DNA of 64,000 bases from contig CM057462.1 of assembly GCA_030035585.1 (NCBI GenBank), positions 117,175,234 to 117,239,233 on the forward strand, read 5' to 3'. The translations under genes and the position numbers were made by a program. The notes beneath the pieces were generated by a model that was not told the origin of the DNA, did not search any database, and saw nothing but the letters and a program-made list of their open reading frames with translations. Below, in pieces: positions 1-64,000 of this stretch. The stretch comes from Dugong dugon. Its lineage: Eukaryota; Chordata; Mammalia; Sirenia; Dugongidae. Every line of letters begins with the position of its first letter. The stretch's first letter is position 1.

Positions 1-234
1 GGACATGTTATTAGGAGGGACAAGTCCCTGGAGAAGGACGTCATGCTTGGTAAAGTAGAGGATCAGTGAAAAAGAGGAAGACCCTCAACGAGATGGATTG
101 ACACAGTGGCTGCAGCAATGAGATTAAGCATAATAAGGATTGTGAGGATGGTGCAGGACTGGACAGTGTTTTGTTCTGTTGTACATAGTGTCACTATGAG
201 TTGGAACCAACGCTATGACACCTAACAACAACAA
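1..234 (+). repeat. RTE-type LINE, 3' end
   Basis: Matches the 3' ends of the two longer RTE copies in this window ('aggaagaccctcaacgagat', 'cagtgttttgttctgttgta') and ends in the typical CTAACAACAACAA tail. The 5' side is cut by the window edge. Confidence 0.85.
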
Positions 235-235
235 T

Positions 236-430
236 AGCCACATTAAAAATAAAAGGAAACAGAATTAATGTAGACAATTATATTTATTTAAATGAACATA
301 TTCAAAATGTTAACATTTTAATATGTAATCACTATAAACTTATTGATTATATTTACAATCTCTTTTTATATGTCTTCAAAATCCAGTGCATATTACACTT
401 AAAGTGCATCTCTATTAGGACAGTGCAGGT
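236..430. repeat. hAT-Charlie type nonautonomous DNA transposon, fragment
   Basis: Text such as 'cagtgcatattacacttaaa' and 'cacattaaaaataaaaggaa' belongs to an A/T-rich hAT element related to the copy at 38,392-38,735. Termini are missing. Confidence 0.5.
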
Positions 431-965
431 CTAGCATATCAAGTTAGGATTAGGTTCAGTTGGAATCCCAAATAACAGTGACTTAAACAATATAGAATTT
501 CTCTTTAGTGTATATGAAATCTGAAAATAAGCAGTTCAGGGATGGTATGGAAGCTCAGTAATCATGGGATCCCAGTCTTCTAGTTTGTTGCTCCACCATC
601 CTCAACACATACCTTCCCTTGTGGTCCAAGATGGCTGCTTGAGAGTCAGTTATACAACCGTATTCCAGCCAAGAAGAGGGAGGAAGAGAGAAAGAAGGCA
701 CCTCTTATGAAAACCTGTATATAGCACTTCCACTTACATCCCATTAACAAGAACTTAGTCATTTGGACATACCTAGCTGCAAGGGAGGTTGAGAAATGTA
801 GTCTTTATTTCAGGCAGCCATGTATCCACGTAAACAAGGACAGGAGGATGAATACTAGGGGAAACTAGCAGTTCTTCCATAATGCCAATCTCATAAGGTT
901 CTTGGGACTTGAATGAGAGTACAATGTACCATTGCTGATATTCCATAAATATTACCATTAAAAAT
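431..965. repeat. Old mammalian interspersed repeat, family not named
   Basis: Contains phrases common in mammalian genomes ('ggtccaagatggctgcttga', 'aacttagtcatttggacata', 'gggaggttgagaaatgtagt'). I recognise the repeat but cannot name its family with confidence. Confidence 0.4.
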
Positions 966-1714
966 ATGGTATTATTTCTCTTATCTCACCCCACTTCAAG
1001 GCCAGCCCAGTCACAGAATTATCAACTGTATGCTGTACCTAAATACTGCTCATTTGATGAATCATAATATTGCTAAGGAGCCCTGGTGGCTAAAACACAC
1101 ACACAAGTAGAACCCAGAATTATTTTCTTAGGTCCTTAGATATCGGATGGTTCTAGATGCTCTATCTTCATAAGGGCAAATAAATTAAGCAAACAACAAC
1201 AGCTAAAATACATTATTTAAGCTCCTTGAGAAAATGGTTATGCTGAGTTAGGGGAAATATGCTGAGCAAAATGCATATAAGATTTTATTGGTCCCCAAAG
1301 GCCTAGAGAGTTTAGTTTGATGAATTCTAAATATATCCTGTCCCCAATCAAAAATTAGCATTCAGTGACATTCAAAATGGTTTTGGTGAGACTAATGAGA
1401 AGGAAACCTCTCATGCTACTTTTGTGATTTTAATGAAGACATGTGTGGGTCAAAAACAAATAGCAAAAAATTAAAACTTTCAAAATTTAAAAAATCTGAA
1501 TGGAATTACATCATTATTTAAGCCAATTAGGTTGACTCCAGTCTGCTTAATTGTGTATTTGGGCAGACTTCTATAATGAATTTTTAATGTTAAGGTCACT
1601 TCTCCCAGCCACCGGCATGTTTGCAGGTTATTGATCAGCCTGTATGGTGTGCTTGCAGGATGCAGACTAAATTAAAACTAGTCTAATCCACACAGTGTTA
1701 AAAAAGAAAATTTT

Positions 1715-1900
1715 GGAGCTAGGGAGTCACAGTGGAGGAAGAAGGGGACACTGGAGTAGGGGTCAGGAGACCTGGGTTCTAGTCCCAGATCTACTATTGT
1801 CTTCCCTGAAAAACCTTCAGCAAGTCTCTTAACCTCTCTGGCTTCAACTGCCTCACTTGTAAAATAAACAAACCCAACTAAAAGTTTATTGAAGCCCTAA
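1715..1900 (+). repeat. MIR SINE
   Basis: Shows the MIR core in order: 'cctgggttctagtcccagat', 'cttaacctctctggcttcaa', 'ctcacttgtaaaat'. An ancient mammal-wide SINE. Confidence 0.7.
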
Positions 1901-2039
1901 ATTCCTATGATTTTCTAAGAATCCAGTCATTTGATTTATGTGTGTGACAGCTTCCCTCCATCATTCAAGTAAAACTCACAGCACTGAGTCATTTCCCCTT
2001 CATAAATGTTCTAAGAGTTTAGTCTGGTTATGGTTCTCT

Positions 2040-4690
2040 CTTAACTGTACAATGGGGGTGGGAACAGCTGTTTTTTCTTGAGAATTGTCAAGTTTGCTGA
2101 TTATTCAACTCTGTAGGTTAAAGTTTAAATCACTCTCACTGCGTTCTCTGGGGCAGGTGTCTCCCCTCTAGGAATAGGGCTTCTACGCCAGCAGAGCCTA
2201 GAGTTGAGGGGATGGGGAAGTTTCCCAAGTGGATTACTGGGATTGATAGTAAGTGAGGCCATTCCTATTTCTATCCCTTGGTTACCATACCCATGTATTC
2301 TACCTATTGGAGACATAGTACCATGTATGAGTCAAGTATTTAGGGAATATCTTGCATCCTAGAGGATTGTACCCCATCATCACAATGTGTCATCTCCAAG
2401 TTAATGCCTCAGTTGTGCCTTCAAGAGACTGTTCTATCAATCAGCCAGACCAGCAGATTCTGGATAGTGCAGTATGTGATAGGACAGTGAGTCATATGAT
2501 CATTTGCTGACTGCCACATCTTTTCAGTAAAGTTGGTTCGTTCGTCCCATGACCTGAGTGATGTTATGCAGGATTCTGCAAGCCCTTGAAAGGTGATTCT
2601 GGCTAAGTCCCTGCAGGCATGAAAGGAAAATTCTGTACCCAGAATATGTAGCCCAGATGAATCACTGCCTCCTTCAGAGTGAAAAGAGTTCAGTGTATTC
2701 AACTTGCTACCAAGTACCTCATTAATCTTCTCAAGGATTAGTGACATATCAAGGTTTCGTTCGGTATTAGTCTCTACTGCTGGGAGGTTGGATATTTGTT
2801 AGCAACAGTTATGATCAGTCATGAAAAGTGGGATTCTATGTTCTAGGGACCATGTATATCCTCTATTCTGCTGCTATGGCTACTCTATTCATGAGCTTAT
2901 TCTGCCAGCACTTGGATGGCCAGTGACAGAAGCTGGCTGACGTCAACTGGCCAAGTCATTCTGTCTACTTGATTGTTTAGTAACCCTTTATGGTTGATGC
3001 TCTTTGGTGCACATTAATATGCAGTACAAAGATCTTCACCTTTTGTGTCCATTCCCGCAGATCCATTCACATACCTCTTCCTTTTCAATCTCCCAATCTT
3101 TCTCTTTCCAGGTGCCTGACCAACCAACCAACCCACAGCCCACGAGTTTGTATATACACATACCCAGGGCCACTTTTCTTTCCACAAAGAGCAGGTGATC
3201 CTTTGGTATATTTCCAAAAGCTATACCTTTGGGAGGATTTCCCTTCAGCACTGTCATAAGAGCTACTCCCCTTATGACCATAGGTGTGAGGTGAAGGAGA
3301 GGTGCTGGAGAAATAGTAGTGGATGACGTAGGAGTCTGGGCCACCTGCTCATCATTTACCTTACTTGTACCCTCTGATCCTGGGTCTATCATTTCCATCT
3401 TACAGTGGATTGCTGCTCAGCCTTTACTTGGTGTGTATGATAGAGCCTATCTCATAATTACCAGCTCTGCCACGAATTCCCTTGATGTCCCATGGTCAGA
3501 TGTTCTGTCCTTATCAGGGCCCAGGAGCTATTTTTCAAATGATGAATAATTCTCTGCTACAGATAGTATGGTCTTGTTCCAAAACCTGAGTATATATATT
3601 TTTCCTGTTGGGGCTTACCAAAAGCCCCACACAGCATCTTTACCAACCAGAGAAACCTCTAATAGCATAGGATCTCTTGAATCACATGGCCCACAAAAAC
3701 AGGAATGCTTGTACCATGGCATGGACTACTGAAGAGCTTTTTACTGCTCTGGACCTCACACATAGCTGGAAGCCTTTTTTGTCACTTAGTAAATGGGTTG
3801 GAGTAGTATTCCCAAGTGTGGAATATAAAGCCTACAAAACATGAAGAGGCTACCAAGCATTGTGCTTTCTTCTTGGTGGTGGGAAGTTTGAGATACAATA
3901 ATTTGTCCTGAAATGCCCTAGGCCAGGGGTCAGAAAACTTTTTTGTAAAGAGCCAGAGAATAAATATTCTAGGCTCTGTGGGCCATATGGTCTCTGTTGC
4001 AACTAATCAACTCTGCTATTGTAGCATGAAAGCAACCATAGGTAATATATAAATGAATGGGCATGGCTGTGATCCAACGAAAATTTATTTACAAAAACAG
4101 GTGTTGAACCAGGTTTTTCCAACCCTTTCCCTAAGGCAATTGGAGTTCTAAAAAACGTCACTAATGCAGTGGACTGCTGATGGGTTTATCTAGCATTCTG
4201 TAAAGTACAAGAGTCATTTCTGGCTCATCCAGTCCAATTAATATGATATTATCAATAGAGTGGATTAATGTGATATTCTGTGGAATGTCTGGATAGTCCA
4301 TTTCTCATATACAAAGGGCAGGAGAGTTAACATAGTCCTGGAGCAAGACCATAAATGTATACTATTGACCGTTCCGTGTAAATGGAAACTGCTTCTGTTC
4401 TTCCTTCTTAATTTGAAAATCTGATGGATTTGTCAGATTAAAGGACACATCCTATGTTTCTGAGGCCATGCTAATCTGCTTAAGCAAAAATACCACATCT
4501 GGAATGGTGGCTGCAACTATGGCTTCTACTCAATTGATTTTTTAGTAGTCTGCTGTCTTCCTCTAGGATCTTTTAGGGTTTGTAGGGATCATACTGGTGA
4601 ATTAAATGAGGATATGATGATTACTACTCTTCAACCCTTTAGGTCCTTAAGGGTGGCACTAATCTCTCATTCCACTCGGAGATGCAATAT
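2040..4690 (-). mobile_element. ERV-L class endogenous retrovirus fossil, internal (pol) region
   Basis: Read on the minus strand, 4,130-4,690 resembles the reverse transcriptase part of ERV-L pol, and 2,040-3,900 the downstream pol part. It is an old, broken copy with many breaks, and a hAT element sits inside it. No LTRs could be placed at its ends. The family assignment is from remembered sequence character; the age is probably early in placental history. Confidence 0.6.
3924..4125 (+). mobile_element. hAT-Charlie nonautonomous transposon (MER58-like)
   Basis: Begins CAGGGGTCAGAAAACTTTTT and continues with 'gtgggccatatggtctctgt', 'aactctgctattgtag' and 'aatttatttacaaaaacagg', typical of this mammal-wide family. 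It is inserted in the ERV-L fossil and its 3' terminus is eroded. Confidence 0.65.
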
Positions 4691-5264
4691 TGGTTTTTTT
4701 GTTTTATTTTGGTAAAATGTATATATAAAAACATTTGTAATTTTAACTATTTTAAGTGTACAATTCAGTGACAATAACTACATTCACCATGTTGTGTAAT
4801 CATCCCCACTATACATTTTCAAATGTTTTTTATCCCTCTAAATAGAAACTCAGTACACCTTAATAATAACTTCCCATTTCCTCCTTCCCCCAGTACCTGG
4901 TAACCACTACTAAAGAGTTGTCTCTATGCAATTCTTATTCTAATAATTTCATATAAATGGGGTCAAACAGAATTCATCCTTTTGTTTCTGACTTACTTCA
5001 TTCAGCATAATGTTTTCAAGGTTCACCCATGCCATACCATGTATCAGAGCTTCATTTCTCTTCATGACTGAATAATATTCCATCTTATGGATATACCATA
5101 TTTTATTTATCTACTTATCTGTTGATGAACACTTGGGTTGTTTTCATCTTTTGGCTATTGTGAATAATGCTGCAATCAACATTAATGTACAAGTATTTAC
5201 TTGAGTCCCTGCTTTCAAGTCTTTTAGGTATATACCTAGGAGTGGAATTTCTGGATCATATGGT

Positions 5265-5428
5265 GGTGCAGTGGTTAAGTGTTTGGCTGCTAACCAAAAG
5301 GTGGGCAGTTTGAATCCACCAGCTGCTCCTTGGAAACCCTATGGGGCAGTTCTACTCTGTCCTGTAGGGTCACTATGAGTCGGTATTGACTCAACAGCAA
5401 CAGGTTTTTTGTTTTGTTTTGTTTTCGG
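5265..5428 (+). repeat. AfroSINE inserted in L1
   Basis: Complete SINE body from 'gtgcagtggttaagtgtttg' to 'gactcaacagcaacagg' with a T-rich tail. The host L1 phrase ATGGT is repeated on both sides as a short target duplication. Confidence 0.85.
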
Positions 5429-5642
5429 TATGGTAATTCTATGTTTAACTTTTTGAGAAACTGTCAAACTGTTTTCTGCAGCAGCTCCACCATTTTACAT
5501 TCCTACTAGCAATGGATGAGGGTTCCAGTTTCTCCACAACATTGCCAACACTTATTTTCAATTTTTCTGATATTAGCTACCTTAGTGGGTATGATGTGGT
5601 ATCTCATTGTGGTTTTGATTTGCATTTCTCTAATCATTAATG

Positions 5643-5767
5643 TGGACTCAAACATACCAATGATCATGAAGATGGTACAGGACCAAACAGACAATGTTTT
5701 GTTCTATTATACATAATGTCGCCGTGAGTTGGAGTGGACTTGACAGCAACTAACAACAAGCACAACT
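5643..5767 (+). repeat. RTE LINE 3'-end fragment inserted in L1
   Basis: Resembles the RTE 3' end ('gacaatgttttgttctatta') and ends in CTAACAACAAG. It is flanked by the direct repeat ATTAATG at 5,636-5,642 and 5,768-5,774, which marks it as a 5'-truncated insertion. Confidence 0.8.
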
Positions 5768-7385
5768 ATTAATGATGTTGAACATCTTTTCATGTGCTTA
5801 TGGACCATTTACATATCTTCTTTGTAGAAATGCCTATTTAAGTTCTTGTCCATTTTTTAATTGGGTTGTTTGTATTTTGTTGTTGATTTACAGGAGTTCT
5901 TTATATATTTTGAATATTAAATCCTTATCAGACATATGGTTACCAAATACTTTCTCCCATTCTGTGGGTTGTCTCTTCACTTTCTTGATAAAGTCCTTTG
6001 ATACACAAAAGTTTTTAATTTTGATGAAATCCAATTTGTCTCCTTTGTCTTTTGTTGCTCAAGCTTCTGGTGCCATATCTAAGAATCCATTGTCTAGAAT
6101 GTCTCAAAGCATTGGGTTTTTTCTAAGAGTTTTATTGATTTAGTTCTTATATTTTGATCATTGATCCCTTTTAATTTTCATATATGGTGTGGATTATGGG
6201 CCCAACTTCATTCTTTTGCATGTGGAGATCCAGTTGTCCCAGTGCCATTTATTGAAGAGACTATTCTTTCCCATTGAATGGATTTGGCACCCTCGTCAAA
6301 AATCAGTTGACTATAAATGTATGGGTTTATTTCTGGACTCTCAATTCTATTCCATTGGTCTACGTGTGTATCCTTATACCAGTACCATGCTATTTTGATT
6401 ACTGTAGCTTTTGAAATCAGGAAGTGTGAGTCCTTCTACTTTGTTCTTTTTCAAGCCTGCTTTGGCTATGCTGGGCCCCTTGCAATTATAGATGAATTTG
6501 AAAACTGGATTTTCCATTTCTTCAAAAAGACTGTTGGAATTTTGATAGGGATGGCATTGAATCTATAGATCACTTTGGGTATTATTGACATCTTAACACT
6601 ATTAAGTAATCCACTCCATAAGAATGGGATGCCTTTCCATTTATGTATTCTGTAGTTTATTTCAGCAATGGTCTATAGTTTTCAGTGAGCAAGTCTTTCA
6701 TCTCGCTAGTTAAATTTATTCCTAGGTATTTTATTTTTTAGAAGCAATTGTAAATGGAATTGTTTTCTTAATTTCTTTTTCAGGTTGTTTATTGTTGGTG
6801 TATAGAAACACAATTGGTTTTTTTGTGTTGATCTTTACCCTGCAACTTAGACGGATTTATTTATTAGCTCTGGTAGCTTTCTTGTGAATTCCTTGATATT
6901 TTCTATATATAGGATCATGTCATTTGTGAATAGTTTTACTTCTTCCTTTCCAATCTGGATTTCTTTTCTTTTTTCTTTTCCTACTTCCTCTTGCTAGAAC
7001 TTATAGTACAATGTAGAACAGAAGAGGTGAGAGTGGCTATCTTTGTCTTGTTCCTCATCTTAGAAAGATTTCAGTCTTTCACCATTGAGTACAATATTAG
7101 CTATGGGTTTTTCGTAATTTCCCTTTATCGTGTTTAGCAATTTCCTTTCTATTCCTGGTTTGTTGAGTGTTGCTATCAAGAGAGGGTGTTGGATTTTGTC
7201 AAGTGCCTTTTCTGCATAAATTGAGATGATAATGTGGTTTTTCTTCATTCAAGTCTATTACTTGATCTTCGTATGTTGAACCACTCTTGAATTCCTAAAA
7301 TAAATACCACTTGATTATGATGTATACTCCTTTTAGTATCCTGTTGGATTCTATTTGCTAGTATTTTGTTGGAGGAATTTTTTTA

Positions 7386-8300
7386 TCCCTTCTTTCACTG
7401 TTTTCCTTAGCAGCTCTAGCATTTCTACTTCAGTTAGCATCACCTGTACCTTTTCTAAATGTCTAAGTTTGGAAAACATTTCTCCTAACATCCTTGCAGC
7501 ATATTAACATTGTCTTCCGGGACACTTATCAAGGTGAAATCGGAATCATGAGAAAGTATTCTTATATTGATAAACTCTCCATTATCCAAATTTATATTTG
7601 TTTACATTTATCCAGCATTCTCAGGATCCAGTCCCATATATAATCTTCCAGCTCTTGTATACATTGGTTGCGTCTTTGCAGCTCTTTTAGCTATGGTTCC
7701 TTTCCTCCCTTAATGGGCCCAGCATGTCTCTGGCTGGTTTATGATGTGACTTGACCCTATATATAGGTCTGGTGGCGAAGAGGGGAGGTGATGACAGATT
7801 CCAAGGGGGCATGTGTTGTGTTGCTAGGCAGATGCCTCTGCGTTGTCTTCAAGAAGGGGAGTAGTGATAGCTTTTAAGACGTAAGAGTAGATAACTTCTG
7901 CAGGCCCAGAAAGTTTTTGGAAGTCTGGGGAGTCAGGATTTCAAGTGCATCCATTAGGGCCCTGACCTTCGTGTAGCATACCTGCCAGGGTTGAGAATTC
8001 AATTTTCTCTGGAGCTCTGCTACTCTTAGAATTAAGTCCTGGCCCTGATCCTAAGCTTTTTCTGCCATCCAGCTGCAGGAAACAAGAATCTCTTTGTATG
8101 CTATCAAGGATGCCCTCTTTCTTTCACACTTTGACTTATATTGGTTATTAATCACCCTCAGTATTTCATCCTTTCTTCAGCATATTAACGGTCCCCAGAA
8201 ACAACCATCCAAATACCATAATCCTTATAATAACTACTTCCCCAAACCTCTGATACCTCTGAGATATTTTTCCTGCCTATATATTCCCTTCCTCCCTTCC
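7386..8300 (-). mobile_element. Possible 5' internal part of the same ERV-L fossil
   Basis: This stretch lies directly beyond the L1 from the ERV-L pol fossil and has the same strand sense and style, so it may be the gag-side half of one old element split by the L1. The link is inference; no LTR was identified. Confidence 0.3.
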
Positions 8301-8303
8301 TCC

Positions 8304-11300
8304 AGTGTTGTTGGTGGTGGTGGTGATGGTGGTGGTGTTAGGTGCCGTCGAGTCAGTTCCAACTCATAGCGACCCTATGTAACACAAAACAGAAACACTG
8401 CCCAGTCCTGTGCCATGCCCACAATTCTTGTTACGCTTGAGCCCATTGCTGCAGCCACTGTGTCAATCCATCTCATTGAGGGTCTTCCTCTTTTTTTACA
8501 GACCCTGTACTTTACCAAGCATGATGTCCTTCTCCAGGGACTGATCCCTCCTGACAACATGTCCAAAGTATGTGAGACAAAGTCTCACTATCCTTCTTTC
8601 TAAGGAGCATTCTCACTGTACTTCTTCCAAGACAGAATTGTTTGTTCTTCTGGCAGTCCATGGTATTTTCAATATTCTTCACCAATACGTAATTCCAAGG
8701 CATCAATTCTTCTTTCATCTTCCTTATTCATTGTCCGGCTTTCACATGCGTATGATGCGATTGAAATAACCATTGCTTGGGTCAGGCGCACCTTAGTCTT
8801 CAAGGCGACATCTTTGCTTTCCAACACTTTAAAGAGGTCTTTTGCAGCAGATTTGTCCAATGCAATGCATCTTTTGATTTCTTGATTGCTGCTTCCATAG
8901 GTGTTGATTGTTGATCCAAGTAAAATGAAATCCTGGACAACTTCAATCTTTTCTTCATTTATCATGATGTTGCTTATTGGTTCAGTTGTGAGGATTTTTG
9001 TTTTCTTTATGTTGAGGTATAATCCATACTGAAGGCTGTAGTCTTTGATTTTCATCAGTAAGTGCTCAAATCCTCTTCACTTTCAGCAAGCAAGGTTGTG
9101 TCATCTGCATACTGCAGGTTGTTAATGAGTCTTCCTCCAATCCTGATGCTCCGTTCTTCATATAGTCCAGTTTCTCCGATCATTTGCTCAGCATACAGAT
9201 TGAATAGGTATGGTGAAAGGATACAACCCTGAGACACACCTTTCCTGACTTTAAACCATGCAATATCCCCTTGTTCTGTCCAAACAACTGCCTCTTGATC
9301 TATGTACAGGTTCCTCATGAGCACAGTTAAGTGTTCTGAATCCCCATTCTTCACAATGTTATCCATAATTTGTTATGATCCACACAGTCAAATTCCTTTG
9401 CATAATCAATAAAACACAGGTAAACATCTTTCTGGTATTCTCTGCTTTCGGCCAGGATCCAGCTGACATCAGCAACGATATCCCTGGTTCCATGTCCTCT
9501 TCTGAATCCGGCCTAAATTTCTGGCAGTTCCCTGTCAACATACTGCTGCAGCCGCTTTTGAATGATCTTCAGCAAAATTTCACTTGCCTGTAATATTAAT
9601 GATATTGTTTGATAATTTCTGCATTCAGCTGGATCACCTTTCTTGGGAATAGGCATAAATATGGATCTCTTCCAGTTGATTGGCCAGGTAGCTGTCTTCC
9701 AAATTTCTTGGCATAGACGAGTGAGCACTTCCAGTGCTGCATCCATTTGTTAAAACATCTCAATCGATAGTCCATCAATTCCTGCAGCCTTGTTTTTCGC
9801 AAATGCCTTCAGTGCAGCTTGGACTTCTTCCTTCAGTACCGTCGGTTCCTGATCATATGCTACCTCTTGAAATGGTTGAAGATCAACCAGTTCTTTTTGG
9901 TATAATGACTCTGCATATTCCTTCCATCTTCTTTTGATGCTTCCTGCATTGTTTAATATTTTCCCTATAGAATCCTTCAATATTGAAACTAGAGGCTTGA
10001 ATTTTTTCTTCAGTTTTTTTAGCTTGAGAAATGCCGAGCGTGTTCTTCCCTTTTGGTTTTCTATCTCCAGGTCTTTGCACTTGTCATTATAATACTTTAC
10101 TTTGTCTTCTCGAGTCGCCCTTTGAAATCTTCCATTCAGTTCTTTTACTTCATCATTTCTTCCTTTTGCTTTAGCTACTCGACGTTCAAGAGCAAGTTTC
10201 AGAGTCTCTTCTGACATCTATTTTGGTCTTTTCTTTCTTTTTAATGACCTCTTGCTTTCTTTAGGTATGATGTCCTTTCACAACTCGTCTGGTCTTTGGT
10301 CACTAGTGTTCAACGTGTCAAGTCTATTCTTGAGATGGTTTCTAAATTCAGGTGAGATATACTCAAGGTCGTACTTTGACTCTCATGGACTTGTCGTAAT
10401 TTTCTTGAGTTTCAACTTGAACTTGTATATGAGCAATTGATGATCCGTTCTGCAGTCGGCTTCTGGCCCTGTTCTGACTGATGATACTGAGCTTTTCCAT
10501 TGTCTCTTTCCACAAATGTAGTCGATTTGATTCCTGTGTATTCCGTCTGGTGAGGTCCATCTGTATAGTCGCCGTTTATGTTGGTGAAAAAAGGTAATTG
10601 CAACGAAGTCATTGGTCTTGCAAAAATTCAATCATGCGATCTCCGGCATCATTTTATCACCAAGGCCATGTTTTCCAAATACGGATCTTCTTTGTTTTCA
10701 ACTTTCGCATTCCAATCACCGGTAATTATCAATGCATCCTGATTGCATGTTCAGCCAATTTCAGACTGCAGAAGATGGTAAAAATCTTCAATTTCTTCAT
10801 CTTACTGGTTGGTGTGTAAATTTGAATAATAGTTGTATTAACTGGTCTTCCTTGTAGGTGTATGGATATTATCCTATCACTGACAGTGCTGTACTTCGGG
10901 ATCTCGAAATGTTCTTTTTGACAATGAATGCAGCACCATTCCTCTTCAAGTTGTCATTCCTGGCATTGTAGACCATATGACTGTCCGATTCAAAATAGCC
11001 AATACCTGTCCATTTCAGCCACTAATGCCTATGATATCGATGTTTATGCATTCCATTTCATTTTTGATGATTTTTCCTAGATTGATACTTTGTACATTCC
11101 GCATTCCAATTATTAATGGATGTTTGCAGCTGTTTCTTCTCATTTTGAGTCATGCCACATCAGCAAATGAAGGTCCTGAAAGCTTGACTCCATCCATGTC
11201 ATTAAGGTCAATTCTACTTTGAGGAGGCAGCTCTTCCCTAGTCATCTTTTAAGTGCCTTCCAACCTTGGGGGCTCATCTTCTGGCACTATGTCAGACCAT

Positions 11301-11495
11301 GTTCCACTACTATTCATAAGGTTTTCACTGGCTAATTCTTTTCAGAGGTAGACTGCCGGGTCCTTCTTCCTAGTCGGTCTTAGTCTGGAAGCTCAGCTGA
11401 AATCTGTCCAACCGTGGGTGACTCTACTGGTATCTGAATACCGGTGGAATAGCTTCCAGCATCACAGCAACACATAAGCCCCCACAGTACGATAG
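8304..11495 (-). mobile_element. RTE-type LINE, nearly full length
   Basis: The 3' end ('ggtgccgtcgagtcagttcc' on the plus strand) is at 8,304 and the 5' region near 11,495. Minus-strand translations show an AP-endonuclease segment at 10,383-10,631 (RNQIDYICGKRQW, then TDHQLLI), a linker at 9,750-10,217, a reverse transcriptase segment at 9,055-9,366 (KGVSQGCILSPYLFNLYAE and LQYADDTTLLAE, with the YADD catalytic box intact) and a C-terminal part at 8,669-9,055. The frame changes between segments, so the copy is dead. A (GGT)n-like tail of about 40 bases follows the 3' end. Confidence 0.9.
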
Positions 11496-12330
11496 ACATG
11501 TGGGGGTTCCCCCAGTAGCCTAGTCAATTCACCTTCGATGTAGGTTTTAACAGTTGCACGACTACAGTATTTTGGGACCTATCAGGACCCCCATCTCCCA
11601 CCAATGATGAGGTTCTCATTGTCAGTTGGCAGTGGATGATCCAGCTCCCCAATTCCATTTCAGAATGTCCTTCCTAGAACCACTCCTGGTTCTAGGTTTA
11701 CTTCCCAAAGAAAAATACAGTGATATCCTGAAATTTTCATGCAAGATGTTCATTAGAGAGTACTTTCTGGAACAGCACCTGTGAGGAATAAGGGAAAGAG
11801 AACTGGGCAGAGGGAGAAGTTGAACTGCAATGCTGTTGCAACAGAGGCCTCAGCCAATCAGAAGCTCTGGAGCTAGAATGACCCTTTAGATTTGTGCCAA
11901 TTGAGACAACAGTATCAGGATGTTGCACCTCCCACATTGACTAGACATTGAATGTGCTGCTTGCAGGGAGTGGGTGTAAACTTGGGCAAGACAGCTTCCT
12001 TCAGTCAAGCGAAATTCCTGGAGAGGGATGCAACTAAAAGCCATCAGAGGCCAACACTTCTGGCCCTAAGGGAGATCTGGGCAGCCCACCACAGCATCCA
12101 TGACAGGAGTTTCATCATCATTTTGTGGTCACAAGGGAGATATTACTACACACTGAGGATGACAAAACAAAGGATGGGATGAACCCTAATGCTTAAAGCT
12201 GTCATTGAGTTGCCAGACCAATCTTAAGATACTCTACTTCTAAACTTATTAGGTAAACAAGATGTCCTTTTAATTTAAGACACTCGTAGGTATTCAGTTA
12301 CTTGCAACTAAGAGCATTCTAACTCATGCA
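11496..12330. other. Unassigned stretch
   Basis: No gene or repeat that I can name. Part of 11,740-12,110 has the flavour of an old interspersed element but I cannot place it. Confidence 0.3.
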
Positions 12331-12334
12331 TGCA

Positions 12335-12540
12335 TTATCTCAGTTAATCCTCAGTTACCCCATGAAGTAGGTATTATTATTCACACTTCACAAATGAGAG
12401 AACTTAGGTATTAGTCCCATTTCACCAATGAGAGAAGCTAAGAGAGGTAACCTGTCCAAGGTTTCACAGCTAGAAACTGTTAGAGCTCAATCTAAAACTT
12501 AGCACTATCTGGATCCAAAGCCCAAGTTTTTCACCCTTTT
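12335..12540 (-). repeat. MIR SINE
   Basis: The reverse complement shows the MIR core; on the plus strand, 'aacctgtccaaggtttcaca' and 'tcctcagttaccccatgaag' stand in the expected reversed order. Confidence 0.7.
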
Positions 12541-12649
12541 ATAAATGTCTACATGATAGATGATCAAACTGGGAGGAGGATGTGACCATCCCCAGACTTG
12601 AAGGAAATAGTAGCCTGGATGTAGCTAAAGATACAATGTGTGCCAGAAG

Positions 12650-13113
12650 ATCTGCCTGCAAGAGGAAGCTTACTGTCCCCTTACCTGTCCGTGTCCTAAT
12701 TCCTGAAAACTGTAAATGTTATCTTTCATGAAAAGGGTCTTTGCAGATGCAATTTAAGTTAAAGTTCTTGAGATGAAGAGATCATCCCAGGTCATCTGAA
12801 TGAGCCCTAATCTAATGACAAATGTTCTTATAAGAGACACACAGGGACATTTGACACACAGAAGAGGAGGCAGCAATGTGACTACAGAGGCAGAGACTGG
12901 AGTGATACAGCCACAAGCCTAAAATGCTGACAGCCACCAGAAGCCAGAAGATGCAAGGAACAGAATCTCCTCTAGAGCCTTCAGAGGAAGTGCAGCCTGC
13001 CAACACTCTGATTTTGGACTTTGGGCCTCCAGAACTGTGAGAGAATAAATTTATGTTGTATTATGACATCAAGTTTGTGGTGATTAGTTATGGCAGCCTC
13101 AGAAATCTAATAG
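12650..13113 (+). mobile_element. MLT1-like MaLR LTR fossil
   Basis: LTR-type order of 'gggtctttgcagatgcaatt', 'gttcttataagagacacaca', 'ctccagaactgtgagagaat' and a final '...atctaatag'. An old solo LTR of the ERVL-MaLR group; not whole at its ends. Confidence 0.6.
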
Positions 13114-14028
13114 ATTGAGGATCTTTCTGTTTTATTGTAAATACACTTATCAACCTTTCTCATGCAAAGGTGGTCAGTATGCCTTTCTTCTAAGTTTGGA
13201 TGTATATATTCCTTACGTGGTAAATTTCTATTGTAATCCTTTGTGGTTCAAGGATAGAGTGCCAACTATTTCCTTAGCAGAGGTCGAGGAACCTTTCTAG
13301 GAAGAAGGTCCATAGCCATTACATTCTCAATAGAGTCTCAACAGGATCCAAAAACTTTAAGAATTTCTATGTGGAAGTAAAGAATGAGACGCAGCTGAAC
13401 TCTGAGAGAAATGAGAACAAAGACCATGAAAAATACAAAGAGATAAGTTTCAAATATTTGGAAACCAATATACATATAAAACACACCAATGTGTGTGGTT
13501 AGAAGGCTTGAAAGCCATGTCTTCAGAAACAAGCTTCAGGTTCCTCATAATGCAGGTGAGGAGGCAGTGGTTTTTCAAGGGAGACTACAAAGGGCAACTC
13601 CATATAGCTCAGAGTCCGAAAGAAAGGAAATGCTTACTGGACAGAGGGTAAGGAGGTTAGAGAACAGTTGAAATTTCTTTAGTTAAAAAGGAGTTGAAAA
13701 AGGTAAATCCTGTTTCAATGACAAGTAAGTAAAATGCTGTCTCTAAAAGAGTCATTTCTATTATATTGGGGGGAAAAGGAGAAAGTAGGTGCTAAAAATA
13801 AAGAAAAGTATGATCTTAAGTCTGACTCTAAAAAGGAAGAGGAACAGGACACATTTTCTGGGTCTGTCTCTATGAAAAATTATGAGACGAAATTTAGAAG
13901 ATTAGGAAAAAGTCTTAGCTGCCAAATCCGCAAACCCCTTATGATGGCCTGCTCCATTAATTACCGTGCAAACTGCCTCACAAGCAGTACATGGGCTGGA
14001 ATCACCTGCATTATTCCTCTGTGAAGGG
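13114..14028. other. UOX 3' flank, nothing recognised
   Basis: No repeat, conserved exon or RNA gene is visible. The short ORFs here look random in composition. Confidence 0.4.
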
Positions 14029-14316
14029 ACAAGGGTGTTTCAGTGGTAGAATTCTCATCTATCATGCGGGAGACCCGGGTTCAATTCCAGCCAGTTCATC
14101 TCGTGGGCAGCAACCACCCATCTGTCAGTGGAGACTTGTGTGTTACTATGATGTTAAGCAGATTTTAGTGAAGGTTCCAGACTAAAATGGATTAGGAAGA
14201 AAGGCCTGGCCATCTACCTCTGAAAATCAGCCAATGAAAACCCTATGGATCACAACATTTCGTTGTGCATGGGGTTGCCATGAGTCAGGAGCTGACTCAA
14301 TGGCAGCTACCAACAA
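14029..14316 (+). repeat. tRNA-Gly-headed SINE with RTE-derived body
   Basis: The head reads TTCAGTGGTAGAATTCTC, then GAGACCCGGGTTCAATTCC, matching the A and B boxes of tRNA-Gly. The body and tail ('ggaagaaaggcctggccatc', 'gagctgactcaatggcagct') match RTE ends. It is a SINE and not a working tRNA gene. Confidence 0.8.
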
Positions 14317-14499
14317 TTCCTCTGTGAAATTACTGGAGATCCGTGTTGGGGTAATGGTAGGGAGACAGAAGAAGGGAGAGGGTGTGAGAGCAGCTTGGCT
14401 TTTCAAAAAACTGGCACAGAATCTCTGCAGCCTTCCATAACAAGATTACAAAGTGTTTTCATACGAATTACCTCACAGGTGTTTACAGTTCACTGCCTG

Positions 14500-14515
14500 C
14501 CTGCCTGCCTGCAAG
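14500..14515 (+). repeat. Short (CTGC)n run
   Basis: Four tandem copies of a CTGC unit. The flanks to about 15,260 hold nothing else that I recognise apart from a T-rich stretch near 14,875. Confidence 0.6.
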
Positions 14516-15264
14516 GAGCTGACAGCAGCAGGTGAAACCCAAAGCCTGGTTTTCAGCACATAGTTCACAATGCTAACCACAAGAAAACGTCCTTCACCAA
14601 ACAGGAACCTGGCCTTGAAAATTTCACAGACTACAGCCTTTCCTGCCACACACCTGGGATATAACATCAAATAGCTTGTTTGGAACCCATTACAATAAAT
14701 TGTTTAAGAGTTCACAAGAAGTACAAAGCATATACATATAAAACGGACCACAATTTTTGTCTAAGGATTCTGTTCTAACATCAATTTCTTCTCTGGAGTA
14801 AATATGCTATCTCCAAAACTTACATGAAGAAGAGAACATCAAGTAAGAAATGGCCTAATTAAGGTTTCGGGTTTTTGTTTTGTTTTGTTTTTTCTTTAAA
14901 GGAAAAGTCATACTAACCTCTAACTGACTCTTTGAACAGAATTATCAAATTAGCAGAGGAATAAAATGTACCAGCCATTTGGCCATGCGAGTTTTATGCT
15001 GTAGCAGCACATTCTGTAACATGAGAATTCAACGTAGTACAAAACTTCCTTTATCGAATTATTTCATCCTTCTTATCCCATGTTCTTTCTAAGCAGGTGT
15101 TCATTTGTGAATGGCCTCCAGCATCTTCTGAGGTTTGCTGCTCTCAGACCTCCCATATCACGTCTCACTTCACCCACAAAACCCAGTGATGACTTTCTAC
15201 TTGGGTCTAATAACAAGTAAGACGAAGGCAAGGTACTTATTTCATTTAGCAAACACATACAGAA

Positions 15265-15450
15265 ACTTACATGTGTCAGGCACAAGAATTTCCATAGCAC
15301 TTTACAAACATTAAGCCATTTAATCCTCAAAAACCCTGTGAGTTAGGTTCTATTTTCACCTCCATGCTACAGATGAGGAAACTGGGTCATATAGCTAGTT
15401 AGAGGTAGAGCCAAGATTTAAACTGAGTTTGTGTAATTAACCACAGCACC
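15265..15450 (-). repeat. MIR SINE
   Basis: Reverse-complement MIR: 'ttaatcctcaaaaaccctgt', 'gatgaggaaactgggtcata' and 'tagagccaagatttaaactg' in order. Confidence 0.75.
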
Positions 15451-15674
15451 ATGCTATTAAGCAGTAGTATTATATAAGAGAACGAAGCAGAAGTATTATC
15501 AAATAACACTAAATGCTCGTATGTAAGCATTATAAAATATATGATGTATATAGGTTATTTTTAATTTTCGTTTGGACAGATTTTCATCATGGGTTTCTAA
15601 AATTATAACTCATGAAGCTTTTTGCTGTATATGCAATGGTAGTGTTAGTCAATTGATATAAAGATAATCACCTC

Positions 15675-16244
15675 TTCTCGTGGATTGAATTGTGTCCCCC
15701 AAAAATATGTGTCTGCTTGGTTAGGCCATAATTCCCAGTATTGTGTGGTTGTCCTCCATTTTGTGACATAATTTCCCTATGTGTGCTAAATCCTAATCTC
15801 TGCCTGTGGTTAATGAGGCAAGATTGGATTATGTTAAAGACAATTAGAGTAGGATGTAACACCCTTGCTCAGGTCACATCCCTGATCCAATGTAAAGGGA
15901 GTTTCCCTGGGGTGTGGCCTGCACCACCTTTTATCTTGCAAGAGATAAAGGGAAAGGGAAGCAAGGGGCATGGGGGGGGGGGGTGACCTCATGCCACCAA
16001 GAAAGCAGTGCCAGGAGCAGAATGCATCCTTTGGACCCGAGGTTCCTGCATGGAGAAGCTCCTAGTCCAGGGGAAGTTTGATGACAAGGATGTTCCTCCA
16101 GAGTCGAAAAAGAAAGCCTTCACCTGGAGCTGACACCCTGAATTTGGACTTCTAGCCTACTAGACTGTGAGAGAAAAAGCTTCTGTTTGTGGTAGCCATC
16201 CACTTGTGGTATTTCTGTGATAGCAGCACTAGGGGACTAAGACA
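15675..16244 (+). mobile_element. Afrotherian MaLR-type solo LTR
   Basis: Runs from TGGATTGAATTGTGTCCCCC to ...GGGACTAAGACA, with the features shared by the copies at 24,788, 29,419, 42,734, 55,712 and 59,199 ('acttgtggtatttctgt' near the 3' end). It includes a homopolymer G run near 15,972. A fossil solo LTR. Confidence 0.75.
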
Positions 16245-16254
16245 TCGCTCAAGT

Positions 16255-16470
16255 CTGCATGCATCTTTTAATCAACAATTATGTTTATTTCTCTGATTAT
16301 AAAAGCAATAAATGTTCATATTTGGAAGATTCAGAAAAGCACATGGCAAAAATAAAAATCAGTTATAATCATACCATTTAGAAATCATCACTGTTGATAT
16401 TTTCATACATACATATTCTTTAGTCTCCTTTCTATAGGTATATCCATCCATCTGTATACTGACAATATTT
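16255..16470 (+). repeat. Possible old LINE segment
   Basis: Phrases such as 'ataaaagcaataaatgttca' and 'aatcatcactgttgatattt' resemble an ancient LINE 3' region common in mammals. Family uncertain. Confidence 0.3.
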
Positions 16471-17172
16471 ATTAAATATGGCTCTTTGTGACAAATGGAT
16501 GCGTTATTCAAATAAAAACAATTTACACTTTTTTCAGTGCCCCAATGTGTACAAAATATTCTCTAAGCATTGAAAAAGTCATAAAATCAATACATTTAAA
16601 TCACAAAAGTACTATCAAGTAGAAATAAGTTCCCAATAATCCGTATGTGACAGCATTCTTAAAAATTCAAATATTCAGTTGAAGTTGTGGTGGTGATATA
16701 TTTCAACCTGATTATGTCACTACATTTTCTGCATTACCCAGAAGCAAAGTTTTAGCATCAATAGGATGAAAATAATAAATATTTGCTTCTTAAACTAACG
16801 CACAAATTAATTGATGTGACACCTCCACTAATTCATGATTATTTTCTTAATGAATTGATTTGAAGGCTTCTCTATGATAAGAAGGCACAAGACAACCAAA
16901 AAGAAATATTGATTTATGATTGTTGTAATACTGCTCAGTATTTTTTAAGTAAATTGTATCCATAAAGCATGTGATAATTACTAATCAGGTAATCCACAAA
17001 TCACCTTGCTGAGCTAGGTGTAGAAGAAAGAAATTATGTAATACAGGAGGAAAATGAACACTATAAATCAATCTGCTACAAGGAAAACTTGCATAGCTAC
17101 ACAAAACAATTTCCAGCATCATGTGAGTGGCTGTGAGGAATTCCTCAGCCAACAGTAGACTCCTATTGGTGG
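16471..17172. other. 3' flank and probable UOX 3' UTR side
   Basis: No repeat recognised. The UOX 3' UTR must start just below 17,173 on the minus strand, but I cannot fix a polyadenylation site. Confidence 0.35.
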
Positions 17173-17238
17173 CTACAATGTCTGAGCCGTGAAGACAGCT
17201 TCCTCTTGACTGTATGGATTGTCTAAAGGTAGCAAGAC
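17173..17238 (-). pseudogene. UOX: UOX exon 8 (coding part), with a 17-base deletion
   Basis: After the acceptor TTTTCTGCAG the exon reads VLLPLDNP and then TA joined directly to CA GTC AAG AGG AAG CTG TCT TCA CGG CTC. The intact family reads NPYGKITGTVKRKLSSRL, so exactly 17 bases are missing at 17,212/17,213. The C-terminal Ser-Arg-Leu, a type 1 peroxisomal targeting signal, is still spelled in the DNA but lies in another frame. In the shifted frame a TAG follows at 17,173-17,175. The codon after the SRL triplet is AGA, so the original stop appears changed too. The 3' UTR limit is not visible. Confidence 0.94.
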
Positions 17239-17689
17239 CTGCAGAAAAACCACGTTAATCTCAGAGGCATTAAAATACCTCCCCTCCTTTTTTATATGAA
17301 TCAATATTTAAACAACAACAACCTGTTAAACAGGAAAATGTATGTGCTGTGCAGTGAAGTTACTTCAAGCATGGCAGTGTATTATTTTTCTGGCAATAGG
17401 TGAGAGTTGATTTACCAGAAAATTAAAGTTTTTAAAAAATGTTTAATCACTGGGATATGTTTCTAAAATGCATTACATATCCCTGCTTTTCCAACAGAGT
17501 GTGGAGAATATAATTTGACCTTTACTTGATGACTCACTTTGCACATCAATCATCGTCCAGTGCTGTGATACAGCCATGCCCTCAGGAGCATATGAGGTCT
17601 GAAGGGCTGTTAGCCTAATGCTAATGGCTCCAGACAGCTGTGCTTTCAGAGTTCTTCCATCTTCCCGCTCTGCCATTTGTCACTTTTCT

Positions 17690-18050
17690 GCTGTTGTCAG
17701 TGTGTCCTGACTCCTTGCTTCCTGTGTGTTGCCTTCACTTTGTACACATCTGCTGGGTCAGAGCCTGAGAGCGGCTCCAGCCAGGCCCATGGTGCAGACG
17801 CAGAAGCAGGGACAGAGCCTTGACTCAGAGGAACTTTGGCCTTCCTGCCTCCAGGTCCCTGGCTGGGCTGTGGAAGGGAGCTGGGGGATGAAGTCTGACT
17901 TCCTGGATGAAGGAACACTACTGCCTCAGCCCACCAGCAAGCCCTCGAGCTGGATCAGCCCAGGCCTGAGGCATCAGGGGCCCTGAGGATGCATGCCTTC
18001 CTCACTCTGCCTGGGGTCCTGTGCTGAGCACTGCTCCAATTAAGTCATGA
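17690..18050. other. G/C-rich unassigned block in UOX intron 7
   Basis: Noticeably richer in G and C than its neighbours, with open frames on both strands that share no motif I know. It could be an old repeat or random open sequence. Confidence 0.3.
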
Positions 18051-18107
18051 AACCTGACCTTTTTTCCTGCTTGGGTCCACTTGTTTTGCCTCTAGTGGAT
18101 ATGGAGT

Positions 18108-18310
18108 CCCTGGGTGGTGAAAACGGTTAACATGCTCCGCTGCTAACTGAAGGCTGGAGGTTCGAGTCCAGTCAGACACTTCAGAAGAAAGGCCTGGTGA
18201 TCTACTTTCGAAAATCATTGAAAACCCTATGGAGCACAGTTCTACTCTGACACACAAGGGCTCACCATAAGTTGGAATCGACTTGATGGTAACTGGTGTT
18301 TGTTTTTTCC
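18108..18310 (+). repeat. AfroSINE, long variant
   Basis: Begins GGAGTCCCTGGGTGGTGAAA and ends 'gttggaatcgacttgatggt'. It carries an extra middle part ('agaaaggcctggtgatctac'). Confidence 0.85.
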
Positions 18311-18856
18311 TGGTGGATATAGCCAGGATTTCTTTCAGGTCTAAATTTAAATTAATGAAATTTCAGTAGTCAACACCCTTTCCTTCTTCTGAAGTACATA
18401 GCACTGCCCTTCTTTCAGCTGAAAGAACGGCATATGGGATCAAGGTCGCTCTCCTTTGCCACTCAGGACTCCATATCACTTACACCAGGCACCTAACAAG
18501 AGCTTTGTTCTCCAGTGCTGCCCCCTCAACCACTACCTGCTACGGAAGGCAGGGAAAAGCCAGGGGAGTCCGCCAACAGTCACTGCAGAACAAAGTAAGG
18601 TATCTGGCAGAGGGGCTCTGACTACGGAGACTGCTGAGTCAGCAGACCCAGAATGTAGGATCTTCCTGAAGAACCTTTATTGGCCTTTACCCATCAAAGG
18701 ATGTGATTCTAAGGCAGCAGAGCTATGTTAATCGATGGCCCCTTCTTTGCCTCATTCCCCCACACACAAAAGAAAAAGTTTCCTAAAATGGAGTTTTTCA
18801 AATTTTAGAAGTCTGTGGGAGGATGCATCAAATAGAGGAATCCTATCATTTTAAAA

Positions 18857-19070
18857 TAGGAGTCTCTGGATGGTTCAAATGGTTAAGCTCTTGACTACTA
18901 GCCAAAAGGTTGGTGGTTCAAACCCACACAGAGGCCTTGGAAAACAGGCCTGGCGATCTGCTTCTGAAAGGTTGCAACATTGAAAACCCTATGGAGCACA
19001 GTTCTACTCTGCACACATGGGGTCACCAGGAGTTAGAATCAACTACAGGGCAACTAACAACATCATTCTG
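18857..19070 (+). repeat. AfroSINE, long variant
   Basis: From 'ggagtctctggatggttcaa' to 'agaatcaactacagggcaac', with the 'ggcctggcgatctgcttctg' middle segment. Confidence 0.85.
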
Positions 19071-19163
19071 AAATTGGTTTAAGGGGGAGGGACAATTCTA
19101 ATATCCCTAAATTGGCCACAAAGGCTATCTGTCAGGATTTTAGGCTATCTAGTTGGGCATACA

Positions 19164-19378
19164 AGGGGCCCTGGTGGGGCAGTGGTTAAGGGCTTGGCTG
19201 CTAACTGAAAGGTTGGTGGTTCGAACCTATCAGGTGCTCTGCAGCAGAAAGATGTGGCAGTCTGCTTCCGTAAAGATTACAGTCTTGGAAACCCTATGGG
19301 GCAGCTCTACTCTGCCCTACAGGGTCAGTTTGCTATGAGTCAGAATCGACTCGATGGCAACGGGTTCGGGTTTGGTAA
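19164..19378 (+). repeat. AfroSINE, well preserved
   Basis: From 'ggggccctggtggggcagtg' to 'gaatcgactcgatggcaacg'. One of the least diverged copies here. Confidence 0.9.
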
Positions 19379-19946
19379 CTGGACATACTAAGTGGTTTAA
19401 CTTTCTGTCATGGCTAAAATGGGTCAAGGTAAGTGTTTTTTGCAAGACAAGGTTTCCTTTCAAAAAAATGAATTTCTTCATCCTGCCATCTGTAATTGCA
19501 ATTAGAAACACAAATACTCTTTCATCTTTCTGTGCGTTGTGTATGCTATTGAATTGACCACTTAATCAAAAGATAGAGACGATGGAAGAAACTGAAAACA
19601 GCATCTTTTTTCTCTCCCTATTGCCTCATGATGGAAGAATAATGAAGCTGAGACCTTGTGTGGCACCTTTTGAGGAAGCAGCTCTCAGAGCTGTTTCCTT
19701 GGGCACACTTTGTTCTTTCTTTTTCTTTCCCACTGCAGCTTCCAACCCTCCTCTATAATTATTCATCTACTTCTAGGGTACACTAGCCACAGGCACTGAA
19801 AGGCCTAGGGTCTGAGAGAGCTCTAATCAGTGGCGACTATAAATATTCTCCCAAGCAACAGCTGCTAAGAGTTTTAGTCGGTGATATTATCATCCCAAGT
19901 TTATAAAGACGGGTGGGAGGTGTGCTATTTTTTAGAGTTCTCTTAC

Positions 19947-20030
19947 CTCTTCCTTGTTGGTCAGTCCCACTTTGGACATGTCTGTATTAAAATAGTGAAT
20001 GTTTGGCAGGCTGATTTCCATGTCTTCTAT
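19947..20030 (-). pseudogene. UOX: UOX exon 7
   Basis: The acceptor is GCATTCCAG and the donor GTAAGA. The 84 bases give 28 codons, reading [20 protein letters not shown], then VGLTNKEE. The LPN-IHYF motif carries the asparagine and histidine that line the urate site in the family. Differences from pig are IDMSKMGLI to TDMSKVGLT. The exon is intact in itself. Confidence 0.95.
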
Positions 20031-20059
20031 CTGGAATGCACAATAATATGTATCACATT

Positions 20060-20344
20060 GGGTAGTTGTGAGTCTCTCTATTACCACCCACTCCCCACCT
20101 TACTCAGGCTCCACCTCTGCCTCTGAGGCACCGCCTGCTGCCTCTCTGTTGCCCTACACTCTTCTCTCCTGCTGGTCCTGCTAGTAAAAGGTGGGCCCAC
20201 TCTTCTCAGTGTACAAAATCTGCTCCTCTGAAAAGCAAGTGTTCCTTGGGTCACAAACCTGGGAGACCTCTTAGATGTCCAACTGGTCTCCATATGCTGG
20301 CAAGTTAACCTCCTAAATTCCTCCTAATTCCATTCCCTCCTCTC
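20060..20344 (+). repeat. L2 LINE, 5' piece of an interrupted copy
   Basis: 'cacaaacctgggagacctct' and 'attccattccctcctctct' match L2 3'-region text. It resumes after a 650-base insertion at 20,995. The start is approximate. Confidence 0.55.
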
Positions 20345-20994
20345 TAGGCCTGTCCCTAACATTTGCAGGCTTGGGGGTAAGACTATTAACTGGAGGCCCG
20401 TATACCAGATGCCTAAAGATTTGAAAGTTATAAATCAAACTAACAAACTTTTTAAAGTAAAATATGTTCTAGCCTTCTAATCTTACAAATATATCTTTAT
20501 AATGACCTAGAAGGTAAGTTCAAATTTAAAATTCTCTGACTCCTTGGAGTGCCATGCCAAGACATGGCAGCATGGGAAGAGCTAGCCCCCAGCCCTGGCC
20601 CACCCACTTTCTCTCTTGGACTCAGGTGGGTGGGCCCCCGCCTGCACATCAAGTCTTACCCATACCTCCTGCAAACAGCTGCCCCTTTGACAACCCTCCA
20701 GCCTAAGGGTGTGCACACTAATGGCATGATCTGTTCTCTGGAGGGTGGATCTGGGAAAGACCCCTGTGCAGGCTTGGAAGTAGGCTCAGAGCTATTTTGG
20801 CAGGAAATTTTGGAGGCCCAGGTATCGAGAGAAGGGTCTAAAAGGCGATGTGTGGGCTCCTGGGGGGTTTGTTCCCTCGGACCCACAAACTTCACCCAGC
20901 GGAGAGAGGCATAGTCAGAGGAAGGCCTGAAGGGGGTCTCTAAAGTACTGGGTCATAGCAGGAGTCCCTCTTGCCCAGGCCTAAAGGCAGTACT
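20345..20994. mobile_element. 650-base insertion inside an L2, family unnamed
   Basis: Bounded by the direct repeat CCTCCTCTC (20,336-20,344 and 20,995-21,003), and L2 text runs on smoothly if it is removed. It begins TAGGCCTG and has the inverted CAGGCCTA at 20,976-20,983, just inside the right end. No poly-A tail. It looks like a nonautonomous DNA transposon, but the inverted repeats do not reach the right border exactly. Confidence 0.45.
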
Positions 20995-21630
20995 CCTCCT
21001 CTCCATCCCTGCCATTGCCTTAGCTCGGGCCCTCCTTACCAGATTTCTACAATAGCCTCCAAACAGGTGTCCTTGCCTGTGATCTGTCAGCCTTTTAATG
21101 ATCACACTTCTTTCAGAGTGATCTTTCTAGAGTGCAAATCTGGTCATGTCACATCCCGCTTATACCCTCAAAGCTCTCAGGATAAAGTACAGACTCTATA
21201 GCTAAGCCCAAAGTAGCCCTTCCCGATCTGAACCCTGCCTTGTCTCTAGGCACATAGAAATACTTTCACTCCTGGAGCTTCACATGTGGTCAACAAGCTC
21301 AACAGTAAACAACTATACCATGCTGTCTCCTGTCTCCATAACGCCCTTTGCTTCCTCATCCTCAAGTGTGAACCCAGATAGCCCCTACTTATCGCTAAAG
21401 TCTCAACTCAAGCACCTCTCCCTCCAGGGAGCCTGGCTGGCCCTATCCTCTAAACCTGTGTTAGATGCCCTCCTCTGTATTTCCATAATACTCTATTCTC
21501 TAGTGTATTGTTAGTTTACTTATTTTCTTTTTTTCACTGAATGATGAGCTCTTTCAGGGTAAGGAGCATTTTTAATTTATCTTTGTATCTCTCATTCGCT
21601 GGCAGAGACATACTAACCATTCAATAATAT
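20995..21630 (+). repeat. L2 LINE, 3' piece
   Basis: Clear L2 3' text: 'gagtgatctttctagagtgc', 'aaatctggtcatgtcacatc', 'ctttgtatctctcattcgct', ending near 'cattcaataa'. Confidence 0.75.
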
Positions 21631-21637
21631 CAAATGG

Positions 21638-21800
21638 GAACCCTGGTGGCATAGTGGTTAAGAGCTCGGCTGCTAACCAAAAGGTCAGCAGTTCAAATCC
21701 ACCAGCCACTCCTTGGAAACCCTATGGGGCAGTTCTACTCTGTCTTATAGGGTTGCTATGAGTCAGAATCGACTCAACGGCACCTAACAACAGAAACAAT
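21638..21800 (+). repeat. AfroSINE
   Basis: 'gaaccctggtggcatagtgg' to 'gaatcgactcaacggcacct'; short standard form. Confidence 0.9.
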
Positions 21801-21804
21801 ATCA

Positions 21805-21858
21805 AACGAATGGATGGATAGATGGGTGGATGGATGGATGGATGGATGGATGGATGGA
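21805..21858 (+). repeat. (ATGG)n microsatellite
   Basis: About thirteen tandem GGAT/ATGG units directly after the AfroSINE tail. Confidence 0.9.
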
Positions 21859-22221
21859 ATCTCTCTACATCTATCCTTTATTCTCTGGCTCCCCTGAAAC
21901 ATAGGTCCTCCATTTAATTACCCTTCCCTCAAGGCAATCAGGTGTCATGAATACGAGGCCTAAATCAGTAGAAGGTTGAAAGGACTCAAAGAATTCTCAA
22001 CAAAACTAAAGAACCACAGCAGAGGCCTGTGTTTTTAAGTTGGACAGATTTTTCCATTTTTTGCTCTCCTCTCACTTGCTATAACAAGCTTTTGAACAAT
22101 AACAGATGTCATTTTTCATATGTCTTACAATTTCTTATTTTAACTCTCAACTCTTTTTCAGAGCTGACAGGAAACACAACAAGTTCTCTCAATCCTCAGA
22201 ATGGCAAGTGACAAAACCTAC

Positions 22222-22344
22222 CTGGGAACCCGGCTCAGGGAGAGCACTTGGATGTCATAGAGGGTCTTCTGGACAGAGGGCGAGAACTCGCCTTTGTCAT
22301 AGGGCCCAGCAAATTTCTCCAGGACAATGTTCCAAACAGTATCC
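22222..22344 (-). pseudogene. UOX: UOX exon 6, with a 1-base deletion at its 3' end
   Basis: The acceptor is GGGTTTCAG and the donor GTAGGT. The exon reads [20 protein letters not shown], then [20 protein letters not shown]. The first six residues (DTVWNI) are unusually divergent from GTIRDL of pig and human, including an Arg-to-Trp change; the rest is highly conserved. The last codon should be GAG before phase-0 exon 7, but the exon ends CCCAG, 123 bases instead of 124, so one base is missing at the junction. Confidence 0.93.
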
Positions 22345-22689
22345 CTGAAACCCAGAGAAGGGAACTGAGGACTCTCATAGAGTCATCTTTCAAGAATGCA
22401 TTGGAAAGCTATAAAGCAGTGACCCTTTTGCCCCTCAGAAAACAATTTTATTGCTGATTTTAGATGCGATTAATATCTGACAATGTGCAAAAATCTCACT
22501 TCCCATTTCCCTTCACACGCACGCACACTCATACATCACCACCACCATTCAACAAACATATTGAGTATCACTAGGCTGTCTTCATAGTCTAACACCAGGG
22601 CTGAATGGGCATTCCAGGGTAAACTTCCCTCAGCATTTGAAGAACCTATAAAGAGGACTCCTATTACTGCTCAGCTTGGCTAGTCCCTT

Positions 22690-22930
22690 GAATTGTTACT
22701 TGACTGAGCTCCCCACATAAAGACAAAATTCCAGTGTAGTCACTCATTCAGTTTATTTTTCTTCATAACATTTGTCATTACCTAATACTATATTGTTCTT
22801 TTTTGTTTCCCCCATACAGTTGAGCTCCACAGTGCTAGGAATTTTGCCTGTGTTGTCTTACTGTTACATCTCTAGTTACACATAATAAGTGATCACTAAA
22901 CATTCATTGTTTTGCATAATTCATTCTCCA
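22690..22930 (+). repeat. L2 LINE, 3' fragment
   Basis: 'catttgtcattacctaatac', 'gagctccacagtgctaggaa' and 'aagtgatcactaaacattca' follow the L2 3'-end order. The following bases to about 23,340 resemble another old, unnamed interspersed repeat. Confidence 0.5.
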
Positions 22931-23642
22931 AATATTCCTTAGATACTTATAATAAGCCAAGAACTCTGCTAGCCACTGTGATACTAATATGTACAAGATA
23001 TGGTCTTTATTGTAATAGTTGAGACTGACATATAAACAAATATTCATTCATTTAAGAATATTTGATTTCCCATTAAGTTCTAGGCAATACTTCTTAATAC
23101 TCAGTATGCACAAAGGGCAAAATTACCCATGGTGGGAAGGTCTAGAGAGAGTGTCACCCAAAAGAAGACATTTTGAGCTGAGTCTTAAAGAATTAATAGA
23201 GGGTTATCACGTAAGAACAAGAAAGGAAAGGGCAAAAATAGCCACATATGCTGATGCAAATAAGAACATGGTAATCAGGCAACTTTGGGAACTTGGAAGG
23301 GATCTGATTTGAGTTGAGAAGGAAGGAAGTGTTTATAGATGTTACAGAGCCAGACGTTCATATTATCATATAATTAAAGGCGTAGAACAAATCTGTATCA
23401 GTGGGAGGAAGCTACCAGAAGCATGTTTCAGCTTATTATACATAGGGTAAAAGTTTCTAACAATCAGAGCTTCAGCAAAGAAATGAGATGCCTGGTCAAA
23501 AAATAAGTTATCAGTCTCTGGAAGTCCAGGAGCCTAATTACTGCTTATCAAGGATATTGTAATAAGAATCTTACCTTTATGTTTTTAAAGCATGTAACAT
23601 TTACAAAGTGCATCAATGGATATCATATCACTTTGAGTTTAG

Positions 23643-23760
23643 CCTAGGGTGACCAATTGTCCCAGTTTGCCCAGGACCAAGGGGTTTACCAGGACACAGG
23701 ACTTTCATTGCTAAAACCAGGAAAACCCTAGGCAAACTGGGAAGAATTAGTCACCCTAAA
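23643..23760. mobile_element. Small palindromic DNA transposon (MITE)
   Basis: Terminal inverted repeats: AGGGTGACCAATTGTCCCAG at the left pairs with ...AATTAGTCACCCT at the right, with TA at both borders. That fits a Tc1/mariner-type MITE about 115 bases long. Confidence 0.65.
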
Positions 23761-23826
23761 CTAGTTTTGCCCTCTCTATAATCCTCTGAGGTAGTAAGGC
23801 CAGAAATTGTTATCTTCATTTAGTCC

Positions 23827-24020
23827 AGTGGTTCTTAAGGTGTGATTTCCCAGTCCAGTAGCGTCAGCATCACCTGGGAGTTTGTTAGAAATGCAAATTC
23901 TTGGCTCTTACCCCAGACCTACAGAATCACAAACTCTGAAGGTGGGGTCCATCAATCTCTGTTTTAACAAACCCTGCTGGTGATTCTAATATACTCTAAT
24001 GTTTTAGAACTACTGATTTA
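23827..24020 (+). mobile_element. MER5A-like hAT-Charlie MITE
   Basis: CAGTGGTTCTTAAGGTGTGA to 'ttttagaactactg', with 'agcatcacctgggagtttgt' and 'aggtggggtccatcaatctc' in between. Nearly full length; it lies 128 bases past the end of UOX exon 5. Confidence 0.75.
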
Positions 24021-24147
24021 AAAAATTAAAAACAGAGAGTTTTAAACTAGAAATTCCTTTCAGGTATAAGACTCCATGAATTCTGGACACTGGCAAACAG
24101 AGCAAATACTACCTGCCTCAGAGCTAGGGCCTAGCACCCATTCTTAC

Positions 24148-24334
24148 CAGGTGGCCTAGAAGTCTACATCTCTGCATTGGCGGTAGTGCCACTTGCAGTA
24201 CACCTGGGTGGCAAAGCACCGGTCCTTCACCTCAGGGAGGATGGTGAACTGGTCTTTAATGAATCCTTCAAATCCAGACTGAGTCATTTTCAAGAACTTG
24301 AGATCTTTGATTCCGGAATGAATGACTGGAGATT
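24148..24334 (-). pseudogene. UOX: UOX exon 5, with a nonsense codon and a degraded acceptor
   Basis: The exon reads [56 protein letters not shown], then TAG (24,156-24,158) where the family has Glu (GAG), then AT. The donor is GTAAGA. The inferred length is 187 bases, exactly what the protein requires (2 + 61 codons + 2), so there is no indel. The phase-1 end of exon 4 puts the exon start at 24,334, but the two bases before it read AA, not AG. A polypyrimidine stretch and a TTCTAAC branch-like motif remain just upstream. A cryptic AG in TCTCCAG could splice in frame and drop Gly-Pro-Pro. Confidence 0.93.
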
Positions 24335-24787
24335 TTATTTCAAGTTAGAAAAGGTAAGAAAAGATGAGATGATAAAACAGTTTCTTCTCACTGAGAACTA
24401 GCACTGAGAACCCTAGTCATTAAAACATGGCATACTATATTAATAAAAGAACTACATCTCTGCTCCTTGATTTCTTTCTTCTTATCTTCTATCAAGTCTG
24501 AGTGATGAGGATGGTGTGCCTTTCCCTCTGTCTAGATTCCATGAATACCTACTCTGAGAAGTTAGAGCCAACTACAAGGTTTAGAGGGCACACAGTGTCC
24601 ACACAAAACTGCCTAGCCTCACTTCTTACACAAACTGCTAGTTCAAGGGCTTCCCAAAATCACCCCTGGTTTGATAATTCTCTAGAAAGACTCATAGAAC
24701 TCAATGAAAGTTATTATATCCACAGTTACAGTTTATTTGAGGGAAAGCATACAAATTAAAATCAGCCAAATGCAAGTAGTACATAGG

Positions 24788-25291
24788 TGACATAGATTGA
24801 ATTGTGTCCCCCAAAAAATGTGTGTAGCAACTTGGCTAGGTCATGATTCCCAGTATTGTATGACTGTGTTATCTGATGCAATTTCTTTATGTGTTGTAAA
24901 CTCTACCACTATGATAAGATTATATGTGATCTCCTCATGTGTTGTAAATTCTATCACTGTGATGAGGTTATACTGATGAGGTTGACAAGATTAGTGTCTT
25001 AATGCAATCTCTTTTGAGATATAAAAGAGAGAAGCCAGCAGAGACACATGGGAACCTCATACCACCAAGAAAGCAGTGCTGGGAGCAGAGCGCGTCCTTT
25101 GGACCTGAGGTTCCTGCGCAGAGAAGCTCCCAGACCCAAGGAAGACTGATGACATGGACTTTCCTCCAGAGCCGATGGAGAAAGCATTCCCCTGGAGCTG
25201 ATGTCCTGAATTTGGACTTGTAGCCTACTGGACTGTGAGAGAATAAATTTCTCTCTGTAAAGTCATCCAGATGTCTCAGATGACTGAGACA
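24788..25291 (+). mobile_element. Afrotherian MaLR-type solo LTR with target duplication
   Basis: Starts TGACATAGATTGAATTGTG and ends ACTGAGACA, flanked by a perfect 5-base duplication ATAGG (24,783-24,787 and 25,292-25,296). TG...CA ends and a 5-base duplication fit an ERVL-MaLR LTR. A whole solo LTR fossil. Confidence 0.85.
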
Positions 25292-25311
25292 ATAGGGTAG
25301 AGTCCAAAAAC

Positions 25312-25525
25312 CAAAAACCAAACCCACTGCTGTCGAGTCGATTCTGACTCATGATGACCCCACGTGTTGCAGAGTAGAACTGCTCCATAGGGTTTTCTTG
25401 GCTGTAATCTTTGTGGAAGCAGATACCTAGGACTTTTTTCCAGGCTACTGCTGGGGGGGGTTTGAACAGCCAATCTTTAGGTTAGTAGTTGAGCACACAC
25501 CATTTGCACTACCTAGGAACCTTGG
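25312..25525 (-). repeat. AfroSINE
   Basis: The reverse complement reads from the SINE head (25,525 side) to the tail 'gtcgagtcgattctgactca' at the low end, beginning about 20 bases after the LTR. Confidence 0.85.
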
Positions 25526-27377
25526 GTAAAGTCCAGGGAGTACCAAACATGAAGCTTCCATGTCCTCTCCTTATGGAGTCAGGACACATTACTTACCCAA
25601 AACTGATGTGTGATAATATGCATAAATATTGCCAACCACGAGAAGCTCACTCAAGCCTTCAAGCCTCAGTGTACAGAATTTTTATTGGGGCTTCATTATG
25701 TAGGCATAATGGATTGATTGATTACCCATTTGGTTGATCTCAGTCTCCAGGTCAACTGATACCACATGACTCAAAGCCCTCACTATAAATCACATAGTTA
25801 GTCTTTCTGTTATTCCAGCTCCCACTTTAAGATTGTCCAGTGACTCAAGGCCTCCAAGCAAGCAAACACATTCCTATCAGGCATGACATTCCAAGAGCCT
25901 AGAGATTACCTCCCAGAAGCTGAGAACAAAGGCCAGAAATTCTCTTTGGGCAAGGCCAAATTATTTACTACATACCTGCCCTCTCCTGCCCTAGGAGAAC
26001 TGAAGGCCAGAGAATAAACTTCCCAGTTGTGATGAAGCCCACAAAAATGAATACCTGCCTCTCAGCTACTTGCAGGGGTGTTTTTCTAGGCCAAGACACT
26101 TAACACATTTTGAGCTCCATCTCATTCAACAGGCAATTATGCCAAATGAGTTAATAAGCTCCTCAAAAGCCATTCCTCTATCTACTTTTGACACTGCAAC
26201 TCATTTACTGGAGATTGTTCTTATCGGTCAACCATCTACACTGGCTGATGACTCCACCAGACCCTAATGGTGACTCAGTTCCACTGTAGCAATGAGCTCA
26301 GCAAAACCAGACAACTTCATGCAAGAGTAGAAGCATGTGCCTGGCTGAGTCTCAGCAGTAAGACTGGGAAGATAAGGTTGGTGACCCATATGGGCGATAC
26401 CCCTAAAGGCTTTTGATTTTTGACCAAAGGATAAAGGAGAAAATTGGTTCATGCATACCTAGGGGGCACAGGGAAGAGTTAAAAACAATGGAGGAGATGA
26501 TATGGCTCTCCTACTGCCCCTGAGGTCATCCCATAAGGTGAATGGAGAAGGTGGAAGCATGATGAGCATAATCTGAAGAAGCTGTTTACTTGTGTGCCAA
26601 GCAGTTCTGGCTCAGGGCCCAGGAGACAGGTGGGGCACAGAGTTAGGGAGGCGAAGAGTCTCTCTTTTTCCATATGGAACACACTGTAACTCCAGCACTT
26701 AGGTGGAGCCTGAAGAGAACATGGAGCTGTGTGCACACTTGGAAGTCCCAAGGTACAATGCTCTGTGGAGAGCAACCTTCTTCCCAACTGACACAGCAAA
26801 TACGGGCAGAGCCAGTGAGATTGTAGTTATACCCAGTGTGCAAGCTTCTTCCTGAGCACGAGTGCAACTGCCCTTGGAGGCTGTCAGAGGAAGGGGCGGG
26901 AGAGTTTGGCTACAGAGGCTCTGTATCTTGGTAGTGAGGAGCTACAAAGCCAGGGAAATATGGGAATCAACATTAGCACCATGACCTTATTTGTATACTC
27001 AGGCTGATGAGGTGGGGGGGATGTTGAGAAGACAGGTACAAACTTCCAACTACAAAATTTCATGGGAGGATTATTAAGGTCACCTCTCTTCAGTCTCTAA
27101 GTTAGTTCCAATTAATATCTATCGCTCTTGGCCTATTTCTGTAAATCAAGGGCCTAAGGTATCAGGCATCACCACATTGTATGTGATCTTTGTTGAAGAA
27201 CAAGAATGTAACTCATAACCCACAATTAAAATCCAGGGAAGCTCTTAATAATCCAATCACTTACATCCCTGTGTGGTTTTAATTGCTGTGGTTAACTCAG
27301 CAGCTGTGGAGTTTCAGAACTAGGTAAATAATGACTGTATTTCGATATTTTTCTCTACTATATATGTGTACCTACAA
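25526..27377. other. UOX intron 4, unassigned part
   Basis: About 1.85 kb without a repeat or exon that I can name. ORFs on the minus strand at 26,479-26,867 show no known motif. Confidence 0.35.
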
Positions 27378-30112
27378 GACAGAACCACCACTTGTCTGTC
27401 AGTTTGTCATAGTGTGGTGGTTTGAGTGTTGCTGGATGCCGGAAGCTATGCCATCAGTATTTCAAATACCAGCAGCGTCACCCATGGTGGACAGGTTTCA
27501 GCGGAGCTTCCAAACTAAGACAGACTAGGAAGAAGGACCTTGAGTATATCTCACTTGAATTTAGAGATCATCTCAAGAATAGATTTGATGCATTGAACAC
27601 TAACGACCGAAGACCAGACGAGTTGTGGAATGACATCAAGGACATCTTACATGAAGAAAGCAAAAGGTCATTAAAAAGACGGGGAAGAAAGAAAAGACTT
27701 TCTTCTGGATGTCAGAAGAGACTTTGAATTTTATTCTTGAATATAGAGTAGCTAAAGTGAAAGGAAGAAATGATGATGTAAAAGAGCTTAACAGAAGATT
27801 TCAAAGGGTGGCTCGAGAACACAATGTAAAGTATTATAATGATATGTGCAAAGACCTGGAGTTAGAAAACCAAAAGGGAAGAACATGCTTGGCATTTCTC
27901 AAGCTGAAAGAACTAAAGATATAATTCAAGCCTCGAGTTGCAATACTGAAGGATTCTACAGGGAAAATACTAAACGATGCAGGAAGCATCAAAAGAAGAT
28001 GGAAGGAATACACAAAGTCACTGTACCAAAAAGAAATGCTCAGTGTTCAACCATTTCAGGAGGTAGCACATGATCAAGAACTGATGGTACTGAGGAAAAT
28101 AAGTCCAAGCTGTAGTGAAGTCACTGGCGAAACACAAGGCTCCAGAAATTGACAGAATATCAATCAAGATGTTTCAACAAATGGATACAGTGCTGGAGGT
28201 GCTCACTTGTCTATCTATGACAAGAAATTTGGAAGACAGCTACCTGGCCAACCAACTGGAAGAGATCCCTATTTGTGCCGTTTCCAAAGAAACGGGATCC
28301 AACAGAATGCAAAAATTATTGATCAATATCATTAAATCACACACAAATAAAATTTTACTGAAGATCATTCAAAAGTGGTTGCAGCAGTACATCAACAGGG
28401 AACTGCCAGAAATTCAAGCCAAATTCAGAAGTGGATGTGGAATGAAGGATATCACTGCTAATGTCAGATGGATCTTGGCTGAAAGTAGAGACTACCAGAA
28501 AGATGTTTAACTGTGTTTATTGACTATGCAAAGGCATTCGACTGTGTGGATCATAATAAATTATGGGTAACATCGCAAAGAATGGGAATTCCAGAACACT
28601 CAATTGAGTTCATGAGGAACCTGTACTTAGATCAAAAGGCAGTCATTCAAACAGAACAAGATACTGCGTGGTTTAAAGTCAGGAAAGGTGTAAGTCAGGG
28701 TTGTATCTTTTCATCATACTTATTCAATCAGTATGCAGAGCAAATAATCCAAGAAGCTGGACTATATGAACACGAACAGGACATCAGGATTGGAGGAAGA
28801 CTCATTAACAACCTGAGTCATGCAGATGACACAACCTTGCTTGCTGAAAATGAAGAGGACTTGAAGCACTTACTGATGAAGATCAAAGACTACAGCCTTC
28901 AGTATGGATTATACCTCAAAAAAAAGAAAACAAAAATCCTCACAACTGGACCAATAAGCAACATCATGATAAATGGAGAAAAGATTGAAGTTGTCCAGGA
29001 TTTCATTTTACTTGGCTCAGCCATCAACACCCATAGAAACAGCAGTCAAGACATTAAACGATGTATTGCATTGGGCAATATCTGCTGCAAAAGACCTCTC
29101 TGAAGTGTTAAAAAGCAAAGATGTCACTTTATGGACTAAGGTGCACTTGACCCAAGCGATGGTATTTTCAATCGCCTCATATGCATGCAAAAGCTGGACA
29201 ATGAGTAAAGGAAGACTGAAGAAGAATTGATGCCTTTGAATTATGGTGTTGATGAAGTATACTGAATATGCCATGGCTGCCAGAAGAATGAACAAATCTG
29301 TTTTGGAAGAAGTATAGCCAGAATGCTCCTTAGAAGTGAGGATGATGAGACTTCGTCTCATGTACTTTGGATATGCTATCAGGAGGGACCAGTCCCTGGA
29401 GAAAAACATCATGCTTGATGTCTTAGTTATCGAATGCTGCTGTAACAGAAATACCACAAGTGGATGACTTTAACAAACAGAGATTTATTCTTTCATAGTC
29501 TAGGAGGCTGTAAGTCCAAACTCAGTATGCCAGCTTCAGGGGAAGGCTTTCTTTCTCTGTAGGCACTGGGGGAAGGTTCTTGTCAATCTTCCCCCATCGA
29601 GGAGCTTCTTAGTGCAGGAAACCCAGGTCCAAAGGACATGCTATTCTCCTGGCTCTTTTTTCTTGGTGGTATGAGGTCCCCTATGTCTCTCTGCTCACTT
29701 CTCTCTTTTCTATCTCAAGAGACATTGACTTAAGACACAACCTATCTTGTAGAGTCAATCCTGCCTCATTAACATAACTGCTGATAATTCCACCTCATCA
29801 TAGACGTAGGTTTCACAACACATAGGAAAATCACATCAGATGACAAAATGGTGGACAATCACACAATACTGGGAATCATGGCCCAACCAAGTTGGCAGAC
29901 ATTTTTGGAGGACACAGTTCAATCCACGACACTTGGTAAAGGGTCAGCAGAAAAGAGGAAGACCCTCAAGGAGATGGATTGACACAGTGGCGGCATCAAT
30001 GAGATTAAGCATAACAATGATCGTGAGGATGGCGCAGGACCGAGCAGTATTTTGTTCTGTTGTTCACAGGGTCTCTGTGAGTCTGAACTAACTCGACAGC
30101 ACCTAACAACAA
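27378..30112 (+). mobile_element. RTE-type LINE, long copy split by a solo LTR
   Basis: The 5' region ('cagaaccaccacttgtctgt', 'tggacaggtttcagcggagc') begins near 27,378, and the tail ends CTAACAACAACAG at 30,112. Plus-strand translations show the linker (27,709), reverse transcriptase (28,513-29,103: MFIDYAKAFDCVDHNKLW, KGVSQGC, and HADD in place of YADD) and the C-terminal part. Compared with the copy at 8,304-11,495 the AP-endonuclease region is largely missing (an internal deletion). It is not functional. A MaLR LTR sits at 29,419-29,931. Confidence 0.9.
29419..29931 (-). mobile_element. Afrotherian MaLR-type solo LTR inside the RTE
   Basis: TGTCTTAGTTATCGAATGCT ... CAATCCACGACA (reverse orientation), flanked by CTTG on both sides. 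The RTE phrase 'catgcttg...cttggtaaag' closes up when it is removed. A fossil solo LTR younger than the RTE copy. Confidence 0.85.
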
Positions 30113-30685
30113 CAGTCAGAGAGAGCAATGACCAGTGGGCAGTTGAAGATCTGCTAATTAAATATGTGCTGATTAAGTAAGGTGTGTTGTGCAGAGTGTT
30201 CCAGGATAAGGTGGTAAAACAGGAAATGGTATTTGTTTAGAGTTTTGAAATTCTCATTGGAAGCTGTATCTGAAGAAGGATGAAGACACCACCAAAGCCT
30301 TATATGGCTACAGCTCTCAGGCCAAAGAATGATCTCCTCCAATGCCCACCGTAGCATCTGGGTTTATCAGATATAGAGCAGAACCTCTAAATGTATAAAG
30401 ACAAAACCTATTAAAGATCTGTGAACATGGTTTCACATATCAGCATTTCTAAATGTAGCATACAGCTGATTAAAGTGAGTCTGAGTCTCAAATCCGAGAG
30501 AACCGTATGAGTGTAAAAAGATCAATTTGTGTCAAGGAATAAGTATCTTGCAACTTACTCTCCTTCTCTTCTAGACAGTGCACCCCCCATCAATCTTTAT
30601 CATTTCCCTTCCTGATGCCCTAAACTGAGACACGGTGTGCCAAGAGAGAAGGAGGGAACCAACATCGGCTGAAAACCCCCTGATT
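30113..30685. other. UOX intron 4, nothing recognised
   Basis: No repeat or coding signal that I can support. Confidence 0.35.
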
Positions 30686-30689
30686 GCCA

Positions 30690-30835
30690 GATGCTGTACT
30701 TGGTATTTTTTAATTTTTATCTTATTTAATCCTCACAACCCTATAAAGTAGGTATTTTTATACAGGTGACTTTAATCGTTTGCCTTCGTCACATGGCTAG
30801 AAACCGGCAGTGGTAGAGTTTGAACTCAGTACCAC
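30690..30835 (-). repeat. MIR SINE fragment
   Basis: 'tttaatcctcacaaccctat' and 'gtggtagagtttgaactcag' in reversed MIR order. Confidence 0.65.
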
Positions 30836-31424
30836 GTTATGAGATTCCATGATTTTCTTCCCCTCTTTTGGACCACTCCCCATCCATGCAATGTTTCTTC
30901 CTTTATCTTCTTCTCCCCACTTCTGTACTATCAGAAGCCTTTTCAGGAAATGAGAAGGTTGTCACTCCTCATTCTACAGTGTGCTTTGAGGCACTCAGAC
31001 AGAGCTCTGAACCTGAAAATACCATCTCCATTGGTCTGAACTGGAGACTGAAATGGCACTGTTAGAAATGACCCTGCATGTGTTGAAAACTTCTTATTCC
31101 TTAAATTTTTTTTTCTATTAAAATGCAAAGACCCCTTAAAGGAGTGACTCCTTAAGTCTTTATAAACTAACATTGTAATCTACTTCCAGCATTGATCTCT
31201 TCTAGAAAACAAAATCCTAGAGAAATGAAGCATGGGTTTGCAACCAAGGGAAGGGGCAGAATGACTAGTGAGAATGTTTGAATGGGGATAAACAGAAGGT
31301 GAAGGAGAACCAAAAGCAAACTTTACCTACTTCATCTTTTCATATAGGGCTGGCCTTGATCAAGAGCATCAAAGTAAGCCAGTCAGACTTTGGCTTCCCC
31401 AATGGTCTTAATCATAAAAGGATT

Positions 31425-31700
31425 CCTGAATGCAGTGCTAAATAGTGGTTGAGTCTACAGCCTTGGGATTCAGATTCTCTGAATTCAAATTCTAATGGCT
31501 CTCTCCATACCCCTCTTCTTAAGAGCAATATGCTCCTGAGGAAATTACTTAACTTCTCTGTACCTTTATTTTCTCGCCTGTAAAGTAGAGATGATAATTT
31601 TACCTAGTTCCTACAGTTGATACGTGTCTAAGATAATACATATAAAGGACTTAGTAGAATGTCCCATAAGGAGTGCTCTATACATGTTAGTTATTATGAC
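31425..31700 (+). repeat. MIR SINE, nearly full length
   Basis: 'cttgggattcagattctctg', 'aattacttaacttctctgta', 'taaagtagagatgataattt' and 'gtgctctatacatgttagtt' in MIR order. Confidence 0.75.
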
Positions 31701-34362
31701 ATTTTGCCATAATTGACTTTTGCTCTTTGATCTCCACCACCTGTAAGTATTTGTCATGTTTCACAGAGACTCAATAGGTTTTGAAAACTGCTTTTGATAC
31801 ACTTCCCCTGGCTGCCTCCAGCCCTGGGATGAGATTTATTTACCTCAGGGAAGTTTCAGTCCTGTTAGGCAACTTTGAAATGGCCTACTTTCTTGTTAGA
31901 ATTTAAAGATGGAGAAAGCAGTGGCATTTTCTAATGTGTCTGGGCTTCAGTTTCACACAAAATAAAATGTCTCATGTTCCCAAAGACTAACTATTGCCAC
32001 AGTTTTGGCAGAATGTAAACCATCAACTTTGGCACTCTCATCTTTCTATCAACAACAACAACAACAATAACAAATCTATTTTCTTTGATTTAAAAAAAAT
32101 TTTTTCCCTTGGCACACATTAGACACTCTGGATGAAATCAGAGAGCTTATTTTATCTTCTCTGTTGGCGGTGCCCCAGCCATCTGAGCACTGGTAAGAAC
32201 CCAAGCCTTTCAAATTCATGGGCCCATCACCTAAAAATATGATGCCTAACACACTCTAAAAATTCCATTTTAGACTAACAAGAAGTAATTCAACCAACCA
32301 GACTGTCTTTTTCTAGGTTACTTCCCATGAAACCACTTAATCTGCTTTTGTAATTTTTTTTTTTTTTTTTTTTTGCTGTTTCACCATGGTCGTAGAGTAA
32401 TGCAAAAGGAAGATTTTTCGCATTTTACTTTGCTAGGACAGAATCTTTTCTAGCTTTTAGTGTCCTCCTACACACTTAACAGATTGTGGTTTATCTCTCA
32501 GAGAAGCATACATCCTACTCTTTAGCTCTCTAAGGGAAAGAAAACTCAGCGAGAATTAACAGAAAATAAGCCCAATTCTTTACCTACGCAGCAGGTGTCA
32601 CAAGGCACAAAGCTTCACTGAGCCAAGAAAAAAATTCTGTCATGAAGAGGATAATTGCTTCCATGTTTAACACCTCCAAAAAGGACACAAATAGCTGAAA
32701 GGAGGATATTTTAAAACTATATTAAATCATTCTAGTAGAAAATCTTTAACTTGTAAAGTGCTAGAAAAAGCGAAGATCAATTAAATATCATTTGCCTTTG
32801 AGAGTCCATTTAGCTCATGCAGGGAGAGAGAGAGCTCCTTCCATGAAATTCTGGATGGGGAGAGGTGACATCATCCAGAAGCAAAGAAGTTGACTGGGAT
32901 TTTGTATAGCTAGGTGAAGATCAAGGTGATTTTTAAAGAACCTGTGTCTGCCAAGAACTGTTCTTTCAGAGGAACTGAAGAGTGCTTTTAGTCTTGATAT
33001 CGAAAAGACATAAATAAACAGACTTCTTGCCCTGGGTCTCCCACCTTCTCGATCTCACTTCTTCTGTCTGCCCAGCTTGTCTCCCTCAGGACTTTGGTTT
33101 CATCATCCCCATTCCTCAAAACTATACTCCTGTCCCCTTTAGCCTCCATGTCAACAGATGGGGTTTTTTCCCCTACTGTTTGAGACATCTTCTCCATCTC
33201 CTCTTCCCCTGCTTAGCTATGCTTTAGCGGAATTCTTATCATTAGTGTCAGAAGGGGAGAAAGTTGACGCTTAAAGAATTGTGAGTTATAATTCAAATAG
33301 TGATGAGGTTTGGGTGCTGACTTAGTTCAAACCAGTGAGTGAACAGTCCCAGTGATTTCAAGGCCCTCTAAGCTTGCAGTTCAGCAGAGACACATGAGAG
33401 AAGACTTTGAGGCTCGAGATTCCATGTAATGCCTAAACCAACAGCCTGTGTAACACATACACAGGCTCGTTCTCCTCTCAGAGCTCAGGAAGTCACAAAC
33501 ATACCACCAGCCCTCGCCCCTTTGGGTGAACAAATTTCTCTCTCTTCCACATTCTTCCATGGAGCCAGCAGACTTTGAACCAACTAAAAATACAGTTTAG
33601 TGATGTGGGTTTAAAAGATCTACCAAGAAAAAAACAACGTAATGGGAGTTTTACAGCAATTTCCAGCACCTAGAATGGTGCTTGGCATTTTGTAGGCTTT
33701 CTATAAGTGTTTGTTCAGTTGGTAAGAATGAATCCAGTCCACTAGGAGAAACCCAGTCACATGCCCTACTGAGAAGAGTCCCTTTTGGCTGAATTTGTGT
33801 TTAAGTAAATGTACTTGAAAGCCCAGTATTCTCCCCATTCTAGCCTGTCCTCCCACCAAAGGCACTACTTAGGGGTTTGTAACAACAGCCTTCACCAGGT
33901 GAAATGGTGGGAGGGTGTGTGTACGTGTGTGTATCTGAGTAAGTTAATAATTTTTTTCTTCAGTTAAGCCTGTGATATAAGGGTGATGATTGTAACATTG
34001 ACTCACATCACAATTGCTGCAGTTTTAACTCTTGCATAACAAGCAAATTAATTAAACTTTCCTACCAAATGAGCACAAATCTCCACTCTCCAAAGACGGA
34101 CACAGTACAAATGTCATCTTTCTATACCCAAAGCTAGAAGATACACACACTCATATACATGTGTACACACATACCTGTAGCCACTTAAGGCAACAGATGC
34201 CTCTCCTCTACCTCATCCCTGCCAGCTCTACATGATATCGGAGGGGTGGGGGGGCTGCATTCTAAATGAGCCAAGCTGGAGCTTCTGGGAACATCGCCAC
34301 AATGACTGCAATATCCTGAAGGTTTGTAATTTTCTGCAGAAAAAAAAGCTTTGGCCTGATTA
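31701..34362. other. UOX intron 4, unassigned part with a T tract
   Basis: Contains an (AAC)n run near 32,050, about two dozen T at 32,348-32,373 and a GTGTGT stretch near 33,915. I see no named repeat or exon. Confidence 0.4.
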
Positions 34363-34570
34363 TGTTGTTGTTGTAATATGCCATCAAGTCAATTCTGACT
34401 CATAGTGACCCTATAGGACAGAGCAGAACTGTTCCATAAGGTTTCCAAGGCTGTAATCTTTATGGAAGCAGACCGCCACATCTTTCTTATGTGGAGCACC
34501 TAGTGAGTTCGAATTACCGGCCTTTCGGTTAGCAGCCGAGTGCTTAACCACTGTGCCATCAGGGTTCCTT
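34363..34570 (-). repeat. AfroSINE (cluster copy 1)
   Basis: From 'catcaagtcaattctgactc' (tail) to 'ccactgtgccatcagggttc' (head), long variant with the 'tttatggaagcagaccgcca' middle. Confidence 0.9.
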
Positions 34571-34639
34571 GGTCTGATCATGGTGATTAGTTTTTCTACT
34601 CTGCAGCAGCCAAGTGACTACAATTCAAGCTGCTACTAA

Positions 34640-34850
34640 ACCCAAATGAAATCCACTCCCATCGAGTCAATTCTGACTCATAGCTACCCTATAGGGCAGA
34701 GTAGAACTGCCCAGTAGGGTTTCCAAGGCTGTAAATCTTTATGGAAGCAGACTGCCCCATCTTTCTCCCATGGAGCAACTGGTAGGTTCGAACCACTGAC
34801 ATCTCGGTTAACAGTTGAGTGCTTAACCACTGCACCACCAGGGCTCCTTA
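34640..34850 (-). repeat. AfroSINE (cluster copy 2)
   Basis: 'cccatcgagtcaattctgac' to 'ccactgcaccaccagggctc'; same strand and variant as copy 1. Confidence 0.9.
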
Positions 34851-34852
34851 GG

Positions 34853-35010
34853 CTGATACTCATTGCTGTGGAGTCGATTCCAACTCATAGCGAACCTATA
34901 GGACAGAGTATAAGTGCCCCACAGGGTTTCCAAAGAGCAGCTGGTGGATTTGAACTGTCAACCTTTTGGTTAGCAGCCAAGCTCTTAACCACTGGGCCAC
35001 CAGGGCTCCT
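34853..35010 (-). repeat. AfroSINE (cluster copy 3)
   Basis: Short variant: 'tgtggagtcgattccaactc' to 'ccactgggccaccagggctc', directly abutting copy 2. Confidence 0.9.
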
Positions 35011-35086
35011 CTCTTGTAATTTCTAGATAGAACATGGGTATAAAGAGCAGCCTTTCTTCTTATGATTAGCAAGTCCTATACTTGGC

Positions 35087-35245
35087 CATGGAGCCCTGGT
35101 AGTGCAGTGGTTCAGAGACTGGCTGCTAACCAAAAGGTCCCAGTTCAAATCCACTAGCCGCTCCTTAGAAACTCTATGGGGCAGTTCTACTCTGTCCAAT
35201 AAGGTCGCTATGAGTTGGAATCACCTTGGCAGCAATGGGGTATAC
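35087..35245 (+). repeat. AfroSINE (cluster copy 4, opposite strand)
   Basis: 'gagccctggtagtgcagtgg' to 'gttggaatcaccttggcagc'. It is inverted relative to copies 1-3, so it can form a hairpin with them. Confidence 0.9.
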
Positions 35246-35629
35246 TTGGCCACTCCACTTCTGCCTCCATGGCTCTGTTAAAAATATTCTTGAGGAAATC
35301 ACTACGACACCTATTTGCCAAACTCCACAGCTTCTTTTCAGATCTCTTTCAACCCAAACTTCTTAACTCTTCATGCAGGGACTCCTAGCTGTTCACTAAA
35401 TCTATTTCCTCCTTCTCCTAGATACCTAGATAGACTATATTTTCTTGCCTCCCTTGTAGTTAGGTGTGGCTCTGCGATTGAGTTCTTTTCAGTAGAAGTA
35501 ATGTGCAACTCTTACAGGCTTGGTGCTTATGCCTGAGGGACTTTCCCCCATCCTTTTGCTCCTCCAAGCTCTTCTCCTGTCCTGGTTGTCTGGTATGAAG
35601 ACCTACACTAAGGGTAACTCTAAAAAGTG

Positions 35630-36735
35630 AATATTAAAAATGTAAGAACTGGTTAGACACATGCAAAAAAAATGAAGTTGGACCATTATCTCACACCATA
35701 CACAAAGATTAACTCAAGAGGGATCAAAGACATACCTAAATGTAAGAGCTAAAACTATGAAATTTGTAGAAGAAAATATAGGGGTAAACCCTCGTGGCCT
35801 TGGATTTGGCAAAGGATTCATAGATATTACACCAAAATAGATAATTTGGACTTCATCAAAGTTAAGAACTTTTGTGCTTCAAAGAATAACATCAGGAAAG
35901 TGGAAAGGCAACCCACAGAATGGGAAAAAAACATTTTCAAGTTATATGTCTGATAAGGGCCTTGTATCTACAATATATAAAGAACTCTTAGTACTCAATA
36001 ATAAAAAGACAAATAGCCTAATTTTAAAAATGGGTAAATGAGATACTCATTGAGAAATAAAAATGAGATACTCATTTAGGAACAAAAAGTCAGATAATAA
36101 TAAGTGTTAGCAAGAATGTAGAGAAATCAGAGCCTTCATATTCTGTTGGTGGGAATATAAAATGGTGCAGCCACTTTGAAAAACAGTGTGACAGTTCCTC
36201 AAACTATTAAATATAGAGTTACCATATGACCCAGCAATTCCACCCTTCAGCATATGCCCTAGAGAAATGAAAATATACACCCATACAGAAACTTGTACAC
36301 AAATGATTATAGCAGCATTATTCATAATAGCCACAAGGTAGAAACAACCCAAATGTCCATCAACGGACAAATGGATAAACAAAATGTAATATAGCCTTAC
36401 AATGGAATATTATTTGGCTGTAAAAGCAATGAGTAATGATACATACTACAACATGAATGGACTTTGAAAACATTATGCTAAGTGAAAGAAGCCAGTCACA
36501 AAAGACCATATGTTATGATTCCATTCATATAAATGTCCAAAACAGGAAAATCTATAAAGACAGAAAGTAGATGAGTGGTTGCCTAGAGTTAGGGGTGGGC
36601 TGAGAGGGTAGAAGGTGATAGGGGTAAAAACAGAGTAAGAGTTGCCATCAGCCTGGGTCCCTGAATAACTTTATGGGAACAGAGCATGCGCACATACACA
36701 TACATACATGGAACTGAACTTTTACGAAAAGAATA
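35630..36735 (+). mobile_element. L1 LINE, 3' end
   Basis: End of ORF2 and 3' UTR: 'agaactcttagtactcaata', 'caaatgtccatcaacggaca', 'gaatggactttgaaaacatt', 'ttccattcatataaatgtcc'. Old and 5'-truncated. Confidence 0.8.
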
Positions 36736-36779
36736 AACTTCTATTGTGCTGAGCCATTACATATGAATCTATTTGTTAT

Positions 36780-38275
36780 GCATCCTGCTGCCCCAATAAC
36801 TATCCTTGATTTCTTAAAATCTAGTTTTCTTCTGCTTCCATGACAACACTGTCCCCAATCCTTCCATTTCTCTGACCACTCTTTTGTCTCATCGTTAATC
36901 TGGGGGATATTCTTGCCTCTCTCATTTTTTCTCTTCTCACTTTATATATCCTTCTCAAGTGATCTCCTTCCTCCCCACAGCATCACCTACCATCAGCCTA
37001 TTGCTGGTGCCCGAATCTATCTCCCTCCCATATTCCCAAACTCACCAGCTTCCCTGTGAAAACTTCCTCCTTTCGTGTTTTCTCCATAGTCAATTCCCCC
37101 AGTTCTCCCACTTTAGGGCCAACTTTAACCCCTCCTTCTCTCTAGCCTCCCAGTCCTACTTAACCACTAAGACCTATTGGTTACACTTCAGAAACGCCTT
37201 ACATAAAACCCCCTGCCAACCTATCCATCTCTATTGCTGCTGCCTTAGTTCAGACTCCATCATTTCTTAATCTCGGCTACAAGTCTCCAAATTATCTCCC
37301 TACTGCCTGTTTCTCCAGCCTGTTTGCCATACCTTGGTCAGAATTAGCGAACAAAAGTACACATACACACACACATCTGGGAAGACCTTCCCTGGCTTCC
37401 TGTTGTCATTCTAAATAATGACAGTGATTATCATTCAAGGAGTGCTTCCCATGTGTCAGTTACTGTGCTAAAATAAATGCTTTACGTTTTACACTTGTCT
37501 CTTTTAAATCTCTGGATAACGCTATAAGGTGAGCACTGTTATTTTACATATGAAAAACGACTGAAGTAGGATAAGTAACTTGCTCACAGTCACAAAATTA
37601 TTAAGCAGTGGAGCTCAAATTCAAACACAGTCGAGTCTAACTCCAAGGCCTATGGGCTTACCCACCATGCAAAACCGCCTCCAAGTTATACTAAACTTGT
37701 CAATATGGCACACATGACTCTTTAGAGTCCAGCCCAAACCAACTTCTTCATCTTCATCTCAACTTCATACATACTAAGAACTAGACCACAAAACGCATTA
37801 CCATTCCTCAAATGCTTTGCCCTTTCAACAATAAAATTAGTTGCCCAGTATGGTGATCAGAATAAGACAGGTGCTCAAAATAGTTTAGTTCCCCTCTTCC
37901 GCTCCTTCACAACTCCTACCTGCATACATCCTGTTTATTCTGCTTGTAATTCCCTTTCTCCCTTCTATGCCAGCATATTCGGAATCATTTTTCAAAAGCC
38001 AATTGCAATATTCCCTCCTTTCTGTCAAGCGTTCTAGATTGCCCTAGGAAAAACTAGTTTTTTGCGCCTCTTTGCTCTCACAGCATGGCTTTAATCTTTC
38101 CATTGTAGTCTTTAGTCCCTCACACTACAGTAAATTCTGTTTGTAAGTGTCTCCTACTATTCACCTACTATGAATTCACTAGGGTCAGGGAATATCATAT
38201 TCATCCCTGTATCTACAGCTCCTAGAAAACATAATAAGTCCTCAAAATCTAATTGCTGAATGAATAGTATATGAA
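36780..38275 (+). repeat. L2 LINE, interrupted by a MIR
   Basis: 'acttcagaaacgccttacat', 'ctacaagtctccaaattatc', then after the MIR 'cattcctcaaatgctttgcc' and 'ccctgtatctacagctccta', ending in 'tgctgaatgaatag'. Borders are approximate. Confidence 0.55.
37430..37680 (-). repeat. MIR SINE inside L2
   Basis: Reversed MIR order: 'catgtgtcagttactgtgct', 'acttgctcacagtcacaaaa', 'gcagtggagctcaaattcaa'. Confidence 0.65.
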
Positions 38276-38391
38276 TTAATGACATAAAGCGTTTTTCATA
38301 AATGTTTTCATTTTTAAATTAGTAAAATTTTATTCTATACTATCATTTTACATAGTTGAAGGTGGAATAAGGTGTGCTAAGTATCCCAAAA

Positions 38392-38735
38392 GTCACTGAA
38401 AAACAGTTCAGAACTGTGCTAACCAATGTGGTAGTCACTAGCCACATGTGGCTATTAAGCACTTGAAACATGGCTAGTGTGAATTGAAACGTGCTATAAA
38501 TACAAAATACATACAAAAGTTTGAAGACTCAATTTTTTAAAAAGAAAGTAAAATATTTCATTAACAATTTTTATATTTACTACATACTGAAATATTATTA
38601 TTTAGTACATATTGGGTTAAATAAAACATATTATTAAAATTAATTTCTCCTATTTCCTTTTCTAATGTGACTACTAGAAAATATAAAAATTACAAATGTG
38701 GCTTCCATTATATTTCTGTTGGACAGTGCTGGTTT
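38392..38735. mobile_element. hAT-Charlie nonautonomous transposon, both ends present
   Basis: Left end ACTGTGCTAACCAATG with 'agccacatgtggctattaag'; right end 'tctgttggacagtgctg'. The termini are inverted repeats of one another, and the flanks GTTCAGAA and GTTTAGAG look like a worn 8-base target duplication, as hAT elements make. Confidence 0.7.
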
Positions 38736-38885
38736 AGAGTTTATAATTTTATGAGGGTAGTCAATATAGTTTGGGTAGAAAAATACCAGCCTGGGAGTTA
38801 GGAAACCTTTCTTTTTCTCTCTCCTCCAAAATCTCTTATCTCTGGCAAGAAAGAAGAAAAAAGGAAGGAAAGAAGGAAGGGTTGG

Positions 38886-39277
38886 TTATGGGTTGAATTG
38901 TGTCCTCCAAAAAGTTATATTGAAGTCCTAACCCCTGTACCTGTGAATGTGATCCTGTTCAGAAACAGGGGTTTTCTTTGTTATGTTAATGAGATCATAC
39001 CACAGTAGGGTGAGTCCTAAACCTAATCACTTCTCAGTGGTGTCTTATAAAGAGAGTAGAATAGACTCAGAGACAGACACACATATCTACAATCCCAGGA
39101 ATGCCAAGGGTTGTTGAGAGCCACTAGAAGCTAAAAGAGATAAAGAAGGACCTTCTCCTAGAGCAATGCCCTGAAGTCGGACTTCCAGCTTCCTGAACCG
39201 TGAGAAAATAAATTTCTGTTCTTTTAAGACACCTGCTTTGTAGTGTTTTGTTATGGCAGCATTAGCAAATTAAAACA
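38886..39277 (+). mobile_element. MLT1-like MaLR LTR fossil
   Basis: 'gggttgaattgtgtcctcca', 'gaagtcctaacccctgtacc', 'gtgagaaaataaatttctgt' and 'attagcaaattaaaacag' in LTR order. An older relative of the TG...CA LTRs found elsewhere here. Confidence 0.7.
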
Positions 39278-40384
39278 GGAAGGAAGGAAGATTTTAACTA
39301 ACAAACAGCTCTATCAGAGTTAATATAGCACATGACTACAAACAGTTCATCATGAAGAATAAAAATCATTATGTTTTCACCTTTATTCAACAACTATTTA
39401 TTCAATCTCTTATATGACAATTTTATAACTGTTAATGAGACACTGAGGAGACCTAGCTATGTCTAGAGTTTATCACAGATGGTAAAAATATTAAATGATT
39501 GCTAATACACTACAACTTTCTAAAGGGAGTATTATCCGATAGGACTCAGAATGAAAAAAAGGCGGTATATTTTATTAACCTTATAATATGTCTTATATTT
39601 ATTAAATGCTATCTCAAATTTCTACTCAAGAAGGCTAGAGAAGAAGGAAAGGAAAAAAAGAAAGTTCAGAGCTCACACCCTGTATTTATAATGATCACTA
39701 AAGTCTACTTCTCATTGGGATACAGACAATTCTACTAAGCTTGGTTTCATGAGTCTTAGAGGTTTTCTTGTCTAATTATTAGCAAATTATTGAACTCCAC
39801 TCTGACAACGTCGACAAATCCGAAAACAAGCTTTGAGAATTTTAATATTTGCTAAGTTTAATTATCAATACTAATAAGGTCTGGATTATAATTATGTTCC
39901 ACAGTTAACTTTAAAATTTCTTGGTAAATAGAATTATATAATTGTTATTGCTGTTTTAAATGAAATTCATTTTATAATAATTGTAATAATATCAGTGATT
40001 TATTATTATGTGAATAAAATGTCATGGAAACTTGATTGCTATTTAGTAAAAATTTCCAATAAAGATTATTATAACTATAGCATGGTGTGGTACAAAAAAT
40101 ACTGGTCAGAAAGTTGAGAGGTTTTGTTTCTTGTCTGCCAGGGCATTTTTTTTGCCTCACCTCAAAACTGGGTAATAAAAATGATTTATCCCACTTAACC
40201 CCCAGATTTGTTGTAGAAGGAATTATTTCATTTTTATATTTTTAAGATAAGAAGTGGAGAGTAGTTTAATGTAATCCAAAATCACAATGCTCATTTCCAT
40301 CTCAGATTTACAAGTCCTCAAAATTCTCTAGTTTCCTTGGTGTTAATAAACAGAGTTGTTTAGAAGGGGAGGAAAAAAACCAAA
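39278..40384. other. UOX intron 4, nothing recognised
   Basis: A/T-rich sequence without a repeat or exon that I can support. Confidence 0.4.
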
Positions 40385-40535
40385 AAAAGGTTGTTGTCAA
40401 GTTGATGCCAACTCAGAGCAACCCTAGAGGACAGAGTAGAATTCTCCTATAGGGTTTCCAAGGAGCAGCTGGTGGATTTGAAATGTCAACCTTTTGGTTA
40501 GCAGCCGAGCTCTTAACCACTGCACCACCTGAAAA
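40385..40535 (-). repeat. AfroSINE beside UOX exon 4
   Basis: 'gtcaagttgatgccaactca' to 'aaccactgcaccacc'; the head lies about 40 bases from the exon 4 donor. Confidence 0.85.
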
Positions 40536-40573
40536 CACTATTGCAGAATCAAAGCATGAAAAATCTCTCTCAC

Positions 40574-40652
40574 CATTCCTCGTCTGTTCAACCTCACAGA
40601 AGTGTGTTCCCGTAGGAGTGCGAATAAATGCGTAGACATGCTTAATACCGTT
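40574..40652 (-). pseudogene. UOX: UOX exon 4
   Basis: The acceptor is TAATTTTCAG and the donor GTGAGA. The 79 bases encode [20 protein letters not shown], then VEQTRN, plus one base of the next codon (phase 1). This is the length expected from the protein family. The exon is intact. An AfroSINE sits about 40 bases past its 3' end, at 40,385-40,535. Confidence 0.95.
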
Positions 40653-40743
40653 CTGAAAATTAGAAAGAAAATGTGAAAATTTCAGCATAAGTCACAAAGC
40701 CAATTTCTTAAATTAAACTGGGAACACAAATAAGTGAGATAAC

Positions 40744-40860
40744 CTTTTCAAATCGCTTCCAAGGGACTTCTTCCACATAAACTTGAACTTGGATTACATG
40801 GTTGAAAGAAGAAAGGAAGTGCTCACAGATGTTCATAGCAAAAGTTTCTATGCTTTTGAT
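40744..40860 (-). pseudogene. UOX: UOX exon 3
   Basis: The acceptor is TTTTTACAG and the donor GTTATC, which is weaker than usual. The 117 bases give 39 codons in phase 0, reading [20 protein letters not shown], then [19 protein letters not shown]. Compared with pig uricase, the differences are conservative or single substitutions (for example RAQ to QVQ). No lesion lies inside this exon. It is separated from exon 4 by a 91-base intron. Confidence 0.95.
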
Positions 40861-41267
40861 CTGTAAAAAGAAACAAAATGCTAGCCATCAGAGATACTTG
40901 CCTCCATTTAAAAGTAATCTTTAGATACCCATGGTATCAAATTGCTTTTTAGAATCCGAGAAACACAGAATCTTAACAGATGAGTTTCTCCTTATTCCAG
41001 TTTTTCACTAGAGCTCCCAAGTGCAGTTAATAAATCATCATCACCAGGTGAGATTCTATCCTGTTTGTAAAAGAAATCCATTTTGCAGGAGAGGATGTCA
41101 ACGGTTGAGTAAAAAGTAACTCAACATATAGATTCTTCTCATGGTGAGCTCAGTCACCACCTACAACTACAGTACAGTTCATAACTCTCTTTAGGAAGTT
41201 TATGAATGGGCCTCCCAGTTTCTGAAGGCAAACTATTCATAAAAAGCCACCTCAGCTTCCTTGCCTT

Positions 41268-41482
41268 CCATGTTGTTGTTAGTTGCTGTTGAGTCGATTT
41301 TGACTCATGGCGACCCCATGCATTTCAGAGCAGAACTGCACTCCATAGGCTTTTCAAGGCTGTGACCTTTTGGAAGCAGATCACCAGGCTTTACTTCTGA
41401 GGCACCTCTAGGCGGGTTTGAACCACCAACTCTCTGGTTAGTAGTCTAGGTCTTAACCATTTGTGCCACATAGGGATTCCTT
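41268..41482 (-). repeat. AfroSINE
   Basis: 'gctgttgagtcgattttgac' to 'ccatttgtgccacataggga', long variant. Confidence 0.85.
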
Positions 41483-42327
41483 GTCTTGCATACAGGCCTT
41501 CTATTAACCATCTCCAGCTCTCTACCACCATAAAGAAGCTCCCCATTTCTACACAAAGCCTTCATGTTAATCTTGAGGCAATGTTTTATGGTCCTCACAC
41601 AGTGTATGAGTTATTTGTGGCTTTGTTGATAATTAAGGTGGATTATTTGCACAGGTTTCCCCCTGATTGTTCTGTTTTATACCTGTCATCTCAGAATAAT
41701 AATTAATAGCATCTTATTTCACTCTCAAAATTATCATGATTAGAAAAGAAATTATACGGTCACTCCATCTATAATGAATGAATTTAAATTGTCTTCAACA
41801 TCCAGGTCCATTTCTTCACTTTTCTGCAACTTCTCACATAGTACAGGAAGTATAAGAATCTTGGTACCTGGTCCTCTTCAATATCACGGTACAGAGCTCT
41901 TCTTTCAATTGATTTTTTTAAAGACAGCAATGACTTTTTCTATATCCCTGCCTATGCTTCCTCAGTCATTCTGATTAGCAAAGGTTCAGGGTAGAAATAG
42001 GCCTTGCAGAAAATATATCTCCAGTTTGTTCATTTAATGCATCCTGGGCATGACTTTCATGCAAAAGCATGAGAAAAGAAGCTTTCCAGTCTACATTTCT
42101 TGCCTTTGTAGACTTCCAATTAAACTGAAAGTTATCTTGAATTGCACTTACTATGGTTGATCAGAAATCTGCTGGTGGTCCAGCACAGCTTCACTCACAT
42201 TCACAGAAACTCTAGGTAAACAAAAAAAACCATTGCCATCAAGTCCATTCCGATTAATAGTGACCATATATCCTAGGTAGCAGTGCTAAAATACCAGGTT
42301 CTATCCAATTCAAGACCCTCTGGAGAG
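41483..42327. other. UOX intron 2, nothing recognised
   Basis: No repeat or exon that I can support between two AfroSINEs, apart from a possible eroded SINE scrap near 42,230. Confidence 0.4.
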
Positions 42328-42543
42328 TACAGTTGATGTTGTTGGGTGCCATCGAGTGGATTTCAAGTCATAGCAACCTCATATCACAGAGTAGAACTGC
42401 CCCATAGGGTTTTCTAGGCTGTAATTTTTACAGGAGCAGATTGCCAGGTCTGTCTCCCCCAAGGAGCCACTGAGTGAGTTCAAACCGCCAATCTTTCAGT
42501 TAGCGGCAGAGCTCTTAACACTTGTACCACTGGGGCTCCTTGG
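42328..42543 (-). repeat. AfroSINE
   Basis: 'gtgccatcgagtggatttca' to 'cttgtaccactggggctcct', long variant. Confidence 0.85.
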
Positions 42544-42571
42544 AGAGTGCAATTAACCACCACATACAGAT

Positions 42572-43370
42572 AGAAAGTAGCTCTGGTTGCACAATGGTTA
42601 AGGCACTGAGCTGCTAACTGAAAGGTTGGTGGTTAGAATCCACCAGCAGTTCCGTTGGAAAAAAGACCTGGCAATCAGCTACCATAAAGATTTACAGCCT
42701 AGGAAACCCTATAGGGTAGTTCTACTTTGTCCTTGTCTTAGTCATCTAGTGCTGCTATAACGGAAATACCACAAGTGGATGGCTTTAACAAAGAGAAATT
42801 TATTGTCTCACATTCTAGTAGGCTATAAGTCCAAATTCAGGGTGTCATCTCCAGGGGACGGCTTTCTGCCTTTGTTAGCTCTGGAGGAAGGTCCTTGTCA
42901 TCTATCTTCCCCTGGACTAGGAGCTTCTCCTCATTGAAACCCCAGGTCCAAAGAATGCACTCTACTCCCGGTGCTGCTTTCTTGGTGGTATGAGGTCCCT
43001 CACTCTCTGCTCGCTTCCCTTTCCTTATATCTCTTGTAAGATAAAAGCTGGTACAGACCACAACCCAGGGAAACTCCCTTTACATTGGATCAGGGATGTG
43101 ACCTGAGCAAGGGTGTTACATCCCATTCTAATCTTCTGTAACATAATCTAATCTTGCCTCATTAACTACAGGCAGACATTAGGATTTACAACACATAGGA
43201 AAATTGTATCATAAAATGTAGGACAACCACACAATACTGGGAATCATGGCATAACCAAGTTGACACATATTTTGGGGGGACACAATTCAATCCATGATGG
43301 TCTACAGGGTTGCTATGAGTTGGAATCAACCCAACGACACACAACACACACACACACACACACACACACA
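42572..43370 (+). repeat. AfroSINE split by a solo LTR, then (CA)n
   Basis: The head and middle occupy 42,572-42,733 ('ggttaaggcactgagctgct') and the tail resumes at about 43,299 ('ctacagggttgctatgagtt'). The break falls in the usual 'ctgtcctacagggt' phrase. A (CA)n microsatellite has grown from the SINE tail. Confidence 0.85.
42734..43298 (-). mobile_element. Afrotherian MaLR-type solo LTR inside the AfroSINE
   Basis: TGTCTTAGTCATCTAGTGCT to ...ATTCAATCCATGA, reverse orientation. A fossil solo LTR; it must be younger than the AfroSINE it interrupts. Confidence 0.85.
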
Positions 43371-43394
43371 GCTAGTAAGTGGTAAGGGTGTTAA

Positions 43395-43738
43395 AAAAGC
43401 TGTTGTTAGCTGCCACTGAATCAGCCCTGACTCTTGGTGACCGCATAAACAACACAAGGAAACACTGCCCAGTCCTGTACCATCCCCATGATTGGTTGTG
43501 ACCATTTGTGACCCATAAGGTTTTCATTGGCTAATTTTTGGAAGTAAATTGCCAGGCCTTTCTTCCTAGCCTGTTTTAGTCTGGAAACTGCTAAAACCTA
43601 TTCAGCATCATAGCAACACACAAGCAACCACTGAAGGACTGGTGGTGGCTGTGAATGAGGTGCATTGGCTGAGAATCAAACCAGGGTCTCTCACATGAAA
43701 GGCAAGAATTCTACCCCTGAACTACCAATGTCACCTAA
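43395..43738 (-). repeat. tRNA-Gly-headed SINE with RTE-derived body
   Basis: Head on the complement at 43,670-43,738 (plus text 'aattctacccctgaactacc'), RTE-5'-like text 'ttcctagcctgttttagtct' and an RTE-like tail at 43,400. Confidence 0.8.
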
Positions 43739-44300
43739 AAAAGTTAGGAAGGCATTAAAAATTGTATAAATGAATGTTGTTGATGAAAAAAAAAAAAAAG
43801 TCTATCTTATACTCAAGATTTTCTTCTACAGTAACAACAGGAATAAAAATGGCACTTTCTTCTATAAATCCACATCCCTTCTACAAGGGAAAAAAAAAAA
43901 TAACAGGACTCAAAGAAATCCACGATAAAAATGCGTTAAATTCCATTCTGAAATTCTCTTAGGCAATCATCCTAGTTAGAGATAACATGCAAATGTGTCT
44001 GATAGCCTTTTCAGCCTAAAAGATGTTGTAAGAAGATGAGAACCTAGAAGAGCAAAGACGTAATTAAAAAAGAAGAAAGAAAATACAAAACATAAAAAGA
44101 AGAAGAAAAGCAAGCTTTTCTGTAAGGCTGAGAATTTTAGGATAGAAAAGGACATTTTTTAAAAATAGTTTAAATGTAAAAATAACAAATAGAGTTAAAA
44201 AGTAAAGGGAACTTGAAATAAGGAAGTGACAATCCCATGCTATATTATAGTGAATTCTGCATCAAGAAAAGCAGCATCTAAGAAGAAAAATGACACATAC
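43739..44300. other. UOX intron 2, A-rich, nothing recognised
   Basis: Purine-rich sequence with several short A runs and no named element. Confidence 0.4.
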
Positions 44301-44518
44301 CCCTTTGAATTTTGTCAAGACATGGACTGTGTTCTTGATGGTGTCTGTAAGGATGATGTCTGAATTGTCTCCATGCAGGTAATCTTTTTTGGAACTCAGA
44401 GTAAGTTGCACCGAGTTGCCACCTCTTTAATGGAGTGGTATTTTCCATCTCGCGGAATGTAGAGAACTTTTACCATATCCTTTCCATAGGCAGTTTGGAC
44501 AAACTCCACCTCATCAAT
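44301..44518 (-). pseudogene. UOX: UOX exon 2, with a 1-base deletion
   Basis: The acceptor is TTTGCAG and the donor GTATGT. The reading gives [19 protein letters not shown], then [13 protein letters not shown], and in the shifted frame [20 protein letters not shown], ending KFKG. The lysine of GKDM and the threonine of IILTD correspond to the catalytic Lys and Thr of uricase. The exon is 218 bases, whereas the 73 residues of the family need 219. The missing base lies near 44,413-44,415, where GCAACTTCG is expected and GCAACTCG is seen. The shift leads to a TGA at 44,396-44,398. The first codon is ATT where Asn is expected. Apart from these changes the exon is well conserved. Confidence 0.96.
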
Positions 44519-44789
44519 CTGCAAAGAAAACATAGTCATCTTCTTGAAGAAGGCTAAATGAAAGTAAAAAGTCAACTGCAATTTCTTTAAGTTCTAACTT
44601 GATCACACAGTTCTAAAAGGTGAGATTTAAATTATTCATGAAAGTGAGACCATGTCCTACCTTTGAAGACGAATGAGAACTTGTGTGGAAAAAAAGGAAA
44701 TCCCAAGAAACAGATGAAAATGTATCAGATTAGCCTGAAAAACAGAGATTCTTGACCATAATAGTAAGTAATAATAGTACCTCCTGGGT

Positions 44790-45000
44790 CAAACTACATG
44801 TTTTATTTAATCCATGCTAATTTAATCCTCATAACGGCTCTGTGAACTAATATTATTCCTACTTGACAGGGGAAGAAACTGAGATTCAAAGAGATTAAGT
44901 GACACATCCAAATTCACGTAGCCAATAAAGGGAGGAGTTAGCACTTGCTCAAGTCTGCTGACTCCAGATGTATACTCCTAACCACCATGTGAACCGCTTT
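44790..45000 (-). repeat. MIR SINE
   Basis: 'tttaatcctcataacggctc', 'ggaagaaactgagattcaaa' and 'caagtctgctgactccagat' in reversed MIR order. Confidence 0.7.
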
Positions 45001-45879
45001 TCTTCTGTAGAATTCCTTGACTACGTTAATTGGAAATAATTATAATCCTTTTTTATAGATAGTGATTTTCCGGGGAAAATGCCCTGAGAGCAATAGAAAC
45101 GATTTGAAAATTGCTTCTACTTGCTGCTGGGAAAAAGAAATTAGTGATAGGGTCCAGATTACCTTCAAGAGTGTGGGAAAAGCCATGCTTTTAGCTAAGA
45201 GACACTTAGTTAAAGCCCGGTGATTGATTCATTAGTACCGTTGTCTGAAGCTGGAGCCCTGGCTAAGGAACATGTCCATCATCATTGCTAGAATCCACAA
45301 GACTTGTCCCTGGGTTTTACTGGTGATTGAGAAAAGAGGCAGGAAGGAGCAGAGAGACAGAAAACCTCTTTTTTTTAGCATGGAAATTTAACATTAAAAT
45401 GATCATGAAAGAACGTGACAAAAATAAGAGTGAACCAAAAACAATACGCAGTGAGGGTCTGGGGAGGCGACAAAGAAGGAACCTACCTAAAAATCACGCT
45501 TAGGTTGTTCAGCTATACCAAGGGCTGCCTAAAAATTTATTTGTGTAAAAACCCACCAGATCCTCTCGCAGGAATTTAGAAATACTAACCAGTATTAGAA
45601 ATTATTGATATGTTCTTAATCAAAGTGAGGGATGGGAGGCTATCCTAAATTTTGGGGGTAGAGTGGGGGAGGCTATGCCACTGTTGGTTATTTAACATAC
45701 ACTGATGATTTGAGATGTCTGAATTCTGTCCTTCCTACATGGGAGGGACACATTTAAGGAGCAACCCTTGAAGAGGACCCTCAAAAGCCTCTGACCCAAT
45801 CTTTGGGGGACTCATCCTCAAGAAAAGAGTCAATAAGAAAACCAAAAGAGCAGAATTGAGGGATGTTGATAGAACTGAG
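45001..45879. other. UOX intron 1, nothing recognised
   Basis: No repeat or exon that I can support. Confidence 0.4.
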
Positions 45880-46218
45880 GAGGCAACGGTGGTTCATGGC
45901 AGAATTCTTGCCTTCCAAGCAGCAGACCCGGGTTGGATTCCCAACCAATGCACCGCATGCACAGCCACCACCCATCTGTCAGTGAAGGCTTGCATGTTGC
46001 TGTGATGCTGAACAGGTTTCAGCAGAGCTTCCAGACTAAGACAGACTAGGAAGAAAGGCTTGGTTGTCTACATTCTGAAAATCAGGGTAACAAAAACTCT
46101 CTGAATTACAGCTGTCTGAATGTGATCATGGGGATGGGGTGGGACCTGGCAGTGTTTACTTCTACTGTGGATGGGGTTGGCATGAGTTGGGGCCAAGTCA
46201 GTGGCATCTAACAACAAT
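45880..46218 (+). repeat. tRNA-Gly-headed SINE with RTE-derived body
   Basis: Head 'cagacccgggttggattccc', then 'ctgaacaggtttcagcagag' and 'cttccagactaagacagact', which match the RTE 5' region seen near 27,490-27,530, and the tail 'ggcatctaacaacaa'. Confidence 0.85.
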
Positions 46219-46254
46219 AAAAATTCTAATACTGATAGGGAAAGAGGCAATGTC

Positions 46255-46430
46255 GTGTTGTGTAGAGTAGTTTTGGAATCATACCAGGTTCAAATACTGT
46301 CTTGCCACTTATTAGCTTTGTGGCTTAGGGTGAGTAATTTAATGTCTCTGAGCCTTAGTTTCCCCATTGTCCAAGTGGATATAACCACCCCTACCTGGTA
46401 GAGTTGTTGTTGTATGTGAAAGGGCCTGGT
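46255..46430 (+). repeat. MIR SINE
   Basis: 'taccaggttcaaatactgtc', 'ctctgagccttagtttcccc' and 'ctacctggtagagttgttgt' in MIR order. Confidence 0.7.
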
Positions 46431-47103
46431 TCAATTCCTAGTACTAGGAAATACTAAAAATACTAAAATACTAAAACATGTTAATCTCCCTTCCTTGTTC
46501 CTGTGAAGTAACAATGTCAGTGCCTACATCAGAAGAGTCACTGGGAAAGGGGTGTAGCAAGGCCAACCCCAGAAATAGCATCCATGTCAGGCCTGGCTGT
46601 GGAAGCAGCAGCAGCAGTGGGAACCTTGATTAATTTAAGGGTACCAGTTAATGGAGTGGAGAGTGCTACTCACAGCAGCAGGAGGAATACTCAGGAGGTG
46701 CCAAGGAGAATACTTTGAGCCATGAAGGATTCTACCTGGGAGAGGGAGGCACTTGGCTGGCTTGAGGCCCCCGGATGATACAGGCTAAGTTCCAGGACTA
46801 GAGATCTCTTAGATCATTCCTATCCCCAACACACATCAGTACTCAAGAAATGTTACTCCTCAGTCCCATTCCCTACCACTAAATAGCCAAGCCACAAAAG
46901 TTTAGTCTGTGAAAGCAAGTGGTACCTACATGATCTATAGAAAGATTAAGAAGTAACCACCCCTCATATCCACATCCTTACCCATCTCTTCAGCTTCATA
47001 TCTTGCCATATCCTATATCAAACTCAGCTTCAGCCATCCTGCCTGAATTGTTGCTCCCCAGGCTTTGCAAGCTTTCTCTGCCTCTAGGTCTTTGAATTTT
47101 CTA

Positions 47104-47192
47104 TCTTCCTTCCTTCCTTCCTTCCTTCCTCCCTCCTTCCTACCTTCCCTCCCCCTCCTTTCTTCCCTTCCTTCCTTTCTTTCTTTTTTATT
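47104..47192 (+). repeat. (CCTT)n microsatellite
   Basis: Imperfect CCTT/CTTC tandem units over about 90 bases. Confidence 0.85.
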
Positions 47193-47365
47193 TGAAACTT
47201 ATGTTTTTAATTGTGGTAAAATATATATAACATAAAATTTACCATTTCAACCATTTTAAGTGTACAGTTCAGTGGTTTTAATTATATTATACCATGTTGT
47301 GCAATCATCACCACCACTTATTTCACCAGTTTTCCATCATTTCAAATAAAATCTCTGTACGCATT
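47193..47365 (-). mobile_element. L1 LINE 3'-end fragment
   Basis: Shares 'cattttaagtgtacagttca' and 'ccatgttgtgcaatcatcac' with the L1 end at 4,740-4,810, in the same orientation. Confidence 0.7.
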
Positions 47366-48317
47366 AAGCAATATGTTCCTTCTTTCTTGAACACTCTTTT
47401 TCCACGAACCCCTTCACCTGCCTAACTTCTAGTGATCCTTCAGGTCTTAGCTTAGATGTTATTTACCCCAAGTAATCCACCCAGCCCCTCCTGTCTGGGC
47501 CAGGTGCCCCTTCCATGTCCTCTCATAATGCTCTGTTCTTGTGTCTTGAAGCCTTTATTAAATTGTATTTCAATTGCCTCTTCATGTGTCTGATTCCCTA
47601 AAAAACAGTAAACCCTATGAGAACAGGAACAACTTCTAGCTTGGTCACCAAGGCAACCCTAGGCTTATCACAGTGCCTAGAACATACTAGATGCTTAGTA
47701 AATGCATGGTGAATGAATGAATGGTACCTCCCCACCACCTCTGCTGATGTGATGACACAGAATAGTTAATGAAAATTCACCAAGGAGTTCAATACAGGAA
47801 GAGCTGCTTCTGCTCAGACCCTGATAAAGAAGTCCCTCTTCCTGGAAATATGGGGAAGGAAACTTATACCCTCTCATCACCACAGCCTGGAGATCACAGG
47901 CACAGCTGGTCAGAGGACAAATGCTCAGAAAAGACAGAATTCCGCGTGGAGAGAGTCACAGCTCTAATAAGACAGAGCATGCTAGTCCACACAGCCATTC
48001 CAGAGTTCATGTGTGACACATGTGGGAGAGGTCAGTGATCCTTAGCAAGGTCCTGACTGGGCCTCAGCTCTTGAACAAGGCTTGAATAATCAAGGTTACT
48101 GAGCAATGAGTCAGAATAAAAGAATGTAAACATGTGAGCCCAGAGCGGAGTGGAACAAATCTGGTGTGACCCCAAGAAGAGGTTCTGTAGGACCTGACGG
48201 AACAGATAATGGACTGGACTAGAACTGAGGCTGTTCTCCTCTGTAAAGCTTCTGCCAGTTCTGTAGTTAAAGAAATCAGAAGCAGGTGTGCGGTGAGATT
48301 GATTACTGATTGATTAC

Positions 48318-50205
48318 TTTTGTGTGGCCTTTCTAGCCATGGTCTTGTAACTCCCACCCAGGTGATCGGGCGGGACTGTGTGACAGGGTAATCCAAGGGG
48401 ATTGGGCAGTTTTGACTTAAAAGAGAGCCAATTCCAGAGCAGAGGAGAGGAGTCCACCACTAACAAGGAAGGAGAGTCCAGAAGGAGGAGGCGGCGCAGT
48501 GGGCTTCCCGGCCCACGGAGAGAGAAAGCTGAGTGCCTTTGGGCAGAGACCGAGGGCCAGGAAGAGGCATACCTGACAGAAAGGCTGGGAAGAGGCTAAC
48601 CTGATGGAAGAACTGTATCCTGAGTGTTCCTGAGCCTGAATTGTAACTGTAACTTCCCCAATAAACCCTGTAATTGTGAGTATGGTCTGTGAGTTCTGTC
48701 TGGCCATTGCAAAGAATTATTGAACCCAGGAGAGAAGTAGAGAGTGCTGTGGGAGGGAAGGTTGGAGTCAGAATCAGTAAAGATGGCAGAAAGACACTGC
48801 CGGTGGGAATGTAAAATGGCACAACCATTTTGGAAAACAATATGGCAGTTCCTTAGAAAGCTAGAAATAGAAATACCATACGATCCAGCAATCCCTCTCC
48901 TAGGAATATATCCTAGAGAAATAAGAGCCATCACTTGAATACACATATGTGCACCCATGTTCATGGCAGCAAAAAGATGGAAACAACCTAGATGTCCATC
49001 AACAGATGAATGGATAAACAAACTATAGTGCATACACACAATGTAGTACTACACAACGATAAAGAACAATGATGAATCCGGAGGGCATTATGCTGAGTAA
49101 GTCAATAAATAAAGGACAAATATGAGACCACTACTATAAAAACTCGTGAAAAAGTTTACACACAAAAAGAAACAATCTTTGATGGTTATGAGGGAGGGGA
49201 GGAGTGGGGATGGAAAAACACTAAATAGACAATAGATAACTGGTAACTTGGTGAACGGTAAGACAGTACACAGTACTTGGGAAGCCAGCCAATTTGTACA
49301 AGGCAAGGTCATGAAAGCTCCATAGACACATCCAAACTCCCTGAGGGACCGAATTACTGGGCTGAGGGCTGTGGGGACCATGGTCTCAGGGAACACCTAG
49401 CCCAATTGGCATAACAGTTCATAAAAAAAAATTTTACATTTTACTTTGGTGAGTAGTGTCTGGGGTCTTAAAGCCTGTGAGGGCCATCCAAGATACACTA
49501 CTGGTCTCACCTCTTTGGGAACAAGGGAGAATGAAGAAAATTAAAGACACAAGGGAAAGATTAGTCCAAAGGACTAATGGACCACAACTACCACAGCCTC
49601 CACCAGACAAAGAGTCCAGGACAACTAGATGGTGCCCAGCTACCACCACTGACTGCTCTGACTGGGATCACAAAGAGGGTCCCGGACAGAGATGGAGAAA
49701 AATGTAAAACAGAATTCTAACTCACTAAAAAAGACCAGACTTACTGGCTTGACAGAGACTGGAGAAACCCCAAGAGTATGGCCCCCACACATCTGTTTAG
49801 CTCAGCAATGAAGTCACTCCTGAGGTTCATCCTTCAGCTAAAGATTAGACAGGCCCATAAAGCAAAACGAGACTAAAGGGGCACACCAGCCCAGGGGCAA
49901 GGGCTAGAAGGCAGGAGGAGACAGGAAAGCTGGTAACAGGGAACTGAAAGTCAATAAGGGAGAATGTTGACATGTCACAGAGTTGTTAACCAGTGTCATA
50001 AAACAATATGTGTACTAACTATTTAATGAGAAGCTAGTTTGTTCTGTAAACCTTCATGTAAACTGCAATTAAAAAAAAAAAAAAATAGCAGAGAGAGGAG
50101 GCTCATCCGGCCTCCACCTTATGGGAGTCAACCTTGTGCTGTTGATCTTGGTTCTCCTTCTCCCTTGTGGGGCTGGAGGAGGTCAGACACTGCCTCTAAG
50201 CCATT
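48318..50205 (+). mobile_element. LTR-like repeat, family unassigned, split by an L1
   Basis: Bases 48,318-48,793 and 50,086-50,205 match, in order, the complement of 63,192-63,908 ('gtggcctttctagccatggt', 'gagagaaagctgagtgcctt', 'agtatggtctgtgagttctg', 'ctgttgatcttggttctc'). An AATAAA followed by GT-rich text fits an LTR. A fossil; class unknown. Confidence 0.6.
48794..50085 (+). mobile_element. L1 LINE, 3' end with poly-A
   Basis: Begins in late ORF2 ('cggtgggaatgtaaaatggc', 'gatgtccatcaacagatgaa'), continues through a long 3' UTR and ends in a 15-base A run. GCAGAAAG before it and GCAGAGAG after it are a worn target duplication within the LTR-like repeat. Confidence 0.85.
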
Positions 50206-50279
50206 TTTAGAAGGTGTCAGAACCCCATGGTGTATAATGTACAGTATGTATAATGTACAGTATGGGGCAAAGATTCATG

Positions 50280-51215
50280 TCCAAGATAGATGTACACTAA
50301 CTAGATAGCAGACAAGTGGTAACTTTGGTGAAGAGTAAAACAGTACCCAGTATTGGGGAAGTCAGCACAACTTGACTAGGGCAAAATCATAGAAGCTTCG
50401 CAGACACATCCAAATGCCCTGAGAGACCGAGATATTGGGCTGGGGGCTGGGGAATATGGTCTTGGGGGACATCCAGCTCAATTGGCATAACATAGTGCTA
50501 AAGAAAATGTTCTACATTCGACTGTGGTGAGTAGTGACTGGGGTCTTAAAGGCTCACAAGTGGCCGTCTAAGATACATCTACTGGTCTCATCTGAGCTCG
50601 AGCAAAAGAGAATGAAGAAGACCAAAGACAGAAGGGAAAAATTAGTCCAAAGGACTAACGGACCACAACTACTACACCCTCTATCCGATTGAGTCCAGAA
50701 TAACTAGCTGGTTACCACCACTGACTGCTCTGGCAGGGATCACAATAGAGGATCCTGGACAGAGAGGGAGAAAAATGTAGAACAAAATTCACATTCTCAA
50801 AACAAAACAAAACAAAAAGAAGACTTGGCTTGCTTGTCTGACAGAGACTGGAGAAACCCCGAGTATGGCCCCTAGACACCCTTTTTACTCAGTACTGAAG
50901 TCACTCCTGAGGTTCACAGGCCTATAGGTCCAAGGAGGAGCAACAATAACACCCGTGAGGGAGGTGCTTCATAGTTCAACCATGTATACGAGACTAAAAG
51001 GCACACCAGCCCAAAAGCAAAGACAAGAAGGCAGGAAGGGACAGGAAAAACTGGATGAATGGAAACAGGGAACCCAGGGTGGAGGAGGGGAAAGTGTTGA
51101 CACAGTGCAAGGTTGGCAGCCAATGTCACAAAACAATGTGTGTATTAACTATTTAATGAGAAACTAACTTGCTCTGTAAAGTTTCACCTAAAACACAACT
51201 GAAAAAACAACAACA
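50280..51215 (+). mobile_element. Second L1 3' UTR copy
   Basis: Parallels 49,230-50,070 phrase by phrase ('gggacaggaaaaactggatg', 'taactatttaatgagaaact') and ends in an A-rich tail. A separate 5'-truncated insertion of the same L1 group. Confidence 0.8.
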
Positions 51216-51249
51216 CAAAGGTGCTTCTGGAGGGTGGGTGTAGGGCTGC

Positions 51250-51465
51250 AAGAATGGGCTCTGGGCTCTGGAGTCAGGCAGCCCATATATGAATTCTCAT
51301 TAGCTCTGTGGACTGAGGCAAATTTCTTCATCTATAAAATGGAAATAATGGTAGTGCCCATCTCTCCATATTAGTGTTAGGATTACATAAGAAAAACTAT
51401 ATAGCACTTATAGAAGTGTCAGACAAATAGTAAGTGCTCAGTAAATGTTAGCTGTGATTGTTATT
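51250..51465 (+). repeat. MIR SINE
   Basis: 'gggctctggagtcaggcagc', 'tttcttcatctataaaatgg' and 'aatagtaagtgctcagtaaa' in MIR order. Confidence 0.75.
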
Positions 51466-51489
51466 GATAAATAATTGATAAAATTACCA

Positions 51490-51790
51490 ATAAACATGAT
51501 GATTAATTTATGTGTCAACTTGGATAGACTATGGTTCTCAGTGGTTTGGCTAAACACTAGTCTAATTGCTGTCATGGAGTAGTTACATGTGATTAAATCA
51601 ATTGGCCTTGGGTAGAGCAGATTACCTTCCAGAATGTAATCTAATGTAATGAAATAATGTAATATAATCACTTTCCATAATGCAATCTGATTTAATGTAA
51701 TCAGTAAATCAATTGAGATCATACCAGTATAGAGTAGATCCTAAACCTAATCATTTCTGAGTTATAAAAAGACCAGAATAGACACAGAGA
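51490..51790 (+). mobile_element. Possible ERVL-type (MLT2-like) LTR fossil
   Basis: 'taatttatgtgtcaacttgg', 'ggctaaacactagtctaatt' and 'gagcagattaccttccagaa' resemble this old LTR group. Borders are unclear. Confidence 0.4.
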
Positions 51791-52659
51791 CAAGCACATA
51801 CACTTCATGCAGGTGCACAGCTGTCTTAGAGATGTTGTTTACTACATAGCTCACATACCTCTATGTTTCTATGTCTAAGTTCAGAAATTCTCTATTTCTA
51901 ACTTCATATTATAAGTGACTCATATATATGAAATTACAGAAAACATACATGACAATCATATGGAATTTGAGAGCATTATGGAGTCATGTGATTCACCCTG
52001 ACCTAGAGACAGCCTACATCACTTTTCAATTTGGCCTGAAAATAAGAACACTCACTATCTCTGGCAGGGATCACAGTAGAGGATCCTGGACAGGGAGGGA
52101 GTGAAAATTCATGAGTCATTTAAAATCTCTGTGAGTTCTCTCCAAAAGTACTTGCTGGCAAGTACTGTATTTTTATGCAAATAACACACACCTTCTCCGT
52201 TTGTTTGCCAACCACTACCTCCCCTCCCCACCGTGAGGCATTTTCATAAGTACCCTACACTAATTTTTTTACAGCAACATGTGAAAAAAAATTGGTATAG
52301 CAGAGGTTACAAAAATACCTTGTGGAGGGAAGGAGCAGCTGGCAAACAAAGGTAGAAGGCATGCGTTATTTGTGTAAAAATATGGTGATGATTCTCTAAC
52401 CCTTTATATTTCGAGACATGCCTAAGAAAAAAAGATTTTTCTTGTGTAGAGCCAGGTAAAGGTTTGTTACTACTGACAGTTTGTATTACTCTAGGAAATT
52501 GAGTTTCCTCTTGTAATTTTATTTCCTCAAGTTGCACAAACCAGAGGAAGGAAAACCAAAGGTGTGATAAAAGAAATGTTAACATGTAGCTAAATTCCTG
52601 TAAGGTGGCCTTGACACATAAGTATATCATAAACAATCCCTTTAATCTCTGATTTTGAG
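51791..52659. other. UOX intron 1, nothing recognised
   Basis: Repeats the phrase 'cagggatcacagtagaggat' at 52,065, also present in the L1 3' UTR copies, so a scrap of that L1 may lie at 52,060-52,105. Otherwise unassigned. Confidence 0.35.
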
Positions 52660-53145
52660 GAAATATGCCTCTCGTACCACAGCCTGGAGATTACAGGCAA
52701 AACTGGCCTGTGACTAGTATTGGTTAAGCATGACATCACCTGGCCCTTATCGTGTGAAGCCAAGGTGATAAAATCACGTATATACCCTGAATTTCTGCTT
52801 ACTCACTGAGAGAAGACAGTGGCAAAAGGTCTCTCTGGCTTTCTCTGAAGACTAAGAGACTGCTGAGATACTGCCCGCCATATCCAACCTCAGCCCCTAG
52901 CTACGTGGGACCTTCTCTGAGTTCAATCTGTGGTTAAGCCTTCCTTCTGAAACCACTTTTTAATGGTAAACAGCTGAAGTCTAAATATTTGGTCTCTAAT
53001 CATTGAACTAACATTGTAACTGTTAACCCTGATTCTCCAGTGCTAACTGAATGCCTTGAGGTCTTACTTGAGCTCCTTGCCATGACTACCTTGCAATAAA
53101 CGAAATGAATTTACGCATTATGAACCTGAGCATTTATTTACTTAT
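52660..53145 (+). mobile_element. LTR-like repeat, family unassigned
   Basis: A TATA-like 'cacgtatataccc' near 52,776 and a CAATAAA near 53,094 are spaced as in an LTR. The opening phrase 'ccacagcctggagattacag' also occurs near 47,879, hinting at a dispersed family. Treated as a fossil of unknown class. Confidence 0.4.
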
Positions 53146-53504
53146 TCCTAAGATAAAAATCATACAGGACACAGGAGTTCTTAATCTGGAGCCTATTTAC
53201 CTCTAGAAGGCCCAGTGGATAGATCTGAGGCAGAACTGTGTACTTCATGAAGTTGTAACCAAAACTTTACGTGTATGTGTTCACAGAAGGAGGTATTTTT
53301 CTGGGGAGGGCATTCATAGATTTCATTAGTTTCTAAAAGGGTTCATGATCCATAAAACTTTAAGAACCATTGACCTGTGTGATTGGGGTCTGAATTGTTA
53401 GGGTCACCTTTGACAAATGGACTTTGCCACGATATGACAATTAGTCATGAAACAGCAGGAGAGGGAAGAAGAGATCATTCTTGGTGTGCAGCCACATGGA
53501 TGCA

Positions 53505-54135
53505 ATGGAGCAGTGGTCTAGAGATTAAGAGCATATGAGCTCTAGAGTCAGACCGCCTGAGAGTGACTCTTGGTTCCACAACCTGCTAGCTATATGGACT
53601 TATGTTGTTAACCTGCCATTGAGTCAGCTCCAACTCATGGCAATCCCACATATAACAGAATTAAATGTTGCCCAGGCTTGTGCCATCTTCACAATCATTG
53701 GTATGCTCAAGTCCATTGTTGCAGTCACTGTCTGAGTGCTTTCCAACCTAGGGGGGGCTCGTCTTCCAGCACTACATCAGTCAATGTTCTGTTGTGATCC
53801 ATAAGGTTTTTTCACTGGTTAATTTTCGGAAGTAGCTTGCCAGGGTTTTCTTCCTAGCCTGTCTTAGTCTGCAAGCTCTGCTGAAACCTATCCACCACGC
53901 GTGACCCTGCTGATATTTGAAATATTGGTGGCATAGCTTTTAGCATTGTAGCAACATGCAAGCTACTGCAGTACAACAACCTGGCCTTATACAAATTATT
54001 TAATCTCCTTATTCCTTCACCTTTTGATCTGTAAAATAGGGTAATGATAGCATCTATTTCCTAGAATTGTTTTGAGGTTGAAATTAAGTGATGTGAATAG
54101 TGACTAGCACATAGTAAATGTCAATGGATTTAGCT
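53505..54135 (+). repeat. MIR SINE split by an RTE derivative
   Basis: MIR halves at 53,505-53,603 ('gagctctagagtcagaccgc') and 53,983-54,135 ('atctgtaaaatagggtaatg'). Confidence 0.7.
53604..53982 (-). repeat. Internally deleted RTE derivative
   Basis: The complement joins an RTE 5' region (53,750-53,980: 'ttcctagcctgtcttagtct', 'gaaatattggtggcatagct') directly to an RTE 3' end (53,610-53,720) with the whole coding part missing and no tRNA-like head. Confidence 0.75.
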
Positions 54136-54589
54136 ATCATGATCTGGCTTGCCAATTTGACCAAAAGTCACAGTTGGAACACTGTATACTAGTTTCATCA
54201 CCAAGTATGAAGAGACAGCCTTGCTTCTCTTTTCGACAAGGAAGACTAAAGATCCCATAAAGGTGTTCATTGCTTTGTGCTGTAGGTATCCTACTGATTA
54301 AGCAAATCTTTGTTTATATTAAGCATATTTTAAATGAATCCTAGCTGTTCATAAGCATTTATGGCAAATCTTTTTATAAAGCTAATACACTCTATTCTCC
54401 CCCTATGCATAATACTTTTTAGCCTCTGTGCATTTATCCATGCCTCCTTTCAATAATAACAGTCACCAGGTACCAAAAGAATTTTCGCCTGTTTTATAGA
54501 CAAGGACTGAGGCAGAAAGAAGCACATTTCCCTGGCCTCACAGCCAGGATTTGACTTCAGGTTTTTCTGTGCTTTTAAACACCAACCAA

Positions 54590-54900
54590 TGCTCCTTCCC
54601 TCTACCTGGAATGCCATCTCTCCACATGGCATGGCTCATCCCACAAGTGACCTTCTCCATAAGCTTGCCCTGATGCCCTCAACAGGAAATAACTGCTCTT
54701 GCCTTTGAACTCCCAATCCACTTCAGGTGAACAGTCACCAGCTGCTCAGGTCACTTTCTTGCTTTATTATTCTTACTTGTGTACATTCCTTAGTATTCTC
54801 ACTATCAAAGTCTTAAAAATAAGATCAAGTCAGCTATGTCTTCCTCACAGTAGCTAAGAGTGTTTCATAAATGGTGATTAATGATTTGTCCAAAGAATGA
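54590..54900 (+). repeat. L2 LINE, 3' fragment
   Basis: 'tctacctggaatgccatctc', 'cataagcttgccctgatgcc' and 'tacattccttagtattctca' in L2 order. Confidence 0.6.
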
Positions 54901-55434
54901 GCCCACTCATTTTACAGATTATTTCAGAAAATTTAGCTTATTTTTATTTTAATAAGAAAAACGTGGTTTTCAGTTCCAAGTCACTCTAACAATTCAACTT
55001 CAGGCTCATAGTCACAAGTAAGTTACAGGGTGAGGTTGCCGGGAGGGGGATGGTATCTGGCCTACATAGTTTATATTTTCCTTGTAAGAACTCCTGTTTA
55101 AAGAAACAAAATTTGTTTGTATCACTTGTGAGTCCAAAATTATTCTCAGGAAATACAAATCATTGTGAAACTGTCCCTGGGTCTCTATAATATTAAACAT
55201 TATCAGAAGCAGCAATAATTATGGCACAGTTTCCAACTATTTAAACCTCTGGCACACACTTATTCATTTTTTGCACAGAACTGTTTCTTCATTTTAGTAG
55301 CTGCTTTTAGCTATGGTCTTATGTTTTTGATTCCAGTATACCAAACTTCAACCACTGAATTTCTCTACTCTGCTGGAGAAGGAAAATACTTCATTTAAGA
55401 CCTTTTTTAATTTTAGCTTTTTCCCAATATTTAG

Positions 55435-55645
55435 ATGTTGTTGTTGTTGTTTGCCATTGAGTCGATTCTGACTCATAGCAACCCTATATGACAGAGTAGA
55501 GCTGCCCCGTAGGGTTTACTAGGCTGTAATCTTTACATTAGCAGATCACAGGTCTTTTCTTCCATGGAATGGCTGGTATATTCGAACCACAGACCTTTTG
55601 GTTAGCAGCTGAGTACTTAACCATGGTGTCACCAGGCTCCTTAAT
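55435..55645 (-). repeat. AfroSINE
   Basis: (GTT)n, then 'ttgagtcgattctgactcat' to 'aaccatggtgtcaccaggct'. The long T/G tail is that of a fairly young copy. Confidence 0.9.
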
Positions 55646-55711
55646 ATTTAGATACAAAGTTTGATTTGATTTGATGTGTCCGTGTGTTTTCACAAAATGT
55701 GTATTCACATA

Positions 55712-56232
55712 TGTCTTAGTTTCTAGTGCTGCTATAACAGAAATACCACAAGTGGAAGGCTTTAACAAACAGAAATATATTCTCTCACAGTCTAGGAAGC
55801 TAGAAGTCTGAATTCAGGGCTCCAGCTCCAGGGGAAGGCTTTCTCTCTCTGTCGGCTCTGGGGGAAGGTCCTTGTCATCAATCTTCCCTGGTCTAGGAGC
55901 TTCTTAGCACAGGGACCCCAGGTCCAAAGGACAGGCTCCATTCTTGGCTCTCTTTGCCTGGTGATAATGAGGTCCCTCTCCTCTCTGCTTGCTTCTCTCT
56001 TTTGTATCTCAGAGGAGACTGACTCAGATACAACCTAATCCTGTAGATTGTGTCCTGCCTCATTAACTTAACTGCTCCCTAATTCTGCCTCATCAGTATC
56101 ATAGAGGTTAGGATTTACAGCACATAGGAAAATTACATCAGATCACAAAATGGAGGACAGCCACACAATACTGGGAATCAGGGCCTGACCAAGTTGGCGC
56201 GTATTTTTGGGGGGTCAATTTACTCCATAACA
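55712..56232 (-). mobile_element. Afrotherian MaLR-type solo LTR
   Basis: TGTCTTAGTTTCTAGTGCTG ... TACTCCATAACA, reverse orientation. A whole-length solo LTR fossil. Confidence 0.8.
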
Positions 56233-57011
56233 TTATATGTGGATTTTAATTACAGGAGATCTATTGGGAAAATATTAGGATAGATAAGGGAAAACTTTTC
56301 TCACTTTAAATTTACAATGACTAAAAATTTCCCTCAAGTCTTAGAAGAGCTTCTATAGTCATCGTCTCTATCCTCCCTAATAGGGAAAAATATAAAAAGC
56401 CTAGCTACTTAGGACCTATCACACATGTGTAAATATCAATTCAGGTGACACATGCTGTAATGAACGGAAAAACTGCAGATGGAGACTGCCCCTCTCTCTG
56501 TTTTGATCATGCTAGAAAAGGACTTCCAATTCACTGACCAGGTTTTTCCTGGCTATTTCCTTAGGCTTTTGTGAACAAAAAGACTTCAGAGAAAAATGCT
56601 GAACTAATGTGAGAAGAAAATAAGCACTAATATGAATAATCTTGATATCATTTTGTTGGATCTTAGCAATATATTATAACGGTAAGAACTATTATGGTGA
56701 ATAATAATTTTAGAGGCATCTGGCATTTTTTTGGCTGTCCCAAATCTACTAAATGTTAAATGGAAAAATGTTGATATCAGGTAAAAAATGTCATGTTGCC
56801 ATAATCTGCAGAGTGGCTTGTTATTACCTTCAAGGGGGATATGCCCTGCCATACATTCACCGTATGACTCTAAAGGGATTTGTCAAGCAGATGTTTCAAG
56901 AACAGTATAAAAACTTATCTGCATAACTATGGGAGAAAGAAAGGGTGACCTGTCACCTAATGAAGAAGCCATTTACAGGTGCTCAGTCATTTTCATTCTT
57001 CTACCTATTAC
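56233..57011. other. UOX intron 1, nothing recognised
   Basis: A/T-rich sequence without a named element. Confidence 0.4.
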
Positions 57012-57172
57012 AAGGAGCCCTGGTGGTGCAGTGATTAAGAGCTATAGCTGCTAAACAAAAGGTCGGCAGTTCAAATCCACCAGCCACTCCTTGGAAACCC
57101 CACGGGGCAGTTCTACTCTGTCCTGTAGGGTCACTATGATGGAACTGACTCGACAGCGCCTAACAACAACCT
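57012..57172 (+). repeat. AfroSINE
   Basis: 'caaggagccctggtggtgca' to 'ctgactcgacagcgcctaac'. Confidence 0.9.
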
Positions 57173-57429
57173 ATTACAAAGGATGAGAAACTCAGCACTA
57201 AATAGTGCAGGAAATGCTAATTTTCTTGCTAGCCCTCTTTACAGCACCTGTGGGCCTTGTTCCAGCCTTAGGGTAGGGAAGCTGGAACAAGACCCACAGG
57301 AGCCCCTAGGATTGGGAGTAGAAAATCCCACAATAAAGAATTGATGGAGAACCTCAAAAATGGGATTGGAAGCAAATTTTACTGAAATGAATACATTGAA
57401 AGACATCTCTTTCCTAATGTATAAGTCTT

Positions 57430-58060
57430 GAAAGTAAAAATAATAGTAGCAACCACTTATTGAAGGTTTGCTGTCTGTTGGAAAATTTACATATTTTATG
57501 CAAATTTATATTAGCATTATACATGCAAATTTTCTGACAGGCAGCAAATGCTCAATAAATTTCCTCTAAAGTGGGCAGTGGGGGGTTCAGTGGTAGAATT
57601 CTCACCTTCCATGTGAAGACCTGGGTTGGATTCCTGGCCCATGCACCTAATGCACAGCTACCACCTGTCTGTCTGCGAAGGCTTGCATGTTGCTGTGATA
57701 CTGAATAGGTTTCAGTGGAGCTTCCAGACAAAGATGGGCTAGGGAGAAAGGTCTGGTGATCTACTTCTGAAAATCAGCCAGTGAAAACCCTATGGCTCAC
57801 GATGGTCTGACCTGCAATGATCACGGGGATGGTGCATGATCAGACAGCATTTTTTTCAGCTGTGCATAGGGGCACCATGACTCAGGACCCACTAGCTAGC
57901 AACAACAATTTCCTCTAATCCTTACAAGAACCCTGTGAAATAGGTATTATCCAAGTTTGCTAAAGGAAGACACTAGGGTTAGGTAACCTGCCAAGGTCAC
58001 ACAGTTACTAGGTGATAGAGGCAGGATAAGAACCCAGCCCATCTTCTCCAAAATGACATG
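57430..58060 (-). repeat. MIR SINE split by a tRNA-Gly SINE
   Basis: MIR halves at 57,430-57,569 and 57,908-58,060 ('ggtaacctgccaaggtcaca', 'gaggcaggataagaacccag'). Confidence 0.7.
57570..57907 (+). repeat. tRNA-Gly-headed SINE with RTE body, exact borders
   Basis: Flanked by a perfect 11-base target duplication ATTTCCTCTAA (57,559-57,569 and 57,908-57,918). The head 'gggttcagtggtagaattct' is tRNA-Gly-like; the body includes 'ctgaataggtttcagtggag' and 'cttccagacaaagatgggct' from the RTE 5' region and ends CTAGCAACAACA as RTE does. Length 338 bases. Confidence 0.9.
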
Positions 58061-58444
58061 CTCTTACCTACATTAAACCTATGAAAGATGGAAGCTGTGT
58101 AAGGTGGAAATCTGTCAGAGAAGGAAAATTCAAATATTTTCCGCTAAAATGAGCGATATAAAAGTGGTAAGATAGTACCTTGTTAAAGGCAGAAAATTTG
58201 GGAGACCCGGAAAAACTAGGCAGTGCTGTTGAGTTCTGGCTCTCACAGGTTTCATTGTAGTTCTAATGCCCCCTTTGATGACCAGTCCCCCTCCACTCAT
58301 TAGGTGGGGAAACAAACTACTCTGAACCCAACAGAAGGAGGGAAATGGGCATACTACTGCAGAAACTTGTATCTTTATACCATTTTTTAGTTTTCTACCT
58401 ACTGAGACCTACATTATCTTATCTATTCCTCACAACATGGTTTA

Positions 58445-59198
58445 GTAGATAGAATCCCATGTCTCCTGGCTTTCAAAGAGTGGAGCCACAGCCTCCTAGG
58501 TTTCAAAGCGTCGGTTCCAGAGTGTGGGGCTGGCTGCCTTTAAGATGTGCCAGGGGGATGGGACTGCCCCCAAAGCAGAGGAGGTGGGACTGCCATGCCC
58601 AAGGGGCAGAAGAACAGGGACTGCCAGGGCCAAGGAGGTATGGTCACCACTCAGATAGACTAAGAGAATGGGGCCACCCAAAGCTGAGGAAGCAGAGTTG
58701 TCTCCCCAGTGGGCCTGGAAGGCAGAGCTGAAGCCCTGGGCCTAGGGGCCTCCACTCAGAATTCAGAAGGCATGGCCAACACCCAGAGTCTGGAGGGTGA
58801 GGCCATTGCCCAGACAGTATTAGAGAACAGAAGATTATTTTCAAACCTTGAGAGCTAATGTAAATTGTTCTGCTGAGTTTTAGACTTGCTGGGTGCCTGT
58901 TATCCCTGCTTTCTCTCTGATTTCTCCCATTTATAATGGAAGTGTCTACCTTGTGCTTGTTCCACCATTGTACTTTGGAAGCAGATAACCTGTATTCTAG
59001 ATTTCACAGGCTCTCAGATGAAGACGAATTTTGCTCCAGGATGGAATATGCCTAACGTCTCACCCATATTTGATTTAGATGCTTCAAAAGATGAAATTTT
59101 GGACTTCGAGTTGATTTAAGACTTGTGGGATGATGTGATGGGGTGAGTATGTTTTGCATGTGGCAAGAACATGAATTTTGGGGGGCCAAAAGGTGGAA
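58445..59198 (+). mobile_element. MaLR internal region, 3' part (fossil)
   Basis: Text such as 'tgatttctcccatttataat' and 'ccaccattgtactttggaag' resembles the 3' internal part of MST/THE1-type MaLR elements, leading straight into an LTR at 59,199 after a purine-rich tract. Broken, several breaks. Confidence 0.6.
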
Positions 59199-59605
59199 TG
59201 TTGTGGATTGAATTATGTCCCCCAAAATATGTGCTGTAAATCTTAACCTCTATGCCTGTGGTTATAATCCCATTTGGAAATGGGCTATCTTTTTTATGTT
59301 AATGAGGCAGGATTAGTATAGGGTATATCTTGAGACAATCTCTTTTGAGATATAAAATAATTTAAACAGACAAGCTAGAAAGCAGAGATGGGGGAAAATT
59401 GATGCCCAGATATATGGAGATCCCCAGGAAACCAGGAAGCAGAAGCTGAAGAGACAAGGAACTTCCTTCAGAACCAACAGAGAAATCCTTCCCCTTGAGC
59501 CAGCACCCTAAATTTAGACTTCTAGCCTCCTAAAATAAACTTCTATTTGTTAAAACCACCCACTTGTGGTATTTCTGTTATAGCAGCACTAGATAACTAA
59601 GACCA
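59199..59605 (+). mobile_element. MaLR-type LTR with internal sequence on both sides
   Basis: TGTTGTGGATTGAATTATGT to ...ACTAAGACCA. Both flanks are MaLR internal sequence, so it is not a solo LTR. Confidence 0.75.
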
Positions 59606-59845
59606 AATATGGTACCAAGAAGTGGGAGTGCTTCTCTAAAATACCCAAAATGTGGAAGTGGTTTTGGAATTGGGTAATAGGTAGAGCCTAGAAGATTTTT
59701 AAGATGCCTAATAGTAAAAGCCTAGATTGTCTTGAAGAGACTATTAGTAGAATTATGGATGTGAAAGGCAATTCTGGTGAGGACTCAGAAGGAAGTGAGG
59801 AGAGCTATAGAGAAAGTCTCTATCATCTTAGAGAATTCATATGGT
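59606..59845 (+). mobile_element. MaLR internal region, 5' part (fossil)
   Basis: 'tatggtaccaagaagtggga' and 'gtggttttggaattgggtaa' match the start of MaLR internal sequence just after a 5' LTR. Broken. Confidence 0.65.
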
Positions 59846-60226
59846 GCCAAAAGAACAGAAATTTATTTTCTTATAGTTCAAGAGGCTCAAAGTCCAAAGT
59901 CAGGGCCCTGGCTCTAGGGAAGTCTCTCCCTCTCTGTCTCTGAGGGAAGATATTTGTCTCAGCTTCTATAACCCAGGCATTTTTCAGTTCCTTAGCGATC
60001 TCCACCTGGCATCTATCTTTCCTCCATTTGTGCTTGTTTGCGTCTCTCTGTGTCTAATCTGCTCTTTTGATGTCTCAAAAGTCTTTAGGTTTAAGACACA
60101 CCGACCTTGATATGGCCTCATTTATATAACAAAGAAAACTTTATTCTCAAATGGGATTGCATCCACAGGTATAGGGGTAAGTATTCCAACACTTCTTTTG
60201 TGGGGACACAGTTCAATCCAAAACAC
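59846..60226 (-). mobile_element. Second LTR, opposite strand (fossil)
   Basis: 'cagaaatttattttcttata' to 'ggacacagttcaatccaaaa' reads as a MaLR-type LTR on the minus strand, more diverged than the others. Confidence 0.55.
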
Positions 60227-60654
60227 CATTCTAATGCAGATGCTCCCCAGCCCAACCACAGGAAGGGCTCAGGTTGCAGTAAGAATAATTTTAGCTAACA
60301 TTTGTGGATCATTTACCATTTGCCAGGCACTGTGCTAGGCATGTAATTAGGAGAAGAAAACAAGAATTATTTTATATCTAATCAACAAACATTCTTTAGT
60401 CTACACGACTGGAAACAAGTTGCTTACAGTCTCTATGAAATGCATCCATGAATCCTAAGCCAGGTGTGTTCAGCTATTACCACTGTAACACCAAAAAGTA
60501 TCACAAAATAAATAAAATTTATTTTATTTCACTTTAACTTAGAAAAGTAAACTTCATGCCATAAAATTAAACAAATGACAAAAAGGCTGGGTGGTTGATA
60601 TCCTTTTCCTGAATACAGTCAAAACATATGAAACAAGATGATAACCACAGAGGG

Positions 60655-60700
60655 ACGATAAAAAAAAAAAAAAAGAAAGAAAGAAAGAAAAAAAGTGGTT
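60655..60700 (+). repeat. A-rich low-complexity tract
   Basis: Long A run followed by (GAAA)n. Nothing else recognised between 60,230 and 60,770. Confidence 0.85.
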
Positions 60701-60774
60701 CCTGGCTTAGCCAATTCAGTCTGTTCCCTGCAGAAGGCTGTGAATCTACCAGATACAGCATACCTTTGGTCTCA

Positions 60775-60905
60775 GGGCAGTGAATCCCAAAATTTAGGGT
60801 ACAGAGAATCACCAATGAACTTGTTAACAATACAGATTCCTGAGCCCAACCAGAAGGATTCTGATTTAGCAGGTTTGGAATGAGGCTCAGAATTCTGCCT
60901 TTTTG
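60775..60905. mobile_element. MER5-like hAT MITE fragment
   Basis: 'gaatcaccaatgaacttgtt' and 'gattctgatttagcaggttt' resemble MER5B. Termini incomplete. Confidence 0.45.
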
Positions 60906-61267
60906 CAGGCACGACAGGTAAATGTGGATGAGTGGTCCAGAGCACCCCTCACAAAATTCTGTCTTAGGAGAAATAGAGCCTTAAGCCCTCCCTTTCCTAA
61001 GAACACTAAGAATCCTGAACAACTCCAACTGGACCATAGAAGTGATCCAGTCTGCAAGGGTCCAGTTTGGTCTGGATCTCCAAAGTGACTGATCTGGATC
61101 CACAATCAGAGGGACAGAGCAGAGCCACCATGATTTCCAAGCATGAGATAAACTGCTATTTACAATAAGAGCATCTTTAGTAATTGATTCAAACAGCATC
61201 CGGCATTTAAGCAAATTCTTTTCATATGTCTATCTACTTCCCTCCTCCAAAAAGAGACTGGTCTCAC

Positions 61268-61297
61268 CTTTTTATAGTTGGTGTGGTAATGAGCCAT
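61268..61297 (-). pseudogene. UOX: UOX coding exon 1
   Basis: Thirty bases from the ATG (61,297-61,295) encode MAHYHTNYKK, which matches the mammalian uricase N-terminus MAHYHNNYKK apart from one Asn-to-Thr change. The start context is GGAAAATGG. The exon ends AAAAAG, followed by a consensus donor GTGAGA, in phase 0. This exon itself is intact. It is too short to stand out as an ORF and was found by its expected place next to DNASE2B. Confidence 0.95.
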
Positions 61298-61400
61298 TTT
61301 CCTTTGGTCTTCAACTTCAGATTCAGTTTCAAGAATGACAAAGGATAGTTTAGGAAAGACAGAGGTTGCAACATTTTTTATTTGACTTAGAGGGGCCAGT
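61298..61400 (-). promoter_or_regulatory. UOX: Probable former UOX promoter and 5' UTR
   Basis: Reading leftwards toward the ATG, the minus strand shows an A/T-rich TATA-like run (CAAATAAAAAATG, near 61,371-61,384) and then TTGCAAC, which resembles a C/EBP half site, about 75 bases before the start codon. That would put transcription start near 61,345 with a 5' UTR of about 50 bases. The C/EBP idea is inference; the liver expression of uricase makes it reasonable. Confidence 0.4.
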
Positions 61401-61800
61401 CGGTATGTTTACCTAATTGCAATACAGCCAATGGAACACTAGGATCTCTTGAGAGTAAAGCACCATGTTGAGTGGCTAAAATCAGGGAGGTGGAGAGGAT
61501 ATGTAAACATCTTTGGTAAAATACAACTGGATTTGTTCCTACTATGGAGCAGCCCTTCTAAGTATCCTTTAGCAACTGTTTCCTTAAGATGGAGAATACT
61601 ACAAGTGATAAGATTCTAATTATTACTAAGACATAAAATTTTGTAATTTTTGTTTAATGTATGAACCACAAGCATTTTTTTCTCACTCATAGAGAGTCAA
61701 TCAGGAGGGAAAAAAACTCCATGAAATCTATTCAATTCAACACCTGTTTGTCAATGTGGAGCTCCCCTGTCTACCAAATGTTATACTACACAATGTTTAC
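61401..61800. other. Middle of the UOX-DNASE2B divergent interval
   Basis: About 400 bases with no repeat that I recognise, between two head-to-head genes. The freedom from SINE and LTR insertions, in a window otherwise full of them, suggests regulatory constraint. I see no ORF or strong named motif. Confidence 0.4.
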
Positions 61801-62086
61801 TCCAAAGAGTTAACTATATATCTCTTTTTTTCCACCCAGAACTTTTCGATGACTTTGCAAACCAGTCAACAATTCAGCACAAAGGCATTCTGAGTCACGC
61901 TGGCATGCTGTGACAGAATCACACAATTGCATGAGATTCATCCCATTTTGAAAATGCCCAAATAGCACAGGCGAATGGAATCGAATGTCAAAGGCAGCAT
62001 AGCCTGAGACAGACTTGCGGCTCAGACACTGCAATCTATGCGGAAAGTCTCTTGCCATGACATGGAATAAAGTCGACAGACAGAAA
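61801..62086 (+). promoter_or_regulatory. DNASE2B: Probable DNASE2B promoter and 5' UTR
   Basis: A TATA-like CTATATAT lies near 61,814. Downstream, TGAGTCACG (61,891-61,899) followed by GCATGCTGTGACAG is an AP-1/MAF-type recognition element plus a half element. That would fit a lens gene under large-MAF control, but this is inference from motif shape only. An in-frame TAG at 62,000-62,002 limits any upstream extension of the reading frame. Confidence 0.35.
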
Positions 62087-62199
62087 ATGACAGCAAGACT
62101 TCTAAGAACAACTCTATCTTTGCTCTTCCTTGGACTCTTTGGGGTCCTGGAGGCAAAAACAATATCGTGCAGAAATGAAGATGGTGAAGCTGTGGACTG
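62087..62199 (+). CDS. DNASE2B: DNase II beta, coding exon 1 (gene continues beyond the window)
   Basis: DNASE2B (DLAD) is an acid endonuclease of the DNase II family, best known for degrading nuclear DNA in differentiating lens fibre cells. The exon encodes MTARLLRTTLSLLFLGLFGV, then LEAKTISCRNEDGEAVD, plus two bases of a Trp codon, ending at a GTAGGT donor (62,200) in phase 2. The start region matches human MMARLLRTSFALLFLGLFGV, a hydrophobic signal peptide, and ISCRNEEGKAVDW of the mature N-terminus. A TAG follows in frame at 62,201, so splicing here is required. The codon aligned with the human first Met is GAC in this species, so I start at the ATG matching the next human Met. An in-frame ATG at 62,057 with G at -3 could add ten residues. 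The remaining exons lie to the right. Confidence 0.93.
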
Positions 62200-63190
62200 G
62201 TAGGTAAATGAAATGTAAAGATGGGTGTAAGAGATAGAAAAGCAGAGTATTGGAGGCAGGCTGGTTCACTATGAAGTTCTTTAGGAGAAAGAGGAATTGA
62301 AGTGTGCAAATGGACCAAATACCCAGACAGGGTTAAGCTTCCGAGTGAGGGAGTTTCCCTGGGAGAAAGAGCAGAACAGCCCCTCATTGCCTAATTCACT
62401 GCTCTCAGGAGGGCAAGGCTGGTGGTCACAAAAGTGGGGTAGAGCTGACAACTTCTCTCAGTTAGCAATTTCCTTTTATTATATTATGGTTTCGCCTCAT
62501 AGTACCCTTCCAACATCGTTTAGAGACCGGCAAAGGAGAGAAGGCAGATGACCCTTTTTTTGAAAGTGGAGTTCTCCTTATGAGAATGAGAAAGAGGATC
62601 TGATCGTATATAGCACTGCTTGGTTAAGCTCTGTTTGTTAAAGCAGCTTAGGCAGGAGGTGGAGTGGGCAGTAGGTCACTGGCCTCTTGTTCCATGTTAA
62701 AGAGACTAAGTGCAGCATTGCATTATAGTCATGGATTCTCCTAAGCATTCATCCCTTTCCACTCTTTAATTAGGGTCTTCAGGTGTGCCATTATGGTTGG
62801 CATCAAGCATCCCATAAACTTCAGGCTAGAGAACACAAATATACTCACTCACTCTTTCAGCAAACAGTTCCTGAGCTCATACCAGGCCCTGTGTTGTGTT
62901 TTAAAAATACAAATATGAACAAAACACAGTTCCTACACTCACGGAGCTCACAGTTATATGGTAAGGGCATAGAAGAGGCACTGGGGAGCAGAAAGCCAAG
63001 AAGCCTTCTCTGAGGAGTGGATTTGGAGCTTAAGTTTTAAATAATAATTACGAATTAGCTAAAAAAAGAAGGGTGATGCAAGGGCAGGTCAATGAGGAGA
63101 CACAGAGGCAAAAAGTTATGTGAAGAGTTTGAGAGCGGCAAGTGTTCCCATATTTCTGGAGCTTCAGGAGAATGGAGGGATGTCAAAACA
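62200..63190 (+). other. DNASE2B: DNASE2B intron 1, first part
   Basis: Starts with the GTAGGT donor. Bases about 62,805-63,165 resemble a common old interspersed repeat ('ccaggccctgtgttgtgtt', 'cacggagctcacagttatat', 'gaagccttctctgagg') that I cannot assign to a family. A similar stretch occurs near 22,920-23,340. Confidence 0.5.
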
Positions 63191-63191
63191 G

Positions 63192-63908
63192 CTTGGGGGC
63201 AGTGTCTGACCTCCTCTAACTTCACTAGCGGGAAAAGAGAACCAAGATCAACAGCCCAAGGCTGATTCCTATGAGGCAGAGGTCAGACATGCCTCCTCTC
63301 TCTCAGTCATCTTCACCAACTCTGACACCAACTGTCCCTCCCACAGCACTCTCTACTTCTCTGCGGTGTTTGATAATTCATTGCTATGGCCACACAGAAC
63401 TCACAGACCATACTTACAATTATGGGGCTTATTAGGGAAGTAACAGGTTACAATTCAAGCTCAGGAACACACAAAGATACAGTTGTTTCATCAGGACAGC
63501 CTCTTCCCAGCCATGCTCACAGGCACGCCTCTCCCTGAGTCTAGGCCTCTGCCCAAAGGCACTCAGCTTTCTCTCTCCATGGGCCGGGAAGCCCACCATG
63601 CTGTCTCCTGCTGCCAGGCCTCTCCTGCCACTGCTTCTGATCTTCTTCAGGGCTACAGCTCACTATCTCTCTGTCTTCTGGTCCCAAGAGCTTCCCAGTG
63701 CAGGGATCCCGGGTCCAAAGGACTCACTGGCTCCTAGCTATTCTTCCTTGGTGGTGGTGGGATCTTTTCTGCTCTAGAATTGGTTCTCTTTTAAGGCAAA
63801 ACTCACTGATGCCCTCAGGGGCCACAATTACCCTATCACACAGTCCCGCCCAAACATCTGGGTGGAAGTTATAAGACCATGGCTAGAAAGGCCACACACA
63901 AAATTAAT
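63192..63908 (-). mobile_element. LTR-like repeat, uninterrupted copy
   Basis: Same family as 48,318-50,205 but without the L1 and with an extra middle block. It lies in DNASE2B intron 1. The complement contains AATAAG/AATTGTAAG-type text where a polyadenylation signal would sit. A fossil; class unassigned. Confidence 0.6.
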
Positions 63909-64000
63909 TGTACTGCAAGGGAAATGGCAGGAAATGAGGCTAGAAAGTTAGGTGAGGGCCAGGTAATGAAGGGTTTTTTGTGCTGAGCTGCAGGGTTTGA

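What the first reader, a model, noticed from the sequence alone, without database searches (positions are those of the whole stretch)
17173..61297. Urate oxidase is a unitary pseudogene in this afrotherian
All eight exons of UOX are found in order with conserved splice structure, yet at least four independent coding lesions and one splice lesion are present. Loss of uricase is famous in apes and is thought to raise serum urate. A second loss in a large, long-lived lineage outside primates would be a notable case of convergence and predicts urate, not allantoin, as an end product or high plasma urate. The exons are otherwise well preserved, which suggests a moderately recent loss. I do not recall with certainty whether this has been published.
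Basis: partly seen in the sequence, partly recalled or inferred. Interest (0 to 1): 0.9.

Follow-up and report, generated by a model that had tools for sequence, protein, structure and literature searches.

The report
Broken uric-acid enzyme gene in dugong
The dugong's gene for urate oxidase, the enzyme that breaks down uric acid, is dead, as is already published for manatees and elephants; the dugong copy very probably shares one stop codon with manatees, which would place the loss before the two sea-cow lineages split.

Summary
Confirmed observation, largely known phenomenon. Eight UOX exons lie on the minus strand (17.2-61.3 kb) with five disabling changes: 1-bp deletion in exon 2, lost exon 5 acceptor, stop at codon 208, 1-bp deletion ending exon 6, 17-bp deletion in exon 8; the normal stop codon is also lost. 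The genome is dugong: its URAD is 173/173 identical to the Dugong dugon record. UOX loss in elephants and manatees was published in 2019 (PMC7671337, passages); no held paper names both dugong and UOX. An Amazonian manatee 'LOW QUALITY' uricase lacks exactly residue 208 and manatee is reported with an exon 5 stop, so the stop is probably shared and older than crown Sirenia (about 31 Myr, PMC11219930). Elephant has Lys208 and a different lesion: separate loss. URAH is also broken in dugong, URAD open: the pattern reported for hominoids. The predicted high plasma urate is contradicted in relatives, whose reported serum urate is 0.2-1.1 mg/dl. One family search saw no second copy; the whole-protein search never ran.

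The parts
61268..61297 (-). UOX exon 1 coding part, ATG intact, MAHYHTNYKK, donor GT
44301..44518 (-). UOX exon 2; one base missing in codon 46 (two bases left, 44413-44412), first in-frame TGA at 44398-44396
40744..40860 (-). UOX exon 3; splice sites intact; codon 107 is CAA (40791-40789); elephants are reported with a TGA in exon 3
40574..40652 (-). UOX exon 4; splice sites intact, no frameshift (manatee is reported with a 4-bp deletion here)
24148..24334 (-). UOX exon 5; acceptor dinucleotide reads AA (24336-24335), codon 208 TAG at 24158-24156; exon start inferred from the manatee protein
22222..22344 (-). UOX exon 6; one base missing in the last codon (E252), donor GT present
19947..20030 (-). 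UOX exon 7; frame and splice sites intact
17181..17238 (-). UOX exon 8; 17 bases missing at 17213/17212, normal stop codon replaced by AGA (17183-17181)
62078..62200 (+). exon 1 of DNASE2B, head to head with UOX (conserved neighbourhood; human order recalled)
   Evidence: tblastn with a recalled human DNASE2B, 78% identity, E 4e-15

Best explanation
This is the orthologous UOX gene of the dugong, and it is dead (a unitary pseudogene, as far as one family search for other copies can say). Translated as it stands it makes a 50-residue peptide, far short of the 304-residue enzyme. The gene most likely died on the stem branch of Sirenia, because the codon 208 stop appears to be shared with manatee; the other lesions then accumulated in the dugong line. 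The next enzyme, URAH, is broken too, so the animal's own enzymes cannot turn urate into allantoin. Shown: the lesions and the species. Inferred: single copy, the shared stop, the timing and the metabolic consequence.
For: Five disabling changes plus a lost stop codon, in four of eight exons (2, 5, 6, 8). DNASE2B exon 1 head to head. Species: URAD of this genome is identical over 173/173 aa to NCBI Dugong dugon P0186; assembly 3,158,355,915 bases in 196 contigs against mDugDug1.hap1 3,159,179,246 in 198 scaffolds. One place in the genome matches PF01014 at E <= 0.001, exon 5 of this locus. Shared stop: the Trichechus inunguis model P0020 aligns with a single missing residue in exon 5, exactly at E208, and manatee UOX is reported with an exon 5 stop. 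Six of the dugong's nine changes at conserved sites are shared with P0020. URAH: one base missing in the middle exon, TTHVLD to TTNVLD, DGRCPG to DNCCPR, YRGS to YRRS, against a recalled mouse URAH.
Against: The manatee model shows a missing residue, not a stop letter; that a stop was dropped there is inferred, and no manatee DNA was read. The whole-protein search of the genome for a second copy did not complete. The conserved-site count is weak: dugong 9 of 122, against 0 to 17 changes in 16 placental models taken as functional; 13 of the 16 have fewer, one ties and two have more. Assembly figures are close to, not equal to, the published dugong haplotype; contig C22 is 77,770,096 bases and the contig behind P0186 is listed as 77,777,096. 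No RNA and no second individual. The start codon and most splice sites are intact.
Confidence: 0.93

Rival explanations
1. The lesions are assembly or sequencing errors in an intact gene.
For: One assembly, one haplotype; two lesions are single-base deletions, and the published frameshift-indel quality of the dugong haplotype is 41.5, below its base quality.
Against: A stop, a splice change and a 17-bp deletion stand beside them; base quality is reported at 70 from HiFi reads; an independent manatee model is also flagged LOW QUALITY and shares many substitutions.
Confidence: 0.02
2. Dugong and manatee lost UOX separately; the codon 208 coincidence is chance or a model artefact.
For: Each has lesions the other lacks: dugong in exons 2, 6 and 8; manatee a reported 4-bp deletion in exon 4, matching the P0020 gap at residues 122-125.
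Against: P0020 lacks only residue 208 in exon 5, and manatee is reported with a stop in exon 5. Glu to TAG needs a G to T transversion, not a CpG change (inferred ancestral codon GAG). Six changes at conserved sites are shared.
Confidence: 0.12
3. UOX activity was already lost in the common ancestor of elephants and sirenians, by a change outside the exons.
For: Both lineages have lost the gene; elephant changed 4 of 121 conserved sites, more than 10 of the 16 functional placental models.
Against: No lesion is shared: elephant P0016 has Lys at 208, and its missing residues 105-109 fit the reported exon 3 stop, where dugong reads CAA. The elephant count lies inside the functional range (6 of 16 models have more).
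Confidence: 0.1
4. A shortened or alternatively spliced product still works.
For: ATG intact; a cryptic AG in exon 5 (CTCCAG) would keep the frame.
Against: The exon 2 frameshift ends the product after 50 residues and the codon 208 stop removes the last third; both would have to be bypassed.
Confidence: 0.01

Closest known systems
UOX pseudogene of manatee (Sharma and Hiller, PMC7671337; passages seen)
   Same: Same gene, same order (Sirenia), stop in exon 5, very probably the same codon 208
   Different: Manatee is reported with a 4-bp deletion in exon 4 that dugong lacks; dugong has lesions in exons 2, 6 and 8 that the T. inunguis model P0020 does not show
UOX pseudogene of elephants (PMC7671337; passages seen)
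   Same: Same gene lost in a related order
   Different: Exon 3 TGA in elephants, codon 107 CAA in dugong; URAD reported lost in elephants, open in dugong
UOX pseudogene of hominoids
   Same: UOX and URAH broken with URAD open, as PMC7671337 states for hominoids
   Different: Humans have high serum urate; elephants and manatees are reported low. Hominoid sequences were not compared here

Membership tests
Unitary pseudogene of UOX | Orthologous place in the genome | tested here: met
   DNASE2B exon 1 head to head at 62078-62200; human gene order recalled; SAMD13 exons not found with a recalled query
Unitary pseudogene of UOX | Exon-intron structure kept (not a retrocopy) | tested here: met
   Eight exons over 44 kb, 7 of 7 donors and 6 of 7 acceptors kept
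Unitary pseudogene of UOX | Disabling lesions in the coding frame | tested here: met
Unitary pseudogene of UOX | No intact copy elsewhere in the genome | tested here: inconclusive
   PF01014 rings at one place at E <= 0.001, 7 candidates scored; whole-protein search unanswered
Sirenian UOX loss (shared with manatee) | Same lesion in dugong and manatee | tested here: inconclusive
   Residue 208 missing in P0020 where dugong has TAG; manatee DNA not available
UOX loss shared by elephants and sirenians | Lesion shared with elephant | tested here: not met
   None of the dugong lesions seen in protein model P0016; K208 in elephant; DNA not available
Hominoid-like loss of uricolysis | URAH broken, URAD open | tested here: met
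   URAH frameshift against a recalled mouse protein; URAD 173 aa open
Hominoid-like loss of uricolysis | Raised serum urate | not testable with these tools
   Search for dugong with uric acid listed 3 papers, none opened; relatives reported low

The most novel reading that the evidence does not exclude
Sirenians lost UOX more than about 31 Myr ago and, at least in the dugong, URAH as well (its age untested), the same gene pattern as in apes, yet judging by manatees they keep urate low; the dugong would then be a long-standing natural uricase knockout with an unknown compensating route for urate disposal.
Probability: 0.55. Interest if true: 0.45.

Novelty: new member of a known kind. Interest (0 to 1): 0.32.

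Why it matters
It extends a published natural knockout to the dugong, probably dates the sirenian loss to before crown Sirenia, and adds URAH as a second dead step in this species. With low urate reported in manatees, it makes the question of how uricase-less mammals keep urate low directly testable.

Tried and rejected
A constraint test on conserved residues was tried and is only suggestive. The comparison set is 19 of the 120 listed proteins (of 536 found): 16 placental and 3 other mammals, chosen by me as near full-length models from species where UOX is taken to work; apes, fragments and other rows were dropped. Several retained models look misannotated (P0015, P0024, P0027). The three others changed 4 of 123, 8 of 123 and 5 of 123 sites.

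Renal urate uptake (URAT1, SLC22A12) was considered as the reason for low urate. An elephant record exists as a 553-aa protein (P0287); no row among the 120 listed of 907 is named after a sirenian, but rows stand for clusters, and the dugong genome search was unanswered, so this stays open.

Papers. PMC7671337 (passages), PMC10517255 (passages), PMC11219930 (passages), PMC11292518 (passages), PMC10936554 (passages), PMC13185315 (passages), PMC11014510 (one passage). PMC11219930, PMC11292518, PMC13185315 and PMC11014510 have no occurrence of UOX in the main text. Supplements were not read. Paper searches: 20 of 158 listed; 10 of 718 listed.

Full report
What is there. The PDB ancestral mammalian uricase (4mb8, letters) finds UOX exon pieces in order on the minus strand. 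Reading the DNA around them and placing boundaries gives eight exons: 61297-61268, 44518-44301, 40860-40744, 40652-40574, 24334-24148 (start inferred), 22344-22222, 20030-19947 and 17238-17181. Donors are GT at all seven introns; acceptors are AG at six of seven, the exception being exon 5.

Lesions. Exon 2 has two bases where the codon for Ser46 should be, which shifts the frame; translated as it stands the message ends at TGA 44398-44396 after 50 residues. Exon 5 should begin AATCTCCAGTC, judging by the manatee protein (...RNESPVIH), but is preceded by ...AATAA, with AA at 24336-24335 in place of AG. A cryptic AG nine bases further in would keep the frame, so this lesion alone need not be fatal. 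Codon 208 reads TAG (24158-24156). Exon 6 ends GTT CCC AG, one base short for Glu252. Exon 8 has four bases where seven codons stood, a loss of 17. The stop codon after SRL reads AGA. Five of these six changes are disabling in principle; they lie in four of eight exons (2, 5, 6, 8). Codon counts are against the proteins aligned.

Which species. The genome holds an open URAD gene on C22 whose 173 residues are identical to the NCBI Dugong dugon record P0186. Assembly size and contig number are close to mDugDug1.hap1 but not equal, and C22 is 7,000 bases shorter than the contig listed for P0186, so a revised version is assumed. At UOX the sequence shares many changes with the Amazonian manatee model P0020.

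Timing. P0020 is labelled LOW QUALITY. In exon 5 it lacks a single residue, Glu208, where the dugong has TAG. Sharma and Hiller report an exon 5 stop in manatee (passages). The simplest reading is one shared stop, older than crown Sirenia, put at 31.2 Myr (27.4-37.0) in PMC11219930 (passage). Manatee's other reported lesion, a 4-bp deletion in exon 4, fits the gap at residues 122-125 of P0020 and is absent from dugong. Elephant P0016 has Lys208 and lacks residues 105-109, consistent with the reported exon 3 TGA; dugong codon 107 is CAA. On protein models alone, elephant and dugong share no lesion.

Constraint. Of sites invariant in 16 placental models taken as functional, dugong changed 9 of 122, manatee 7 of 121, elephant 4 of 121; the functional models, each left out in turn, range from 0 of 123 to 17 of 139. 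Six dugong changes (G20A, P67L, A79T, R107Q, T180I, I268T) are shared with manatee. The overlap of ranges makes this suggestive only.

The rest of the pathway. URAH lies on C21. Compared with a recalled mouse URAH, its middle exon has lost one base between GGC and TAC, and three stretches that I recall as active-site or signature positions are changed: TTHVLD to TTNVLD, DGRCPG to DNCCPR, YRGS to YRRS. URAD is open with a GT donor and an AG acceptor. UOX and URAH broken with URAD open is the pattern stated for hominoids in PMC7671337. In the passages I saw, that paper does not state URAH status for elephant or manatee; its figure was not available.

A second copy. PF01014 rings at one place in the genome at E <= 0.001, exon 5 of this locus, with 7 candidates scored. 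An intact retrocopy should have scored higher, so one is unlikely, but the whole-protein search did not complete.

Known or new. UOX loss in elephants and manatees is published (PMC7671337) and cited for Tethytheria (PMC10517255, passages). Searches for 'dugong' with 'UOX' and for 'sirenian', 'gene loss', 'UOX' together found no paper in the held library, which lacks most subscription journals. What this adds is the dugong member, the probable shared stop, and a broken URAH. The predicted high plasma urate is not supported by relatives: PMC7671337 cites 0.2 and 0.22 mg/dl in elephants and 0.71 to 1.1 mg/dl in manatees. A search for dugong with uric acid listed three papers, off topic by title and not opened. 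How urate stays low remains open.

Noticed in passing
G000 C21:30125814-30127472 (L002-L004): Dugong URAH (HIU hydrolase) looks broken: one base missing in the middle exon and changed signature residues, against a recalled mouse protein.
   Followed up: partly
G000 C22:19544939-19545113 and 19553376-19553722 (L008, L007): Dugong URAD is open over 173 aa, identical to the NCBI dugong record, whereas elephants are reported to have lost it.
   Followed up: yes
P0204 and P0210: Manatee URAD models carry odd changes (CHPDLAG to CHPHLAG in T. manatus; missing residues in a LOW QUALITY record whose name is cut at 'Tric'), perhaps decay in progress.
   Followed up: no
window 40791-40789: Codon 107 reads CAA in dugong; elephant exon 3 is reported with a TGA at a position also hit in some hominoids, and the elephant model lacks residues 105-109 here, so this codon may be a mutable CpG site.
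   Followed up: partly
L006 (G000 C2:138403883-138404026): Weak transthyretin-like match with two stops (E 4.9), possibly a TTR pseudogene or chance.
   Followed up: no
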